Positions 1 through 64,000 of a stretch of DNA of 64,000 bases are shown here, in pieces. Source of the DNA: Branchiostoma floridae (taxonomy: Eukaryota > Chordata > Leptocardii > Amphioxiformes > Branchiostomatidae); assembly GCF_000003815.2 (NCBI RefSeq), contig NC_049992.1, positions 17,749,747 to 17,813,746 of the forward strand, written 5' to 3'. A program made the position numbers and the translations under genes. Each line of letters opens with the position of its first letter. The first letter of the stretch is position 1. The notes below the pieces were generated by a model, which did no database searches, was not told the DNA's origin, and saw only the letters and a list, made by a program, of their open reading frames with translations.

Positions 1-111
1 CTTTCTATATTGTGTATTAAATGCAGAGGAATACTGAACATTAGTGGTGCGGTAAGGGATACGAATCCAGTAATTCAGAAACACCCTAACCGTCACCTAA
101 GGGTCTCCATC

Positions 112-275
112 GAGACCCATTACACTGCACTTGGGGCACCGTTGCGGCACTACTGGGTTCAAAAGATTGCGAATTCCTTACGTTTTGTGTATTTTGTTGT
201 CTTCTAAGTCATAGTTTTACATATTACACAATATCTATCGCAATAAGTGTAAAAATTGGCGAAAGTAACACTTCA
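112..275. mobile_element. MITE fragment, GGTGGTATCTCACTG family
   Basis: CACTGCACTTGGGGCACCG and the family core (TTTTGTGTATTTTGTTGTC) are present, but the right end is missing. Confidence 0.6.
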
Positions 276-2949
276 CCCTCAAGGGATTCGGTCCCAATAC
301 CTCAGAAACACAAGACGACACCAAGGGTCGATATAGTCCCTTTCGACCTAGGATTTGCATCCAATAGATTTGCAGACAGATAGCACGCCCTTCCTTCCCC
401 CCATAGCTGCACTTCCCTCATCCCCTGCTTTATTACCTCTACCCCAGCAATGTTTCACGGCAAGTGCACCATTGATCTCCTCATGTCTAGTCTTCGGACC
501 CGCGCGTGTTCTGCTAAAAGCTTGTCCAAAAAAAACCTCTCAAAGTACCTCAAGTGCTTTTCCACTCCGAACGTCATAGACCGACCATTTCCCCGTGCAG
601 AAGATATACTATATGACCCTTGAAAACGCTTTTAACAACGTGACGTTATTTGTGGAGGGACTAACATTTGGACAACAAACAACCCAGAACAATTACTCCT
701 GTGGATCAGTCTATAACCCAACATTATCCTGTATTGAGCTTCTACCACAGAATTTGTGTGATGAGGGCTTCAAACTAGATTCGGGTCGAACAAGGAAGGA
801 TTTTATGATGGTGGCGAGAAACTTGTAGCTTAAAGCCTCTTCCCGAATTCGAGATAAAGAAGGATTGGTGTTCTTCCAGCAGCTTTAGGGGACCTGGGGA
901 CGTAACTTCTCTGTTCCCAGCGTGTAAAATGAGTTTTACGACCGGTGTAGACGTTTATGTCTTGTTTATCACGATGGAAGATAGGCGAGAAATTCTTGCA
1001 TGGACAAATGAGTTAAGAAAGACCGTTTGTAATGATATCTGTCGTCGTGTGTGAATATAAATCAAAGTCAGAAGAATGCCCGCTGTAAAATGGCGATAAG
1101 GAGCAAACTTGGCTTTTTTATTAGGAAAGCGTGAAATACCCCCTCAAGTGATGGGAGAGGTGAAAGGTCAAGCGTGATGCAATCTGGGTAATGACGCAGT
1201 CAGCGGGCGTAAGGAGCGCCCCCCTCCCTTCCTCTCAGACACTCCATCAACAGATAATGAGGCAATTTAACACCGCTTACCGCGCAAGCATCGCTCTAAA
1301 TCCCACTCTCGTAGCTAATCACTGGAACAAACCACATCTTCGAGCTTGTTCTACAAGCCAAGAGTGAAAATTGTTTGATTTGGAAAATGCCGTCGGGGAA
1401 CTGCAAAGATGCGTTAAGCAAGCTGTTACCAATAAAACCATTCAAAGCACATTTTTTTTTCATATATCAATTGATAAGGATTATTAATGGCCACATTTCC
1501 AACTGAGATTATACTTTACGAGGTATAAAATACTAACGTTTTTTTTTTCTTTTGGAAACGATAACGCATATTAAAAATGTGCCACATAAAATATACACTT
1601 TTTTGCCTGCGGTCTTTCGAAAGTACGGCAATATAGTACAAGCAACGACGTGCATGGATTAAGTGTACCAATTCCTTTTTCCTGAATGTAATAATGTTGA
1701 TGTTAATAATGTTTTCATTCTATGCAATTATGAAATGATATCCAAAGATTGGGCTTCAGTAAAATTTGACGTTTACATATTACGTACAATTGAGATTCAA
1801 TCAGTGAGCATCCAGACGGTGTTTAGATACTATTAGTTAGATGTAAATATATAAGCATAGAGAGAGTACCACTCAAAGTATTGTACAGTAACAGAGATTA
1901 ACTGCAAAACCTGGGAATGTAAATTACTCTAATCAGATAGCACTTAAAATCGGAAAAGACCTAATGATACTACTTCATAATGCAGAGCACCAATAACTAT
2001 AGGGAAGCATATTTTGTTCTATATATTACATTTGGTCCAAAATTATGTTTTGTTCTGAGGTTCCGAGAATTCTGCAAAATTTTGTCTGAAGTTCTTAGAA
2101 GTCTGCGCAATTCTGGAATATTCTGCATATCTGCCCCTGAACACACACAACATATTGATAAATAATGTTACATTACACACTTGTAGACATTCATTCATCT
2201 GGGTAATCTACATAGAAAAAAATAACGTTTTCTTGATTTAGACTGTCTTTACGGATCTAGAGTGCTTCCTGTTTCGAGTATTTTTTTCAGGCTGTCAGGG
2301 AAATCCCCACGTAGGCAAAATGCTAAGAACCTTTTGACATTTTACATCATAGACTCGTTTATCTTTTAAAATGTAGCCGTTAATGGCAGTTGCTCGGAGG
2401 GGTACTCCTAGTTGACCTAACCAACAGGGCGGTATAACGATGACAGATGAGAGGGCTGGGCTGAGTGCGCGGTAATAATGAGAGTGTAAATGGGCAATTT
2501 ACCTCCAACATCAGCGCCTGTTTAGCGGCCACTCACACGAAACGTTTTGGAGGGCCTCGTTAGGACTTTTGCAAACACCGTAACGCCATTTATTCTCGGC
2601 GGAGTTTTCCTTTTCCACGAGCCGCTCGCTGCTGAGTGAAGTACGAGCGGAAATACTAACGAGAAACATTACGCTTTGACATGAAGTACATGAGCTAGGA
2701 GTTCACAAAACCAGGGGTTATGAGTAACAGACAAACGAGGGAGTTAAAGTGATTTTGAACCAGTTAAGCTCGAATGAACTCAATGAATTGTTGAGCTACC
2801 CTTCCACCGGTCATGACAGAAAAGACAGACGATCTACTAGGTTCATTTTGCAGGGGAAATTCCCCTAGCTCTTTCCGCCAAGTATAATGAACGGCTTGAT
2901 AACGTTTCGTCCTGAACACTGCGACCCTCTACAACAACGTAAATGTTTT
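276..2949. other. No gene seen
   Basis: Short open frames only, none with a recognisable domain, splice context or codon bias. No clear repeat was identified. Confidence 0.4.
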
Positions 2950-3112
2950 TGTGGCGTCGTGTGTGCCGTAACTGGTAGAAAGGTCCCGAGTTCGATACCA
3001 GCCGTGCCCCTGTCGCTGTGCCCTTGGGAAAGGCACTTTACACGACCTTCCTCACTTCACCCTGGTGTCAAAATTGGTACCTGATTTCGGTCGGGGAGGT
3101 AAAATACCACCT
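2950..3112 (+). mobile_element. tRNA-derived SINE, family A
   Basis: A tRNA-like head (GGCGTCGTGTGTGCCGTAAC, then B box GAGTTCGATACC) is followed by the core CCCTTGGGAAAGGCACTTTA and GATTTCGGTCGGGGAGG. Members also lie at 13640, 18870, 33575 and 35098. Confidence 0.7.
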
Positions 3113-3191
3113 TTAACTTCCGTCTGCACTTTGTATGTGGCACTGTTAAGATAAGTTGAGCGTCAAGAGCCGGGATCGGATTTGAACTCCC

Positions 3192-3422
3192 CAAAGGTGG
3201 TATCTCACTGCACTTGCGTCGAGCTTGCGTCACTGCGGGGTTCGTTCACTGCGTTTCTTCGATTGTGTATAATTTAGATATTGTGCAATACGTAAAAGTA
3301 TGACTTAAAAGACAATAAAAAATATACAAAAAGGAAGAAAATTCATTAATTCTTTATCGCTGAAATTCGTTGAGTATCTTTCCAACCCCACAGTGAGGCA
3401 AGCGTGACGCAAGTGCACCTTA
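3192..3422. mobile_element. MITE, GGTGGTATCTCACTG family, internally altered
   Basis: It begins AAAGGTGGTATCTCACTGCA and ends with a degraded inverse (GTGCACCTT). The core lies in inverted orientation relative to the 0.1-kb copy. Confidence 0.65.
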
Positions 3423-5223
3423 ACCGCTTGGTCTATAGGAGGGGCCGCTAACCATTGAAGTACGCACGCTACTATATAACTTTAAAAATGCGTATGGCTT
3501 TTATTAAGGTTTGGCTAGAAGGCGACACCTGAATGTCCTTAATATTTGTAACATTTGACAGAGGATGATAGAATAGTCCGCTACCTTTTTTCTGACAAAG
3601 TAGACTCAAAACTTCTATAAAGGGATGGAAGTCTCCGGTAGAAATGGCTATGGGCCGACCGCTTTAGCAAAAATAACGGTATATCCTTGACACACATAAA
3701 AACATCGCTCAAACATTCACATTTGCACACCATCCAGCCACAAATCCGCCAGATTTCCTCTATAAACATTGACAGGGACATTTTTCCTCAGACCCTTACA
3801 GTACCCGGGAATTCGGTTTCACAGAAAATGAATTTGGATCTCCGCATTGGTAGAGAGAAAAAGGTCAGGACCTTTCCATTTTCGGTGACGTTACTCCCCA
3901 ATGATGGAGTTAGTCCAAACCGACGTCGTACTATGATTGAATCGATTTTCTATCAAATAGGTGATGGGGAGGGGAGCGATGTGCTTAGCGGTAACCTTCG
4001 ATGCGTTACATTTGCCGTTCTGAGCTTCACGTCGTCCAATCAATGCCACATCGCTTATTTCTGATGACCCTAAAGTGGAATCCGGCATTTAACGAACTCT
4101 GGCTGCACTCGAGTTTTGGTTTCATCATACTCGCCGTATAAACTTTCATCTGTCCGTATATCACTTGAGATACTGCCGCTACTGCATGCAGGTGGTCGAT
4201 ACTAAATGGACCATTTCTATCAATTTTTCGACTATTAAGAGCTTTTTTACCCATTTATGATTAAAATAAACAATCTTTCACACTACCTTCAGTGGATATC
4301 TTCATGAATTCTACTCTATCATTACGTTATGTATTTATACTATATAAGTATAATTATGATTATATCATTATCATATCATTACTATTTTATCATAATTGTA
4401 CTTTGTAATCTTGTATGATCATGATCATAACTATGAAATATAATATATTCAGGAATTACCGGCCCATCTCCACTACGGTGGTGACCTCGTCGATTGAATG
4501 GTATTATAATACATTTAAACTAATCTTTTGTGTCTTTTATTGTCTTTTCAGCTATTCGTATATCATAATTGCACTATATAATCTTGTTACATCATAACTA
4601 TAAATATGACATATTAATGAATCAGCGGCCTTATTCCCCTTGGGCGATGACCTTGCCAAATTAAACTGCATACATTAAAAATTATATTTTGTGTCTTCTA
4701 TTGTCCTTTCAGTCGTACGCTTACATATTGTACATTATTCCAAAAATGAAATCGAGGGTTGAACAATTCAAATTTAGGTCGCAGTGAGATCGCAGCGCGA
4801 TCGCCGTCTAGCGGAAGTGGGAATGATGTATACCTTGGTTACTTGAATCTAGCATGTAATTTTCTTAGAAACTTCATTATTCTTCTTCTTGTCACTGACG
4901 AAAGCTTTGCCTACGGCTAGAGAATTTCGTCTGCATCCGGAAAAAAATCCAAGCGCTTCTACTGAGATAAAGACAAACTTACCCAGGCATTTCGTATGGG
5001 TATGCACCAACGCACAGCGCTAATACCTGAATTATGTGTTCGATTACATAATTGTGTTTCATTTTCAAATCAGCCCCGAAGATTAATAACATGTACAGTC
5101 GCAAGCTTAAAATGGGGCAGTGGAGTACATAACAAAAGTATAAGGTACTACGTTTATCATTCTGGGGTTAGACTTCTTCCTTGAAGGGCAGTTGTTAATT
5201 CACTGACCCTCGTTGTGTATATG
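3423..5223. other. No gene seen; two degraded repeat copies
   Basis: A 125-codon frame at 3687-4064 has no recognisable domain. AT-rich DNA at 4290-4735 contains two loosely similar segments, each ending in a TTTTGTGTCTT-TATTGTC piece like the MITE cores. Confidence 0.4.
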
Positions 5224-5825
5224 ATGTTATTAGAAACGTAGTCCTAGATGGTAGAAGCGTAGTCCTAGGTTTAAAAAGCACAGTCCTAGATGGTAAGAGC
5301 ATAGTCCTCGGTTTAAAAAGCGTAGTCCTAGATGATAATAACGTAGTCCTGGATTTTAAAAGTGTAGACCTAGATGGTAAAAGCGTAGTCCTAGATGGTA
5401 CAAGCGTAGTCCTGGATTTTAAAAGCGTAGTTCTAGAGGGTAAAAGCGTAGTCCTAGGTTTAAAAAGCGTAGTCCTAAATGGTAAAAGCGTAGTCCTGGG
5501 TTTAAAAAGCGTAGTCCTAAATGGTAAAAGCGTAGTCCTAGGTTTAAAAAACGTAGTCCTAGATGGTAATAACGTAGTCCTGGATTTTAAAAGTTTAGAC
5601 CTAGATGAAAAGCGTAGTCCTAGATGGTACAAGCGTAGTCCTGGATTTTAAAAGCGTAGTTCTAGAGGGTAAAAGCGTAGTCCTAGATTTTAAAAGCGTA
5701 GTCCTAGGTTTTAAAAATGTAGTACTAGATGGTAAAAGCGTAGTCCTAGATGGTAAAAGCGTAGTCCTGTATTTTAAAAGCGTAGTTCCAGATGGTAAAA
5801 GCGTAGTCCTAGATGGTAAATGCTC
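5224..5825. repeat. 21-bp minisatellite
   Basis: About 28 units of the GTAGTCCTAGATGGTAAAAGC type form this array, with variants containing GATTTTAAA or GGTTTAAA. The 21-bp unit is seven codons, so both strands stay open (frames at 5195-5632 minus and 5605-5844 plus). A larger block is itself duplicated: about 5337-5450 is repeated near 5568-5680, an offset of about 231 bp or 11 units. Confidence 0.92.
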
Positions 5826-5849
5826 TGTGCATTTAAGGCAATAATCATT

Positions 5850-7232
5850 TTCTTCCGGTATCGTGTACTATAGTGATGAGTGCACTGATAATAAAATGCA
5901 TTTCAGTTATTATTTCCGAGACAAATTTACTACAGCGGATTTGAAATGCTCCGTATCTTCTTCCTTTAGGTCAAAGAATAATATCATGTTCATTTCAGTG
6001 GCCAGAAATAACGTTATCCGCCCCCGTGGCCAGAAGGAAATTACTAAGATGTCATATTTCCTAATAAAATCTCTAAGAAAAAGATTTCACCGCAGGAATA
6101 ACGTCTCAGCTGTCATTCAGAAATTACGACTGATGCTTCTGTGATCGACGTGCTCAAAGAATTTTTGTAGAAAGAAATATTGCCAATTTTTGTGTTGAAT
6201 TCTCAATCTTGATTTCAGATTGAAGGTGTCGACAGGTCCAGACTTGCATGCGAGTGTGTCCAACATGAAACGATATTTGTCAGACTTCGCTATCTAGTTT
6301 GGTCGTTACAATATTGGAGCTGTGCATGTGGAAGCTTGTGTAACGCCTTCGTGAATCCTCATTTACGGTCGACGCTAAACCCCCATGCTCAGCCTCCCGT
6401 CTCCCCTGCAGTGAGACGGATCTGGTTCGCCAGGCTCCCCCTTGTGGATCGGCGCCCGACACTGAGCCGCACCGCTCCCGACGCACCCATCCACGCTACC
6501 CGCCGCGCAGGGGTCCCGTGTACGTCTGACACCAAAACCCTAGAAACCCCTCCGCGTGCTGACCGTACGAGCGCTCTTCCGGCTGGATTCTAAAAGCTAC
6601 CGTCTTTCGTGAAGGATTTTAACTACTTTGGGATTTTAGAGGAAGCATTAAGAGAGTTTTGTAGGTAGGTGTTAGCGGTTTGCGTGTTAGCAGTCGGCCG
6701 GTCGCCTCTTCGGCACATCTGGATTCTGCCGGCTGCACGCTTGGATAGCGTCTGTCACTTATCCACGCACGGTGATTGAAGGACTAGGAGCCTGTGTCTC
6801 TAGAGTGCCGAATCCCCGACTCATGCGCTGCTGAGCAACTTGAGCGCTAGTACTAGTACCCACTCTCATTCGCGGGCGCTCTCTACGTGACAGGGATTTC
6901 ACATACGAGTACCAGTACAAGACAAGGGACCTACAACCGAAGCGAGCACAGCTGGACATCATACGATTCACTGACGTGAAAAATGATATCATCTATCTCT
7001 TGTTTGCAAAAAGAAATCATTTAAAATGAACAAAACCAGCTTTTGCAACACAAGAGCGCGCGCGATGTAGTACGGTTTGTAAACGGAAGGTCCATTCAGC
7101 ACCAAGGACGGGGAAGCAGATAAGATCGAAGAAACACGGTGAACCGATATCAGTAGACGGACACCAACAGTTGGCCTGTAATCCGTCTACTTTACCGCAG
7201 CTGAAGGTTCCGGGTGTTCTCATTAACTCACC
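5850..7232 (+). other. Upstream region of the IgSF-SH3 gene (5' UTR and promoter expected)
   Basis: This stretch ends at the ATG at 7233. From about 6350 to 6760 it is richer in G+C and CpG than its surroundings, as promoter or first-exon DNA often is. I could not place a transcription start, TATA box or upstream UTR intron with confidence. The short open frames here do not resemble known proteins. Confidence 0.3.
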
Positions 7233-7281
7233 ATGGATTTTCGGCTGTTTCTCGCGTTTGGCCTGGCCCTGGGGTGGCAAG
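7233..7281 (+). CDS. Exon 1: signal peptide
   Basis: The ATG at 7233 sits in a good context (CACCATGG). It opens 16 codons plus one base, ending at a strong donor (AAG|GTAAGA). The peptide MDFRLFLAFGLALGWQG has a charged start and a hydrophobic core, as expected of a secretion signal. Ending in phase 1 after a signal peptide is typical of IgSF genes. The 5' UTR extends upstream for an unknown distance. Confidence 0.75.
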
Positions 7282-10200
7282 GTAAGAACTTTCTCATTTA
7301 ACGCTTTGACGATCCACCTGTTTCGGTTGGAACTCTAATACCGTTATCTGTAACCGAAGAAGACACTAGAATACTGTATACGACGTCTGTTGACCGTAAT
7401 CTTGTCTTCTAATATTAGGTCGCCCATTCTTAGCCGGTACCGTAATTGATACGGAATTCTAATGCAAAGTACTAAGACTTTAAGTAAATCACTAAATGTT
7501 TGGTTATATTGGTAGTACCATTTTTTCTGGAATGTTTTACAGTGGTAAGAGCACAACTTATCGACGACAAAGAATCTAGCGTTAACGTTCTACAAACATT
7601 TTTTGTAATAAGACAACCGAGTTTTGTACGACATTTCGACGACTATCTAAAGAATGCCCTCAATGCTCTGTCGTAAAGTTGAGGTGCAACGAATGTGGCC
7701 GGGCGTTTCCGCATGCAGTATTTGTCCTACGAACGTGCTGATAGAATATGGAAAGGCGACGAACAGTTCTAAGCGGTGTGTTTTGTGTATTCTGGTCCAT
7801 TACTCAATTGTGGGAAATGATTGGATTAATAGCAGAAATGGAAACTGCGACATTGTGACGAATACTAGACTTTGAGTGTGCTTTGTTACATTTACCAAGA
7901 ACATAGCACGACTCCGATAGCATATGCTTCCGTACTGTTTTTACTCGTTTGACGTAGATTGCCCATACTGGGTTGCCGGTATCGACGGTCCTTAGGACTT
8001 TCGTGTGGAAATATATAAGAAAAACTTTATCACATACATGTAGCTAGAACGATACAAACATATGACGACCCTAGCACCGTGCAATTTTCGTACGGTTTTG
8101 CCGGTTTGACATACTTTTTCCCTAACGGACCGGCCTGTATCAACATTTTTCCGTACTCCCATGCACGGAAATACAACTTCATCAGGTAGCTTAAACATTA
8201 CGAATATAGGACGACCCTAGCACCGTTCTATTGTAGTACTGTTTCCCCCTATATCACGTACTTTGTCCCTATGGGGTGGTCGATATCAGCATTCTTCCGC
8301 ACTATCTTGTTCAAGTGTACGAAGATTTCATCACGTAGTTAAAACAGTACGAACACATGACGACGCTATCACCGTGCTATTTTCGTACTGTTTCTCGGTA
8401 CCATTTGACGTACATTGTCCCAAATGGGGTGGCCGGTCTCAGCATTCTCTCAGACTTCAGTGTGCGAGTGTATAGAAATATACATCATTGCATGACGTAG
8501 TTAAAACAGTACGAACACAGGACGACGCTATCACCGCGCTATTTTCGTCCTGTTTCTCGGTACTTTTTGACGAACATTGTCCAATGGGGTGTCGGTACAA
8601 GCATACTCCCGAAATTTTGTGCACGAGTGTACAAAGATATACATAATTTCATGATGTAGCTAAAACAGTACAAACACCGGACGACGCTATCATGGTGCTA
8701 TTTTCATATTGTTTTTTTCAGTACTTTTTGACGTACATTGTCCCAACGGGTTGGCCGGTTTCAGCATTCTCCCAGACTCTCGTGTACGGAAATCATGACT
8801 TCATCCTCCCGTGAAAATATTTGATTCGATTCCCGCATCTCACAGATAGTTATCACCCTTTCCATTACACTTTTTACGGAAACGTATGGATTTTTGTGTC
8901 ACATTATCCCCAAGACGCATCTTGAGACTTCACAGACCCGAACTAAATTCAATATAATCTCCAATACGCAATATGGTATATGTTTCCCCCCCTAGAAGAA
9001 ATGCCTCCTCTGAGAGGCATAACGGATAGACTGATTAACATAATCCGATATATCGTCGACCCTGGGGTCGCACTAATGTCAACCAGATTTTTAACTAACG
9101 GGACCTCTATTGAACGCTTCCACGCGACCTGCACTCTGATAACAACGCGGGGAGTTAAATCTCATCTTCCCATCTAGTTCTAGAGGTGTGTCTGATTCCT
9201 GAAAATTGCTCATCGCGGCTCGGCGCTGTATAACTCGGTTTCCGCGAGACAAAATGGGACTTGATGCGGAAAATAACGGGGGAAATTTCCGGGACGTGCG
9301 GCCACGCTCGAGCGTAATTCTAAATCCTCGGCCCGCATTTTGGCGAAATGAGAAGCTTGGATCCTAATCACCTAGAGGGAGATACATCAGCATTTACGGC
9401 AAAATCTAGTTTAAGGAGGACTAGGCGTGGGGAGGTGGTCTTGATTGATCGGTTCAGTGCAGGGTGCATCTACGCTAGGATTTGTAAAGTGCTGAGGATA
9501 AAAGATGGTAGCAAGGCTGGCGGCAACACTGCATCAAACAAACTCCAAAATAACATTGAACCCCGTTTCTTCTGGGTAAAGCGAGGGGTTTCATATCTTT
9601 AAAAGCTGTCACATTTTGTGTATGAAGAATCAAAAATGTTTAATGTACGTATATTTATGTCTAGAAATATGTATTACGTTCTGTTCTGTTCTGATATACA
9701 AATGTCAATTTCAACTTCGTTCTTAACAAACTCCAACAATACATTCGGTCCCGTTTCGTCTAGTTTCAGTGTATGGATTGATAAAAACTGCAACATTGTG
9801 TATAAAGAATTATTAATGTTTGATACACATAGATTTATTCACAAATGCAAAATGTATATATTTCTGACGTACGTATACAGATTCTTAACAAACTCATAAC
9901 ATTATGTCCCATTTTGTTTAAAGTTAAGAGTTCTTAAAAGATTTTTTTATGTGCAAAGGCGTTTTAATGCTTACAACACTAGCTGTATATGCAGATGAAT
10001 GTGTATTATTCTTTACTCAGCTGAAGTTTTCTATACTGTAAATCATACGGATGTCCGCATCACATGTACATTAATGTCCAGTTGAGTTGGCCGTGCGCAC
10101 ACACTAACTCCATTTCACAAAGCCCCCATGGGGTTCTCTCACCAGAGCCTCGGCAGAAGGCACCGCTTAGTCGTCCGCCCGATGTCTTCATCTGATATCG

Positions 10201-13200
10201 GTTCAATGCCACTCCCACTGTACCTACCCTTCCCCCAGTGGTATTCCATTACACTTATCACATTCTTCATCTCTCCTATAGTGATCGACAGGGTGATTTG
10301 TTGGCGATAGATGTCAAAATATGCAACGAGACCTGTCTTTCAAGGGAAGGGTGAGGAATAGGGTTGTCATGGGCGGCTGCCAAGCAGCTCTTTCGCACCG
10401 AATATTTCATCGGGCGTACGCACAATAGGGAGATCTAATCGTGTTTTTCCTGACTCTCCCTTCAGAGTGCCCCGGGTTACTATCATAACTTTCCCCTCGT
10501 GAGGTTTGCTTGATGTATTAGCGGAAATGGGAGGGGAGTAAAGCGCTGTCAAGACTCTTTACCGTTAAGAGAGATGAAAGGGAGATCACCTACGTTACAG
10601 ATGTCTACAGAACTATCTTTGAAACACGATGTATGGATTTTTATTCTCTCGTAGCGGTAGTGAACTTTTTCATGCAGTCGTTATGCATTTTTTTGTCAAG
10701 TTTGATAAAATCACGCAGTGGAGGCGGTTTGGCATCGGATAAAATCAATCTTATACGTTTATTGCCAACGCACTATTCTGAGAACATGATAGAAACTTAA
10801 AGCGAACATTTACATTTAATGCATTTATGCACCAATTCCTCCTGGACCGCGACCAACTCATTGCACTTGAGGCACCGGTGCGGCACTGCATGGTTCGAAA
10901 GATTACTCAAGGAGTTTCAGAGATAAAGAACGAGTTTTCTTATGTTTTGTGCATTTTGTTGTCTTCTAAGTCATACTTTTACTTACTCCGCACTATGAGA
11001 AAAATCGGCAAAAATAACACAACAGTGCCGCAGTGAACGAGCTCCGCTGTGCCACACCGGTGCCCCAAGTGCAGTGAGATACCTCCTTTACTTCTCTATC
11101 TATAGCAGCCTCATAGGTGAGCTCCTAGTTCCGATCAATTAGTAAGTATGAGACCCCGGTTCAATCTTAGGAATGGTATATTGGTTGGGACTGCGCCCTT
11201 CTTTAGTAAGGGACGTAATCATGGGGTCCCTCGTTCGATTAGATGCCTCAAGCACGTTAGAGGAGAAAGGCCAGCTACCCCCCTAAGGCCACAGCAAGTA
11301 AATTTTATGGATGACATCAGCGCGCTCATTAATTTTTGCTTGATTTCAGAAAAAAACAACAGCTTTTTTCCTCTTCGGGGATGGTCAGATAGACCAAAAT
11401 AGGCAAGCATGTTGTGTTGTGGCCTAATAATCATACTTAGAAGTGACACTAGGGAGGTAGCCATGACTATAGTTGTATTAGTTGCAGAAGTGAAAATTTT
11501 TGGATAGTTGTAAAAGTGCCACAATATGTAAGCCATGAATGTAGTTGCCAGCTTGGCAAGTGATACAGGGATGAATGCCTTGTTATTTGTGATGTTGTGT
11601 TTTGTCACTCCAAATCTTGTTACGATGATGTTTATGGTGTCTATTTTGAAAATTTAGTCATCTTGTTTTTTTTTATCCATCTTGTTTTTTTTTCGCGCTA
11701 TCTCATTATTTTTGCACTCTGCATAGGATGTCATCCAAAGAATTTACTTGCTGTGGCCTAAGCATAAATATCCCCTGCTACTAAAACAACAAGGAACCTT
11801 GCGGACCTATGTGTCACTAGGAACTTCAAGGGTCCGCAGTAAGCTACCAAAATTGGATTTATGTCGCTCTAGGCTTAGTAATTGGAATGTCACGTTGAAA
11901 TGGAAAGACAACCAAACATACAAAATCGCTCTGTCAGATTTTATGTCACAGTAGGGTCTTTGCAAGGTCGCTGCCCTCGTTGAAATGGTGTATTTATCAC
12001 AATGTAGTCATGCTATTGATATAATGATGGACGGTATAATGCTACAGAATGTGCCCGACACGGATTCTGCTTCAGCTAAATCACCAGGGACTCCTCTAAT
12101 GAAGTCAGCAGCATATATCCGTAACCGCCTTCCCTTGCTCATTATTTATTCAGAATCTCCCAGAAGCAAATCATGGCAAATGTTTTATGTCCCCTCGTTA
12201 CGCTGTGGCGACCTTGCTGGGATCGGGATGCGATCTCAAATTTGACAGAGCGCTAAAGTAATGTTTTCGGCTTTGTTACTCTGTAACGGAGGTTAACCTC
12301 CGACGGCAGAGTATTGTTTTTGTACGATGTGATGAGTTCGCATCTGTATCTCTATGTTCCCTTTGCCGTATTCGTATGTACTTTGGTAAGTCGTCTGCAC
12401 GCAGTTTCGCGATGAGGCCCATTAATTTTGTTGTTGTTTTTTTGGGTATTTTCAGTCATATTTTGCATTATTATGAAGCCAGGGATTATACCAATCCAGG
12501 TCGTAGCGCCGTCGCCGTCTTCAATCTTTATCCATTAAATCAACATCACAGAGTTACCCCTTGGCAGTAGTACCTCTGAATACCGTTGATCTTACAGTAT
12601 GGAGTAAAATCACATTACCACAACAACTAGACACCGTAGGTATGACATGAAAAAAATGTCTAGTGGAATGGCAGCCGGACTCATCATCAACACACCCCTC
12701 CATGTGGTCCCTTTGGGATGCATCTACCGCCACAGACGTCACCGTTCTTTTATGGGGATCGCATCTGTAACGTAGTTATCGGGTCTGTGGAAAACAGCCG
12801 GGGGATTATCTACTTTGATTGAGTCCTATTTATCAAGACGCGACGACGACGACCCGCGGATGCCGTCCCTTTTATGAGCGCGCATTAAAGGGAATGTGTT
12901 GTCGTGCCGGCGACGTACTCAACCACTCACATCCGCCACGAGGATGTTTAATTGGGTATCCCGAAAATAACTAGATAGAGCTTTCTCTCTGTGGATGGAT
13001 ACTTCAATCATCTTGAGAGGAAAGTTCGGTTCCTGTATGCCTCATTACATGTCTGGAGAACGCACAATGTATAACGAGATTACTCAGACGGATCCATATT
13101 TCTCTCTTTTTCTTTCTTTCTCTATCTTCTTTATTCTTTATTTCAGGTTAAAAACCCATAGACACACAAAAGATACATACATATACATTAAAATCTCTAC

Positions 13201-16200
13201 CTGTACAATAAGTCATAACAGTTCTGGAAAAAAGAATTTCTGTAGAATATGTCTGACGTCAGCAAGTGCTGGACAATGGTATTATTGGAAGACGTTAATC
13301 TTTGTAGAAAAGAATAACACATTTTCCTTCGCCTTGCTTCAAAGCTGTCGGTCGAATTGTACACAAACATTGAGCTAGTGCTACATCGTCGTGGAAGATT
13401 CATGATAATCCGGAAACAGTTGTCTCTCTCTTCCTCTCTCGCTAAGTATATATATTATACTTAGATGTAGATAGATATAGAGAGAACGAGAGGGATAGAG
13501 AGAAAGAGGAGAGAGAGATGTGGTGACGAGCCCTTCCAGTTCTGTCCTGATACTTGCTACATTAGATAATCAATCGAACATCAAAACGGGATTTAAAACT
13601 ATACCAGTAACCATTTTTTTTTTCTATTTTGTTCTTGGACAGACGAGGACAATGTGGCACTGCACTCATATTAACAGTGCCACATACACGGTACAGACAG
13701 AAGGTAAAGATAGTCTTTTTACCTCCCCGACCGAAGTCAGGTACCCATTTTTACACCTGGGTGAAGTGAGAAAGGTCGTGTGAAGTGCCTTTCCCAAGGG
13801 CACAACGTCGGGGGGCACGGCGGGGATCGAACTAAGAACCTCTAGATTCCGAGCCGAACGCTTTACCAGTTACGCCACGCCCGACGCCACACGCTAGTAA
13901 CTATTGTTACAACCGTCCACTCCATGTCATTGACCTCCGTTGTTCGAAGAAGAAGAAGAGGAAGAAATGGGGAAAAAGCAATATGTTTCTCTTCCGCAAA
14001 GGTGGAAATATGAAAAAAAGGATAGGCACGAGTTTTTATTTGTCCAGGAAGTAGGAGAAGAACCCAACTTCTAGCAGATCGATGGAATAAAACGCGGTGC
14101 TGTTTGGTTAATGAAATGGTGCAAGGAGATGGATGTGCTGATGGGAAAAACATAAAAGGACGCACACAATTCACAGAAAAGTTTGTTCAAACAGAACACG
14201 GTAAACCTTCTTTAATAAAGTCTCATAGGATAACATTGACGCGGCGCTGTCTACCTATTCCATCCTTAATGTGATATCTCCGAAGGCTTCTGGCGCCATT
14301 CTGACTTGTGTACACAACTAGGATGAGACTGAAAAAGAATGGGAGAACTTTGAAACTTCGTAGCCTGACTAACTCACGCTTTTAGCACCCACTCCTTAGG
14401 TCAGGCCCCTAGAAGCTTAACAGTTAGTATCTACTAAAGCTAAGGGCACAACCCGCCGTGCGCGCAAATACGTGTTGTCTACATGCCAAAACCTGGGCAA
14501 TCTTTGGGGATCCGAAGTGGTAAGTACCGCCTCCGTACTGACTCGTACGAAATCCAACGGATTAAGTAGCACGCAGACACGCCGCAGAACTCTGCGTATA
14601 TGTCGATATTTCTCTGCCATCAGACTGCGGTTTCGCCCCTCGTATGAACCAGTAAAAGCAACGCGCGTGCCCCTTACATCGATTGAGATCACCGTACGTA
14701 CGCAGCACGTGTGAGTAGGGCCTACATACGGTGACGTGGCAATCGCACAGAGATTGCACGTTGTAAGCACGTACAACTCACTTACCACTAGCGCAACGAA
14801 CGATGCACTTAACCGGCTCACGGCCAGGGTGTCGTGCAGACCACATACTCACACATTGCGCAACCGTGCGAGTAACGTGCGTTGAGACGTGCTCTTGCCA
14901 TTCCTTCCGCACGTTTTCAGAAAAACGTACGGACAAAAAGCACGGACGGCGGGTTGTGTCCTTAGCTTAAAGGTGGTACGTATCTCATTGCCCTGGGGGA
15001 ACCGGTGCAGCACTAGTACTGTGGGGTTAGGAAGATTACTCGACGAATTTCAGAGACATAGAACGAATTTCCGTAGGATCAGCTTGGAGATTAGTAGGAA
15101 AGGGATCAGTAAGAAAATCTCCAGTTGGAACTGAATGACCGGCAAGCTAGAAGGTGAATGGAGGCAATCTAGGAGTTGAATGACCGCAAACAAGCAGGTC
15201 ATGTGAAACATAATCATCATCATCGGTCGCCTGCGGAGCTGTCAAACAGAAGTCTCGTCCACATATGTCTATCCGCAGCCAGTGAGGCAATATCGTCAGG
15301 GCTTAGACCCTCCCCAACCCCCAGTAGGTTCTGTATGAAGGTCAGACATTTCGTCTTCTGCCGTCCTGGGCACCGTTTGCCGTAGTTTAGGACAAGGAGG
15401 GCATGTGTCCTAAGTGGCTCTTCGATCTACGGACATTCTAAGGGCGTGTACGATAAAGCTAAGGGCACAACCCGTCGTACATGCAATTTATCAATACGTT
15501 TCTATTTTTTGGTTGGCCACGTCCGCCACGTAATTCTGAAAAGTTCAGGCTGTACAGGGTAGGCGCGTCACCCTTACTGGCACCTTCCGGGGGGGGGGGG
15601 GGGGTTGGAGTGGGGCGAATCCGCAGCCAGATGGCACACAAAGTTTTGCCTGAACGTAAACCTGCACGGCGTGTCTGCGTGCTCCCAACTCCGTCGGATT
15701 CCCTGCGAGTTCTTACGGAGGTGGTACTTACCACTTACGTATCCCAAAAGATTGCCCTCATTTTGACACGTAGACGGGTTGTGCCCTTAGCTTTAAGCGC
15801 AATTGACGCTGTCTAACTTTGCAGATGAGAGGCTGAGTGTCTGTCACCCTATGGTGCTTAATGTTCGACATGATTCTGTAACAGGATGTGTCAAGACAAA
15901 TAAGTTTATGTGGAACTGTAAAAATTGTGAAAAGTTGCACCTGGGCTGGGTATCGGTACAGCGTACCGGTACAAAACCGGTTTTTCTTATTGGACCGGTC
16001 CAGAAAAACCGGACCTGAAAAAATTTGGTGGACCGGATGTTGGACCGATTAGAAAATCAACAAATTATTTTATCAGGTATTCACACGTTTTGGGGCTTGC
16101 AGGTGGAAGAAAATAAGAAGAGTGAAGTAGAATAGGGTTTATAGTAATTTCTACCAAGTTTTACAGCCAATCGTAAAGGTGCAGTTAGCGCTGTAAGATT

Positions 16201-17765
16201 TTAAAACGCAAGTGTAAGTCTAATACAGTTAACCTCCACCAAACAGATTTCTTTGTAGTGACATGGACCATTAATATGAGTCATACTGTATCAGGTCTAG
16301 GTTCAGGTCTGGACCTGGACTTGATCCTTTGGACCTGAACCGGACCTGGACCTGAATTCTCTGTGCCGGTACCCACCCCTAGTTGCACCAGAACAGCTTT
16401 GGTACGATCAGAGCAGAGGAAAACCAAAATCGATAACGTTTGCCAGCTGTTAAAGCGAACCGGCTTTACTTCCGTTAACGGGCGATCACAAACGACACCG
16501 TTTCCCTGCAATCTTCTGCTAGGTCTTCTGCGATCATGATCCAATCCCCTGGGGACTATTAAGCTACATCTGTAGGACACCGCTTCAAGGAGCACTAATT
16601 TCTCTGCACTTTTTCTCTTTCCGCATCGCTGCGTTTTCCCCTTTAAACTTTCCATGTGCATCATCTTCATGCGTGCGTTGCTCTCTTTGAAGTCAAATTG
16701 CGAACGCCGTTCTCCTTTATGGCCAAAACGTGCTGATAGGGCCGAAAGTTTTAACCCAACGGAGAGAAAAATTACTGCAAAGCTGTAACGCTGAAATTTT
16801 GCAGTTTGATGTAAATTGCCATTGAGTTTAAGCCGTATATTCAATAACTGTTTGAGAAAATTGTAGGAGTCTACATTTATGTTCTCTCTTACGCCGATGA
16901 AGGTTAGACGTTGAGGAAAGTAACGGTTTCTCAAGCAACTGGAAATAATTTCGGAAACGCTCCGACGTAGACGTAGACTATAGGATCCACTATCTTTCGT
17001 CAAAGACACGAAAGATGGTTCTGTATCTCACTGCACTTGGGGTACTGGTACGGCGTTGATGGCTTCGAAAGATTACTCAACGAAGTTCAGTTTTAAAGAA
17101 TAATTTTCTTACATTTTGTGTATTTCGTTGTCTTCTAAGTAATACTTTTATTTTACATATTACGCAATATCTAAATCCTATTTTATAAAACATCAGCGAA
17201 AATGCCACAACAGTGTAGCAGTGAACGAACCCCACAGAGCAAGATCTCTCAATCAACAACTTTAAACCCAAATATATCAATTGACTGGTTTTAAACCAAA
17301 AAAAAACTATGAATTTTCGGCTAAAAGTACTGTACAGTATCAGTGACAAATGAAGATATTGCTCAGTGTATTGGATGCTACCTGAAATGTCTAGTCGTTT
17401 CCAAAATCATATCTAGTTGCTTGAGTAATTGCTATGTAGAATGTGTTCTCTCTTGTTTTTATTGGTTCAATTCACTAAACTTAATGATCTGAAAAACAAG
17501 TAAGAAATATTGATTTATCGCTGTTGTAATTGCTCATGAATTTTCATACAGGAAACCAAGTGGTATTAACGTTAGAGAGTGATAAACGTTTCTGTCATTT
17601 TACATCATGCAACAGTTTCCTATTAAGCTAGTTTGTTTCGTCGATATTTACGACAAGCAAGCTGGTGCAATCAAATTATAAAACATGTTGTTAAAAGGGA
17701 AGAAATTGAGGTTTAAGTGAAAAGCGAAAGGTCAATTTGAATATGAAATCGCACATGCACACATT

Positions 17766-17797
<32 letters not shown>

Positions 17798-20700
17798 CAC
17801 ATGCAGACAAACTCGTGCATACACACATACACACCCTTACACATATACACTCTAAATATATCCAAACATAATCATAGACACAAATATTGATATAATAAGG
17901 TATAATATAATGTTTAAGCATACATAAACATTTTCACATAAATATGCGTAAAATTCAACACAAAGAGTCATGATTGTCATACGATTCACGATTGCACCCT
18001 TTCATGAATAAAGAACTCCACACACTTGCCAATTGTCTGCGATTTGTATGCATTAGATCGTTTTAAGAGGTGCAATTTCCTCACAAAGTGGAAGCTGTAT
18101 CTAGAATTAAAAATCTTCCTCTCGCTGACAGATAACGCTTCACATCTTCATTGTTAGAGTTTCCGTGCTGAAAATATATGTGTACGTATTCCCCTGACTG
18201 TGCGATGGGATGGATTTATCACGTTATGGCAGAGGAACTATTTTGCATATTCATAGCCCTCCAAGGGTAAACATTCACCTAGGGATCTGCGCTCATAATC
18301 ATGATAAAATATTAACCATGTGAGGGCCAGATGTAGGCAGTTTGACGCCTGTCGTCTCAATTCCGATAAAAATTGTCTGGAACTCAATTTGTGTTTAGCT
18401 ATTTTCCCTCTTTTGTGACCAGAAATTGGATTTGCATTGTCCGAATGATTTGATGGATTTCTGTTCTTATTTTGCATATACAGGGGCGACTGGACAGAAC
18501 GATATCGGACTGACCATCCCCGAGTCGGTCAAGGCCGTGATTGGGGATCCGGTCACTCTTCCTGCGACTTACACCACCAAGAACCAGGTCATATCTGTAG
18601 CGTGGTTCAAGCTTGATCGTCAGGACAGAGCAAAGAGGACTCTGATCTACTCGTACTACCCGATGTCTGGAAGAGGGGACGTGGAGGGGGCTTACGCCGG
18701 TAGAGTGGAGCTTGTCGGGAAGGCGTCCTTGAGAATCAAACGGACCAAACTAGAGGATGACGGGACGTACGTGCTTTCGGTCATGGTTGAAGGGTCAGGG
18801 GTCGCCGACGGCTTCGTCACGCTGTCGATCATGGGTAAGTGTCCGCCATGTTTTGTTTTTTTTTTCTATTTTGCTTCTGGACAGATCGACGATCATCGAC
18901 GAGGACAATGTGGCACTGCACTGTTTTGTAACTTATATTAACAGTTCCACATTGACACGGTACAGACGGAAGGTAAAGGTCATTTACCTTCCCGACCGAA
19001 GTCAGGTACCCATTTTTACACCTGGGTGGAATGAGGAAGGTCGTTTAAAGGAAAGTACCTTTCCCAAGGGCACAAAGGGGGGCACAGCGGGGATCGGAAC
19101 TCTATCTACCTATAGTTTCCGAGCCGAACTCTCTACTAGTTACGCCACACCCGACGCCACGCCCGTCGAACATGTTTAATAGAGTTAATTCCAGTTATGG
19201 CGGCCGTGTTGGATTTCTAGGGTCATCCGGGGTCATGGCACCAGAACGAGGCTCCAGGTGGTGGCAGTTGGGCATTCTACAATATAGGCTGTATTGCAGA
19301 CATAAGTGTGCCATCTTCGAGAGTGCATTTCACCCCTCTAAGATTAAATATTGTACAATATATGCTTCTTATCTGTAGAAAATATTGTCTTGGACATTTG
19401 AACTCGATTTTGGTGATATTTTTATCAATTTTGGATGTTTTCTCAGAGTGTTAATCAGGCCAGGTAGAAACGGTTGGTTCCATTTCAAGTAGGGCTCCCC
19501 GTTTTACGTCCCTTCCAAAAGACGAAAACAGTCTCTTACAACATGTCCGAGCCCAGCCGACACTGGGATCGAACTCAGACCCACAGATCCATGGAATTGG
19601 ATCCAGATGGCCAAACAGTTTGGTTGATGAAACCGCTCGGCCACGGAGACATGTTGACATCCATTTACCATCACAACACATCTGTTCTATCCAAATTTCT
19701 TCTTTTTCTGTGAAAGCCCACATTCTTCATGTAGAATATTATGGCTTTTTGTGGTGCGCATACGCGTCGGTTAACTTCTATCTTATCAACCATGATCCGT
19801 AACACATTAGTCCATTTTCCATGCCTGGTCCATCACCATAGAGCTGTCCGGGATTGTAGTAACTTGGATTATTCCGCGGCAGCCCGCGACTTAAGAGTAA
19901 ATGTCTGTAAGGATCAAACAATGGTGGCAAAGGTCAAAAAATCGATTTGGCTCATATTTTGCACAGTGATAGTACTTGGTCCACAACCCCTCAAAATAGC
20001 TTTCTTTTAGATCAAAACTCCTTGTTGCCATGGTAACGGGCCAACAAAGTTTTCTGGCCATTTTCCCCAATTTCCGCATCTGAAAAACACGGAAATCGGC
20101 ATACTTTACGGCATTGTCACTCCAACACCTTTTACTGTATCGTCAAAACAAAACAAGATCTGAATAGACCAACATTTTGGCTTTTTTAGAAATTGTTGTG
20201 AAATTTTCAACGAGATAACATTGAGGTCTTGGGCAGCATCAAAACAATACAATGTTTCAAGCTACAAAATAACGTAATTTTTGGCCCAACTTTGTAACAC
20301 CATAAGTGCCAAGCTGGTAATTTTTTTTACCTTAAATTTGTACCCTGTATAGATGATTGATATATCTATCAAATGCATTGTTGCAAAATTTGGGGTCTTG
20401 TTTGGTTGTCACGTGGTCGTCCTCAAAAGTAGGCCAGTTTTTGCGTTTGACGAAAATTGTGAATTTTAGCCATGTTCAAAGTACTACATATGACAAAATA
20501 AAACAGACTTCTAACTCAACTTCTTGTCAAAGAGAGATCTATGTATTGTCTATTTAATAAATGCTTGAAGAGTTTTAGATCGTGACGTTTAGTCACGTGG
20601 TTGTCCCTGGAAGTAGGCCACTTTTTTTGCGTTTGGCAAAATTTTGAATTTTAGCCATGTTCAAAGGGTTTTCTGTGACAAAGTGAATTTGAATTCTGAT

Positions 20701-23700
20701 TCAACTTCTTGTCAAAGGGAAACCTAGGTATTGCCTATCTGATAAATGATTTCAGATTTTTGAGTCATAAAATGTAGTCCCGTGGTTGTCCCTGAAAGTA
20801 GGTCACTTTTTCTGCATATGTCGAAAATTGTGAATTTTAGCCATGTTCAAAGTACTCTACGTGTAAAAAGAAGTCTAACTCAACTTCTTATCAAAGGTAA
20901 ATGTAGACAACGCCTATATGATAAGTGTTTGTAGAGTTTCAGATTGTGAAATTGAATCACGTGGCTGTCCCTGGAAGTAGGTCACTTTAGATGAAGATTG
21001 TAAACTTTAGCTGCATCCGAAGTACAATACTTAGCAAAGTGGAATAGAATTATGATTAAACGTTTTGTCAAACGTAGCTGTAGGTATTGGCTGTCAAACA
21101 ATTAATTGTAGAGGTTTGGATCTTGGCGTTGGTTTCCCTCATTGGTTGGTTGGCGTTGGTTGTCCAAATTTTCAGATGTTTATGTTTTACTCCTAGAATT
21201 AAAGAGAACGTTTTTACCTTCGCCAAAAAGGTTATGTTTTGGGTAGCGTTTGTATGTATGTTTGTAGAGGACCAAAATAACTCCAGAACGCCAAAATGGA
21301 TTGTATTGATATTCGGTATGTGGGTATGATTTGGAAACGAATAGATTTTGGGCCGCCTAGCGGGCTGTTAAGGTACTGCAAAGGAATTTCCGAATTTCAA
21401 GAAGGGGTTGACGGATGTACAGCAGGACAGGTTTAGTGTAAGACTTTGAAAGAGAATAACTCAAGCTTTGAAAGAAAATAACTCAAGAAGGGATTGACGG
21501 ATTGTCATGCTTTTTGGTATGTAGATAGCTTAAGAGATGCTTCATATAAATACATATTTACTATACAAATCGGAATCTAATTTGCATAAATAATTAGGAA
21601 AACAATTAAACACGCCCAGTTCCATTATAGGATCATTAGAAAGTGACAAATGTAACTGAAATAGGAAAGAATATTGATCGATATATATCATGCAAAATAA
21701 AGACCTAATTTGCATAATTGATTAGAAAATGTTCCGATGTCGTTTTTTATAAATGACGGGAACTTCTTACTGGTAGCATTTGGAAGTTATGTACAGGTGA
21801 ACATTATTGTTGAACATTAGTTATGCAAATGAGGTCCTTACTTGCATAAATTATTACAAAATGCGATAAAAATCTTTTTAACATAGATTGTTTAAATCTG
21901 TTATTCGGTGGAGGAGATAAACAAGTAATAGAATCTATGCAAATGAAAATCTTATTTGCATAATTAATGACCAAAACAATTAATACAATAGTTGTAAAGG
22001 GTAGAATTATTTGGCGAATGTATGGGGTCGTGGAACTCTAGTATATATTATTTATTTGGTTTTGAAAGCTCTGAAACATTATAAACTGTACTTGAAGTGT
22101 TCTTATTCAGGCTTAGAGAAATGCTGTTAGAAGACTCTGATACTTTGGAGCAGATGACTTTTGGAAAGTTTATTTTTGCTAACATTTTACAATGTGCAAA
22201 TTTCAAACGTTTTAAAACAATAAAACGATGTCAATGAGTATTACAGTGACTTATACTGAATTGAATACAGTGTTTGATCAAAGATTAGTGTTGCATGGCC
22301 TCTGTGTCTTTTAAAGTAGTGATATGCAATACATAATATGAAATATTGTTTCAGCTACGTTCTGTAATGTGGACGCTCACTAGAATTCATTTGATAGATC
22401 TAGATATGGCCTACTTTCAGGGACAACTATGTGACTAAAATCACTACTTGAAACTCTTCAAGCATTTATTAGTTAGGCGATACATAGATCTTTCTTTGAC
22501 GAGAAGTTGAATCAGTATTCTAATTTGCTTTGTCATGTAGAGTACTTTGAAAATGGCTAGAATTCACAACTTTTGCCAAATGCAAAAATTGACCTACTTT
22601 CAGGGACAACCACGTGACTGCATTTCATGACTCAAAACTCTGCAATCATTTATCAGATAGGCAATACCTAGGTCTCTCTTTGAAAAGAAGTTGAATCAGA
22701 ATTTGAATTCAATTTGTCACAGAAAACACTTTGAACATGGCTAAAATTCACAGTTTTCGTCAAATGCGGAAAAAGTGACCTACTTTCAGGGACAACCACG
22801 GGACTACATTTTATGACCCAAAATTCTGAAATTATTTATTAGATAGGCAATACCTAGGTTTCCCTTTGACAAGAAGTTGAATCAGAATTCAAATTCACTT
22901 TGTCACAGAAAACCCTTTGAACATGGCTAAAATTCAAAATTTTGCCAAACGTAAAAAAAGTGGCCTACTTCCAGGGACAACCACGTGACTAAACGTCACG
23001 ATCTAAAACTCTTCAAGCATTTATTAAATAGACAATACATAGATCTCTCTTTGACAAGAAGTTGAGTTAGAAGTCTGTTTTATTTTGTCATATGTAGTAC
23101 TTTGAACATGGCTAAAATTCACAATTTTCGTCAAACGCAAAAACTGGCCTACTTTTGAGGACGACCACGTGACAACCAAACAAGACCCCAAACTTTGCAA
23201 CAATGCATTTGATAGATATATTAATCATCTATACAGGGTACAAATTTAAGGTAAAAAAAATTACCAGCTTGGCACTTATGGTGTTACAAAGTTGGGCCAA
23301 AAATTACGTTATTTTGTAGCTTGAAACATTGTATTGTTTTGATGCTGCCCAAGACCTCAATTTTATCTCGTTGGAAATTTCACAACAATTTCTAAAAAGC
23401 CAAAATGTTGGTCTATTCAGATCTTGTTTTGTTTTGACGATACAATAAAAGGTGTTGGAGTGACAATGCCGTAAAGTATGCCGATTTCCGTGTTTTTCAG
23501 ATGCGGAAATTGGGGAAAATGGCCAGAAAACTTTGTTGGCCCGTTACCATGGCAACAAGGAGTATTGATCTAAAAGAAAGCTATTTTGAGGGCTTGTGGA
23601 CCAAGTACTGTCACTGTGCAAAATATGAGCCAAATCGATTTTTTTACCTTTGCCACCATTGTTTGATCCTTACAGACATTTGCTCTTAAAGATGTTGAAA

Positions 23701-26700
23701 GTCGCTGCCTCTACGGTACTGCACTGAAGGGCGTTCCAGACCCTAATTGTCCTGGGTAGAAAGGAACCACTGCGGTATTGGGTTCTTGTGTTTATCATTT
23801 TCAGTTGTTCAATTTGTACTTTTGTGTGTATTCTACACTACGAAGTCTTGCCAAATGAAAAATTACTGGATTCTAATGATTGTACTTTAAATCCAAGTGT
23901 TCAGGAGAAGTTGTTGGCTACTGGCGCGTGGCAGTAGCCCAGCTGGAATCTCGATCTCCCATGAGATGCATAATTGCAATCATGTACCGATAACTGAGGA
24001 TGTCAAGCATGTTAAACAACTCTTCCGGGAATTAGACCCATCATGACATCCTAATTCTTCCCAAGAGTGATGACCTTAGGTTTGATGGAATCAACAATAA
24101 AAATGTATAGAATTAGACAATAAACATTCAAATAAGCAACAAGAAAAATATCAATATAGTAAGCTCCTTTAGGCACAACTAAGGAGTACTTACTTCCAAC
24201 TTTTCGATGTCTATCACACACCATCATCAGGATACAATGAATGGAAACTACTTCTTGCTGCTACTTATAGCCGATGTAGGTGGCGCTGCAACAGCAAGAA
24301 TGCCGTCCCAAACGTGGCTCAGCTTGTATCCCCCTCGTCTCTGTTCATGACTGAAGTTGATGAAGTTATTTACGGATGAGAAATATCAATCTAAAACTTC
24401 CTTACAACGTTTACACCATTTCTGAGTAGCCTTTGTCATTTGGCCTCGTTCAGCTTACTTAAATAACATGTGGAATACGAAATTCAGAAGAGTAATTCGG
24501 CACATTTTGCATTCATTTTTTTTCCACAATTTCAGCCTCTCAAGAAAAAAATAAAAACATTTACCTAACGTTAAATGGCTTTGCTCTGACTCTTGTACCA
24601 TCTATTAGTTGTACTTTTCTGTGGACTAGTTCACTCAATATGCTTCCTATTTGCTAAATATAATACAAAATCTGAAAAAGAAGTTTGACATGATTTTGCA
24701 TTTCTTGTCTATGTGAAAGATTCCCTTGTTGCTTTTATCTGAAATGCATTTTCCCACAAGGAATTTCACTAGACAACTGATAACTGAGCCTCTGTCAACA
24801 ACCGCCACAGACTCGCAAATCTAGCAATTTAAACAAGAAACTACATCAGATTTCTCAGTTGACCCAGGCGACATCGAGACGACTACATTAGATAGTAAGG
24901 ATAAACCGATGATGAGCCAATTTCTATACGGCCTTTTTCATCTCCGCCTGTCATAACAACATGCAATGAGAAACGAACCTATGTGAGACATATTTCTCCG
25001 TTAGGGTCAAACTCGGGGCAACAGTTCAAGGGTAAGTCAATGGGGAAAGGGATTTGGTGTTAATCAGTGCATAGGAAGTTTTCTTACCGCCATCGTGGCT
25101 AGTGGGTGGTTGCCATTAAAGTTTAATGTCAGAACCGTTATGTACGCGGCCTCACCGGAAGGACTCCGGGCAATGAACCGTAATTACATTTCCTGTAAAT
25201 GGATATTTACAATCTGATAAGTCTGTGCAGCTATTGGTATTTGGACATCTCCAAGGGATAAATACAACAAGAATAGGAAACTTTACATCATTTGTAATGT
25301 GTTTAATATACATTTTATTCATTTGTTAGTGGTCGGGACTACCAATAATAGGTGAGTTCACATCTGCATATATATTCAAGTCCGTATGAAGTCCGTATGG
25401 AATTCTTAACCTCTACCAGGCTCCACAGGTCGTTAAAAAATAGTAGATATTTGACAAATATATTAGGCAGATAACATTGACAACGAGTTAGCTTCCCACG
25501 AAGTATGGTTTGCAACTTTCATACGGACCTCATACGGACTTGATTATATAAATCATCTAACGTAGTAGAAGACGAAACACATTCTATTTCCAAGTGTTCA
25601 TTCAACCAACCGAAAGATTTACTTTCCTGAGAGAAGAAACAAAGACATATCCCAACTTCCCCACATTCATAGACGAAAAGAAAGCCACTTTCCTCTTGAA
25701 GTCACAGATCCCACAAATTTATTTTTAAAAAAATGGCTTTTCGTGTTCCGCTGCTTCAAAGAAAGAAGTCAAACCGAACCCGTTTAGAAATGTATGTCTC
25801 CTATGTTTTTACCATGCAATTAGCCTCCGGGCATGAACTTGCAAATGAACTTTCTTTCTTGATAGAAAGAACTTTATTGCACGACAATTTTACATGATAC
25901 AATGTATGGCAACAATTATTACACAAAGCACAAAATATAGGTATAGGATAAAGCTCAATAACCTAGTTAACATAACAATAAAGGCTAACACAATTCTTTG
26001 ATACAGTATTGCAATGGAGTAGTTTCGGTATTCTTTCTAATAGCAGAGCATTCCTTGATATATTCTCCTTTTTTTGCATTATGGGAGTTCTGACATCTAA
26101 TGATATATACAAATCTGTTATTAGCAACGAGTCTCTTGAAGTTTGTTATACTCGATTTAAGAAATAAGAATAATTCATGACGTTAACTAGTGTATCTAGA
26201 ACATTCCATTATCAATCGAAATTCATCTTCAATATGCTTTGGGCAGAATGGACAGAACCTCTAGTCATTACGTTACGCACGTGTGAACCCTAAAGTTCTT
26301 TCGTCTTGTGCGTTTTAGATGTGCATTTTGCTGTATGAAACAAGTTCGAGCTTGTTTGAGTAATGTGGTGTGGCGAAGTGTTTATCCACGCCCTGATCGA
26401 TTTGTGGTGATTGATTATGCTTTTCGTCGGTCCGTTCGACGGAGAATTCATTTCTCAGTAAAATGACGGGTGAAACAAATAGGAATTACATACTGAATCT
26501 AATACACTTCTCGCCTCTACAGAAAGGGGAACATATCTGACGAATGGATTCTTCATAAAATGTATACCTTCCAAGGCCATTCACCATATACACTTAGTGT
26601 ACCCAATTGGAAGTGACCAAGCCATAAAGTAGATGCAATGACATAAGGCTACCACTAGAGGGCGCTGAAGACCCGGGGAAAACTGTTATGCTAACGAATT

Positions 26701-29700
26701 TCAACGTGGGCATTGCCAATATACAGAAATAGACGTAATATTCTTGAGCAGGTTAGGTCAAATAGACGTGATATTCTTTAGGTCGGATCTATCCAGGCAA
26801 ATACAGCCTCAAACTGCCCACATTGCCAAAAGGAAATACCTTCCTAGCACTTTTGGGATAAAAAAGAATAGACATGAATTGGTAGCCACTAAGGCTATCT
26901 ATGAAGGTTATGATACGCTGATGCGTTGCCATACTGATGCCCTTACGCAGCAATGCGACACTTATCTTGGCAATAAGAGCAATTCCGTCGCTTAAAAAGA
27001 GATGATATAATCTTCCTTCATAATCGATATCGTCATCATTTTTGCTTCCCTAGACGCCTAATGTTGCTTGCAAAGCAAGTCAGCAAAAGAGATGCATTTT
27101 AGCTAGTCAGCCGAATGCTTGATGAGTTTCTATTAAGACTGCGTCCATTATATCTCTATGCTCCACGGATTATTCCTTAAGGCAAACAACATAAACGTCG
27201 ATTTTATGATGATGATAGAGCCATCAGTGATGCAATAAAATCCATTAGGGCTTCGTCAAACAGGAGTAATAAAAGTGAGAGTTATGGATATTAAGGGCGG
27301 GGGTTAAGCCCCGGGCGACCCATTTAAGGAGATGGGCGATTGCGTCCGAAAATTGCACACAACAGAAAGCATCCGTACGTCACTTTTTAAAAGTTTTGTG
27401 TCATTGTTTATTTTTAAATTTTGTGTTAAAACCATGTGCCTCACTAATCGAATTACCATTAAACTGATCTTAGTATAGCAGCAAAATTTGCCCCTCAAAA
27501 TGCAGGAAATAGCATTTTAGAGGGTCAAGATTTCAAATTATCCGAAGCATACCCCCGAACCCCCTAGGATTGTCGCGCATTCGGCGCTCAATGTGCTAAA
27601 AATTTGTCAGGAAAAGTTTGCGCCCCCCCCCCCATACGAAATTTGTTACCGCCAACTCTGATGCAATGTTAACAATGATAAGGCCTTTATACACAAATTT
27701 ACGTAAAGTATACGTAAAGCGTTACTTTATTTTCATTAAAAGTGCATCTTTCATGTATGCGTGAAGATTGGATTTCCTTCGGTGTATAATGCTAATCAAA
27801 AGCATTTAGTATTCTAAAGGAATATTGAACGCCCGGTAGAGGTGGCCTTGGGGGCATAAGGGTCACCGGATCAGAAACAACCGCACGCTTGTATTACCAT
27901 CTGTGGGGACCTTTATCTCAGGATCCGCTCTGTTTGTGGACGGTTCAAAACTTACAGCAGCGCGGAAGTTGATCATACTCAGTACGGATATGATTATACG
28001 TTTAGGCGATTGGTTTAAAGTGCTAATGTAAAAAAATGAACATTTTCCGCTTGCATTCAGTCATATCAGAACCATTCTATGAACAAACACGTTTGTACAA
28101 AATATACACCCATCACTGATGTTGTTGAACACCGAATAGTGCGAATCACACTTATGTTTTTTTTAATTCCTGCGAATAAAGGGTAATTAAGTTAACGTTT
28201 GCTCGTGAAGTCATAATAAAAATTAACGGAAGTCGGCTTGCAACCTGGCACGGTTACTAGCGAAAACGTTCTATGAGAAACAGTAAAGCAACATTGAGAA
28301 AACTTGCAATTGTATATGTATGTACTTATTTATGAGTATGCTTCTCAAAATAGTTCCTAATAATCAAGAAACTGTTGTATTGTAGTGTCATTGTTGACAC
28401 TAGCACTTTATGAGCCTCGTATGTAATAAAAAAATGGCGAGAAAGCATGATATGATTATGATTGAAAAATCAATTGCTTATCGGCGTTTTGCCAACGGTT
28501 TTCGGCACTAATCGATACGGACAGCTCATAAGTCTGTTCCTCCCGACCGGACCGTAAAAACAGGTTTGATCGGATTTTAGTTGGACATCAAGGCCAGCTG
28601 CGCCTGACGGGGCTCAGCTGCCGAGGGCGGGGCAGTTTTCAACACCACTGCCTCGGTAAATCCTCCAGTAGATCTGCATCACCGTCGGTCATGGCAAAGG
28701 CAGGTTAATGATGCCTTCAACCAGAACGTAGCTGATCCCCTAAAAGGGAGAAGCACTACATCAACAAAAAAATATACGTACTTTTGCTCGTGACTCCATA
28801 GGACAAATGGCAGGCGGTTTAAAACATGGTACGGCGACTCAGGAAAAACGTTCTTTCGAGAAACAGAAAAGCAAACATTGACAAAACCTGCACTTGTATG
28901 TACTTAAGTCTTTACTGTGAGTATGCTTCTCAAAGTAGTTGCTTGTAATAAGGAACTGTTGTGTTTTAGCTCAGCTGCTGAGGGCGGGGCAGTTTTCAAC
29001 ACCACTGCCTCGGTAAATCCTCCAGTACATCTGCATCTCCAACGGTCATGGCAATGGCGGGTCAATGATGCCTTCAACCGGAACGTAGCTGGTCTTCTAA
29101 AAGGGAAAGGCACTACATCAACAAAACATATACGTACTTTTGCTAGTGAAGTAAAAGTAAAAACGGCTGCCGGTTTGAAACATGACACGGCGACTCACGA
29201 AAAAAAAACGTTCTTTTGAAAAGCAGAAAAGAAAACATTGAGAAAACCTGCACTTGTATGTACTTAAGTCTTTACTGTGATTATGCTTCTCAAAGTAGTT
29301 GCTTGTAATAAGAAACTTCTTTATTTTAGCTCAGCTGATGAGGGCGTGGCAGTTTTCAACACCACTGCCTCGGTAAATCCTCCAGTAGATCTGCATCACC
29401 GTCGGTCATGGCAATGGCGGGTTAATGATGCCTTCCACCGGAACCTAGCTTTTCCCCTAAAAGGGAGAAGCACTACATCAACAAAAAACTAACGTACTAA
29501 TACTGGTGACACCATAGTAAAAATGGCAGAACTTTAAAAGCTGGCACAGCGACTGGACAAAAACGTTCTTTTGAGGAACAGAAAAGCAAACATTGAGCAA
29601 ACCTGCACTTGTATGTACTTAAGTCTTCACTGTGAGTATGCTTCTCAAAGTAGTTGCTTGTAATAAGAAACTGTTGTATTTTAGCTCAGCTGCTGAGGGC

Positions 29701-32700
29701 GGGGCAGTTTTCAACACCACTGCCTCGGTAAATCCTCCAGTAGATCTGCATCACCGTCGGTCATGGCAATGGCGGGTTAATGATGCCTTCAACCGGAACG
29801 TAGCTGATCCCCTAGAGGGGAAAAACACTACATCAACAAAAAATATACGTACTTATGCTGGTGACGCCATAGTAAAAATACCAGCCAGTTTAAAACCTGG
29901 TATGGCGACTCACAAAAACGTTCTTTTGAGAAACAGAAAAGCAAACATTGAGAAAACCTGCAATTGTATGTACTTAAGTCTTTACTGTGAGTATGCTTCT
30001 CAATGTAGTTGCTTGTAATAAGAAACTTCTTTATTTTAGCTCAGCTGCTGAGGGCGGGGCAGTTTTCAACACCACTGCCTCGGTAAATCCTCCAGTAGAT
30101 CTGCATCTCCGTCGGTCATGGCAATGGCGCGTTAATGATGCCTTCAACCGGAACGTAGCTGGTCCCCTAAAAGGGAAACGCACTACATCAACAAAAAATA
30201 TACGTACTTTTGCTGGTGAAGTAAAAGTAAAAACGGCTACTGGTTTGAAACATGGTACGGCGACTCGCGAAAAACTTTCTTTTGAAAAACAGACAAGCAA
30301 ACGTAGAGAAAACCTGCAATTGTATGTACTTAAGTCTTTACTGTGAGTATGCTTCTCAAAGTAGTTGCTTGTAATAAGAAACTGTTGTATTTTAGCTCAG
30401 CTGCTGAGGGCGGGGCAGTTTTCAACACCACTGCCTCGGTAAATCCTCCAGTAGATCCGCATCTCCGTTGGTCATGGCAATGGCGGGTTAATGATGCCTT
30501 CAACCAGAACGTAGCTGATCCCCCAAAAGGGAAAAGCACTACATCAACAAAAAATATACGTACTTTTGCTGTTGAAGTAAAGTAAAAACGGCTGCTGGTT
30601 TGAAACATGGTACGGCGACTCGATCGCGAAAAACGTTCTTTTGAGAATCAGAAAAGCAAACGTTGAGAAAACCTACAGCTGTATGTACTTAAGTCTTTAC
30701 TGTGATTATGCTTCTCAAAGTAGTTGATGATGTACTGTAATGATGCCTTCAACTTGAACCTAGCTGATCTCCTAAAAGGGAAAAGCACTACATCATCGAA
30801 AAATAAACGGCAGCAATAAATTATATACACGCGAGGCGTATTGCATTACTACATCTAGCTTAGGCCATGTTGATTTGATTATATGGATGACATCCTCTGA
30901 GAACCCCATAACTGATGCGAGCGTGAGAGTAAAATATAATTGGCCCCCAAAAAGTTGACTTCATTATGAATTTTTTTTATATAATTTAGTGGTAAGGAAG
31001 GTTGAACAAATGAATTAACACACAATGTATGGTAAAGCTAACTATAGATTTCTATTTTTTGTTCTTTCATAAGAATTGCATCTTCTTTGACTTTGTAATT
31101 TTCTTTTACTTAAATTTTACTGCAATTTACCTCCTGACATTAGCATCCCTTTTGTGATATATTTTTTTAACTTTAATTTTGTTCAATTTTATCGAAATTT
31201 AAACGAAAAAAATGAGACGCGCAGTGTCACCCATATAATCAAATCTACAACGCTTCATACTTCGTTTATAGTATCGACCGTTTTACGCTTGTTTATATAC
31301 TGCAACTATTTCAATAAATAAACGGGACTGTCAGCAGGTGAAGGCTTGAGCATTAGCTTGACAGTTATTCTTTTAGATTTTCATATGGGGCCGTGCTTGG
31401 AATGCTCTCTTTCAACTTAAGGCCAAGTCACATACTGCAGGAGCTAAGTACATGTCCTGACAATCCATGTAAACGAGAAGAATAAATACTAGGAGTGGGT
31501 AAAGAGCGATGCAGAGGACAGTTCATTGTCAATTTGCCAGGTTTCTACATTCAAACTTGGTCTAAAGCAGATGCACTCTTATAGTATTGTTTACATGACG
31601 CGGAAAGGATTTAAAGTGGCAATGGACGTTGGATACGCTAAAACAGAATCCTTTGTAGCAAAAATGACCATTGTTTGAGTATCGCTCATTTACAAGTTGT
31701 TGTTTTTTCGTATTGGTAGGTCCAGGTTCAGGTCCGGACCTGATCCTCTGAACCTGGACCGTACCTGGACCTGAATTTTCTGTACAGGTACACACACCCC
31801 TTATAAGTACATTGAAACAAGAATGTTATATCTTACTATATCTACAAAGACTAATGTATGTACGGGTTCTTCTGACAGCAGTAAATGAGATCCGGCGACA
31901 TAAATGACCTATATCTACGAAGTGTGCGCTCTTAAATGACAAAGGCGTGCCATAATACATGAAAGTGTTCTGAGCGCCGCTGCCATGTAAAGTGGTCAAT
32001 CAATGCAATGCCTCACTTTCAATAAAAGGTTACAGGGATAGGATCACGTCCCTCAAAACATCCTTGGACTGGCAGAATGTAACAGACACTATTCTGGAAA
32101 AAAGCTCAAGTTTGTGGTCGATCGCTCTAATGTTACTTTACCTGACATAACGTTTGATTGCTAAGCACTTAGTTTTTAAGATATGCAGCAGGAGACTTGA
32201 AGTAATGAGAGAACGCCATGGATACACACGAGGCGGAGGCAAACTGAACATCGACCCGTCAAATGCACAGTGTTTGGTAATGGCCTGAGCATGATTGGAA
32301 TATAAGAAGCTAGTACCTCTCTAACACGTATTTCTAAACGTACCACAAAGATCTACTACGCAGTTTATGACCATGTCTACAAGGATGTCCCTGTAGCTCA
32401 ATTGGTAGCAGCCTCGTGGTTCCAATTAGTTGGTAACTGGGAGACTTCTATTCTTTCAAAACCGAGAAAAATCATCCCGATTGGAGCTGTATTCGTCTTT
32501 CGGAAGGGAGGTAAACTATGGGTCCCGTGTTCAATGAAGTGCATCAAGCACTTTACCACATCCTCATTACTCAGATGGGCACCTAATAGATGTACGTCAA
32601 GGTGAATTATTATGTGTACAACACAAAGACGACAGTGCCATGATACTGCCTTTCCTAGGAGCTGCAGACCTCCCGCTGTAACACCATTGGTCTCCATTCT

Positions 32701-35700
32701 TCATCCACTAAAAGGCCAGCGTTCCACTTCCCGTTGGGACCAAAGTACATCAGTTGCTCATTTGCATTTAGAGCACCCCTAGCCCAGGGGGATTGTAGAT
32801 TTATAGTAGTTAGTTTGTGGATACCTCTTTTAGAGGGCGCTAATGAATGGGGAGTATGTTGACTCACAAAGACCGCGAAATCGACCAGAACGTGGAAGAC
32901 GGCCAAACTGAACAACGTCAAAGTCGTGCCAATGGTATTCAAATGGCTCAAACGAAATCCAAGACGAGATTGTCAAGTCCCCGATAGCTCTAGAAACAAG
33001 TTCCATTGTATGTTTGAGTACATCCACATACGGTCAAATGTTGCACATTGCACATTTTCGATATATTCGTTTACGAATTCGTTAAAGACAAAAACGCACA
33101 TGCTTAGTTTGGGGAACAGCAACAATCTACTTACACATTTTGTAAAAACTTTATGTTCATTTAAGGCAGTTTCGTTTCGCTTCTTTAGGTCACTATCCGT
33201 TTAGTGGTTATTGAGCAAATGGTGCACTGAGACATTTGTGACAACTTGATTTTTATTCAATGCAGTTTTTCTCGTTTCTTTGAGTCGCACTTCTATAGAA
33301 GAGGCTATTGCAGTCATTTTGTGAGAACTTGGCGTTCATTTAAGGCGGTTTTATTGCGTTCGTTTGTCTTTCTTTATCCTGCACACACATTAAGCTGACA
33401 GACTCGTAACACCGTGAAACTCCATGAACCATACAAGCGGCATGTCCAACAGAGGAATTTGTTCCATCACACGGGGATGGATCGCTAGTATTTTCGATAA
33501 GTGGTGGTCTTTTTTACGTGCTCAATGTGTGGCTCTACTGAAATGCAGAAGTTCCATTTAACGTCTTATCCGAAGGACCTCTCTTACCGACCTTGGTACT
33601 CAAGGGTGAAGTAAGGAAATTCCTTTCCCAAGGGCACAACGTTAGAGCATAACAGGAGACTAGTACTAAAACCCAGGACATATGTGCTTTAAGCCAAACA
33701 CTCTTACCGTTACACTACGTGACGCCACAGTCACAGTTATATAAGGCCTAGGTCACATTTCCAAACCGGGGCCAGCCGTTACACTACGTGACGCCACAGT
33801 CACAGTTATATAAGGCCTACGTCACATTTCCAAACCGGGGCCAGACAGGGCAGCATTCAGAAACGAAAAGTATGATAACAAAAGACACCAAACTACAAGC
33901 TGGCATTATTTGTATATGTGTACATTTCTATTTTATTCGTTTACACAAATAGCCCGGCCCGGCCTACGTTTGAAAATGTGATGTAAACTTTAAAAGATAA
34001 CCGTTTCTCCAATGTGGTTTGGCGGACGTACTGGATTCTGTGAAATAGTTATTGAATCCTGGCTGCTCTCTTGGCTATCACGCCTAATGGCACCAAGATT
34101 ATCTGGACAAACATGCGGGTCGTTCGTAAGAAGATAGTCCGTCGAATGTCACCGTTGGAGCCTTGATGGACAGTTTGACTGATGGGGGTCGTCTCGCTTC
34201 TCAGGAAACCCGGAACCGTTGAGAGGATAGCTATTCTTAGTGACTTGTGTTATCTTGATAAGCGTCGCCAAGCTTAATGATACAGGTGCCATTTTTGAGC
34301 AGATGGATCTTCCTCTCCAATCAGTCCTATGTGGTTGAAAAAATGCAATTGCCGTATCGAACTTTGCAGAAAACTGTCTACTAAGTGTCACATTCTTATA
34401 ATGTAGGTAGATTTTGTCGTGTACTCCATCAATATCGGTTTACAATCCTACCAGCTATCACGTCTTCACCAGATAAAGGTTATATCCCTTGAATTGCTTA
34501 CATGTACTTAGGGTCTCATTGATGAGTTTCTTCTTCCCAAAGACTTCTAGGTTATAATTCGTGTTTTACATGGTCGCCTTTATAATGAAGTTACCTGAAA
34601 TGTCAGCAGATTTTTCATTCTCTGTTGAGCAAATTTACTCTATATAATAGAAAAAAATTGCCAATGACTAGAATCCATAGGTTTGTTGTTAATAGCAATT
34701 GCAAGCTACAATTAGTCAATCCCAGCAAAAGGCACTTTTTCCTTGCTAGCGTACAACCGCACCACTCAGAACCCATGGCTGTGTACCTCCGACCTAGCGC
34801 GCGGCTGTCAAACTTTACCTGCTGATTTCTTCAGTTACAAGTAAGTTTTCACCAATCTAACTTTTGATATCAGTTCGGCTGGCCAAAAGCGAATTTCTCA
34901 CCGCTAAAAACATGCGTCCATGCAGCCGTTCAGTTTTTGGCTCGGATCTATTTTAGGGTACCCACTCGCGGAGTAATACATCAATGAGACCTTAACATAT
35001 TGCCTAAATCCCTATAATTGCTTACATGTAGTTATTTACTCAGCATATATTTTTGTCAATAACTTTAGCTTTATCGTGTTCGGTATACATATATAGTTGG
35101 GGTGTTTGGTCCAGAACCCAAAGGCCCTGAGTTCGAACCCCTGACATGACACCCATGTTGCGCTCTTGGGATGACTTAAGAAAAATTACCCTCACTCCTC
35201 TCAGGTGTAAAAAAAACAGGTTTCTGACTCAAGTTGGGAGGAAGACACAGTGGATAACAACCCACCGCTTTGTGACTACCATTACGTTATTAAGCTCATT
35301 GTTCTTCTTTTTTGCACTGCCAGCATAAATTATGAATATAACTTGAGTGCAGTACCACATTTTTTTTCTCTCTGTCCAAAAGCAAAACTTGAAATATGGT
35401 TTGTTCAAGATGTTCAAGCACAGAACGAACTGTCGATATTGATATCAATGTTTGCTGCAAAAACTGTTAATAGCTTACGCAAACTATTTTTTCTACTTTG
35501 CAGTACCTCCTACCGTCAAAGTGGGACCTTCCAATCCCTACATCACGGCCTGGGGTAGGTCAGGGGTCCTGACATGCGCAGTGAAGGATGCTAAGCCCAA
35601 CATTACGTCACTACATTGGGAAAAAGATGGCGAAGTAATCGACTCCTTGAGATACAGTACGAAGTACTCCGGAGGAACGATGGAGTCTCCCGCCCTGGAA

Positions 35701-38700
35701 ATACGTCATATAAGCAGGACCGACTCAGGCGTTTACGCATGCGTGGCTGGCCATACTGTGCGAAGCTCAAGTGCGAGTTTAAGGATGAAAGTTCTCTGTG
35801 GGTGCTTTATGTCATTATTTTGTTTCTTTGAAAATAATACCAAAACAGATGAAAGATTGATCCAATTTAACTGGTCGACTATGTATATCGTTTAAAGGAA
35901 TCTATAGATAGACTTTATTGTATAAGATACAATATCTTTGAACAAACTGCAAAGACAATCGTTTTATTGAAGACCGGCCTTTCGGTGACCGTTTCTCACA
36001 TTCTTGTTGAAGGCAATATTAGCTAGTTCATAACATTCATACAAATGTACAAATATGTATTCAAATTTCTAATATTCGGGAAAGCATTGTAAGCCAAACA
36101 CATATCTTTATGTGTAAGTATTTTACGTTTGAGACCGCGCCTACAAGCAGCGTCACCTAGCTGCAGTGTATAATAGGACCAGTCACCGAATCATCGTATT
36201 GAATAAAACAGATGTGCTTACTTTACAAGACATATAGGTGTACAAATTACATTGTTATCAACTTTTCAAGAATGTTTGCTTTCATCCGTAGACAACTTCA
36301 TCAGGCAAATATTCATATAGTAAGGGCACTTTAGGCACAACCAGGGAGAACTTACTTCCAACGTTCTGATGTCTATCAGACACTATCAATCATCAGGGTA
36401 GAATGACTGGAAACTACTTCTTGCTGCTACTTATAGTTGATGTAGGTGGCGCTGCAGCAGCAAAGATGCCGTCCCAAACGTGGCTCAGCTTGTATCCCCC
36501 CTCGTATCTGTTCATGACTGGAGCTGATTTTCTGATCCACACTGCCTCCTTAATCCTCCTTATAATTATAAGTACCACAAGAAGTAGTTTCCAGTCATTC
36601 TACCCTGATGATGGTGTCTGGTAAACAGCGAAACGCTGGAAGTAAGTTCTTCCTGGTTGTGCGTAAAAGCCTTACCATATTTTTGCTTTATTGTTTCAAT
36701 ATTTTTCTTTTTCTGGCGTAGACCCCGCTTCCATCATCAGTATCTCGGAGCCAGTGACGGCCACCGTGTCAGATAGCGTTACTCTGCAGTGTGTGGCGGA
36801 CGGCAACCCCCCTCCCAACATCACGTGGTCCAGGAACGGGATACTCATGCGCAGTAACGTGGGCACGGTACCACGTGACGTCATCATCGGGGCCATCCAA
36901 TTGAAGAACGTCCAGACAAACGACACGGGGACGTATCTGTGCAAAGCCAGCAATGGCGTTGGGGACATTAGCACACGGTCTACAGCACTCACCATTAAAG
37001 GTAAATCTAGATCTTATGGATCGCTACTGGAAATAGCAGGTGATGTTATCTTTGATTGTAGGTTCAAGGGACTTAACTGAACTTAAGCTGCCGTTTGTCA
37101 AAGAGACGTCAAATTCCTTAATATAGATAAAGGTGCATTTTCAGAAATACAATAGAGGAGCAACGTCAATAAAGGTTAGACATCCAGGTAATAAGATACA
37201 CCAAAAATGCAGTTAATCAAGCAACTGGACATGCTTTTGAAAACTGTAAGACATTCAGGCAGAATTCACTGTCACTGACACTGAAGAGATCTGAGAACAT
37301 TCCAGATTTCGTCATGCCAGACTGAACAGATTTCGTTAGTGTCACTGGCAAAAAGTTGTGCACGTGGATGCCATCTGAACGTCTGATCGTTTTGAAAATC
37401 ATATTCAGTTGCTGAAGTAACTGTTTTTTTTAATAGAGACAGTGGTGGGCCTTAAGGGCATGATCGGGCATAACGCACCCGCTTACACGAGTCAAGGGCA
37501 GGAGGAACCCCTTGCATTCTTGGTCGGAAGTCCTCCTAGGAAACGAAAACTCCAAACAACAAACCTGCATCTGCTGAGTCCGTCTTACACGTGGCATGCA
37601 GTTCTTGTACCTGTGGCACTTAGTGCGCCAGTAGACGAGAGGGTGGAGAAGGAAGTGCACACCCCTGCTTCATTTACAAAAATTCACGCGCAGGCCAGGC
37701 AGACAGGTTGCCTAACCCACCCTTCCGAGACATATGGATGCCAACAACTCTCATCTTACCTGCAATTATCAATAAAAAATTTGCAATAAACTTATATATA
37801 ACCTTATATGTTGATACATGTTATAGGATTGAGAGATCGAGTCGGCGCCTCAACAGTTGCTGTGATTGTTGGGCTGACAGCGGGACTCCTGTGGCTGGTG
37901 GTGTGTGTGGGTCTGGTGGCATACCTCGTCAGGAGACGCCAAAGGCAGAAGGAGAAGAAAAAGTTCGCCTTCTATTACAACATGGGGAGGAGGGAGCCCG
38001 ATGTGGGAGATGGAGGGGTGGAGGAGGACAAAGAACCGCCGCCGTACACTGCAATGCCCGGTAATTCACCTTCACTGTATACCTCTAAAAAAGGGTAACA
38101 GGTCGTTTCGTCACAATGTCAGTTCGCTAACGTAATTTCGCCACAAAGTAAGTCGTTTCGCCACAAAACACAAGTCGTTTCGACACAAAAAAAAAACAAC
38201 TTGAAGTCATTTTGCCACATTTGCCTATTTAATTGCTGTGGAACGATGTTAAATGAGATAGGCGGCGTACGGTCATACGAGATATACAGCGGTAGTTGTG
38301 TAGAAAGACTCTCTTCATTCTGCTTTTAGTACTTCAACATGTCATAAACAAGAATGATTCTATCAGCTGTTGAGATTATTGGGTGCGTTTCATAAAAGCA
38401 TCTTTGAAGCAGATAGTCTGCTGTAAATAACGATATATATACTGCCGATAAGCACAATAGTAAACTGGCTCACCCTCAAGCAAATGGTTATTTTCCGGAG
38501 CAACAAGAAGTAAAAATGGTCGAGATAACGATGTGATCGTTTCAAGTAGTTCATTTGGGACCTCTAATCGATCGTCTATTGAGACATTGTAGTCAATCAA
38601 TCCTAATCCACTGGCTTTGCCAGATTACGCCTCAGCTGTTCGAACTATTTCGTTAATCCTACGAGCTTTACGCAGGGATTAAGAAATACACTTCCTTATC

Positions 38701-41700
38701 CCAACACTTCAATCACCTGGGGAAATTAAACTGTTATCTTCTACCATAAATCAACAAGGATGTACTTACTTGAGAAGGTCGCAAGATGCTTCAAGACCTA
38801 GATGTCTTTATGGACCTGTAAGTGCGTGGAGTTATCGTCGCTAAGGACCGTAGAAGAGCCTGTAAAGATCGATATACTATAAAACACAAAAGTAATGTTC
38901 CAGATGTTTCAATGTAGTCAATGACTCTTCAACCAATTCGTGATCTATAGTTCTTGTTATTTTTTCCTGGTAGACATATTATACACAGCTGTGTAAAAGG
39001 TATTTGTTTTTTAGATATTAGCATGAAAGTTCATCTGTGTTGGTAAATGACATTGTGGAAAAACTAAACTTTACTTAACCAACACTAAGATTAATTGGGA
39101 CTTACCCCAAATTTTCAGCCGACTCCGTCAGCCTTGTTCACGGAATGGACCCGTCTGCTGTAACTTCCGGACGTGACGCCAGGGACACACGACTGCAGCA
39201 GAGGGTCGTAGATGCCAGATAACCTAATGGAATAAAGACCTGCTTCAAACCGACCCAGACTTTAAGAAAAGGTACCTGTATCCCCCATATACGTTGCCAN
39301 NNNNNNNNNNNNNNNNNNNNNNNNNNNNNNNNNNNNNNNNNNNNNNNNNNNNNNNNNNNNNNNNNNNNNNNNNNNNNNNNNNNNNNNNNNNNNNNNNNNN
39401 NNNNNNNNNNNNNNNNNNNNNNNNNNNNNNNNNNNNNNNNNNNNNNNNNNNNNNNNNNNNNNNNNNNNNNNNNNNNNNNNNNNNNNNNNNNNCTTTGCAA
39501 GAGGAATAAAGGAGGCTGTGTACATTCGTGCCCACCGTCCATCACTAAACAGAGACGGGGGGCGACACAGGTTATCTGGCATCTACGACCCTCTGCTGCA
39601 GTCGTGTGTCCCTGACGTCACGTCCGAAAGTTACAGCAGACGGGTCCATTCCGTGAACAAGGCTGACGGTGTCGGCTGAAAATTTGGGGTAAGTCCCAAT
39701 TAATCTTAGTGTTGGTTAAGTAAAGTTTAGTTTTTCCACACTTTTTTAGATATTGTTTGTGTTTTGAAGTTTGTGCTCTATATGTAGTTTGCGTTCTAGC
39801 TATAGTGTAAGTTCTAGATGTAGTTTGCGTTCTAGCTATAGTTTGCGTTCTGGATATAATATTTGTTCTACATGTAGCTTGTGTTTAAGATGCTAGGCAG
39901 CTGCGAAAAGAGATTACAATGCATTTGTGTTCTAGATATATATAGTTTTTGGTTCAGATATAGTTTGTGTTCTAGATGCAGTTTGTGTTCTAGATGTCAT
40001 TTGTGTTCTTAATATAATTTGTGTTCTTAACATAGTTTGTGTTCTAGACATAGTTTGTGTTCTAGATGTATTTTGTGTTCTAGACATAGTATACACGTTC
40101 GAGATATAGTTTTTCACACAGCTGCGGAAGCGACAATGTTCACATTGCATTATCAAGACATGTTTAACAGCTGAATGTTTCTCTTGCAGCCAAACCTGAA
40201 ACGAAGACATCCAGATACGGCGGCATCAACACTGTAAGAAGATCGTTAGGAAAGAAAGGTAGGCGGTTTAACATTTGGTGGAATGGACACAGACTGAAAA
40301 ATATTGTAGCTTATCTTGCACTATGGAAACTATCTATGCATTGATTTCGTATGTGTTATAGAGCTTATATTGCTGTAGATCCTAAATACATGTATCGAGA
40401 ATTCATTTAAAGGTACATTAGCATTAAAGATTATAGCTAAAAAGTGTTTAGAACAGCATCATACGAACCTTTTCTTTTAGACGTGATGCAGTAATAAGGT
40501 CGGTCATCATTCCGAGTACGCATGCGCCAGATCAATTGTGAAGGCTCTTGACTTGTAAACAGCCTGAGGTCTTGTCCAGACAATGATTCATACATGTCCA
40601 GACTCCGTCCGTCGATTAAATAAAATATATGCTCATGGCTCATGGGGCCGTTGACCTTTGACCTTGCGCATGCGCACTCGGGATGGTGTACGATCTCTAA
40701 CTTTTCCTACAATGCGTACTGTACTTGGCGTTGTTGTGTAAATTGCTTGGATCCACATACAGTTGAATGAAATATGTTTTCTATAACTTAAGACAGGAGA
40801 TATGCCCGAGCCTTATACGGCTATCGACCTCGAGAAGACAATGAACTGACCCTTGAGGTGGATGACGTCATCGAGGTGCTGGAGGGGGAAGATGGCGGCT
40901 GGTGCCTGGGTTACCTGAGGGGCAGGATAGGCCTGTTCCCCTCCAACTATGTCAGATTTATTTCCGGAAGTGAAGGTAAATTTATCAGATAAAACACGTC
41001 CTCCATACCCCTCAATAAACACAAATTTATTTTACAGTACTATCTTTTAAACGATTTTATTATCTCCATGACTACGGAGGTATTAGGTTCAGTCTTTCTG
41101 TATATGTTGGTGTAGTCCACGGTTTGCCGGGATCCAAATTTGTTTCCGAAGGCTGAGTTGGCCAAGGTCCAAAGTTGTTCCCCGTTTGCATCCATGAAGG
41201 AATTAAGTTTGTTATTGATGAAATCAGGACCTCGAGAACGATATGTGAAAGGGTATCACATAATAATGTGTAAAATGAACATGACTGTGATACATTTTGT
41301 CAAGGAATTTGCAAAACCCTGAATATTTCACTAAGGCCACAGCAAGTAAATTTTATGGATGACATCCTCTGCAGACTGCAAAAATGATGAGATAGGGCGA
41401 AAAAAAACAAAATGGGTAAAAAAAAACAAGATGGCTAAATTTTCAAAATAGACACCATACACGTCGTAACATGATTTGAAGTGACAAAACGTGGCATCAC
41501 AGTCAACAAGGCATTCATTCCTGTATTTAAAAGTGCACCAGTGTAGTTAAAGTGACACTAGTGTGGTAGACTGGTATCATTAACCATGTTGGCAACTACA
41601 CTCATAGCTTCCATAGTTGTGCCACTCCTACAACTATCTATCAAGTTTCACTTCTGCAACTACAGTCAATGCTACAGAGTCTCTAGTGTCAATTCTACAT

Positions 41701-41978
41701 TCAATAATTTGGTTACAACACAACTTTTACCCATTTTCGTCTATCCGGCCTTCCCTGAAGAAGAAAAAAATTCTTGTTTTTTTTTTCTGAAATCAGGCAA
41801 AAATTAATGAGCGCTGGATGTCATCCATAAAATTTACTTGCTGTGGCCTAAGGTCTGATAATATGTAAATCTATGTTTATTTCATGTTCTTGTGATCTCA
41901 GCTTTGGCTATGAAGTCTGGTGGAGCCTGCCAGAACGTCGTGCTGCAAGAGTCTGTCGGATCCCAACGAAGCATATGA
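7233..41978 (+). CDS. IgSF transmembrane receptor with cytoplasmic SH3 domain (8-exon model, 511 aa)
   Basis: Predicted type I membrane protein joined from exons 7233-7281, 18484-18834, 35504-35797, 36722-37000, 37827-38060, 40190-40258, 40793-40975 and 41902-41978. The summed length is 1536 nt, giving 511 codons plus stop with the frame open throughout, and all seven introns are phase 1. Domain order: signal peptide (about 1-17), V-type Ig without canonical cysteines (about 24-134), C2-type Ig (135-231, Cys158/Cys213), C2-type Ig (233-324, Cys255/Cys305), transmembrane helix (about 333-359), basic stop-transfer stretch, tail with tyrosine motifs (374, 398, 412), SH3 (about 429-483) and a 28-residue end. 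The cysteine-less V plus C2 layout recalls the hepaCAM/CD2-like group, but I know of no vertebrate member with an SH3 tail. A role in adhesion or immune-type signalling is inferred. The exon set is well supported; its linkage across long introns rests on phase and order. Confidence 0.8.
7900..8800. repeat. Tandem array of 146-162-bp units
   Basis: The CGAC(C/G)CT landmark recurs at 8066, 8212, 8361, 8523 and 8682. Units share a CTATTTTCGTACTGTTT segment and a TGGGGTGGCCGGT-TCAGCATTCT segment. Copies are moderately diverged. The array lies in intron 1 of the IgSF-SH3 gene. Confidence 0.75.
8801..10846. other. Intron 1 stretch, nothing identified
   Basis: No exon, repeat or RNA gene could be supported here. 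Confidence 0.4.
10847..11093. mobile_element. MITE, GGTGGTATCTCACTG family
   Basis: CATTGCACTTGAGGCACCGG leads in and CCCCAAGTGCAGTGAGATAC closes, with the shared core between. It lies in intron 1. Confidence 0.7.
11095..11282 (+). mobile_element. tRNA-derived SINE, family B
   Basis: TAGCAGCCTCATAGGTGAGC, then CCCCGGTTCAATCTTAGG, and the core AGTAAGGGACGTAATCATGG. It abuts the MITE at 11283. Confidence 0.55.
11283..11762. mobile_element. MITE, CTAAGGCCACAGCAAG family, copy 1
   Basis: Left CTAAGGCCACAGCAAGTAAA and right TTTACTTGCTGTGGCCTAAG enclose 480 bp, both ends continuing into GGATGACATC or its inverse. It lies in intron 1, adjacent to a SINE. Confidence 0.8.
11763..13637. other. Intron 1 stretch, little identified
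   Basis: Only a degraded MITE-like piece (12395-12530) and purine/pyrimidine-rich simple sequence around 13090-13520 are visible. Confidence 0.4.
13638..13889 (-). mobile_element. tRNA-derived SINE, family A
   Basis: On the minus strand: GGCGTGGCGTAACTGGTAAA (A-box region), AGTTCGATCCCCGCC (B box), then the family core. It lies in intron 1. Confidence 0.75.
14435..14970. mobile_element. MITE, family with AAGCTAAGGGCACAACCCG ends, copy 1
   Basis: Terminal inverted repeats TAAAGCTAAGGGCACAACCC (left) and the inverse ending CTTAGCTTAA (right) enclose about 535 bp. The right end touches a partial MITE of the GGTGGTATCTCACTG family. Confidence 0.7.
14968..15075. mobile_element. MITE fragment, GGTGGTATCTCACTG family
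   Basis: Only the left end (AAAGGTGGTACGTATCTCAT) and part of the interior are seen. Confidence 0.5.
15454..15795. mobile_element. MITE, AAGCTAAGGGCACAACCCG family, copy 2
   Basis: It has the same termini as the 14.4-kb copy (TAAAGCTAAGGGCACAACCC and its inverse CGGGTTGTGCCCTTAGCTTT) but is only about 340 bp long. It contains a G13-14 run near 15590. Confidence 0.75.
15941..16380. mobile_element. hAT-like non-autonomous element with 8-bp target duplication
   Basis: The 440-bp element is flanked on both sides by AGTTGCAC (15933-15940 and 16381-16388), a perfect 8-bp target duplication, the length made by hAT transposases. Its ends are CTGGGCTGGGTATCGGTAC and the inverse of AGGGGTGGGTACCGGCAC, resembling hAT termini. 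The interior is rich in GGTCC/GGACC palindromes. No transposase is present. Confidence 0.75.
16389..17012. other. Intron 1 stretch with a 242-codon minus-strand open frame
   Basis: The frame (17009 to 16281, minus) runs into the hAT-like element and stops inside it. It has no recognisable domain, so I do not call a gene. Confidence 0.35.
17013..17245. mobile_element. MITE, GGTGGTATCTCACTG family, right end lost
   Basis: The left end is TGTATCTCACTGCACTTGGG; the core is intact; the right end stops at GAACGAACCCCACAG. Confidence 0.6.
17757..17850. repeat. (CA)n microsatellite
   Basis: Interrupted CA repeat in intron 1 of the IgSF-SH3 gene. Confidence 0.9.
18484..18834 (+). CDS. Exon 2: V-type Ig domain lacking both canonical cysteines
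   Basis: The exon is bounded by a CAG acceptor and a GTAAGT donor, phase 1 to phase 1, 117 codons. The fold is recognisable: a B-strand VTLPATY, the C-strand tryptophan in VAWFK (Trp57), a long C' to D region, an E-strand SLRIK and the F-strand DDGTYVLSV. At the two positions where Ig domains carry the disulfide cysteines there are Ala44 and Leu114; Asp108, Gly110 and Tyr112 of the DxGxY motif are kept. There is no cysteine anywhere in this exon. Loss of both partners together suggests a stable disulfide-free V domain, as known for CD2 domain 1 and hepaCAM, rather than random decay. Confidence 0.88.
18870..19166 (-). mobile_element. tRNA-derived SINE, family A, just after exon 2
   Basis: The same tRNA-like head (GTGGCGTAACTAGTAGAG) and core as the 13.6-kb copy. 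It starts within 40 bp of the exon 2 donor. Confidence 0.75.
19528..19655 (-). mobile_element. tRNA-like SINE head, Leu/Ser-type
   Basis: The minus strand reads CCGTGGCCGAGCGGTTTCAT, then after a long variable part GAGTTCGATCCC. A and B boxes are good, but the body does not fold as a normal tRNA, so I call a SINE rather than a tRNA gene. Confidence 0.55.
19795..19890 (-). pseudogene. CR1/L2-like LINE C-terminus, downstream half
   Basis: On the minus strand this continues the frame left open at 23690: with the TTAA restored, FNIFK is followed by SRAAAE and a stop. The two halves therefore belong to one older LINE copy split by the foldback element. Confidence 0.6.
19891..23689. mobile_element. 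3.8-kb foldback element with long inverted arms, TTAA target site
   Basis: Two arms of about 1.2-1.35 kb are inverted copies of each other (19891 to about 21080, and about 22350 to 23689). Both ends read TTAAGAG/CTCTTAA, and the flanks rejoin into one LINE reading frame if a single TTAA is kept, so TTAA is the target-site duplication. That target is typical of piggyBac-type elements, although the ends do not start with the usual CCC. Each inner arm is built of tandem units of about 182-184 bp; their hallmark CACGTGG-TGTCC recurs near 20412, 20594, 20776 and 20957, and inverted at five places on the right. The AT-rich middle has no transposase. Two matching 62-codon frames, one per arm, are mirror images of one another and not genes. 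Confidence 0.75.
23690..23805 (-). pseudogene. CR1/L2-like LINE C-terminus, upstream half (interrupted)
   Basis: The minus strand encodes RTQYRSGSFLPRTIRVWNAL and then QCSTVEAATFNIFK, a familiar C-terminal LINE motif (SFxPRTIRxWNxL). It is cut at 23689 by the foldback element. Its continuation is found 3.8 kb away at 19890 and below. Confidence 0.7.
24165..24345 (-). mobile_element. Penelope-like retroelement 3' end, single copy
   Basis: Near identical to the left half of the 36.3-kb locus (shared AAACTACTTCTTGCTGCTAC and CCCAAACGTGGCTCAGCTTG), with a frameshift after VMNRDEG. No inverted partner is seen. Confidence 0.55.
25330..25570. repeat. Inverted repeat with AAGTCCGTATGAAGTCCGTA ends
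   Basis: TTCAAGTCCGTATGAAGTCC and its inverse GACCTCATACGGACTTGA lie about 150 bp apart, each itself a short direct repeat of GTCCGTATG. Probably a small MITE. Confidence 0.6.
25855..26270 (-). pseudogene. Second LINE 3' end, degraded
   Basis: On the minus strand, starting near 26255, one reads CPFCPKHIEDEFRLIMEC, the same zinc-knuckle region as in the LINE at 63 kb but with the histidine position as Arg. After a small frame break come LFLFLKSSITNFKRLVANN and a stop about 65 codons on. AATAAAG follows at about 25870. It is a truncated, frameshifted copy in intron 2 of the IgSF-SH3 gene. Confidence 0.65.
26271..28579. other. Intron 2 stretch, nothing identified
   Basis: No exon or complete element is recognised. 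A C10 run sits near 27625 and an 83-codon frame at 26744 is of unknown meaning. Confidence 0.4.
28580..30815 (+). repeat. Tandem array, about 355-bp unit, six copies plus a partial
   Basis: The phrase CTCAGCTG that begins each unit recurs at 28613, 28970, 29330, 29685, 30040 and 30395, spacing 355-360 bp, with a truncated seventh unit after 30720. Most units keep an open frame of roughly 70-130 codons with the shared peptide GGAVFNTTASVNPPVDLH and SWQWRVNDAFN, and the opposite strand is open too. The unit length is not a multiple of three, so copies are not one continuous protein. Each frame is preceded by TTGTATTTTAG, which resembles a splice acceptor. It lies in intron 2 of the IgSF-SH3 gene. 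Either a satellite derived from a transposon coding piece or a cassette array; the first is more likely. Confidence 0.7.
30830..31489. other. Intron 2 stretch, AT-rich, nothing identified
   Basis: AT-rich with homopolymer runs. TGGATGACATCCTCTGAGAA near 30884 recalls the end of the CTAAGGCCACAGCAAG MITE family but lacks the rest. Confidence 0.35.
31490..31802. mobile_element. Second copy of the hAT-like element, diverged
   Basis: The right 80 bp match the 16.3-kb copy (GGTCCAGGTTCAGGTC..., CCTGGACCTGAATT). The left end reads AGGAGTGGGTAAAG. The flanks ATAAATAC and ATAAGTAC may be the old 8-bp target duplication with one change. It lies in intron 2 of the IgSF-SH3 gene. Confidence 0.55.
32386..32610 (+). 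mobile_element. tRNA-derived SINE, family B
   Basis: The head TGTCCCTGTAGCTCAATTGG is a clear tRNA A-box region. The core GGAAGGGAGGTAAACTATGG and AAGTGCATCAAGCACTTTA resembles the 11.1-kb copy. Confidence 0.65.
33575..33727 (-). mobile_element. tRNA-derived SINE, family A, partial
   Basis: The core CCTTTCCCAAGGGCACAACG and a degraded head are visible; the head is included in the 69-bp duplication at 33707. Confidence 0.6.
33707..33844. repeat. Perfect-looking 69-bp tandem duplication at a SINE end
   Basis: CCGTTACACTACGTGACGCC and the next 49 bases are repeated head to tail with one visible substitution (GGCCTAGG versus GGCCTACG). The copied block includes the 5' end of the minus-strand SINE at 33575-33727. 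Confidence 0.85.
33845..35097. other. Intron 2 stretch, nothing identified
   Basis: No supported exon or repeat. Confidence 0.4.
35098..35262 (+). mobile_element. tRNA-derived SINE, family A, before exon 3
   Basis: GGCCCTGAGTTCGAACCCCT carries the B box; the core TGCGCTCTTGGGATGACTTA and GACTCAAGTTGGGAGG follow. Confidence 0.65.
35504..35797 (+). CDS. Exon 3: first C2-type Ig domain
   Basis: The acceptor is a pyrimidine tract plus TTTGCAG. The exon begins PPTVKVGPSNPYI. The domain has Cys158 (VLTCAV), Trp172 (LHWEKDG), an E-strand ALEIRHI, and Asp207/Gly209/Tyr211/Cys213 in DSGVYACVAG. There is one N-glycosylation sequon (Asn166, NIT). The donor needs choosing: GT at 35791 would leave phase 0 and GT at 35802 phase 2, while CT|GTGGGT after 35797 gives phase 1 and joins cleanly to the next exon as KVLYPAS. 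I chose it for that reason. Confidence 0.87.
36310..36682. mobile_element. Paired retroelement 3' ends (Penelope-like, GIY-YIG type), outward facing
   Basis: On the minus strand at about 36425-36570 one reads KEAVWIRKSAPVMNRYEGGY then KLSHVWD, ending in a stop near 36426. This is the conserved C-terminal pattern of the GIY-YIG part of Penelope-like elements. The tail beyond the stop (36310-36420) is repeated in inverse orientation at 36578-36682, so two 3' ends face outward. It lies in intron 3, and the inverted tail ends about 40 bp before exon 4. Confidence 0.55.
36722..37000 (+). CDS. Exon 4: second C2-type Ig domain
   Basis: The acceptor is GCGTAG after a T-rich tract; the donor is AAAG|GTAAAT; phase 1 to phase 1, 93 codons. 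It is a textbook I/C2-set domain: EPVTATVSDSVTLQC (Cys255), the GNPPPNITW turn with Trp267, an E-strand region AIQLKNV and NDTGTYLCKASNGVG (Cys305). Sequons lie at Asn264 (NIT) and Asn298 (NDT). This domain is membrane-proximal because the next exon carries the transmembrane helix. Confidence 0.92.
37195..37432. repeat. Imperfect inverted repeat in intron 4
   Basis: AGCAACTGGACATGCTTTTG near 37220 is roughly inverse to GATCGTTTTGAAAATCATAT-TCAGTTGCT near 37385. A related single arm is at about 17370-17440. Confidence 0.45.
37827..38060 (+). CDS. Exon 5: transmembrane helix and first part of cytoplasmic tail
   Basis: The acceptor is TTATAG and the donor CCCG|GTAATT, phase 1 to phase 1, 78 codons. 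A short stalk (GLRDRVGAS) leads into a hydrophobic helix of about 27 residues (333-359) containing a small-residue GLTAG stretch. The stop-transfer sequence RRRQRQKEKKK follows at once. The tail then has YYNM at Tyr374 (a YxNM motif, the class bound by PI3K p85 and Grb2 SH2 domains when phosphorylated), an acidic stretch, and EPPPYTAMP, which is both a PPxY WW-domain ligand and a second YxxM (Tyr398). Functions are inferred from motif families. Confidence 0.88.
38095..38220. repeat. Short degenerate tandem repeat in intron 5
   Basis: GTCGTTTCGCCACAAA-type units of about 20-30 bp recur four to five times. Confidence 0.6.
39054..39227 (-). mobile_element. Penelope-like 3' end, left arm beside the assembly gap
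   Basis: The minus strand reads LSGIYDPLLQSCVPG through VNKADGVG and a stop, then a tail to 39054. It is the inverse of 39567-39741. Confidence 0.6.
39300..39492. other. Assembly gap (193 N)
   Basis: A run of N between two inverted retroelement arms. The palindrome is a likely cause of the failed assembly. An exon in phase 1 could be hidden here, but the flanking exons already join in frame. Confidence 0.95.
39493..39741 (+). mobile_element. Penelope-like 3' end, right arm beside the assembly gap
   Basis: The plus strand reads FARGIKEAVYIRAHRPSLNR and DGGRHRLSGIYDPLL, to TGA at about 39679, then a tail inverse to that at 39054. The EAxxIR...LNRxGG pattern matches the C-terminal part of GIY-YIG retroelement endonucleases. 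Confidence 0.65.
39750..40110. repeat. 18-bp minisatellite upstream of exon 6
   Basis: Units of the TAGTTTGTGTTCTAGATA type repeat with interruptions up to about 80 bp before exon 6. On the minus strand they read as SRTQTM repeats, an artefact of the 18-bp period. Confidence 0.85.
40190..40258 (+). CDS. Exon 6: short linker exon with ITIM-like motif
   Basis: A small exon of 23 codons between a strong acceptor (CTCTTGCAG) and a donor (AAAG|GTAGGC), phase 1 to phase 1. It reads AKPETKTSRYGGINTVRRSL and then GKK. SRYGGI (Tyr412) fits the S/I/V/LxYxxI/V/L consensus of immunoreceptor tyrosine-based inhibitory motifs, and RRSL fits a basophilic kinase site. With the last residue of exon 5 it makes PAKP, a minimal PxxP that the downstream SH3 domain could in principle bind in cis. 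The exon is small, so recognition rests on splice sites and phase. Confidence 0.72.
40793..40975 (+). CDS. Exon 7: SH3 domain
   Basis: This is a complete SH3 domain in a single exon. Visible signatures are ARALYGYRP (the ALYxY motif), EDNELTLEVDDVIEVLE (RT loop into the diverging turn), GGWCLGYLRGRIGLFP (binding-groove Trp462) and PSNYV (Pro475, Tyr478). All main ligand-pocket aromatics are present. Frame fixes the acceptor: AG at 40791-40792 gives phase 1 (DRRYARALY), whereas AG at 40795-40796 or 40798-40799 would shift the frame. The donor is GAAG|GTAAAT, phase 1. If the intron is retained the protein stops after six more codons, at a TAA near 40990. Confidence 0.9.
41331..41852. mobile_element. 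MITE, CTAAGGCCACAGCAAG family, copy 2, just before exon 8
   Basis: It has the same ends as the 11.3-kb copy. The right end lies 49 bp before the exon 8 acceptor in intron 7. A diverged interior of the same family, without clear ends, lies at about 51780-52160. Confidence 0.8.
41902..41978 (+). CDS. Exon 8: C-terminal coding exon
   Basis: After the acceptor TGATCTCAG the phase-1 frame reads ALAMKSGGACQNVVLQES and then VGSQRSI before TGA at 41976-41978. There is no recognised domain. It is chosen because it is the first well formed acceptor after the SH3 exon that continues phase 1 to an early stop. It is the least certain exon; a different terminal exon downstream is possible. Confidence 0.55.
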
Positions 41979-43176
41979 AGAAATGCACCAAAGATCTCTT
42001 CATCCGTGATCGATAAGGACAAGTTTTAGATCTCCTCAGCAAGACTAAAGAGAAGGTTGTTCGCTTGGCGAAGAATAAGACAACGATGATCATTATCTTG
42101 TTGAAACAAGATCATGATAGTTTCTTCACAATGGGACGTCCGGAAGAAATCATTGTGGCGTCGTCGTCTACTTCACTCTGGAAGTTCTGGAAGACAGATC
42201 TTACGACTTACGACTTACGATTCGAGATCCTTTGACGTTTCTCTGACCGCGGCCAGTCATCCAATGACCATGCAGGTACAATCCCAGGAAAGGGATGATT
42301 AGGCAGATACTCACAGTTAAAGTAAATATAATAGCCAATGCAACCTGTTCACGCGTTGTTGTAGTAGCTTAACTTTCGTTGTAGTAACAGTTGCAAATAA
42401 TGGCTACCCACATAGATAGAAAGATTACACTGATACCATGATGTCAGTTGATAATCTGAACAGACCTGTTGCCAATTATGATAGAGCTAGCTTACCAGTT
42501 GTCTGTGGAACGGATATTGGCATCAAGAAATCGAAGCAACGACCGCCAAATTTCTTGCCACAAGGATTTCAATTTGATATTTCCATTTTGGTGGTGTTTT
42601 ATCCTACAATTAAAGCTGTTATAGCGATGTGGAATACAACTGGAGGGTATAAACATTGGTGCTCAATGTCCATAAGTTACCCATCTGATGTTGTAACAAA
42701 ATGACCAAAAACAGCCAATTCCATGCCCAAATGTCCACAACAAAATTTTGTACAAGCTACGGGCACACGTATTGCAATATTGCATCCTAAAGTGGTAAAA
42801 CAAACCAACAAAGATGACACGCCTATACTGTAACACAGTGAGTACCAACTACGTATACAGACTCGCTTTGGTGCATGGTCTTGGGAAATTCAAAATGGCC
42901 GCCGAAATTGAGAAGGGGTCTAATGTAATAGAAAGATATGTCGGAATTGACATTGACGTTTTGAATCAATTTCTGGCAGATAGCAAGACATTGCAACAGC
43001 CTCCAACATATCACAGTGTAATGTAACCTACGTGGTAGGTCACAAAGAGACAACTATCACTACGACCTACCACATTCACATTTACAGGGAAAAAACTGAA
43101 CATCTTGAAGATGGTGATGAATTCTGACGTTCTTATTGTCCCCCAATGACTATGCGCGCGCTCCTTGAGAAATAAA
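41979..43176 (+). other. Probable 3' UTR region of the IgSF-SH3 gene, with candidate AATAAA
   Basis: No open frame with recognisable coding character follows the TGA. The first canonical AATAAA I see downstream is at 43171-43176, which would imply a 3' UTR of about 1.2 kb. The assignment depends on exon 8 being the true last exon. Confidence 0.3.
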
Positions 43177-43723
43177 ACTGGCATTAGAAGTTATGATGCG
43201 TCTCCTGTGTAGTAGATAGATAACTCCACTATTGATGCAATGGTCCCCATAGGAACCTTTACCGCCGTCATCTTGTGATGCTTGATACAGTTGAAGGACT
43301 CAATGATATGAATTATGAGAAAAACTTTCCAGACAAACACTAAGAGAGGAGAATAGTTAGTAAATTATTTCAGTCATGATTTGTGTGAAGCATGGACTTG
43401 TACGTTGCTGTGTTTGATGTAATTCTAATATTAATCCCGCAATGCGATATATTTTTGTAATCCTCTTCCAACGACATAACTGGGGCAAACAACTCATTTA
43501 CTCGTCTAACTACGAATACACTAGGACCCCAGTGAGCCACAAATTCATATATAATTGAACCTTGACATATCAGAAGAACTTTGTCTGTCATATTTGCTGT
43601 TTTGAATGTTTTGATCAGACCAGAGAATATTATCTTTTGAATTAAGAGACGTATGTTAAGCTCTGCTAATCGAAAGATATATACGAGAGAGCTGTAAATG
43701 AGACGATCGTTTATTTCTATTTA

Positions 43724-43966
43724 GAGGTGGTATCTCACTGTACTTGGGGCACCACTGTGGCACTGCAGGGTTCGTTCACTGCGGCACTTTTGTGTTATTT
43801 TCGCCGATTTTTTTTTAATAATGTAGATATTGCGTGATACGTAAAAGTATGACTAAGAAGACAACAAAGCACACACAAAAAAATTATGTATCTGAAATTC
43901 GTTGAGTAATCTTCCAAACCCCGCAGTGCCGCACCGGTGCCCCAAGTGAAGTGGGATGCCACCTTT
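43724..43966. mobile_element. MITE, GGTGGTATCTCACTG family, near complete
   Basis: Left GAGGTGGTATCTCACTG and right CAAGTGAAGTGGGATGCCAC form terminal inverted repeats around the family core. Confidence 0.75.
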
Positions 43967-44394
43967 TCAGATGGCGTCGTCGTTTATCTCTATATATTTT
44001 ATGGATTTAGATCAATGTTTGGGCTGCATTTTCGGTAATTATTCCCTAAGCACCACACAGCAGTAATTATGTGGGCGTAACGGTTATTTATGATCTTGTT
44101 AGTGCAAGGTTCATATATGGTGAACTCTGGTGTTTAATTGCACATATCTCATATTGAAAGTAAAACCGGTTAAAAAAAGACCCACCACATTCGTTGCGTA
44201 TGTGTCATTTGTTTACGAATAAAAAATGTTTTTATTGTGAAAATGACCAAATGTGCATAAATTGCACTTTTATAGCTTTTTAGGTGCTCAAGACTTGTGT
44301 GTCGACCATACACAATTTAAGATGGTAAGTAACGTTAAACGTAAAGAAAGTTAAATTGATTGATATCAACAAGAAGAAACGTACACCAAAAATA

Positions 44395-44475
44395 CACGCA
44401 CGCACGCACACACACACACACACACATGTGCGCATGCAGATATACACGCTCGCGCACATGCACACAAACACAGAC
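44395..44475. repeat. (CA)n microsatellite
   Basis: Interrupted CA/CG-containing dinucleotide run. Confidence 0.9.
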
Positions 44476-44787
44476 AACAATCTGATAAATAGATTTAGAT
44501 TTTTTTACAAGTAGATATATCATCATTCACCCGTAACGTTCCAAGCTGTCACTGATTTCATTTAAGCACTACTTAAGATTCTGATCAGACCATTTCATTA
44601 ATCATGTAGTACAAACGAAACAATATTACGAGATTTCAGACCTCCTTAAAATGTTTACAGCTTTTGTAAATCTTATGCAAATGACTTCTGCTTTCCCTCT
44701 TCTTACTTATTCATGAAATTCCTATCATCTACCACTGAGAAATTTTGGCACTTTGTATAGATTATGCAAGTTATGCATTATTTGATG

Positions 44788-45000
44788 TACTGTAAATGCA
44801 GAAATGTTCGCGGTGGATTAATGTTCGCGGTTTTCGCGGCGGCCGCTTCACCGCGAATTTAAAACCACCGCGAACATTTTTCCTTAATAGTAAGAGATTA
44901 CAGTGCATGGTGCTACCGCGAAATTAAAACCACCGCAAAAAGTCCATTTTCCCGCTACCGTGAAATTAAATCCCCGCGAACTTAAATGCATTTACTGTAT
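44788..45000. mobile_element. MITE with TACTGTAAATGCA ends
   Basis: TACTGTAAATGCAG at the left and TAAATGCATTTACTGTA at the right are inverse ends. The interior consists of repeated TTCGCGG/CCGCGAA palindromes (CACCGCGAA, CCGCGAACATTTTT). Confidence 0.7.
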
Positions 45001-45148
45001 TCTGTCCGAGACAAAAAATGCAAAAACTGGCAATTCTGGAAGCCGCCATGGGGCTTTTAATTGACCTTTGGCCGTACATTCTAAAGGCGCAAAAAATTCC
45101 ATCCAGACCTTATTGATTATGCTGGCCTCAAATATCCGGAAACAAAAT

Positions 45149-45151
<3 letters not shown>

Positions 45152-45193
<42 letters not shown>

Positions 45194-45265
45194 AGCAACA
45201 ACAACAACAACAGCGACAACGCACAGACGCACAGATGCACACACACGTACACTCACACACGTTTT
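45152..45265. repeat. (CA)n and (ACA)n microsatellite
   Basis: A pure CA run of about 40 bp is followed by CAACAA repeats and a second interrupted CA run. Confidence 0.9.
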
Positions 45266-45878
45266 ACACAGTATGTACATATATATGTATATATACAGTA
45301 CCCGTTGGATCATTTCAGCCGAAAGCTAAGAAGAAAGAGAATCTCTACCTACAAGCCCTATTGATAACACTCGTTTTTTTTCCTGGGCCCATGTACGTAA
45401 CTATCAACTTAAGAAAAACAATACTCAAATACTCATAAAGTGGTGGGTAGCTAATACCACTCTCTCGAACCACATTATCTTCTAAGCAGGTTGTACTCTA
45501 ACATTAAGGTGAAGAAACATTTTTCTTGAGCCTTCTCAAACGCAATTATTTCAAGACCCTCGGGAGAAGTCTGCTAATTTTCGTTGGCCGCTGGTAGCAG
45601 ATTGCATTTTCACGAGTAGGGTACCAAATTCATGAACACGGGCTCTTCCCTTGAGAGTTCGCTCGTGTAGTGTTGACCAGATATTTGTGTAGGTGTCATT
45701 TCACGTCTAAGCATTCCATTAGGCACCGTTCTAGCATGAACATCTCAGGGCAAATGGAGTCTGAAATAGGTCGTCGTGTGTAAGTGAAACTGGCGTGTGC
45801 ATCATCGCGTAGTTCTGGGGAGTTTGCCCGGGTGTTAGAATTATGCTCCGCTGGATAATTGCAGATCAGTGTTGGTGC

Positions 45879-46282
45879 TTATACACCTTTCTCACGCGGC
45901 GGCCATGATAGATCTAAAACGAGTTCAATGTGGCAAACAAAAGGCTGTCCATCATAATTAGCAGTTCGACCAATGGTAGCCTGCCAATTAGGAAATCGAC
46001 CAATAAGTGAATGGCTGCAAATTCGTTAAAAATTTGCATTATTATGTTGTTATTTTGCATCTCTTAAGGGACTATGGGGTCAGTCTACACTACTCTAAAT
46101 TGCTACATCTTTCGGTGCATAACACTTCTTGTAATATTTATTATTCTATCTTATATCATGAAAATTTGTGTGGTTTGGGGGAAAACTAAATGGGACCTGA
46201 TTTTAGAAATAAATTTTGTCTGTTTGCCTCATTGACCTCTTCTTCGATCTATCATGGCCGCCGCGTGGGAAAGGTGTATAAG
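45879..46282. mobile_element. MITE with TTATACACCTTTC ends
   Basis: Terminal inverted repeats of about 36 bp: TTATACACCTTTCTCACGCG then GCGGCCATGATAGATC, and the inverse at 46246-46282. The length is about 404 bp. TA at both ends would suit a Tc1/mariner-type target. Confidence 0.78.
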
Positions 46283-46460
46283 GCCTTCACACTGAACCCG
46301 AATTAGCAGGAATCAAGCAGAACCATCCGGAAAGAAGTATTTGCAAAATTCGTGCCACGTTCGGGGCCATTCGGGTGGAAATTCCAAATGGACCTTCTTC
46401 AAACGAGAAGGAATGAGCCAAAATGCCGTCAGAATGAAAATTCTTTTCTGTTCTAGATAT
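46283..46460. repeat. Dispersed repeat, GGCCTTCACACTGAA family
   Basis: It begins GGCCTTCACACTGAACCCGA and contains ATTCGGGGCCATTCGGG-like and GAATGAGCCAAAATGCCGTC segments, which are also present near 49590-50125, 50213-50573 and 56970-57130. Confidence 0.65.
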
Positions 46461-47265
46461 ATCTGTATGTAACCTTGTGTTTAGTACTTGTTGTCATACC
46501 TATCCTGTGCAATTATTGTATCGGGCAGTAAATTTCATTCATCCATGTTCATTCGCCGTACGATCACAAATTTGTGGCATTCTTGGTATACTCGTTAGTC
46601 GTGTTAGTCAAAATTCAGCTGTCTTGTTACCGAGATGACTATCTTAGATTCTTGTCAGTATTCCAATTACAGCATGCTTGCAAATCCTACGACATAAAAA
46701 ATCGTGCGAATGCAACACGCGAATGCGAATTATGACAGTAATGAGCAAGAACCTGTCTCTGATATCTTGCGCAATAAGTCTTTCACATTGCTATATCTAA
46801 ATACTACAAATTTCAATTGATACTCGTGTACACGATACCATAAGTAGATTTGACTATATAATTTTACATCCGACAGCTCTCATAATGCTTAAGTCGGTAG
46901 ATACTATATGAAAAGGCTTATTCGTGAAGATGATGGCACTTACGTCTAGCGCAATCTGATTGTAGAAAGATTTTTGTTATCATTTAGTAAGTAGAATTTC
47001 AAGATTTAGTCTGCATTCCTATTGTGTAGTTAATAGTTGACCATACGAAAGTCACTATACTTCTTTGTCTTGTCAATAACGCTTAATGTTGTGATAAGCC
47101 ATGAGCGGAAATAAACGAAACACATAAAGAATAACGTAAATACTTTCTCTGACAGCCCAACCTCAGGAGGCCATCTAAATAGATAAATCCTACATCGTTG
47201 AGAAGTATAAAAGCTGCACTGAGCCAATTAACATAGCTTATGGATTCCACACTAGGCCTGTAATT

Positions 47266-47487
47266 CCCCCTTTCCACTAGGACGGCGCTCTCGCCGCGCT
47301 CTCTCTGCGACCTAAAATTTGACAGATCGCCCAATGAATTGTACAGAAAAGAAACAAATCTTTTTTACACTTTGTGTGTTTTGTTGTCTTCTCGGTCATT
47401 CTTTTACATTTTGTAGAATATACCGAATCTGAAAGCGAAGGATACACATATTCTATTTAGATTGCACCGTCTAGTGGAAAGGGGGCC
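47266..47487. mobile_element. MITE, CCCCCTTTCCACTAG family, copy 1
   Basis: Left CCCCCTTTCCACTAGGACGG and right CCGTCTAGTGGAAAGGGGGC are terminal inverted repeats. The core TTTGTGTGTTTTGTTGTCTT resembles that of the GGTGGTATCTCACTG family. Confidence 0.8.
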
Positions 47488-47569
47488 TAAACATACTTGC
47501 TTGTTGAAGTCATGCGGAAATGGAATGAATGTTAGTTGAAGTTAAAGGTTCCCATACAATTGTAACATG

Positions 47570-47790
47570 GGTGTCACCCATTTCTCTTCAAACTAGGGGG
47601 CACACATTTGTGCAAGCCACTACAGCAGAGGACTAGTCCGCTGGTAGTGATGTGTGTTTAACTCGAATGCTATTTCCCATTAGTGCTGAGTGCTATAAGC
47701 AGAGAAAGCAGCATGTGCCATTCTTAAAATCTTTGGTTTGACTCAGTCGGGGATCGAACTCACGACCTAACGATGGCAAGACGAACACTT
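47570..47790 (-). mobile_element. tRNA-like SINE, family C
   Basis: The minus strand has AGGTCGTGAGTTCGATCCCC (B box) preceded by TCTTGCCATCGTTAGG, and a conserved-looking tail to GGGTGTCACCC. Confidence 0.5.
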
Positions 47791-48767
47791 TTTTTGCATG
47801 GTATTCTAATTATAAAGTTAAGGTCACATATAGGTCGTGTGATCGTCGTACAATCACTTACTTCGGGCATTTTGGAGGACAAAAATGTACGTCTCCTGCA
47901 AAGTTCAATTGTCTTTGTACACAAAATTCTGTTTTGGATCCATGTCGGTGGTTGACCGGCACTGTCACAGCCTGCTCGAAAATCCTATGGCGTCAAAATC
48001 GATGATCGCATGACCTATGTGACCGCGCCCTTACACAAATCCAGTCTAGGTCTCAGTCATGTCGCAGCACGGTCTCCCTCTAGAAAAATAGTGGCATTGA
48101 TTATCTTTCGCCCCATGAAAACCCCCAGAAGACTCTCAATAACGTACAAGCGGGGTGTTTGGCATCGCTTAGGGATCCTCCGATCTGATTAGCGCCAATT
48201 TGTCAGGAGAATGTGTCCTCACCCTCTTAACCCTCCCGACTGCCAGCCTCCAGTAATTCGCATGAATCACAAGATGGAACGCACCCTGGAGTGCGTATCT
48301 CTCCCTGCTCTCTCACGCTCTCGCCGCCTGCATAGTCCCCGGACACCCTCTATCTCTCCCGTGTACATCCAGACTGACCTATCCTCATGATCCGATTGAA
48401 ATTTCGCAGCCTCCCAATCCTCTTCCCTGTCATTAAGGAGGATAGGTGATCGTTCAGGATGTAAATTTATGTTGAATTCTCCCCCGTGGTATTTGGCACA
48501 AAGCTACGCATAAGCTGCGCTGTTCCAAAGGTCAGTAATGTGCTCTGTGGAATGAGGAATTTGATGTTGTTTCAATTACTCGGATGATGTGAGGTATAAC
48601 TATAAAGGGTTGTAGATAGAGGTGCTGCCTATGCTCATTAGTTCTAGGTCACGAATCCAAGTGTGAGGTAAATAAATGTTTTAGTGTTAAGAGATATTTG
48701 TCCTTGGAGTAAATATATGACACACTTCTGTTTAAACTAGAGGCCTAAGCGCACACCACTTCTTCCT

Positions 48768-49022
48768 TTAGGTGGTATCTCACTGCAATAGGGGCACCGG
48801 TGCGGCACTGGGTTCATCCACTGCAGCATTGCTGTGCATGTGTTATTTTCCCCGATTATTTCATAACTTAGATATTGCGTAATAGGTAAAAGTGTGACTA
48901 AGAAAACAACAAAATAAACATAACGTAAAAAAAATTGTTCTTTATCTCTGAGATTCGTTGAGTAATCTTTCGAACCCCGCAGTGCCACACCGGTACCTCA
49001 AGTGCAGCGAGATACCACCTTT
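48768..49022. mobile_element. MITE, GGTGGTATCTCACTG family, near complete
   Basis: Left TTAGGTGGTATCTCACTGCA and right CAGCGAGATACCACCTTTAC are inverse ends around the core. Confidence 0.78.
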
Positions 49023-49499
49023 ACATAAAAAACTACCTGCCACCAAAATATCAATAGGATAGTAAGTCCAGTAAAGAAATAATACGGAATTTCTCCTGCA
49101 GTATCAAGGTCTTACTCTAAGAGGCCCAAAATAGACATTGACGTGCGTCTTCCCAACATCTAGTCACATATTGAACATCACTACAATTCATACAGAGGTT
49201 CTTAAGCTACATGAACAGTGACTGTACAAATTCTGAATCACAAACTGACAGACAGACATGCACGCAGACGCATCAACACTATACCTTTATATTTCATGAA
49301 GGTAACTCAAATTGACTGCAGTTAGTTGTATGAGTATGAATTTTTAGACACTGTAGATGTTGGCATGAATGATGAATGAAAGACAAGATAAGCTTTATGT
49401 CTGAGTCCACTATGTCTTGCTGCATCAGAAACTCAGGGGCCCAATGATGGCATTATACACTATGCCGGCAATGCGTCATCCATTGTACGTACCCAAAGG

Positions 49500-49586
49500 G
49501 GTGTCCCTGTAGCTCAACTGGTAGAGGCCTCATACTGGATCACGTTTCCAATTTGTTGGTAGTTCGAGAAGATGCTTCGAGCCAGT
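49500..49586 (+). mobile_element. tRNA-like SINE head, family B
   Basis: GTGTCCCTGTAGCTCAACTG-GTAGAGGCCTC matches the 32.4-kb head. The B box is disturbed and the core is replaced by another repeat. Confidence 0.55.
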
Positions 49587-50125
49587 TAATGGTCCCTCCA
49601 CACGAGAATCGGAATGAGCCGAAATGCCATCTGAATAAAATTCTAAAATTCCTGAGAATTCGTTATGTACTCCAAAAAATTTCACTGCATTCCAGATATT
49701 TTTGCCTATTCTTTTGGCCGTCCCAAATATTTTGTCATGCTCAAAAATTTCGAGGTGTATTTGAATTTAAGAAATATCGAACGGCATTCAAAGTGTATAC
49801 TTAGACTAAGTCTTCTAACAGCAGTACGAACGCATTCTAAGGCATTCCAACATTATGCGAAATATTCTGATCCCATTCGATGAAGAGCCCGTTGGCCACA
49901 AGAATGAACAAAAAATACCTGAAATGCAGTCAGAATTTCCTGAATACACTACGAATAGAAAGGAATTCTGACTCATAGATCATTCCGCCTATCGTGTGAA
50001 GAGCTCGAGGTATTCTAAAGTCAATTTAGAATCCCCGCCCGAATGTGTCACGGATTTTGCAAATTCTTCTTTCTGGCTGGATATGCTTGATTCCTGCCGA
50101 TTCTGTTTCAGTGTTAAGGTTCTAT
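49587..50125. repeat. Dispersed repeat, GGCCTTCACAC family, long copy
   Basis: TCCCTCCACACGAGAATCGG opens it; the inverse ATTCCTGCCGATTCTG lies near its end. It is rich in GAATNNC motifs. A tRNA-like stretch precedes it. Confidence 0.55.
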
Positions 50126-50212
50126 AAGGCTAGCAACCTCTCTCTGTGAAAACAATACCCTATGCAATATAGAAACTGGAATTTTCCGCCCTTTGTGCCA
50201 CTAGTGCCTAAT

Positions 50213-50573
50213 AGGGCCTTCACACTAAAACCGAATTAGCAGGAATCAAGCAGAACCAGCCACCCCAAAATGAAGTATTCGTGCCACATTCGGGGCCATT
50301 CGGGTGAGAATTCATAATGAGAAGGAATGAGCTAAAATGCCGTCAGAATGAACATTCTTTTCTATTCTTTGGAATAGGTAGTGTGTTCTAGAAATTCTCA
50401 CTGCATTCAAGATATTCTTTTGGCCACATTCTGGCAGGATTCGAAGTGGCTTGCCGTTTCGATTCTCCACCGAATGAGATAAAATACACTTTGAATTCCA
50501 TGGAATAGAAAAGAATTTTCATTCTGACGGTATTCCGGCTCACTCTCGCTCTCTTGTGAAGGGCCCTTTAAGC
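50213..50573. repeat. Dispersed repeat, GGCCTTCACAC family, inverted-repeat copy
   Basis: Left AGGGCCTTCACACTAAAACC and right CTCTTGTGAAGGGCCCTTTA are roughly inverse ends; GAATGAGC-AAATGCCGTCAG is inside. Confidence 0.65.
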
Positions 50574-50906
50574 GAAACAAATGAATGTACGTGCCCTGTT
50601 TATTCTGATTGTGCAGTACTTCAGATTCCACATCAATATTGCACGGGACTATCAGCTCCAGCCCCTGGGCACCAGACACACACCTAATCAACGACTGGAA
50701 CAACGTTCAATCTGGCACAACTGTCTGAACTGCAATGACATCGCACACGCCTGGTTTCTCATTACACGTCTGTAAACGTTACAAGAAAATGTTACGACAT
50801 CCTAGTACCCTATTTCGCAGTCGGGTACACATAGCAGCGAATTCTTGTGCAGAGAGATGCACCCTTTAACATGCTAGAGACTCGGGTTTTTGCTGGTCGT
50901 AATATG

Positions 50907-51148
50907 GCCCACTTTCCACTAGAAGGCGATCGCGCTGAGCTTTCACTGCGACCTAAAAATGATATGTGTATCCTTCGCTTTCACACTGGGTATATCATAC
51001 AAAACATAAAAGTGTGACTGAGAAGACAACAAAACACAGAAAGTGTAAAAAGATTCGTTTCTTTTCTATACAATTCGTTGAGAGATATGTCAAGCTTTAG
51101 GTCGCAGAGAGAGCGCGGCGAGAGCGCCATCCTAGTGGAAAGGGGGTA
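50907..51148. mobile_element. MITE, CCCCCTTTCCACTAG family, copy 2
   Basis: It has the ends GCCCACTTTCCACTAGAAGG and CATCCTAGTGGAAAGGGGG; the interior is inverted relative to copy 1. Confidence 0.8.
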
Positions 51149-53404
51149 TAAAACGCATAGTAAAGGTAGTAAAGGTTGACTTACACTGATTGGCGTCCTC
51201 AACCTTTTTAGTAGTTTTCATTAAAACATCTAATTGGACGTTACAGTTGAAGTGTTTTTACAAGCAACAACATCGCCATGCTGGTAATAACGATGTTCGT
51301 ATGTAGGTTCACAATTGGGCAATTAGATGAGTGCTCAGTCCTCTTTGGATCAACAAAGATAACCCCTCTGATAAATTTCCTAAGGGTACTTCGTCAAATA
51401 GTTCAGTGAGTTTCACTGTCTTTATTTATATTTCTTTATTGTGAATTGTTCACAATATTATGATAAACGAGCAAAGCTAGCTTGTCGTGATGATAAACGA
51501 GCAAAGCTAGCTTGTCATATTTTCTTTTCTTTCTGTTTTTTTTGGTTCTTGTTCAGAACATTTGTTACATTTCATCCAGTACATAAATTCGTTTTACATC
51601 CTAAGAGGAGATGTTCTTTACTGTGTGCAAATAGGTAAATACAACAAACAATATTTAGACCTAAGAACCAGTAACATAAACAATACGTTAAACTCAACAG
51701 GTAGATGTACTCAGGTTAATTGAATTGATTTTGAACAGAAAAAAACAGTATTTTTCTTTTCTTTTTCGGTCAACATGACGAGAAAGTACAAAAATGGGAA
51801 AATATGTTGTTTTGTTACTTAATGGTTGTACTTACATTAGTGACCCTAGTGAAGTAGCCCTGACTGTAGTTATAGGTGTGAAATTGGTTGGATAGTTGCA
51901 AAGGTGGCACCAATATGGAAGTCATAAGTGTAGTTGCCAACTTGGTAAATGATACAACTCTACCACACTAGTACTTTAACTACACTACAGTTCACTTCAA
52001 TACAAGAATGAATGATTTATTGTCTGTTCTACCATGTTTATCACTTCCATTCGATACAATTGTCACAACATATATGTTGTCTATTTTGAAAATCTAGCCA
52101 TCTTGCTTTTTTACCCATCTCTTCTTTTTCGCATTTTTCTAATTTTTTGTCAGTCTGCAAAAGATGTCCTAAATAAATATAACTTGCACATATCTAAGGT
52201 ATACATCCGTTACTCAGTAGCATCAAACTTTCTTACTGTATACTTTTGCAGTCTCCACTTCGACTATGACCTTTCAAAGTTCCTTGAAAAATATATATAC
52301 GTTTCTGACAAAGCTTCTTGGCACGATACAAGTGTTGAAATGAAAACAAATTTGCCACTTTCTGCTGTTGTCACTTGATTCTTTTGAGTCGCCCACACAA
52401 AAAATTCTAGTCGCTCAGTTTGAACGATACAGTAAACTAGACAATAAACTACAACCCTGTTTGAACAGGATCTGGATTAGGGTTTAGATCTTGGAAACTG
52501 CAGTCCATGCGTCTTTCTCAAGCTGCCTGTCATTTTGAATCCACGCAGTGATTTACGATAGTGTACAAAGTCACGATAACACATTACTCTTCGTGCATGG
52601 GCGAGAAGCTGATCCGAGGAAATTTGGACAAATCTGCTCGTTGAAAGCCTTAAGAATGGGGGCTTGTTGAGCAGACGTAAGAGTACTTGTTTCGATTAAT
52701 TCTGTTTTATTGTGTGGATATCTCTTCATTATTCGCTGAAGACGCCTGACAGTGTATAAGACGTAGTTTGGGCCTAAGAAAAAATATAATGTTTCCGTTT
52801 AGCCGTCGACCGACCCTAGCAAAACCTGCCAACCCTAGTCTTTTGGGGGGAGGGGGTGCTGATATCTGACTGATCAAATTCAAAGCAGACTACTCGTAGT
52901 TTCCATTCTTAATAGATTGGTGATTTGGACAATTGATATAAAACTGTGTAGTTAACATTGTGCATCATTTTGCATATCATTATAATATTTGTGCTTGCAC
53001 AACGTATATCTAATGTGATTACAATATAATATTGAAAATACCAGTGTTCTAATGCATTCCATTTTTTTTACATTGTAGAATTGTATTTGTTGTAAAAATG
53101 AGAAAATCCCTACCGACCGACCCGAACGTTTTAATAGTCTTACAAGAGTTCGTTTGGGTCCAGGAGGAATCGAAATTTACACTGTTCGTTGATGTCAAAC
53201 TGGCAAAAATATTTCCACATCTAACGAAGGCCATTTTAATCAGATTTCAGATGTATGTCAAGCCATTGCCGCCATAGTGACTTATGGATGTACGGTTGAT
53301 GTCAAAGATGTATGTAGGTTTCTTGCATGAGGATTATTTGGTAGCACCACGATTTAAAGGTATAAGATGGGACTCTTGCTTCACATGCGAGAAGGTCGTT
53401 TTCT
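51149..53404. other. Intergenic stretch, mostly unidentified
   Basis: It contains the 30-bp direct repeat at 51461 and a diverged CTAAGGCCACAGCAAG-family interior (51780-52160). No gene is recognised, including the 114-codon frame at 52034. Confidence 0.4.
51461..51520. repeat. Short direct repeat, two 30-bp units
   Basis: GATAAACGAGCAAAGCTAGC followed by TTGTC occurs twice in a row. Confidence 0.85.
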
Positions 53405-53665
53405 AGAAAGTGTTGTTTTTTTACGGGGTTTTGCCGATCAGGTAGCCTGGTGATGAATACTTACGGATTAGGTCAATGACTGAGGAGTTCGATACACGCT
53501 GTATTACTGAACATACAATTCATTTGGTTTTGTCGAAAGTGTTGTTTTTATTTTACTGGTTTTTTTTGCCAATCAGGTCGCTTCGTGATGAATGCCTGCG
53601 GATTAGGGCCATGACTGAGGAGTCTGATACACGCCGTATTTCCGAGCACGCAATTCACTTGGGGT
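53405..53665. repeat. Direct duplication, about 137-bp period
   Basis: GATGAAT-C-T-CGGATTAGG-CATGACTGAGGAG and the following 40 bases occur twice, near 53452 and 53587. Both are preceded by a GAAAGTGTTGTTTTT stretch. Confidence 0.75.
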
Positions 53666-53689
53666 CCCAATCAACCGGTAATCACCACT

Positions 53690-54388
53690 TCAGCTCGGGC
53701 AATCAATCATAGCGGCCTCCGTACAATTACAGAACACTGGCAAATATAGGGGCGTGTTGCGAGCTCGGTCCTGCGTCCGGGTATACTTATCATGCGGCAG
53801 CAGCTTCGCCGCGCCGTCCCGAGCTGGATTTAAACACGGGACGGACTGACGTTGCGTTGACGTTCGCATTTGTTTATCTAGATGAACGAGAGAGAGAGAA
53901 CGTCGTAAGCTGGACTTGGGCGATTCTCTGAAGGAAAACACCGAAGGCAAAAGACGTATCGTTGTTCCTGCAACCGTGTTCCCGGGATATAACCAGGAGG
54001 GTGGAAAGGACTTCGCCTGGAGGCAAGGAGGTTCCCTACTAACTCTCCAAGACCATCGGCGCCGCGTGTATATCACCACTGACGGCCGTGCAACACTCGA
54101 CAGGTACCGATAGTGACGGGGCGAAGCGTGCAGCCAGACCACGACGGGCTACCTTCTCTTTTCTAGGCTAGCACTGCCTCAGCTATACGGCAAGCTCCAT
54201 CGTACTTCGGGAAGAAACATTGACGCTTCACTCTCTGGAACAATTAGAGTAGGAGTGAGACTTGCCTCAACTACTTGCCTCTGTCTCAAGAGTGGGTTCA
54301 GAAGCGAACGTGAGGTTTCTCAAGACTCGGCCGTGCAGTTTCAAGTGTGTTGATGATTCGAGAACCCTGCAAGCGACGCTACTGAGCC
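53690..54388 (+). other. G+C-rich region upstream of the candidate second gene
   Basis: This segment before the ATG at 54389 is visibly richer in G+C than the flanking AT-rich DNA. It may hold the promoter and 5' UTR. A 150-codon open frame on the opposite strand (53690-54142) has no recognisable domain and is probably a by-product of base composition. Confidence 0.3.
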
Positions 54389-54443
54389 ATGGATCCCAGT
54401 CTCCGCACCTTGTTCTTGTGGATGTTAGCAGTGTATGTCACAG
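54389..54443 (+). CDS. Candidate first coding exon (signal peptide) of a second secreted or membrane gene
   Basis: The ATG at 54389 (GAGCCATGG context) opens 18 codons plus one base, MDPSLRTLFLWMLAVYVTG, ending at a donor CACAG|GTAGGC. Length, hydrophobic core and phase-1 ending match exon 1 of the IgSF-SH3 gene 47 kb upstream on the same strand, so a tandem IgSF relative is plausible. No Ig-like exon with a YxC pattern was found between 54444 and 64000, so the rest should lie beyond the window. Without that exon the call stays tentative. Confidence 0.45.
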
Positions 54444-54596
54444 GTAGGCTTGTTCTCTTCGCCATTTATTCATCCACAGCCATGAAATTGTTGTTTTGCA
54501 TTTTTTTCTTAGCTTTGTCATTTACTGTACCGTGTTACTATGTAACGTGCAGATGAGTTCCCAGAAATGCTGTGCATCTTTCTTTTAAGAAAACTA

Positions 54597-54885
54597 AATG
54601 CATCTCTTTTTGCTATTCAATTTCATAAAGATACTGATTTGCGCGTTCCTTTCGTTCAAAAAAGAACAAAATGCATTCTTTGCGGCGTACAATGCTGTGA
54701 CGCCAAATGTTGCCACTTAAATTTTACGAACTCTGCACCATCTCTTCTTGCTATTTAATTTCATAAAAATACTGATTTGAGGGTTCCTTTCGTTGAAAAA
54801 AGAACAAAGTGCATTCTTTGCGGCGTACAGCGCTGTGACGCCAAATGTTGCCACTTAAATTTTACGAACTCTGCACCATTTTTAT
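54597..54885. repeat. Direct duplication, 140-bp period
   Basis: The segment holding TGCATTCTTTGCGGCGTACA occurs twice, 140 bp apart (54671 and 54811), with only a few substitutions. It lies just after the candidate signal-peptide exon at 54389. Confidence 0.85.
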
Positions 54886-55959
54886 ATCTTGTTCTTTGAC
54901 GCAGTCACTTCCCCATAAACCATGGTATATCAACTCTCTCATCATCTCGCCCACTGTTCCTCATGATTTTACCTACGTCACGGCACTACTTAGAACCCGT
55001 AATCTTACAAATGGCTTTTTCACAAGCATGCTCATTACCCACTCTTCACGGCATTCAACTCTAAGATGCAAGCTCAACTATATTCCTCGCTACCCCAGCA
55101 AGATATATTCAGCGTGACTCACTAGAAAAAGACATTATCGTCAATTTGATATAGCTTCAACGTCTTTGGAATATATCCTCCCCGTTAAGATTCTTCCAAT
55201 AAAAGTTTATAACTCATTTATTTTCCTTTGTTAGGCTCCATATAACCGTTCATCTAGACACACTAATGTTTGCTCGTTCTAACATGTCTGATAGCACCTC
55301 CGGCAGAAGTTCGTTTATATGTAAAGTACATTTGTACTGAAATGATAGGAGTAGTTTAGCATGATAATCTTCGTGTGAGTGAGTGATGTAAGCTTGTTGA
55401 GCCCATGCGTACATAATGTGGCTTTGGATAATCCATTACACAAATAACAAAGAACTACGTATAGCTGCCATGGGTTTACATTACAGACAATCTTTATTGA
55501 CACGACAAAAGTATAGCGACTTTCGTAAGGTCTACATGTATAACAACTACTTACAGTACAACTAAACACATATATATGGATATCTATAGGTATGGATACA
55601 TCAACATAAAGGGTCTAGCATGTCATTTACACTATTGGTTCTACGGTATAAACAATCGTGGATATATTTGCCTACTTGCACACAGTGAGGATTATCTTCA
55701 CAAAATATTAAAATTCTTTAGCACATGGACGATTTCGAGTAAAAAGAGGTGTTACACACAACTGTACAGACGTGCTAGTTTGAGAAGGCAGTCCTAGTAT
55801 GCAATTTGAAGCATATCATATAAAAAAACATCGACCTTAAAAGTTCCAGTTGTACTCTTTAAAATTTTCTTTAAGATGATTGTTACAGCGGTTTGTACTG
55901 TCAATGTAGTAAAACACTACACACAAGGCAGAGTGCTCAACGGATTTAATGACAAGGAA
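54886..55959. other. Possible intron 1 of the second gene; nothing identified
   Basis: No Ig-like exon or known repeat was found. Confidence 0.35.
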
Positions 55960-56105
55960 CAAGTCTTTTTACGCCTTGTATGTTCTTTGCTGTCTTTTCA
56001 GTCATACTTACAGTCACATTTTGCATGATGGTCCTGTAAGGGGATCAAGGGTTAGACAAATGCAATTAAGGTCGCATAACGAACGCCATCTGGTGAAATG
56101 GTTGC
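55960..56105. mobile_element. MITE fragment related to the CCCCCTTTCCACTAG family
   Basis: The core (CTTTGCTGTCTTTTCAGTCA) and an AAGGTCGCATAACGAACGCC end with ATCTGGTGAAATGG are recognisable, with no left terminus. Comparable degraded pieces lie at 4680-4830 and 12395-12530. Confidence 0.45.
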
Positions 56106-56216
56106 CGTTTTATATTGTTATTAAAATGCCACTAGCGTCTTGTAGTCAACATTGCATGAACGGACCCTGTCAGGCGAGGTCGCGTAACCGCGGGACCGTA
56201 ACGCCTGTAGTGTAAC

Positions 56217-56716
56217 TGTAGGACACTGGTCAGTGCTTTCATACCCTGTAGTAGCATACAGCCTACCCGCACACCAATGACTCTCCTTGCCAACAAAATT
56301 AAAGGTGGTATCTCATTGCACTTGGGGCACCAGTGCGGCACTATCTACGGGGTTCAAAAGATTACTCAAAGAATTTCAGAGATAAAAGAGTAGGACACTC
56401 GTCAGTGTTTTCATACCTTCTAGCATACCCCCACCCGCACACAAATTACTCTACCCGCCAACAAAATTAAAGGTGCACTGCACTTGGGGCACCGGTGCGG
56501 CACTGCGGGGTTCAAAAGGTTACTCAACGAATTTCAAAGAAAGAATTTTCTTACGTTTTGAGTATGTTGTTGTCTTCTACGACATACTTTTACGTATTTC
56601 TCAATATCTAAATGATATCTTTACAAATCGGCGAAAATAAATACACAACAGTGCCGCAGTGAACGAACTCCGCAGTGCCGCACCGGTGCCCCAGGTGCAG
56701 TGAGATACCACCTTTA
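56217..56716. mobile_element. MITE of the GGTGGTATCTCACTG family with duplicated left end
   Basis: A near complete copy spans 56470-56716. Before it, the unique flank GTAGGACACT-GTCAGTG through CCAACAAAATTAAAGGTG occurs twice (56217 and 56390), each followed by the MITE's left end. The first copy breaks off after about 80 bp. This is a duplication of host flank plus MITE end. Confidence 0.7.
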
Positions 56717-56969
56717 ACCAAGGAACGTTCAGCGGGGGGCATTAAGAATTAACATCGGGAAATTGCAAGTCATTCGTCCCGGCAACTGCCTCGCCAGATT
56801 TACCGCGAGGAGGGTATTGGGGACTTGATTACTCCCGAAATGAGTTCCGAGCGCGACGATAGAGAGATTTGCTCACTTTGCCTGTGGCTTCTCTCTACCT
56901 AGACTGGAGGCTTGGATTGGAAAATAAGAGGAAAGCGCGGGGATTGTAGACTCGTTTGCAGGCCTTCAA

Positions 56970-57130
56970 GGCCCCCTTCACACGAGAGCAAGAATGAGCC
57001 GGAATGCTGTCCGAAGGAATCGTCTATTCTATTCCTGGGAATTTGTAGTATATTCTAGTAATTTTTATCGCATTCTAAATACTTCATTCCGGCTGGTTCT
57101 GCTTGATTCCTGCTAATTCGCACGCGCATC
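56970..57130. repeat. Dispersed repeat, GGCCTTCACAC family, short copy
   Basis: GGCCCCCTTCACACGAGAGC through GATTCCTGCTAATTCGCAC; both landmarks are family-specific. Confidence 0.6.
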
Positions 57131-57659
57131 AATTTTACGCCGTTTCCAAAGAAAAAAAAAATTTCGAACCACGCTGTACATCGTATAAATAAACCAGCTG
57201 CAAAAATGAGCAAATACATACCTTGGATTAAAGATAGCATCGGAAAACGTATACTGAAAACGTAGTAGAATTTCACAGTCAATTCCAGGTCAAAGGAGAT
57301 TTGAATGAAAAAGAAGACGCTGGTAATATTCGGTGCACCATATTCTATGTCTTTGTTCAACCTTCCTTGCCACTTGTATTTCAGAATGTAGGAAACTTTT
57401 TAATCCGCACGCTCGCATCAGTTTTGGGTTTCATAGATGATGCCATCCATATAATCAACTCAACATGGTCTTATTAAAATTCAATACTCTTGATAGATTT
57501 ATTTGTCGATCTTGAATTAGTGAGAGCTACTATATCTGGAGAAGACACGTGTACATGAATAACACAGGTTTACAATCAACGTACAGCTTATACATTAATG
57601 TACGTACAAACAATGTACAAACAAATTATCATCATTGCCATTAAATATTACGTATTACG

Positions 57660-57757
57660 GAAGATCTAAATTATAAAAAAAAAAAATCGGCGAAAATATC
57701 ACAACAGTGCCGCAGTGTCGCACCAGTGCCCCAAGTGCAGTGAGATACTACCTTTAC
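57660..57757. mobile_element. MITE fragment, right end, GGTGGTATCTCACTG family
   Basis: Only the right part is present: TCGGCGAAAATATCACAACA to CAAGTGCAGTGAGATAC. Confidence 0.6.
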
Positions 57758-58098
57758 CACTTGCAAACGAGGCTAGGAGTAGGCGCTGGGTTTTCCAATT
57801 TGCCTCGTAATTTAGGGTCACCTTCAGCTCGTATTGCACACTTCGACTTCCATTTTGCTGGAAATACACCGTAGTCGTTACCAGTCGAATAGGAACCTCT
57901 CTGCAAGACCAAGAGAAGAATTAGAAGGGTAGAAAAAACTGACCATTGATGGCAACGAGTGGGAAGAACGGGAACGGTTACAATTGTAAGTTTCCAAATA
58001 GCGGATTTAAGGCTTAAGAGGCTAACAGTTGCGCTACTGTTAGCTTGTATATGTATAGTATGTAGGGTAACGCGGCCCGTTATTCAGAAATTTGGGGG

Positions 58099-58112
58099 CA
58101 CTTTTTTGGTCT

Positions 58113-58157
<45 letters not shown>

Positions 58158-58168
58158 TGTGTGTTTGG
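58099..58168. repeat. (GT)n microsatellite beside the satellite array
   Basis: A run of GT dinucleotides with a few T interruptions directly precedes the 145-bp satellite. Confidence 0.9.
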
Positions 58169-60478
58169 TAGTCAGTATTAATGACCGTATTTGCCGTGTA
58201 GTCTTCTGTGTAAATGTTACACGAACTACTGTCTTACTTAAGCTCACATATTTCCATTCAACAAGAAAGTGGTAACATGTATAGTATTACCACTTGTATG
58301 TCTAGTTAGCCGGTTCCCCTATTTAATGACTATGTTTGCCGTGTAGTATTCTGTGTAGATGTTACACAAACTACTGTCTTACTTTAGCCCACATATTTCC
58401 ATTCAACAAGACAGTGGCAACATGTATAGTGTTACCACTCGTATGTCTGGTTCCCCTAGTTAATGACTGTGTTTTCCGTGCAGTGTTCTGTGTAAATGTT
58501 ACACAAACTACTGTCTTACTTTAGCCCACATATTTCCATTCAACAAGACAGTGGTAACATGTAGAGTGTTACCACTTGTATGTCTGGTTAGCCGGTTCCC
58601 CTATTCAATGACTATGTCTGCCGTGTAGTCTTCTGTGTAGATGTTATACAAACTACTGTCTTACTTTAGCCCACATATTTCCATTCAACAAGACAGTGGC
58701 AACATGTATAGTGTTACCACTCGTATGTCTGGTTCCCCTAGTTAATGACTGTGTTTTCCGTGCAGTGTTCTGTGTAAATGTTACACAAACTACTGTCTTA
58801 CTTTAGCCCACATATTTCCATTCAACAAGACAGTGGTAACATGTATAGTGTTACCACTTGTATGTCTGGTTAGCCGGTTCCACTATTTAATGACTATGTT
58901 CGCCGTGTAGTCTTCTGTGTAGATGTTACACAAACTACTGTCTTACTTTAGCCCACATATTTCCATTCAACAAGACAGTGGTAACATGTATAGTGTTACC
59001 ACTTGTATGTCTGGTTAGCCGGTTCCCCTATTTAATGACTATGTTTGCCGTGTAGTCTTCTGTGTTGATATTACACAAACTACTGTCTTACTTTAGCCCA
59101 CATATTTCCCTTCAACAAGACAGTGGTAACATGTAGAGTGTTACCACTTGTATGTCTGGTTAGCCGGTTCCCCTATTTAATGACTATGTCTGCCGTGTAG
59201 TCTTCTGTGTAGATGTTATACAAACTACTGTCTTACTTTAGCCCACATATTTCCATTCAACAAGACAGTGGTAACATGTATAGTGTTACCACTTGTATGT
59301 CTGGTTAGCCGGTTCCCCTATTTAATGACTATGTTTGCCGTGTAGTCTTCTGTGTTGATATTACACAAACTACTGTCTTACTTTAGCCCACATATTTCCC
59401 TTCAACAAGACAGTGGTAACATGTAGAGTGTTACCACTTGTATGTCTGGTTAGCCGGTTCCCCTATTTAATGACTATGTCTGCCGTGTAGTCTTCTGTGT
59501 AGATGTTATACAAACTACTGTCTTACTTTAGCCCACATATTTACATTCAACAAGACAGTGGTAACATGTATAGTGTTACCACTTGTATGTCTGGTTAGCC
59601 GGTTCCCCTATTCAATGACTATGTCTGCCGTGTAGTCTTCTGTGTAGATGTTATACAAACTACTGTCTTACTTTAGCCCACATATTTACATTCAACAAGA
59701 CAGTGGTAACATGTATAGTGTTACCACTCGTATGTCTGGTTCCCCTAGTTAATGACTGTGTTTGCCGTGTAGTCTTTCGTGTAGATGTTACACAAACTAC
59801 TGTCTTACTTTAGCCCACATATTTCCATTCAACAAGACAGTGGTAACATGTATAGTGTTACCACTTGTATGTCTGTTTAGCCGGTTCCCCTATTTAATGA
59901 CTATGTCTGCCGTGTAGTCTTCTGTGTAGATGTTATACAAACTACTGTCTTACTTTAGCCCACATATTTACATTCAACAAGACAGTGGTAACATGTATAG
60001 TGTTACCACTTGTATGTCTGGTTAGCCGGTTCCCCTATTCAATGACTATGTCTGCCGTGTAGTCTTCTGTGTAGATGTTATACAAACTACTGTCTTACTT
60101 TAGCCCACATATTTACATTCAACAAGACAGTGGTAACATGTATAGTGTTACCACTTGTATGTCTGGTTAGCCGGTTCCCCTATTCAATGACTATGTCTGC
60201 CGTGTAGTCTTCTGTGTAGATGTTATACAAACTACTGTCTTACTTTAGCCCACATATTTACATTCAACAAGACAGTGGTAACATGTATAGTGTTACCACT
60301 TGTATGTCTGGTTAGCCGGTTCCCCTATTTAATAACTATGTCTGCCGTGTAGTCTTCTGTGTAGATGTTACACAAACTACTGTCTTACTTTAGCCCACAT
60401 ATTTCCGTTCAACAAGATAGTGGTAACATGTATAGTGTTACTACTTGTATGTCTGGTTAACCGGTTCCCCTATTTATA
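58169..60478. repeat. 145-bp satellite array, 16 units
   Basis: Units of 145 bp (some about 137 bp lacking TAGCCG) repeat from 58169 to 60478. The AATGAC landmark recurs at about 58179, 58325, 58463, 58607, 58744, 58889 and so on to 60331. Each unit contains the inverted repeat GGTAACA...TGTTACC. Variant units alternate in places: the pair at 59041 and 59187 is repeated at 59332 and 59476, a 290-bp higher-order repeat. There is no coding potential. Confidence 0.92.
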
Positions 60479-60539
60479 TTTCAGCCATACCATAGGTATG
60501 GTGAAATATATTGTATTCGTAATGTTTCTTCTTTCTTTC

Positions 60540-61440
60540 TCCTGTCAAATCTTCAGAACACGGTATCTCCGTTGTTCCTCAACCGAATGACTTGAAATTT
60601 GGCACAAGGGTAGAGTGGGCCAATACCCTCGGGACTTTTTTTCATTTTTTCCATATCTGTCTCTTAAATGATTTTATTAAGGTTTTTTGGTCATCTTAAG
60701 ACCAAAACTGTATATTTGGGCCCCCTGTACCCTGGTATTATAACCGAATGAGCTGAAATTTGGCACAGATGTGCCTTGATAAGTCCCCCATATAGATTCA
60801 ATATCAGTTTTGGTGTACAGTACAACAAAATGCTTATTTTTGCGATTTTTTGACCAATTTTTGACCAAAAAAGGACACTTTTGGCCCCTGTACCCTGGTA
60901 TTACAACCAAATGAGCTGAAATTTGACAGAGATGTGCCTTGATAAGTCCCTCATATAGATTCAATATCAGTTTTGGTGTACAGTACAACAAAATGCTTAT
61001 TTTTGCGATTTTTTGACCAATTTTTGACCAAAAAAGGACACTTTTGGCTCCTGTACCCTGGTATTACAACCAAATGAGCTGAAATTTGACAGAGATGTGC
61101 CTTGATAAGTCCCTCATATAGATTCAATATCAGTTTTGGTGTACAGTACAACAAAATGCTTATTTTTGCGATTTTTTGACCAATTTTTGACCAAAAAAGG
61201 ACACTTTTGGCTCCTGTACCTTGGTATTGCAACCGAATGAGCTGAAATTTGACACAGATGTGCCTTGATAATCCCTTCATATAAATTCAATAACACTTTT
61301 GGTGTACAGTGCAACAAAATGCTTATTTTTGCGATTTTTGGCCAATTTTTGACCAAAAAAGGACACTTTTGGTTCCTGTACCCTGGTATTACAATTAAAT
61401 GACCTGAAATTTGGTATAGATAGGCATTAGATACTTGGTA
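60540..61440. repeat. 163-bp tandem array, about four regular units plus diverged edges
   Basis: The phrase CTGTACC-TGGTATT recurs with its TAC at 60728, 60891, 61054, 61217 and 61379, a spacing of 163, 163, 163 and 162 bp. A diverged unit lies at 60560-60660 and another trace at about 62000. Because 163 is not divisible by three, the overlapping minus-strand frames of 104-166 codons here are the same repeat read in shifting frames and are not taken as genes. Confidence 0.85.
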
Positions 61441-61980
61441 ATAAGATTCAAGTAAAATTTTTGACATAAACAACTTTAAAATGATTAATTTTGGCACTTT
61501 TCTGAGGGGAAATTTGTTTTCTTTTGGCCTCCTGACGTGACCTTCCGTGACCCCGCACAGAGCCACACCTGTGCGCGTCAGCCGGAGAGTTAATTGAATC
61601 AAAGACCTAGCCAATCAGCGAAGAGGAGGCCAAAGGCTAATTAATATTCATAAGCGGGGCCTCATGATCCCGTATATAGCAGTGTTCCCGCCAGGGGGAG
61701 CAAAGCCCGCCTAAGGCTCTCGCATTTTAGACTATTCAGAAGGCTTTATATTGTATCAGTTCTTAGGGGCATATCTATGATAATCGCAGCAGTCACTTAA
61801 CTTCTCTTCAGGAGTTTAGCGTAACACTGTTTCAGGTCAAACCGTCAAAGGCAACTAAAAACAAACTTTAACGTTACTGAGTTCAACAGTACTTATAACT
61901 TGTTATCCGAAGTTGAAACGCTAGCGATGGTATTTTCGCTGCGCTGTTAGCTCCGTGCGACTGTTGTTGACGGTCTTATA
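61370..61980. repeat. Diverged duplication, copy 1
   Basis: This block resembles 61985-62715 in the same order: AGGGGAAATT-GTTTTCTTT, a deoxyribonucleotide stretch with GCCAATCAGCGAAGAGG, ATTCATAAGCGGG, a CTC-TGCATTTTAG segment, a TATCTA-GATAATCG-AGCAG segment and TTCGCTGCGC-GTTAGC-CCGTGCGAC. CCAAT and AT-rich boxes lie about 25 bp apart, which could be promoter-like. No coding frame is recognised. Confidence 0.65.
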
Positions 61981-61984
61981 ACGG

Positions 61985-62715
61985 TATATTTTGCACCCCT
62001 GTACCCTGGTATGAGTAACATTTGGTATAGATAGGCATAATATAGTTGGTAAAATGATCCAAGTAAAATTTTTGGCATAAAGTACTGTAAAAGGCTTAAT
62101 TACAGCACTTTTTTTAGGGGAAATTGGTTTTCTTTCGTTCTCCATGCCGTGACCTTTCGGACGTTCACCCCACAGAGCCGACATCTGCACCTGCGTCTAG
62201 CCGGCAGGAAGAGTTAATTCAATTAATGGTTCAGCCAATCAGCGAAGAGGAAAGCGAAGGCTAATAAATATTCATAAGCGGGACCACACAATACGTTAAC
62301 TTGAAGACTCAGGCCGTACAGACTTCTCGCCAGGATTTTTTCAAAGCGTCGGACAGGGGTCCGGGGGCCGCCGAATGTCCCTGGCGGGGTCCAGGGGCAG
62401 GGCCACTGTGGGGGGGCCCAGGTGGGCGAAGCCCCCCCGGAAGCTCTTGCATTTTAGGCTATTGAGAAGGCTTCTTTTATCAGTTTTTTTAGGGCCATAT
62501 CTACGATAATCGTAGCAGTCACTTACTTCTCTTCAGCAGTTTGACTTTAAAATATTTCGGGTCAAAGCTTCAAAGACAACTAAAACCTCATAAACAACAA
62601 ACTTTACTTAGCTCAACAGTATACAAAAATATTGTACGGGTTGCCATCCTTAGTTGAAGCGCTTATTTATAGCGCTAGTATCTTCGCTGCGCCGTTAGCC
62701 GCCGTGCGACTTTTG
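61985..62715. repeat. Diverged duplication, copy 2
   Basis: This is the second copy of the block at 61370-61980. It carries the same CCAATCAGCG and ATTCATAAGCGGGACC landmarks plus an extra G-rich insert (about 62340-62440). It ends where the LINE 3' tail begins. Confidence 0.65.
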
Positions 62716-62823
62716 TTGAATGAATGAATGAAGACCTTTATTGTACAATTTTGCCCAACCGGGCTAAGTACAGGTCACAACAAGTCAGGATATATACATA
62801 CATAAAAGTGTCACAAATCTAGT
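62715..62823 (-). mobile_element. LINE 3' UTR and short tandem tail
   Basis: On the minus strand the sequence after the LINE stop holds AATAAAGG and then a run of ATTC units, the kind of short 3' tail seen on CR1/L2-type LINEs. The tail abuts the end of the diverged duplication described at 61985-62715. Confidence 0.6.
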
Positions 62824-63540
62824 CTAACACAAAAGTTCGGCTTCTTCTCGCTTCTTGGTAATAGTGAAAATGTAGGACTGTATGGGTTTCGCTATTGTCG
62901 GATTGTCAAAACGCATGAGAAATATAAACTTGTCAGTGCTACTCATGTGTCTAAAATGAGGGAATCTACTTTCTATATAACTAAATAGAGTATTTCTATC
63001 ATTCGCATACATATCGCAATTAACAGTGAAGTGCACTTCATCTTCTACCATGTTTGAGGTACAAAATTGGCAGATTCTTTGTTCTAGAGGAGTGCGGTTG
63101 TGCCTTCCCGATTCAATTCGCAGTCGGTGGCAACTGATTCTTAGTTTAGCAATGGTAGTTCTATGCCGAATGTTTGTAATTTTTAAATACTGCTCTTCAT
63201 TGTATGTGGATTTCAGTAGTCTGTACGTTCGGAGTTTGTTTTTCGCACGTAAACCTTTATTATCATTATGAATGTTGGTTAGAAAATTCTGGAAATAAAT
63301 ATCATTCAGTCGTTGGTGGATTGCAGAAATTAGGTGGGATATGTTTGGATCTGTTGACTTACGGGCTTGCCAAACAAAAGGGTAACCACACTCCTCCAAA
63401 GTTTTGCGAACACCAGATGCCCAACATTTGGTACCTGATGAATCTAGATTAAGCTGACATAAGAGAGCGTCTGCCTGCAGACTCTCAGCTGGCACATTCT
63501 GTTTGTTGACGGTCTGATATCCCTACGTCGCCGCCTCGCT
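62824..63540 (-). pseudogene. LINE reverse-transcriptase ORF, 3' end (truncated)
   Basis: The minus-strand frame of 223 codons from 63495, open a little further upstream (DIRPSTNRMPAES), is the C-terminal part of a non-LTR retrotransposon polyprotein. It has the LRISCHRLRIESGRHNRTP segment and a zinc-knuckle-like CQFCTSNMVEDEVHFTVNC, i.e. C-x2-C-x9-H-x4-C. It ends at TAG near 62824. The reverse-transcriptase palm motifs are absent, so this is a 5'-truncated insertion, as is usual for LINEs. The methionine at 63495 is internal to the original ORF, not a true start. Confidence 0.78.
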
Positions 63541-64000
63541 GATATTCCCACGGACATGTTTCAAAAAAAATACCCAGCAAAAAACGCTGTTCTGCGTCAA
63601 ATTCTATTCTATAAAACTCAGTGTTACAGTCTAAATATTTTGTAGAAGCACCGCTGTAGGAAAGAAGGTCCAAGCAATGTAAAACATCACGTAGCATGAA
63701 GTTCGCTGTCAACTGGCACACAGCACATGACTGTTTGAAACTCTAAGTCTAATCAACAGCCGTGTTTGATTGATAGCCGGCGGTCCTATGATGAAGTCGG
63801 CGAAAGGTGCGTTAGTTAGAAAATCTGCGTTTAGTTTTGATACGTAATTATAAGTTAGACAGTGGCGAGAATGATTATTTTCTCATCAATATTTCTCTTC
63901 AGAATTATTTGAACTTAATTGTACATCTAAACAATTGTCTTACCTGTGCAATGTTTATATGATTAATGATCAGTGTACTGAAATCATGTGTAACGTATGG
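63541..64000. other. Upstream LINE remnant and unassigned end of window
   Basis: A 78-codon minus-strand frame (63485-63721) lies just upstream of the LINE fragment in another frame and may be the frameshifted continuation of the element. Beyond about 63730 I see nothing identifiable. Confidence 0.3.

Follow-up and report, generated by a model that had tools for sequence, protein, structure and literature searches.

The plus strand of the window, by which we mean the whole 64,000-nucleotide stretch of Branchiostoma floridae DNA analyzed here, can be read as a chain of eight exons that encodes, in order, a signal peptide, a V domain, 2 further immunoglobulin (Ig) domains, a transmembrane (TM) segment, and an SH3 domain. 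All junctions of this model are in phase 1, and the joined exons give 511 residues followed by a stop codon. The chain probably represents one gene for a single-pass receptor of the Ig superfamily with a V-I-I ectodomain, whose cytoplasmic tail would carry tyrosine motifs together with an SH3 domain of its own. An earlier sequence-only reading had proposed the same exon model, and its 511 residues, signal peptide, 3 Ig domains, TM segment, SH3, and Trp462 were all recovered, with the splicing predicted rather than observed. That reading placed a 70-residue tail before the SH3, where the model gives 66 residues ahead of the SH3 exon.

The four exons that encode recognizable domains are far above chance in Pfam searches. 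Exon 2 (18484-18834) is a phase 1-1 exon for a V-set domain (E = 2.1e-12; 47.6 bits against a cut-off of 26). Exon 3 (Ig2; 35504-35797) and exon 4 (Ig3; 36722-37000), likewise phase 1-1, encode Ig domains of the I-set type and match Ig_3 (E = 9.4e-11 and 1.6e-16; 42.5 and 61 bits against a cut-off of 30). With these scores all of the Ig domains exceed the curated Pfam cut-offs, as expected for a member of the Ig superfamily. Exon 7 (40793-40975) holds a complete SH3 domain (SH3_9, E = 7.8e-17; 61.3 bits against a cut-off of 30) and contains ALYGY, Trp462, and PSNY, which correspond to ligand-groove residues of known SH3 domains. Its start could lie at 40793 (AAG, phase 1) or at 40797 (CAG, phase 2).

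The remaining parts of the receptor were read by eye. Exon 1 (7233-7281) supplies the start codon, the signal peptide MDFRLFLAFGLALGWQ, and a phase-1 donor. In exon 5 (37827-38060; phase 1-1), residues 335-359 are hydrophobic and RRRQRQKEKKK comes after them; the exon also encodes a 43-residue tail with YYNM, PPPY, and YTAM. Signal peptide and single TM helix thus fall in one modelled chain, for which the exon joins are predicted. Two further exons are uncertain: exon 6 (40190-40258; 69 nt, phase 1-1), encoding AKPETKTSRYGGINTVRRSLGKK, and exon 8 (41902-41978), which lacks any domain and provides the final 25 residues and the stop.

A Pfam scan of the whole plus strand in three frames (stops as X, E up to 0.01), which may overlook short, divergent, or split domains, returned nothing beyond the V-set, the 2 Ig domains, and the SH3. 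On the minus strand, no Pfam domain was found in three frames across 35-45 kb. Of the 21 minus-strand open frames of at least 100 codons, 8 were searched, giving one listed match, which fell below its cut-off. Two long open frames on this strand, at 16284-17027 (248 codons) and 62827-63522 (232 codons), are without a Pfam match. Rfam gave 0 matches at the gathering score. When seven pieces were searched against the window with tblastn, only self-matches were returned at E < 0.1, so no tandem gene copies were detected there.

Splice sites were scored with generic metazoan weights, and percentiles are relative to all plus-strand GT/AG sites of the window. The donors of the signal-peptide, V, Ig3, TM, exon 6, and SH3 exons are at or above the 99th percentile, while the Ig2 donor (TCT|GTGGGT) is weak, at the 79th percentile only. 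The acceptor is at or above the 96th percentile for V, Ig2, Ig3, exon 6, and exon 8; for the TM exon it is at the 83rd and for the SH3 exon at the 87th (AAG) or 81st (CAG). The model is also weak at the SH3 acceptor and in exons 6 and 8. Exon 6 is the better of 2 candidates and has good sites at both ends; its score is 9.39, and 9.4 was reached in 9 of 200 simulated Markov introns. Its GC content is 0.45, against 0.52-0.59 in the remaining exons. Exon 8 is 1 of 6 last-exon candidates among those listed. An alternative frame over the end of the last exon (41956-41985) reads SDPNEAYEEM and contains a third YxxM; this frame was dropped, as the sole phase-compatible site among the AG acceptors inspected by eye was poor.

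The central question is whether the Ig exons and the SH3 exon belong to one gene. An ATG is missing from the SH3 frame, and a stop lies directly before it, so an upstream coding exon is required; the SH3 exon was accordingly rejected as the start of a separate coding sequence. The nearest recognizable upstream coding exon is the TM exon, 2.7 kb away, a gap below the 11.2 and 16.7 kb of two introns in the Ig part. The TM exon can be joined to the SH3 exon in frame either directly (38060-40793) or through exon 6, and poorer pairs exist at 38094-40797 (weaker) and 38076-40797 (very poor). Agreement in phase is weak evidence when taken alone, with about 1 in 3 expected by chance and more where alternative sites are available. 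Between the two exons lies an assembly gap (a run of 193 Ns, 39300-39492) that could conceal an exon.

The principal alternative is that of two adjacent genes, with the Ig receptor ending either past the TM exon, where the frame continues to GNSPSLYTSKKG and then a stop, or in an exon that escaped notice, and with the SH3 belonging to a separate gene. If the TM donor is skipped, an in-frame stop is indeed reached at 38096-38098, six poly-A-like hexamers lie between this stop and the SH3 exon (38725, 39231, 39505, 40423, 40615, and 40619), and the SH3 acceptor is weak. Against this, the TM donor is at the 99th percentile, and 22 kb of the plus strand downstream contain no further Pfam domain. 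An SH3 exon without an in-frame ATG would also need a first exon of its own. In 38061-40792 there are 2 candidates for a first exon spliced directly to the SH3 (threshold donor score of at least 3), sharing one donor of score 3.2, compared with a mean of 1.5 in Markov sequences, 84 of 200 of which had at least 2; the count is at chance level. This test covers single first exons within that interval that splice directly to the SH3 exon. False fusions of neighboring genes are described for published lancelet models in passages of PMC4967905, which speaks for two genes, and because of this record we keep the one-gene reading at probable. Two adjacent genes are, on this evidence, unlikely.

A second alternative is a special case of one gene, and its likelihood overlaps that of the one-gene reading: the SH3 exon could be a cassette, present in some transcripts and missing from others that stop at the TM exon, and the receptor would then alternate between a form with the adaptor module and one without it. 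The TM exon stays open to its own stop when the donor is not used, and several in-frame routes lead to the SH3 exon, both of which would fit such a switch. Open extensions of this kind are, however, frequent by chance, and we regard the cassette as unlikely.

Least well supported is an error in the 5' part of the chain, in which the signal peptide and the V exon would come from a different gene than Ig2-Ig3-TM-SH3; this could be combined with both views of the SH3. It draws on the very long introns with tandem arrays, 11.2 kb between exon 1 and V and 16.7 kb between V and Ig2. The exon at 7233 is nevertheless the sole signal-peptide candidate in 1-18484 (phase-1 donor score of at least 4 and a hydrophobic core), no second candidate was found between V and Ig2 with the same thresholds, and all joins are in phase 1, leaving this reading improbable.

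Several tandem arrays were noted in the window. Two arrays with units of about 185 bp occupy 20408-20988 and 22410-23173, and the first 26 bases of their consensus units are exact reverse complements of each other. A 355-bp array with 5.9 copies lies within the V-Ig2 intron (28612-30726). Toward the end of the window are a 145-bp array with 16 copies (58178-60476) and a 163-bp array with 4.2 copies (60724-61413).

The one-gene model has consequences for how the tail could work. The 43-residue tail of exon 5 contains two YxxM motifs, YYNM at residue 374 and YTAM, in addition to PPPY; at least two YxxM occurred in 275 of 100,000 shuffles of this tail, a figure to be read with the motif having been chosen after the tail was seen. 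The YYNM of the predicted tail is a CD28-like YxNM, a motif that fits the SH2 consensus of both p85 and Grb2. Exon 6, if real, contributes an ITIM-like SRYGGI. The modelled tail contains no SH3 ligand of class I, class II, or the PxxxPR type, and its one bare PxxP starts at the boundary with the uncertain exon 6. Docking of the SH3 on its own tail by way of canonical ligands was therefore rejected, and their absence makes self-docking disfavored; a non-canonical contact between SH3 and tail is possible. The earlier suggestion that the receptor regulates itself through a PAKP or PPPY stretch is thus not supported, and PPPY is a WW-type motif. Its other suggestion, that the receptor docks proline-rich partners directly, gains from the complete SH3 with its groove residues and is conditional on the modelled splicing. 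Since the tail offers no canonical ligand, the SH3 most likely holds an outside proline-rich partner, while the tyrosines would recruit SH2 proteins upon activation, if the predicted phosphorylation and binding occur.

These features can be combined into a possible mechanism. The SH3 may have arrived as a shuffled phase 1-1 exon in an Ig gene whose junctions are all in phase 1. The Ig domains, with the cysteine-free V at the tip, would bind a ligand, and the SH3 would dock a proline-rich protein from outside the chain, such as a regulator of actin or of endocytosis, which would thus be kept at the receptor with no adaptor in between. Phosphorylation of YYNM and YTAM would then be expected to recruit the SH2 domains of PI3K p85 or Grb2. 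A single chain would in this way do the work of a receptor plus an adaptor of the CIN85 or Grb2 type. We tentatively describe the product as a receptor-adaptor chimaera, with a cysteine-free V tip, CD28-like tyrosines for the docking of SH2 domains, and an SH3 of the CIN85/Grb2 type, possibly splice-switched, a description somewhat less likely to be right than wrong in all its parts. Were it true, a signaling complex built from two proteins in vertebrates would be a single polypeptide here.

Passages of PMC4284660 report many gained domain pairs and extensive exon shuffling in the lancelet genome, with an Ig expansion almost wholly by way of 1-1 phase exons. This high rate is disputed as largely the product of prediction error in passages of PMC4967905 (related: PMC6071037). 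The term "SH3" is absent from the available main text of PMC4284660, PMC4967905, and PMC6071037, and exact-term searches of open-licence PMC papers listed none that, by its title or the opening of its abstract, deals with an Ig receptor with a cytoplasmic SH3. If real, an exon-shuffled Ig receptor with its own adaptor module would be a new combination of known parts. Confirmation by transcripts would reveal that nature has fused an Ig receptor to the type of SH3 module usually recruited by such receptors, and would offer a pointer to receptor-adaptor pairs that possibly act together elsewhere. It would also provide a clean test case between the proteome innovation and the gene-prediction error set out in passages of PMC4284660 and PMC4967905, respectively.

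Comparison of the ectodomain with known systems begins with the V domain (18484-18834), which has zero cysteines and hence lacks the canonical Ig disulphide; Ig2 and Ig3 contain 2 cysteines each. Its first PDB match is CD276 (1.4e-7 summed over two domains, the best single domain being 0.044), followed by an antibody light chain (3.7e-5, likewise two domains summed), a HAVCR1 homologue (1.1e-4), CEACAM1 (0.0012), and 2B4 (0.0028). AlphaFold2 on the V domain alone gave an unusable model (mean pLDDT 42.5). Among the best 60 of 99 PDB matches, Ig2-Ig3 resembles the tandem Ig domains of titin, DSCAM, Robo, contactin, and many more, so no family can be named from them. The vertebrate CEACAM and CD2/SLAM receptors are alike in having a V-type tip, further Ig domains, one TM segment, and tyrosine motifs in the tail. 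The N domains of CEACAMs and domain 1 of CD2/2B4 are also without the canonical disulphide, and since this is so the likeness may reflect disulphide loss and not descent. Both are moreover weak matches, with the HAVCR1 homologue and CD276 equal or better, and to our knowledge neither has an SH3 in its tail. Membership in CD2/SLAM was rejected: the Receptor_2B4 profile of Pfam scored 20.9 bits, narrowly below its cut-off of 21, and the modelled tail contains no ITSM (TxYxx[VI]).

On the cytoplasmic side, CD28-type costimulatory receptors share the YxNM motif, which is YMNM in CD28 and YYNM here; CD28 differs in having one V domain and SH3-binding proline motifs but no SH3 of its own. Ig and SH3 domains occur in one polypeptide in Trio/Kalirin and obscurin, as in our model, but these are intracellular proteins without a signal peptide. 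We know of no vertebrate Ig receptor with an internal SH3, a type of domain usually carried by separate adaptors. GRB2 heads the list of SH3 matches in the PDB (2.8e-15) by the summing of its two SH3 domains, the better match being the C-terminal one (35 bits), while the best chains with a single SH3 are CIN85 (SH3KBP1; 1.2e-12) and then CD2AP (1.4e-11). Myosin 1E, cortactin, and others score closely behind, so any assignment to one SH3 subtype would be tentative. CIN85, CD2AP, and GRB2 have SH3 domains of a similar sequence type, but all are soluble adaptors, whereas the SH3 described here apparently lies inside the receptor chain itself.
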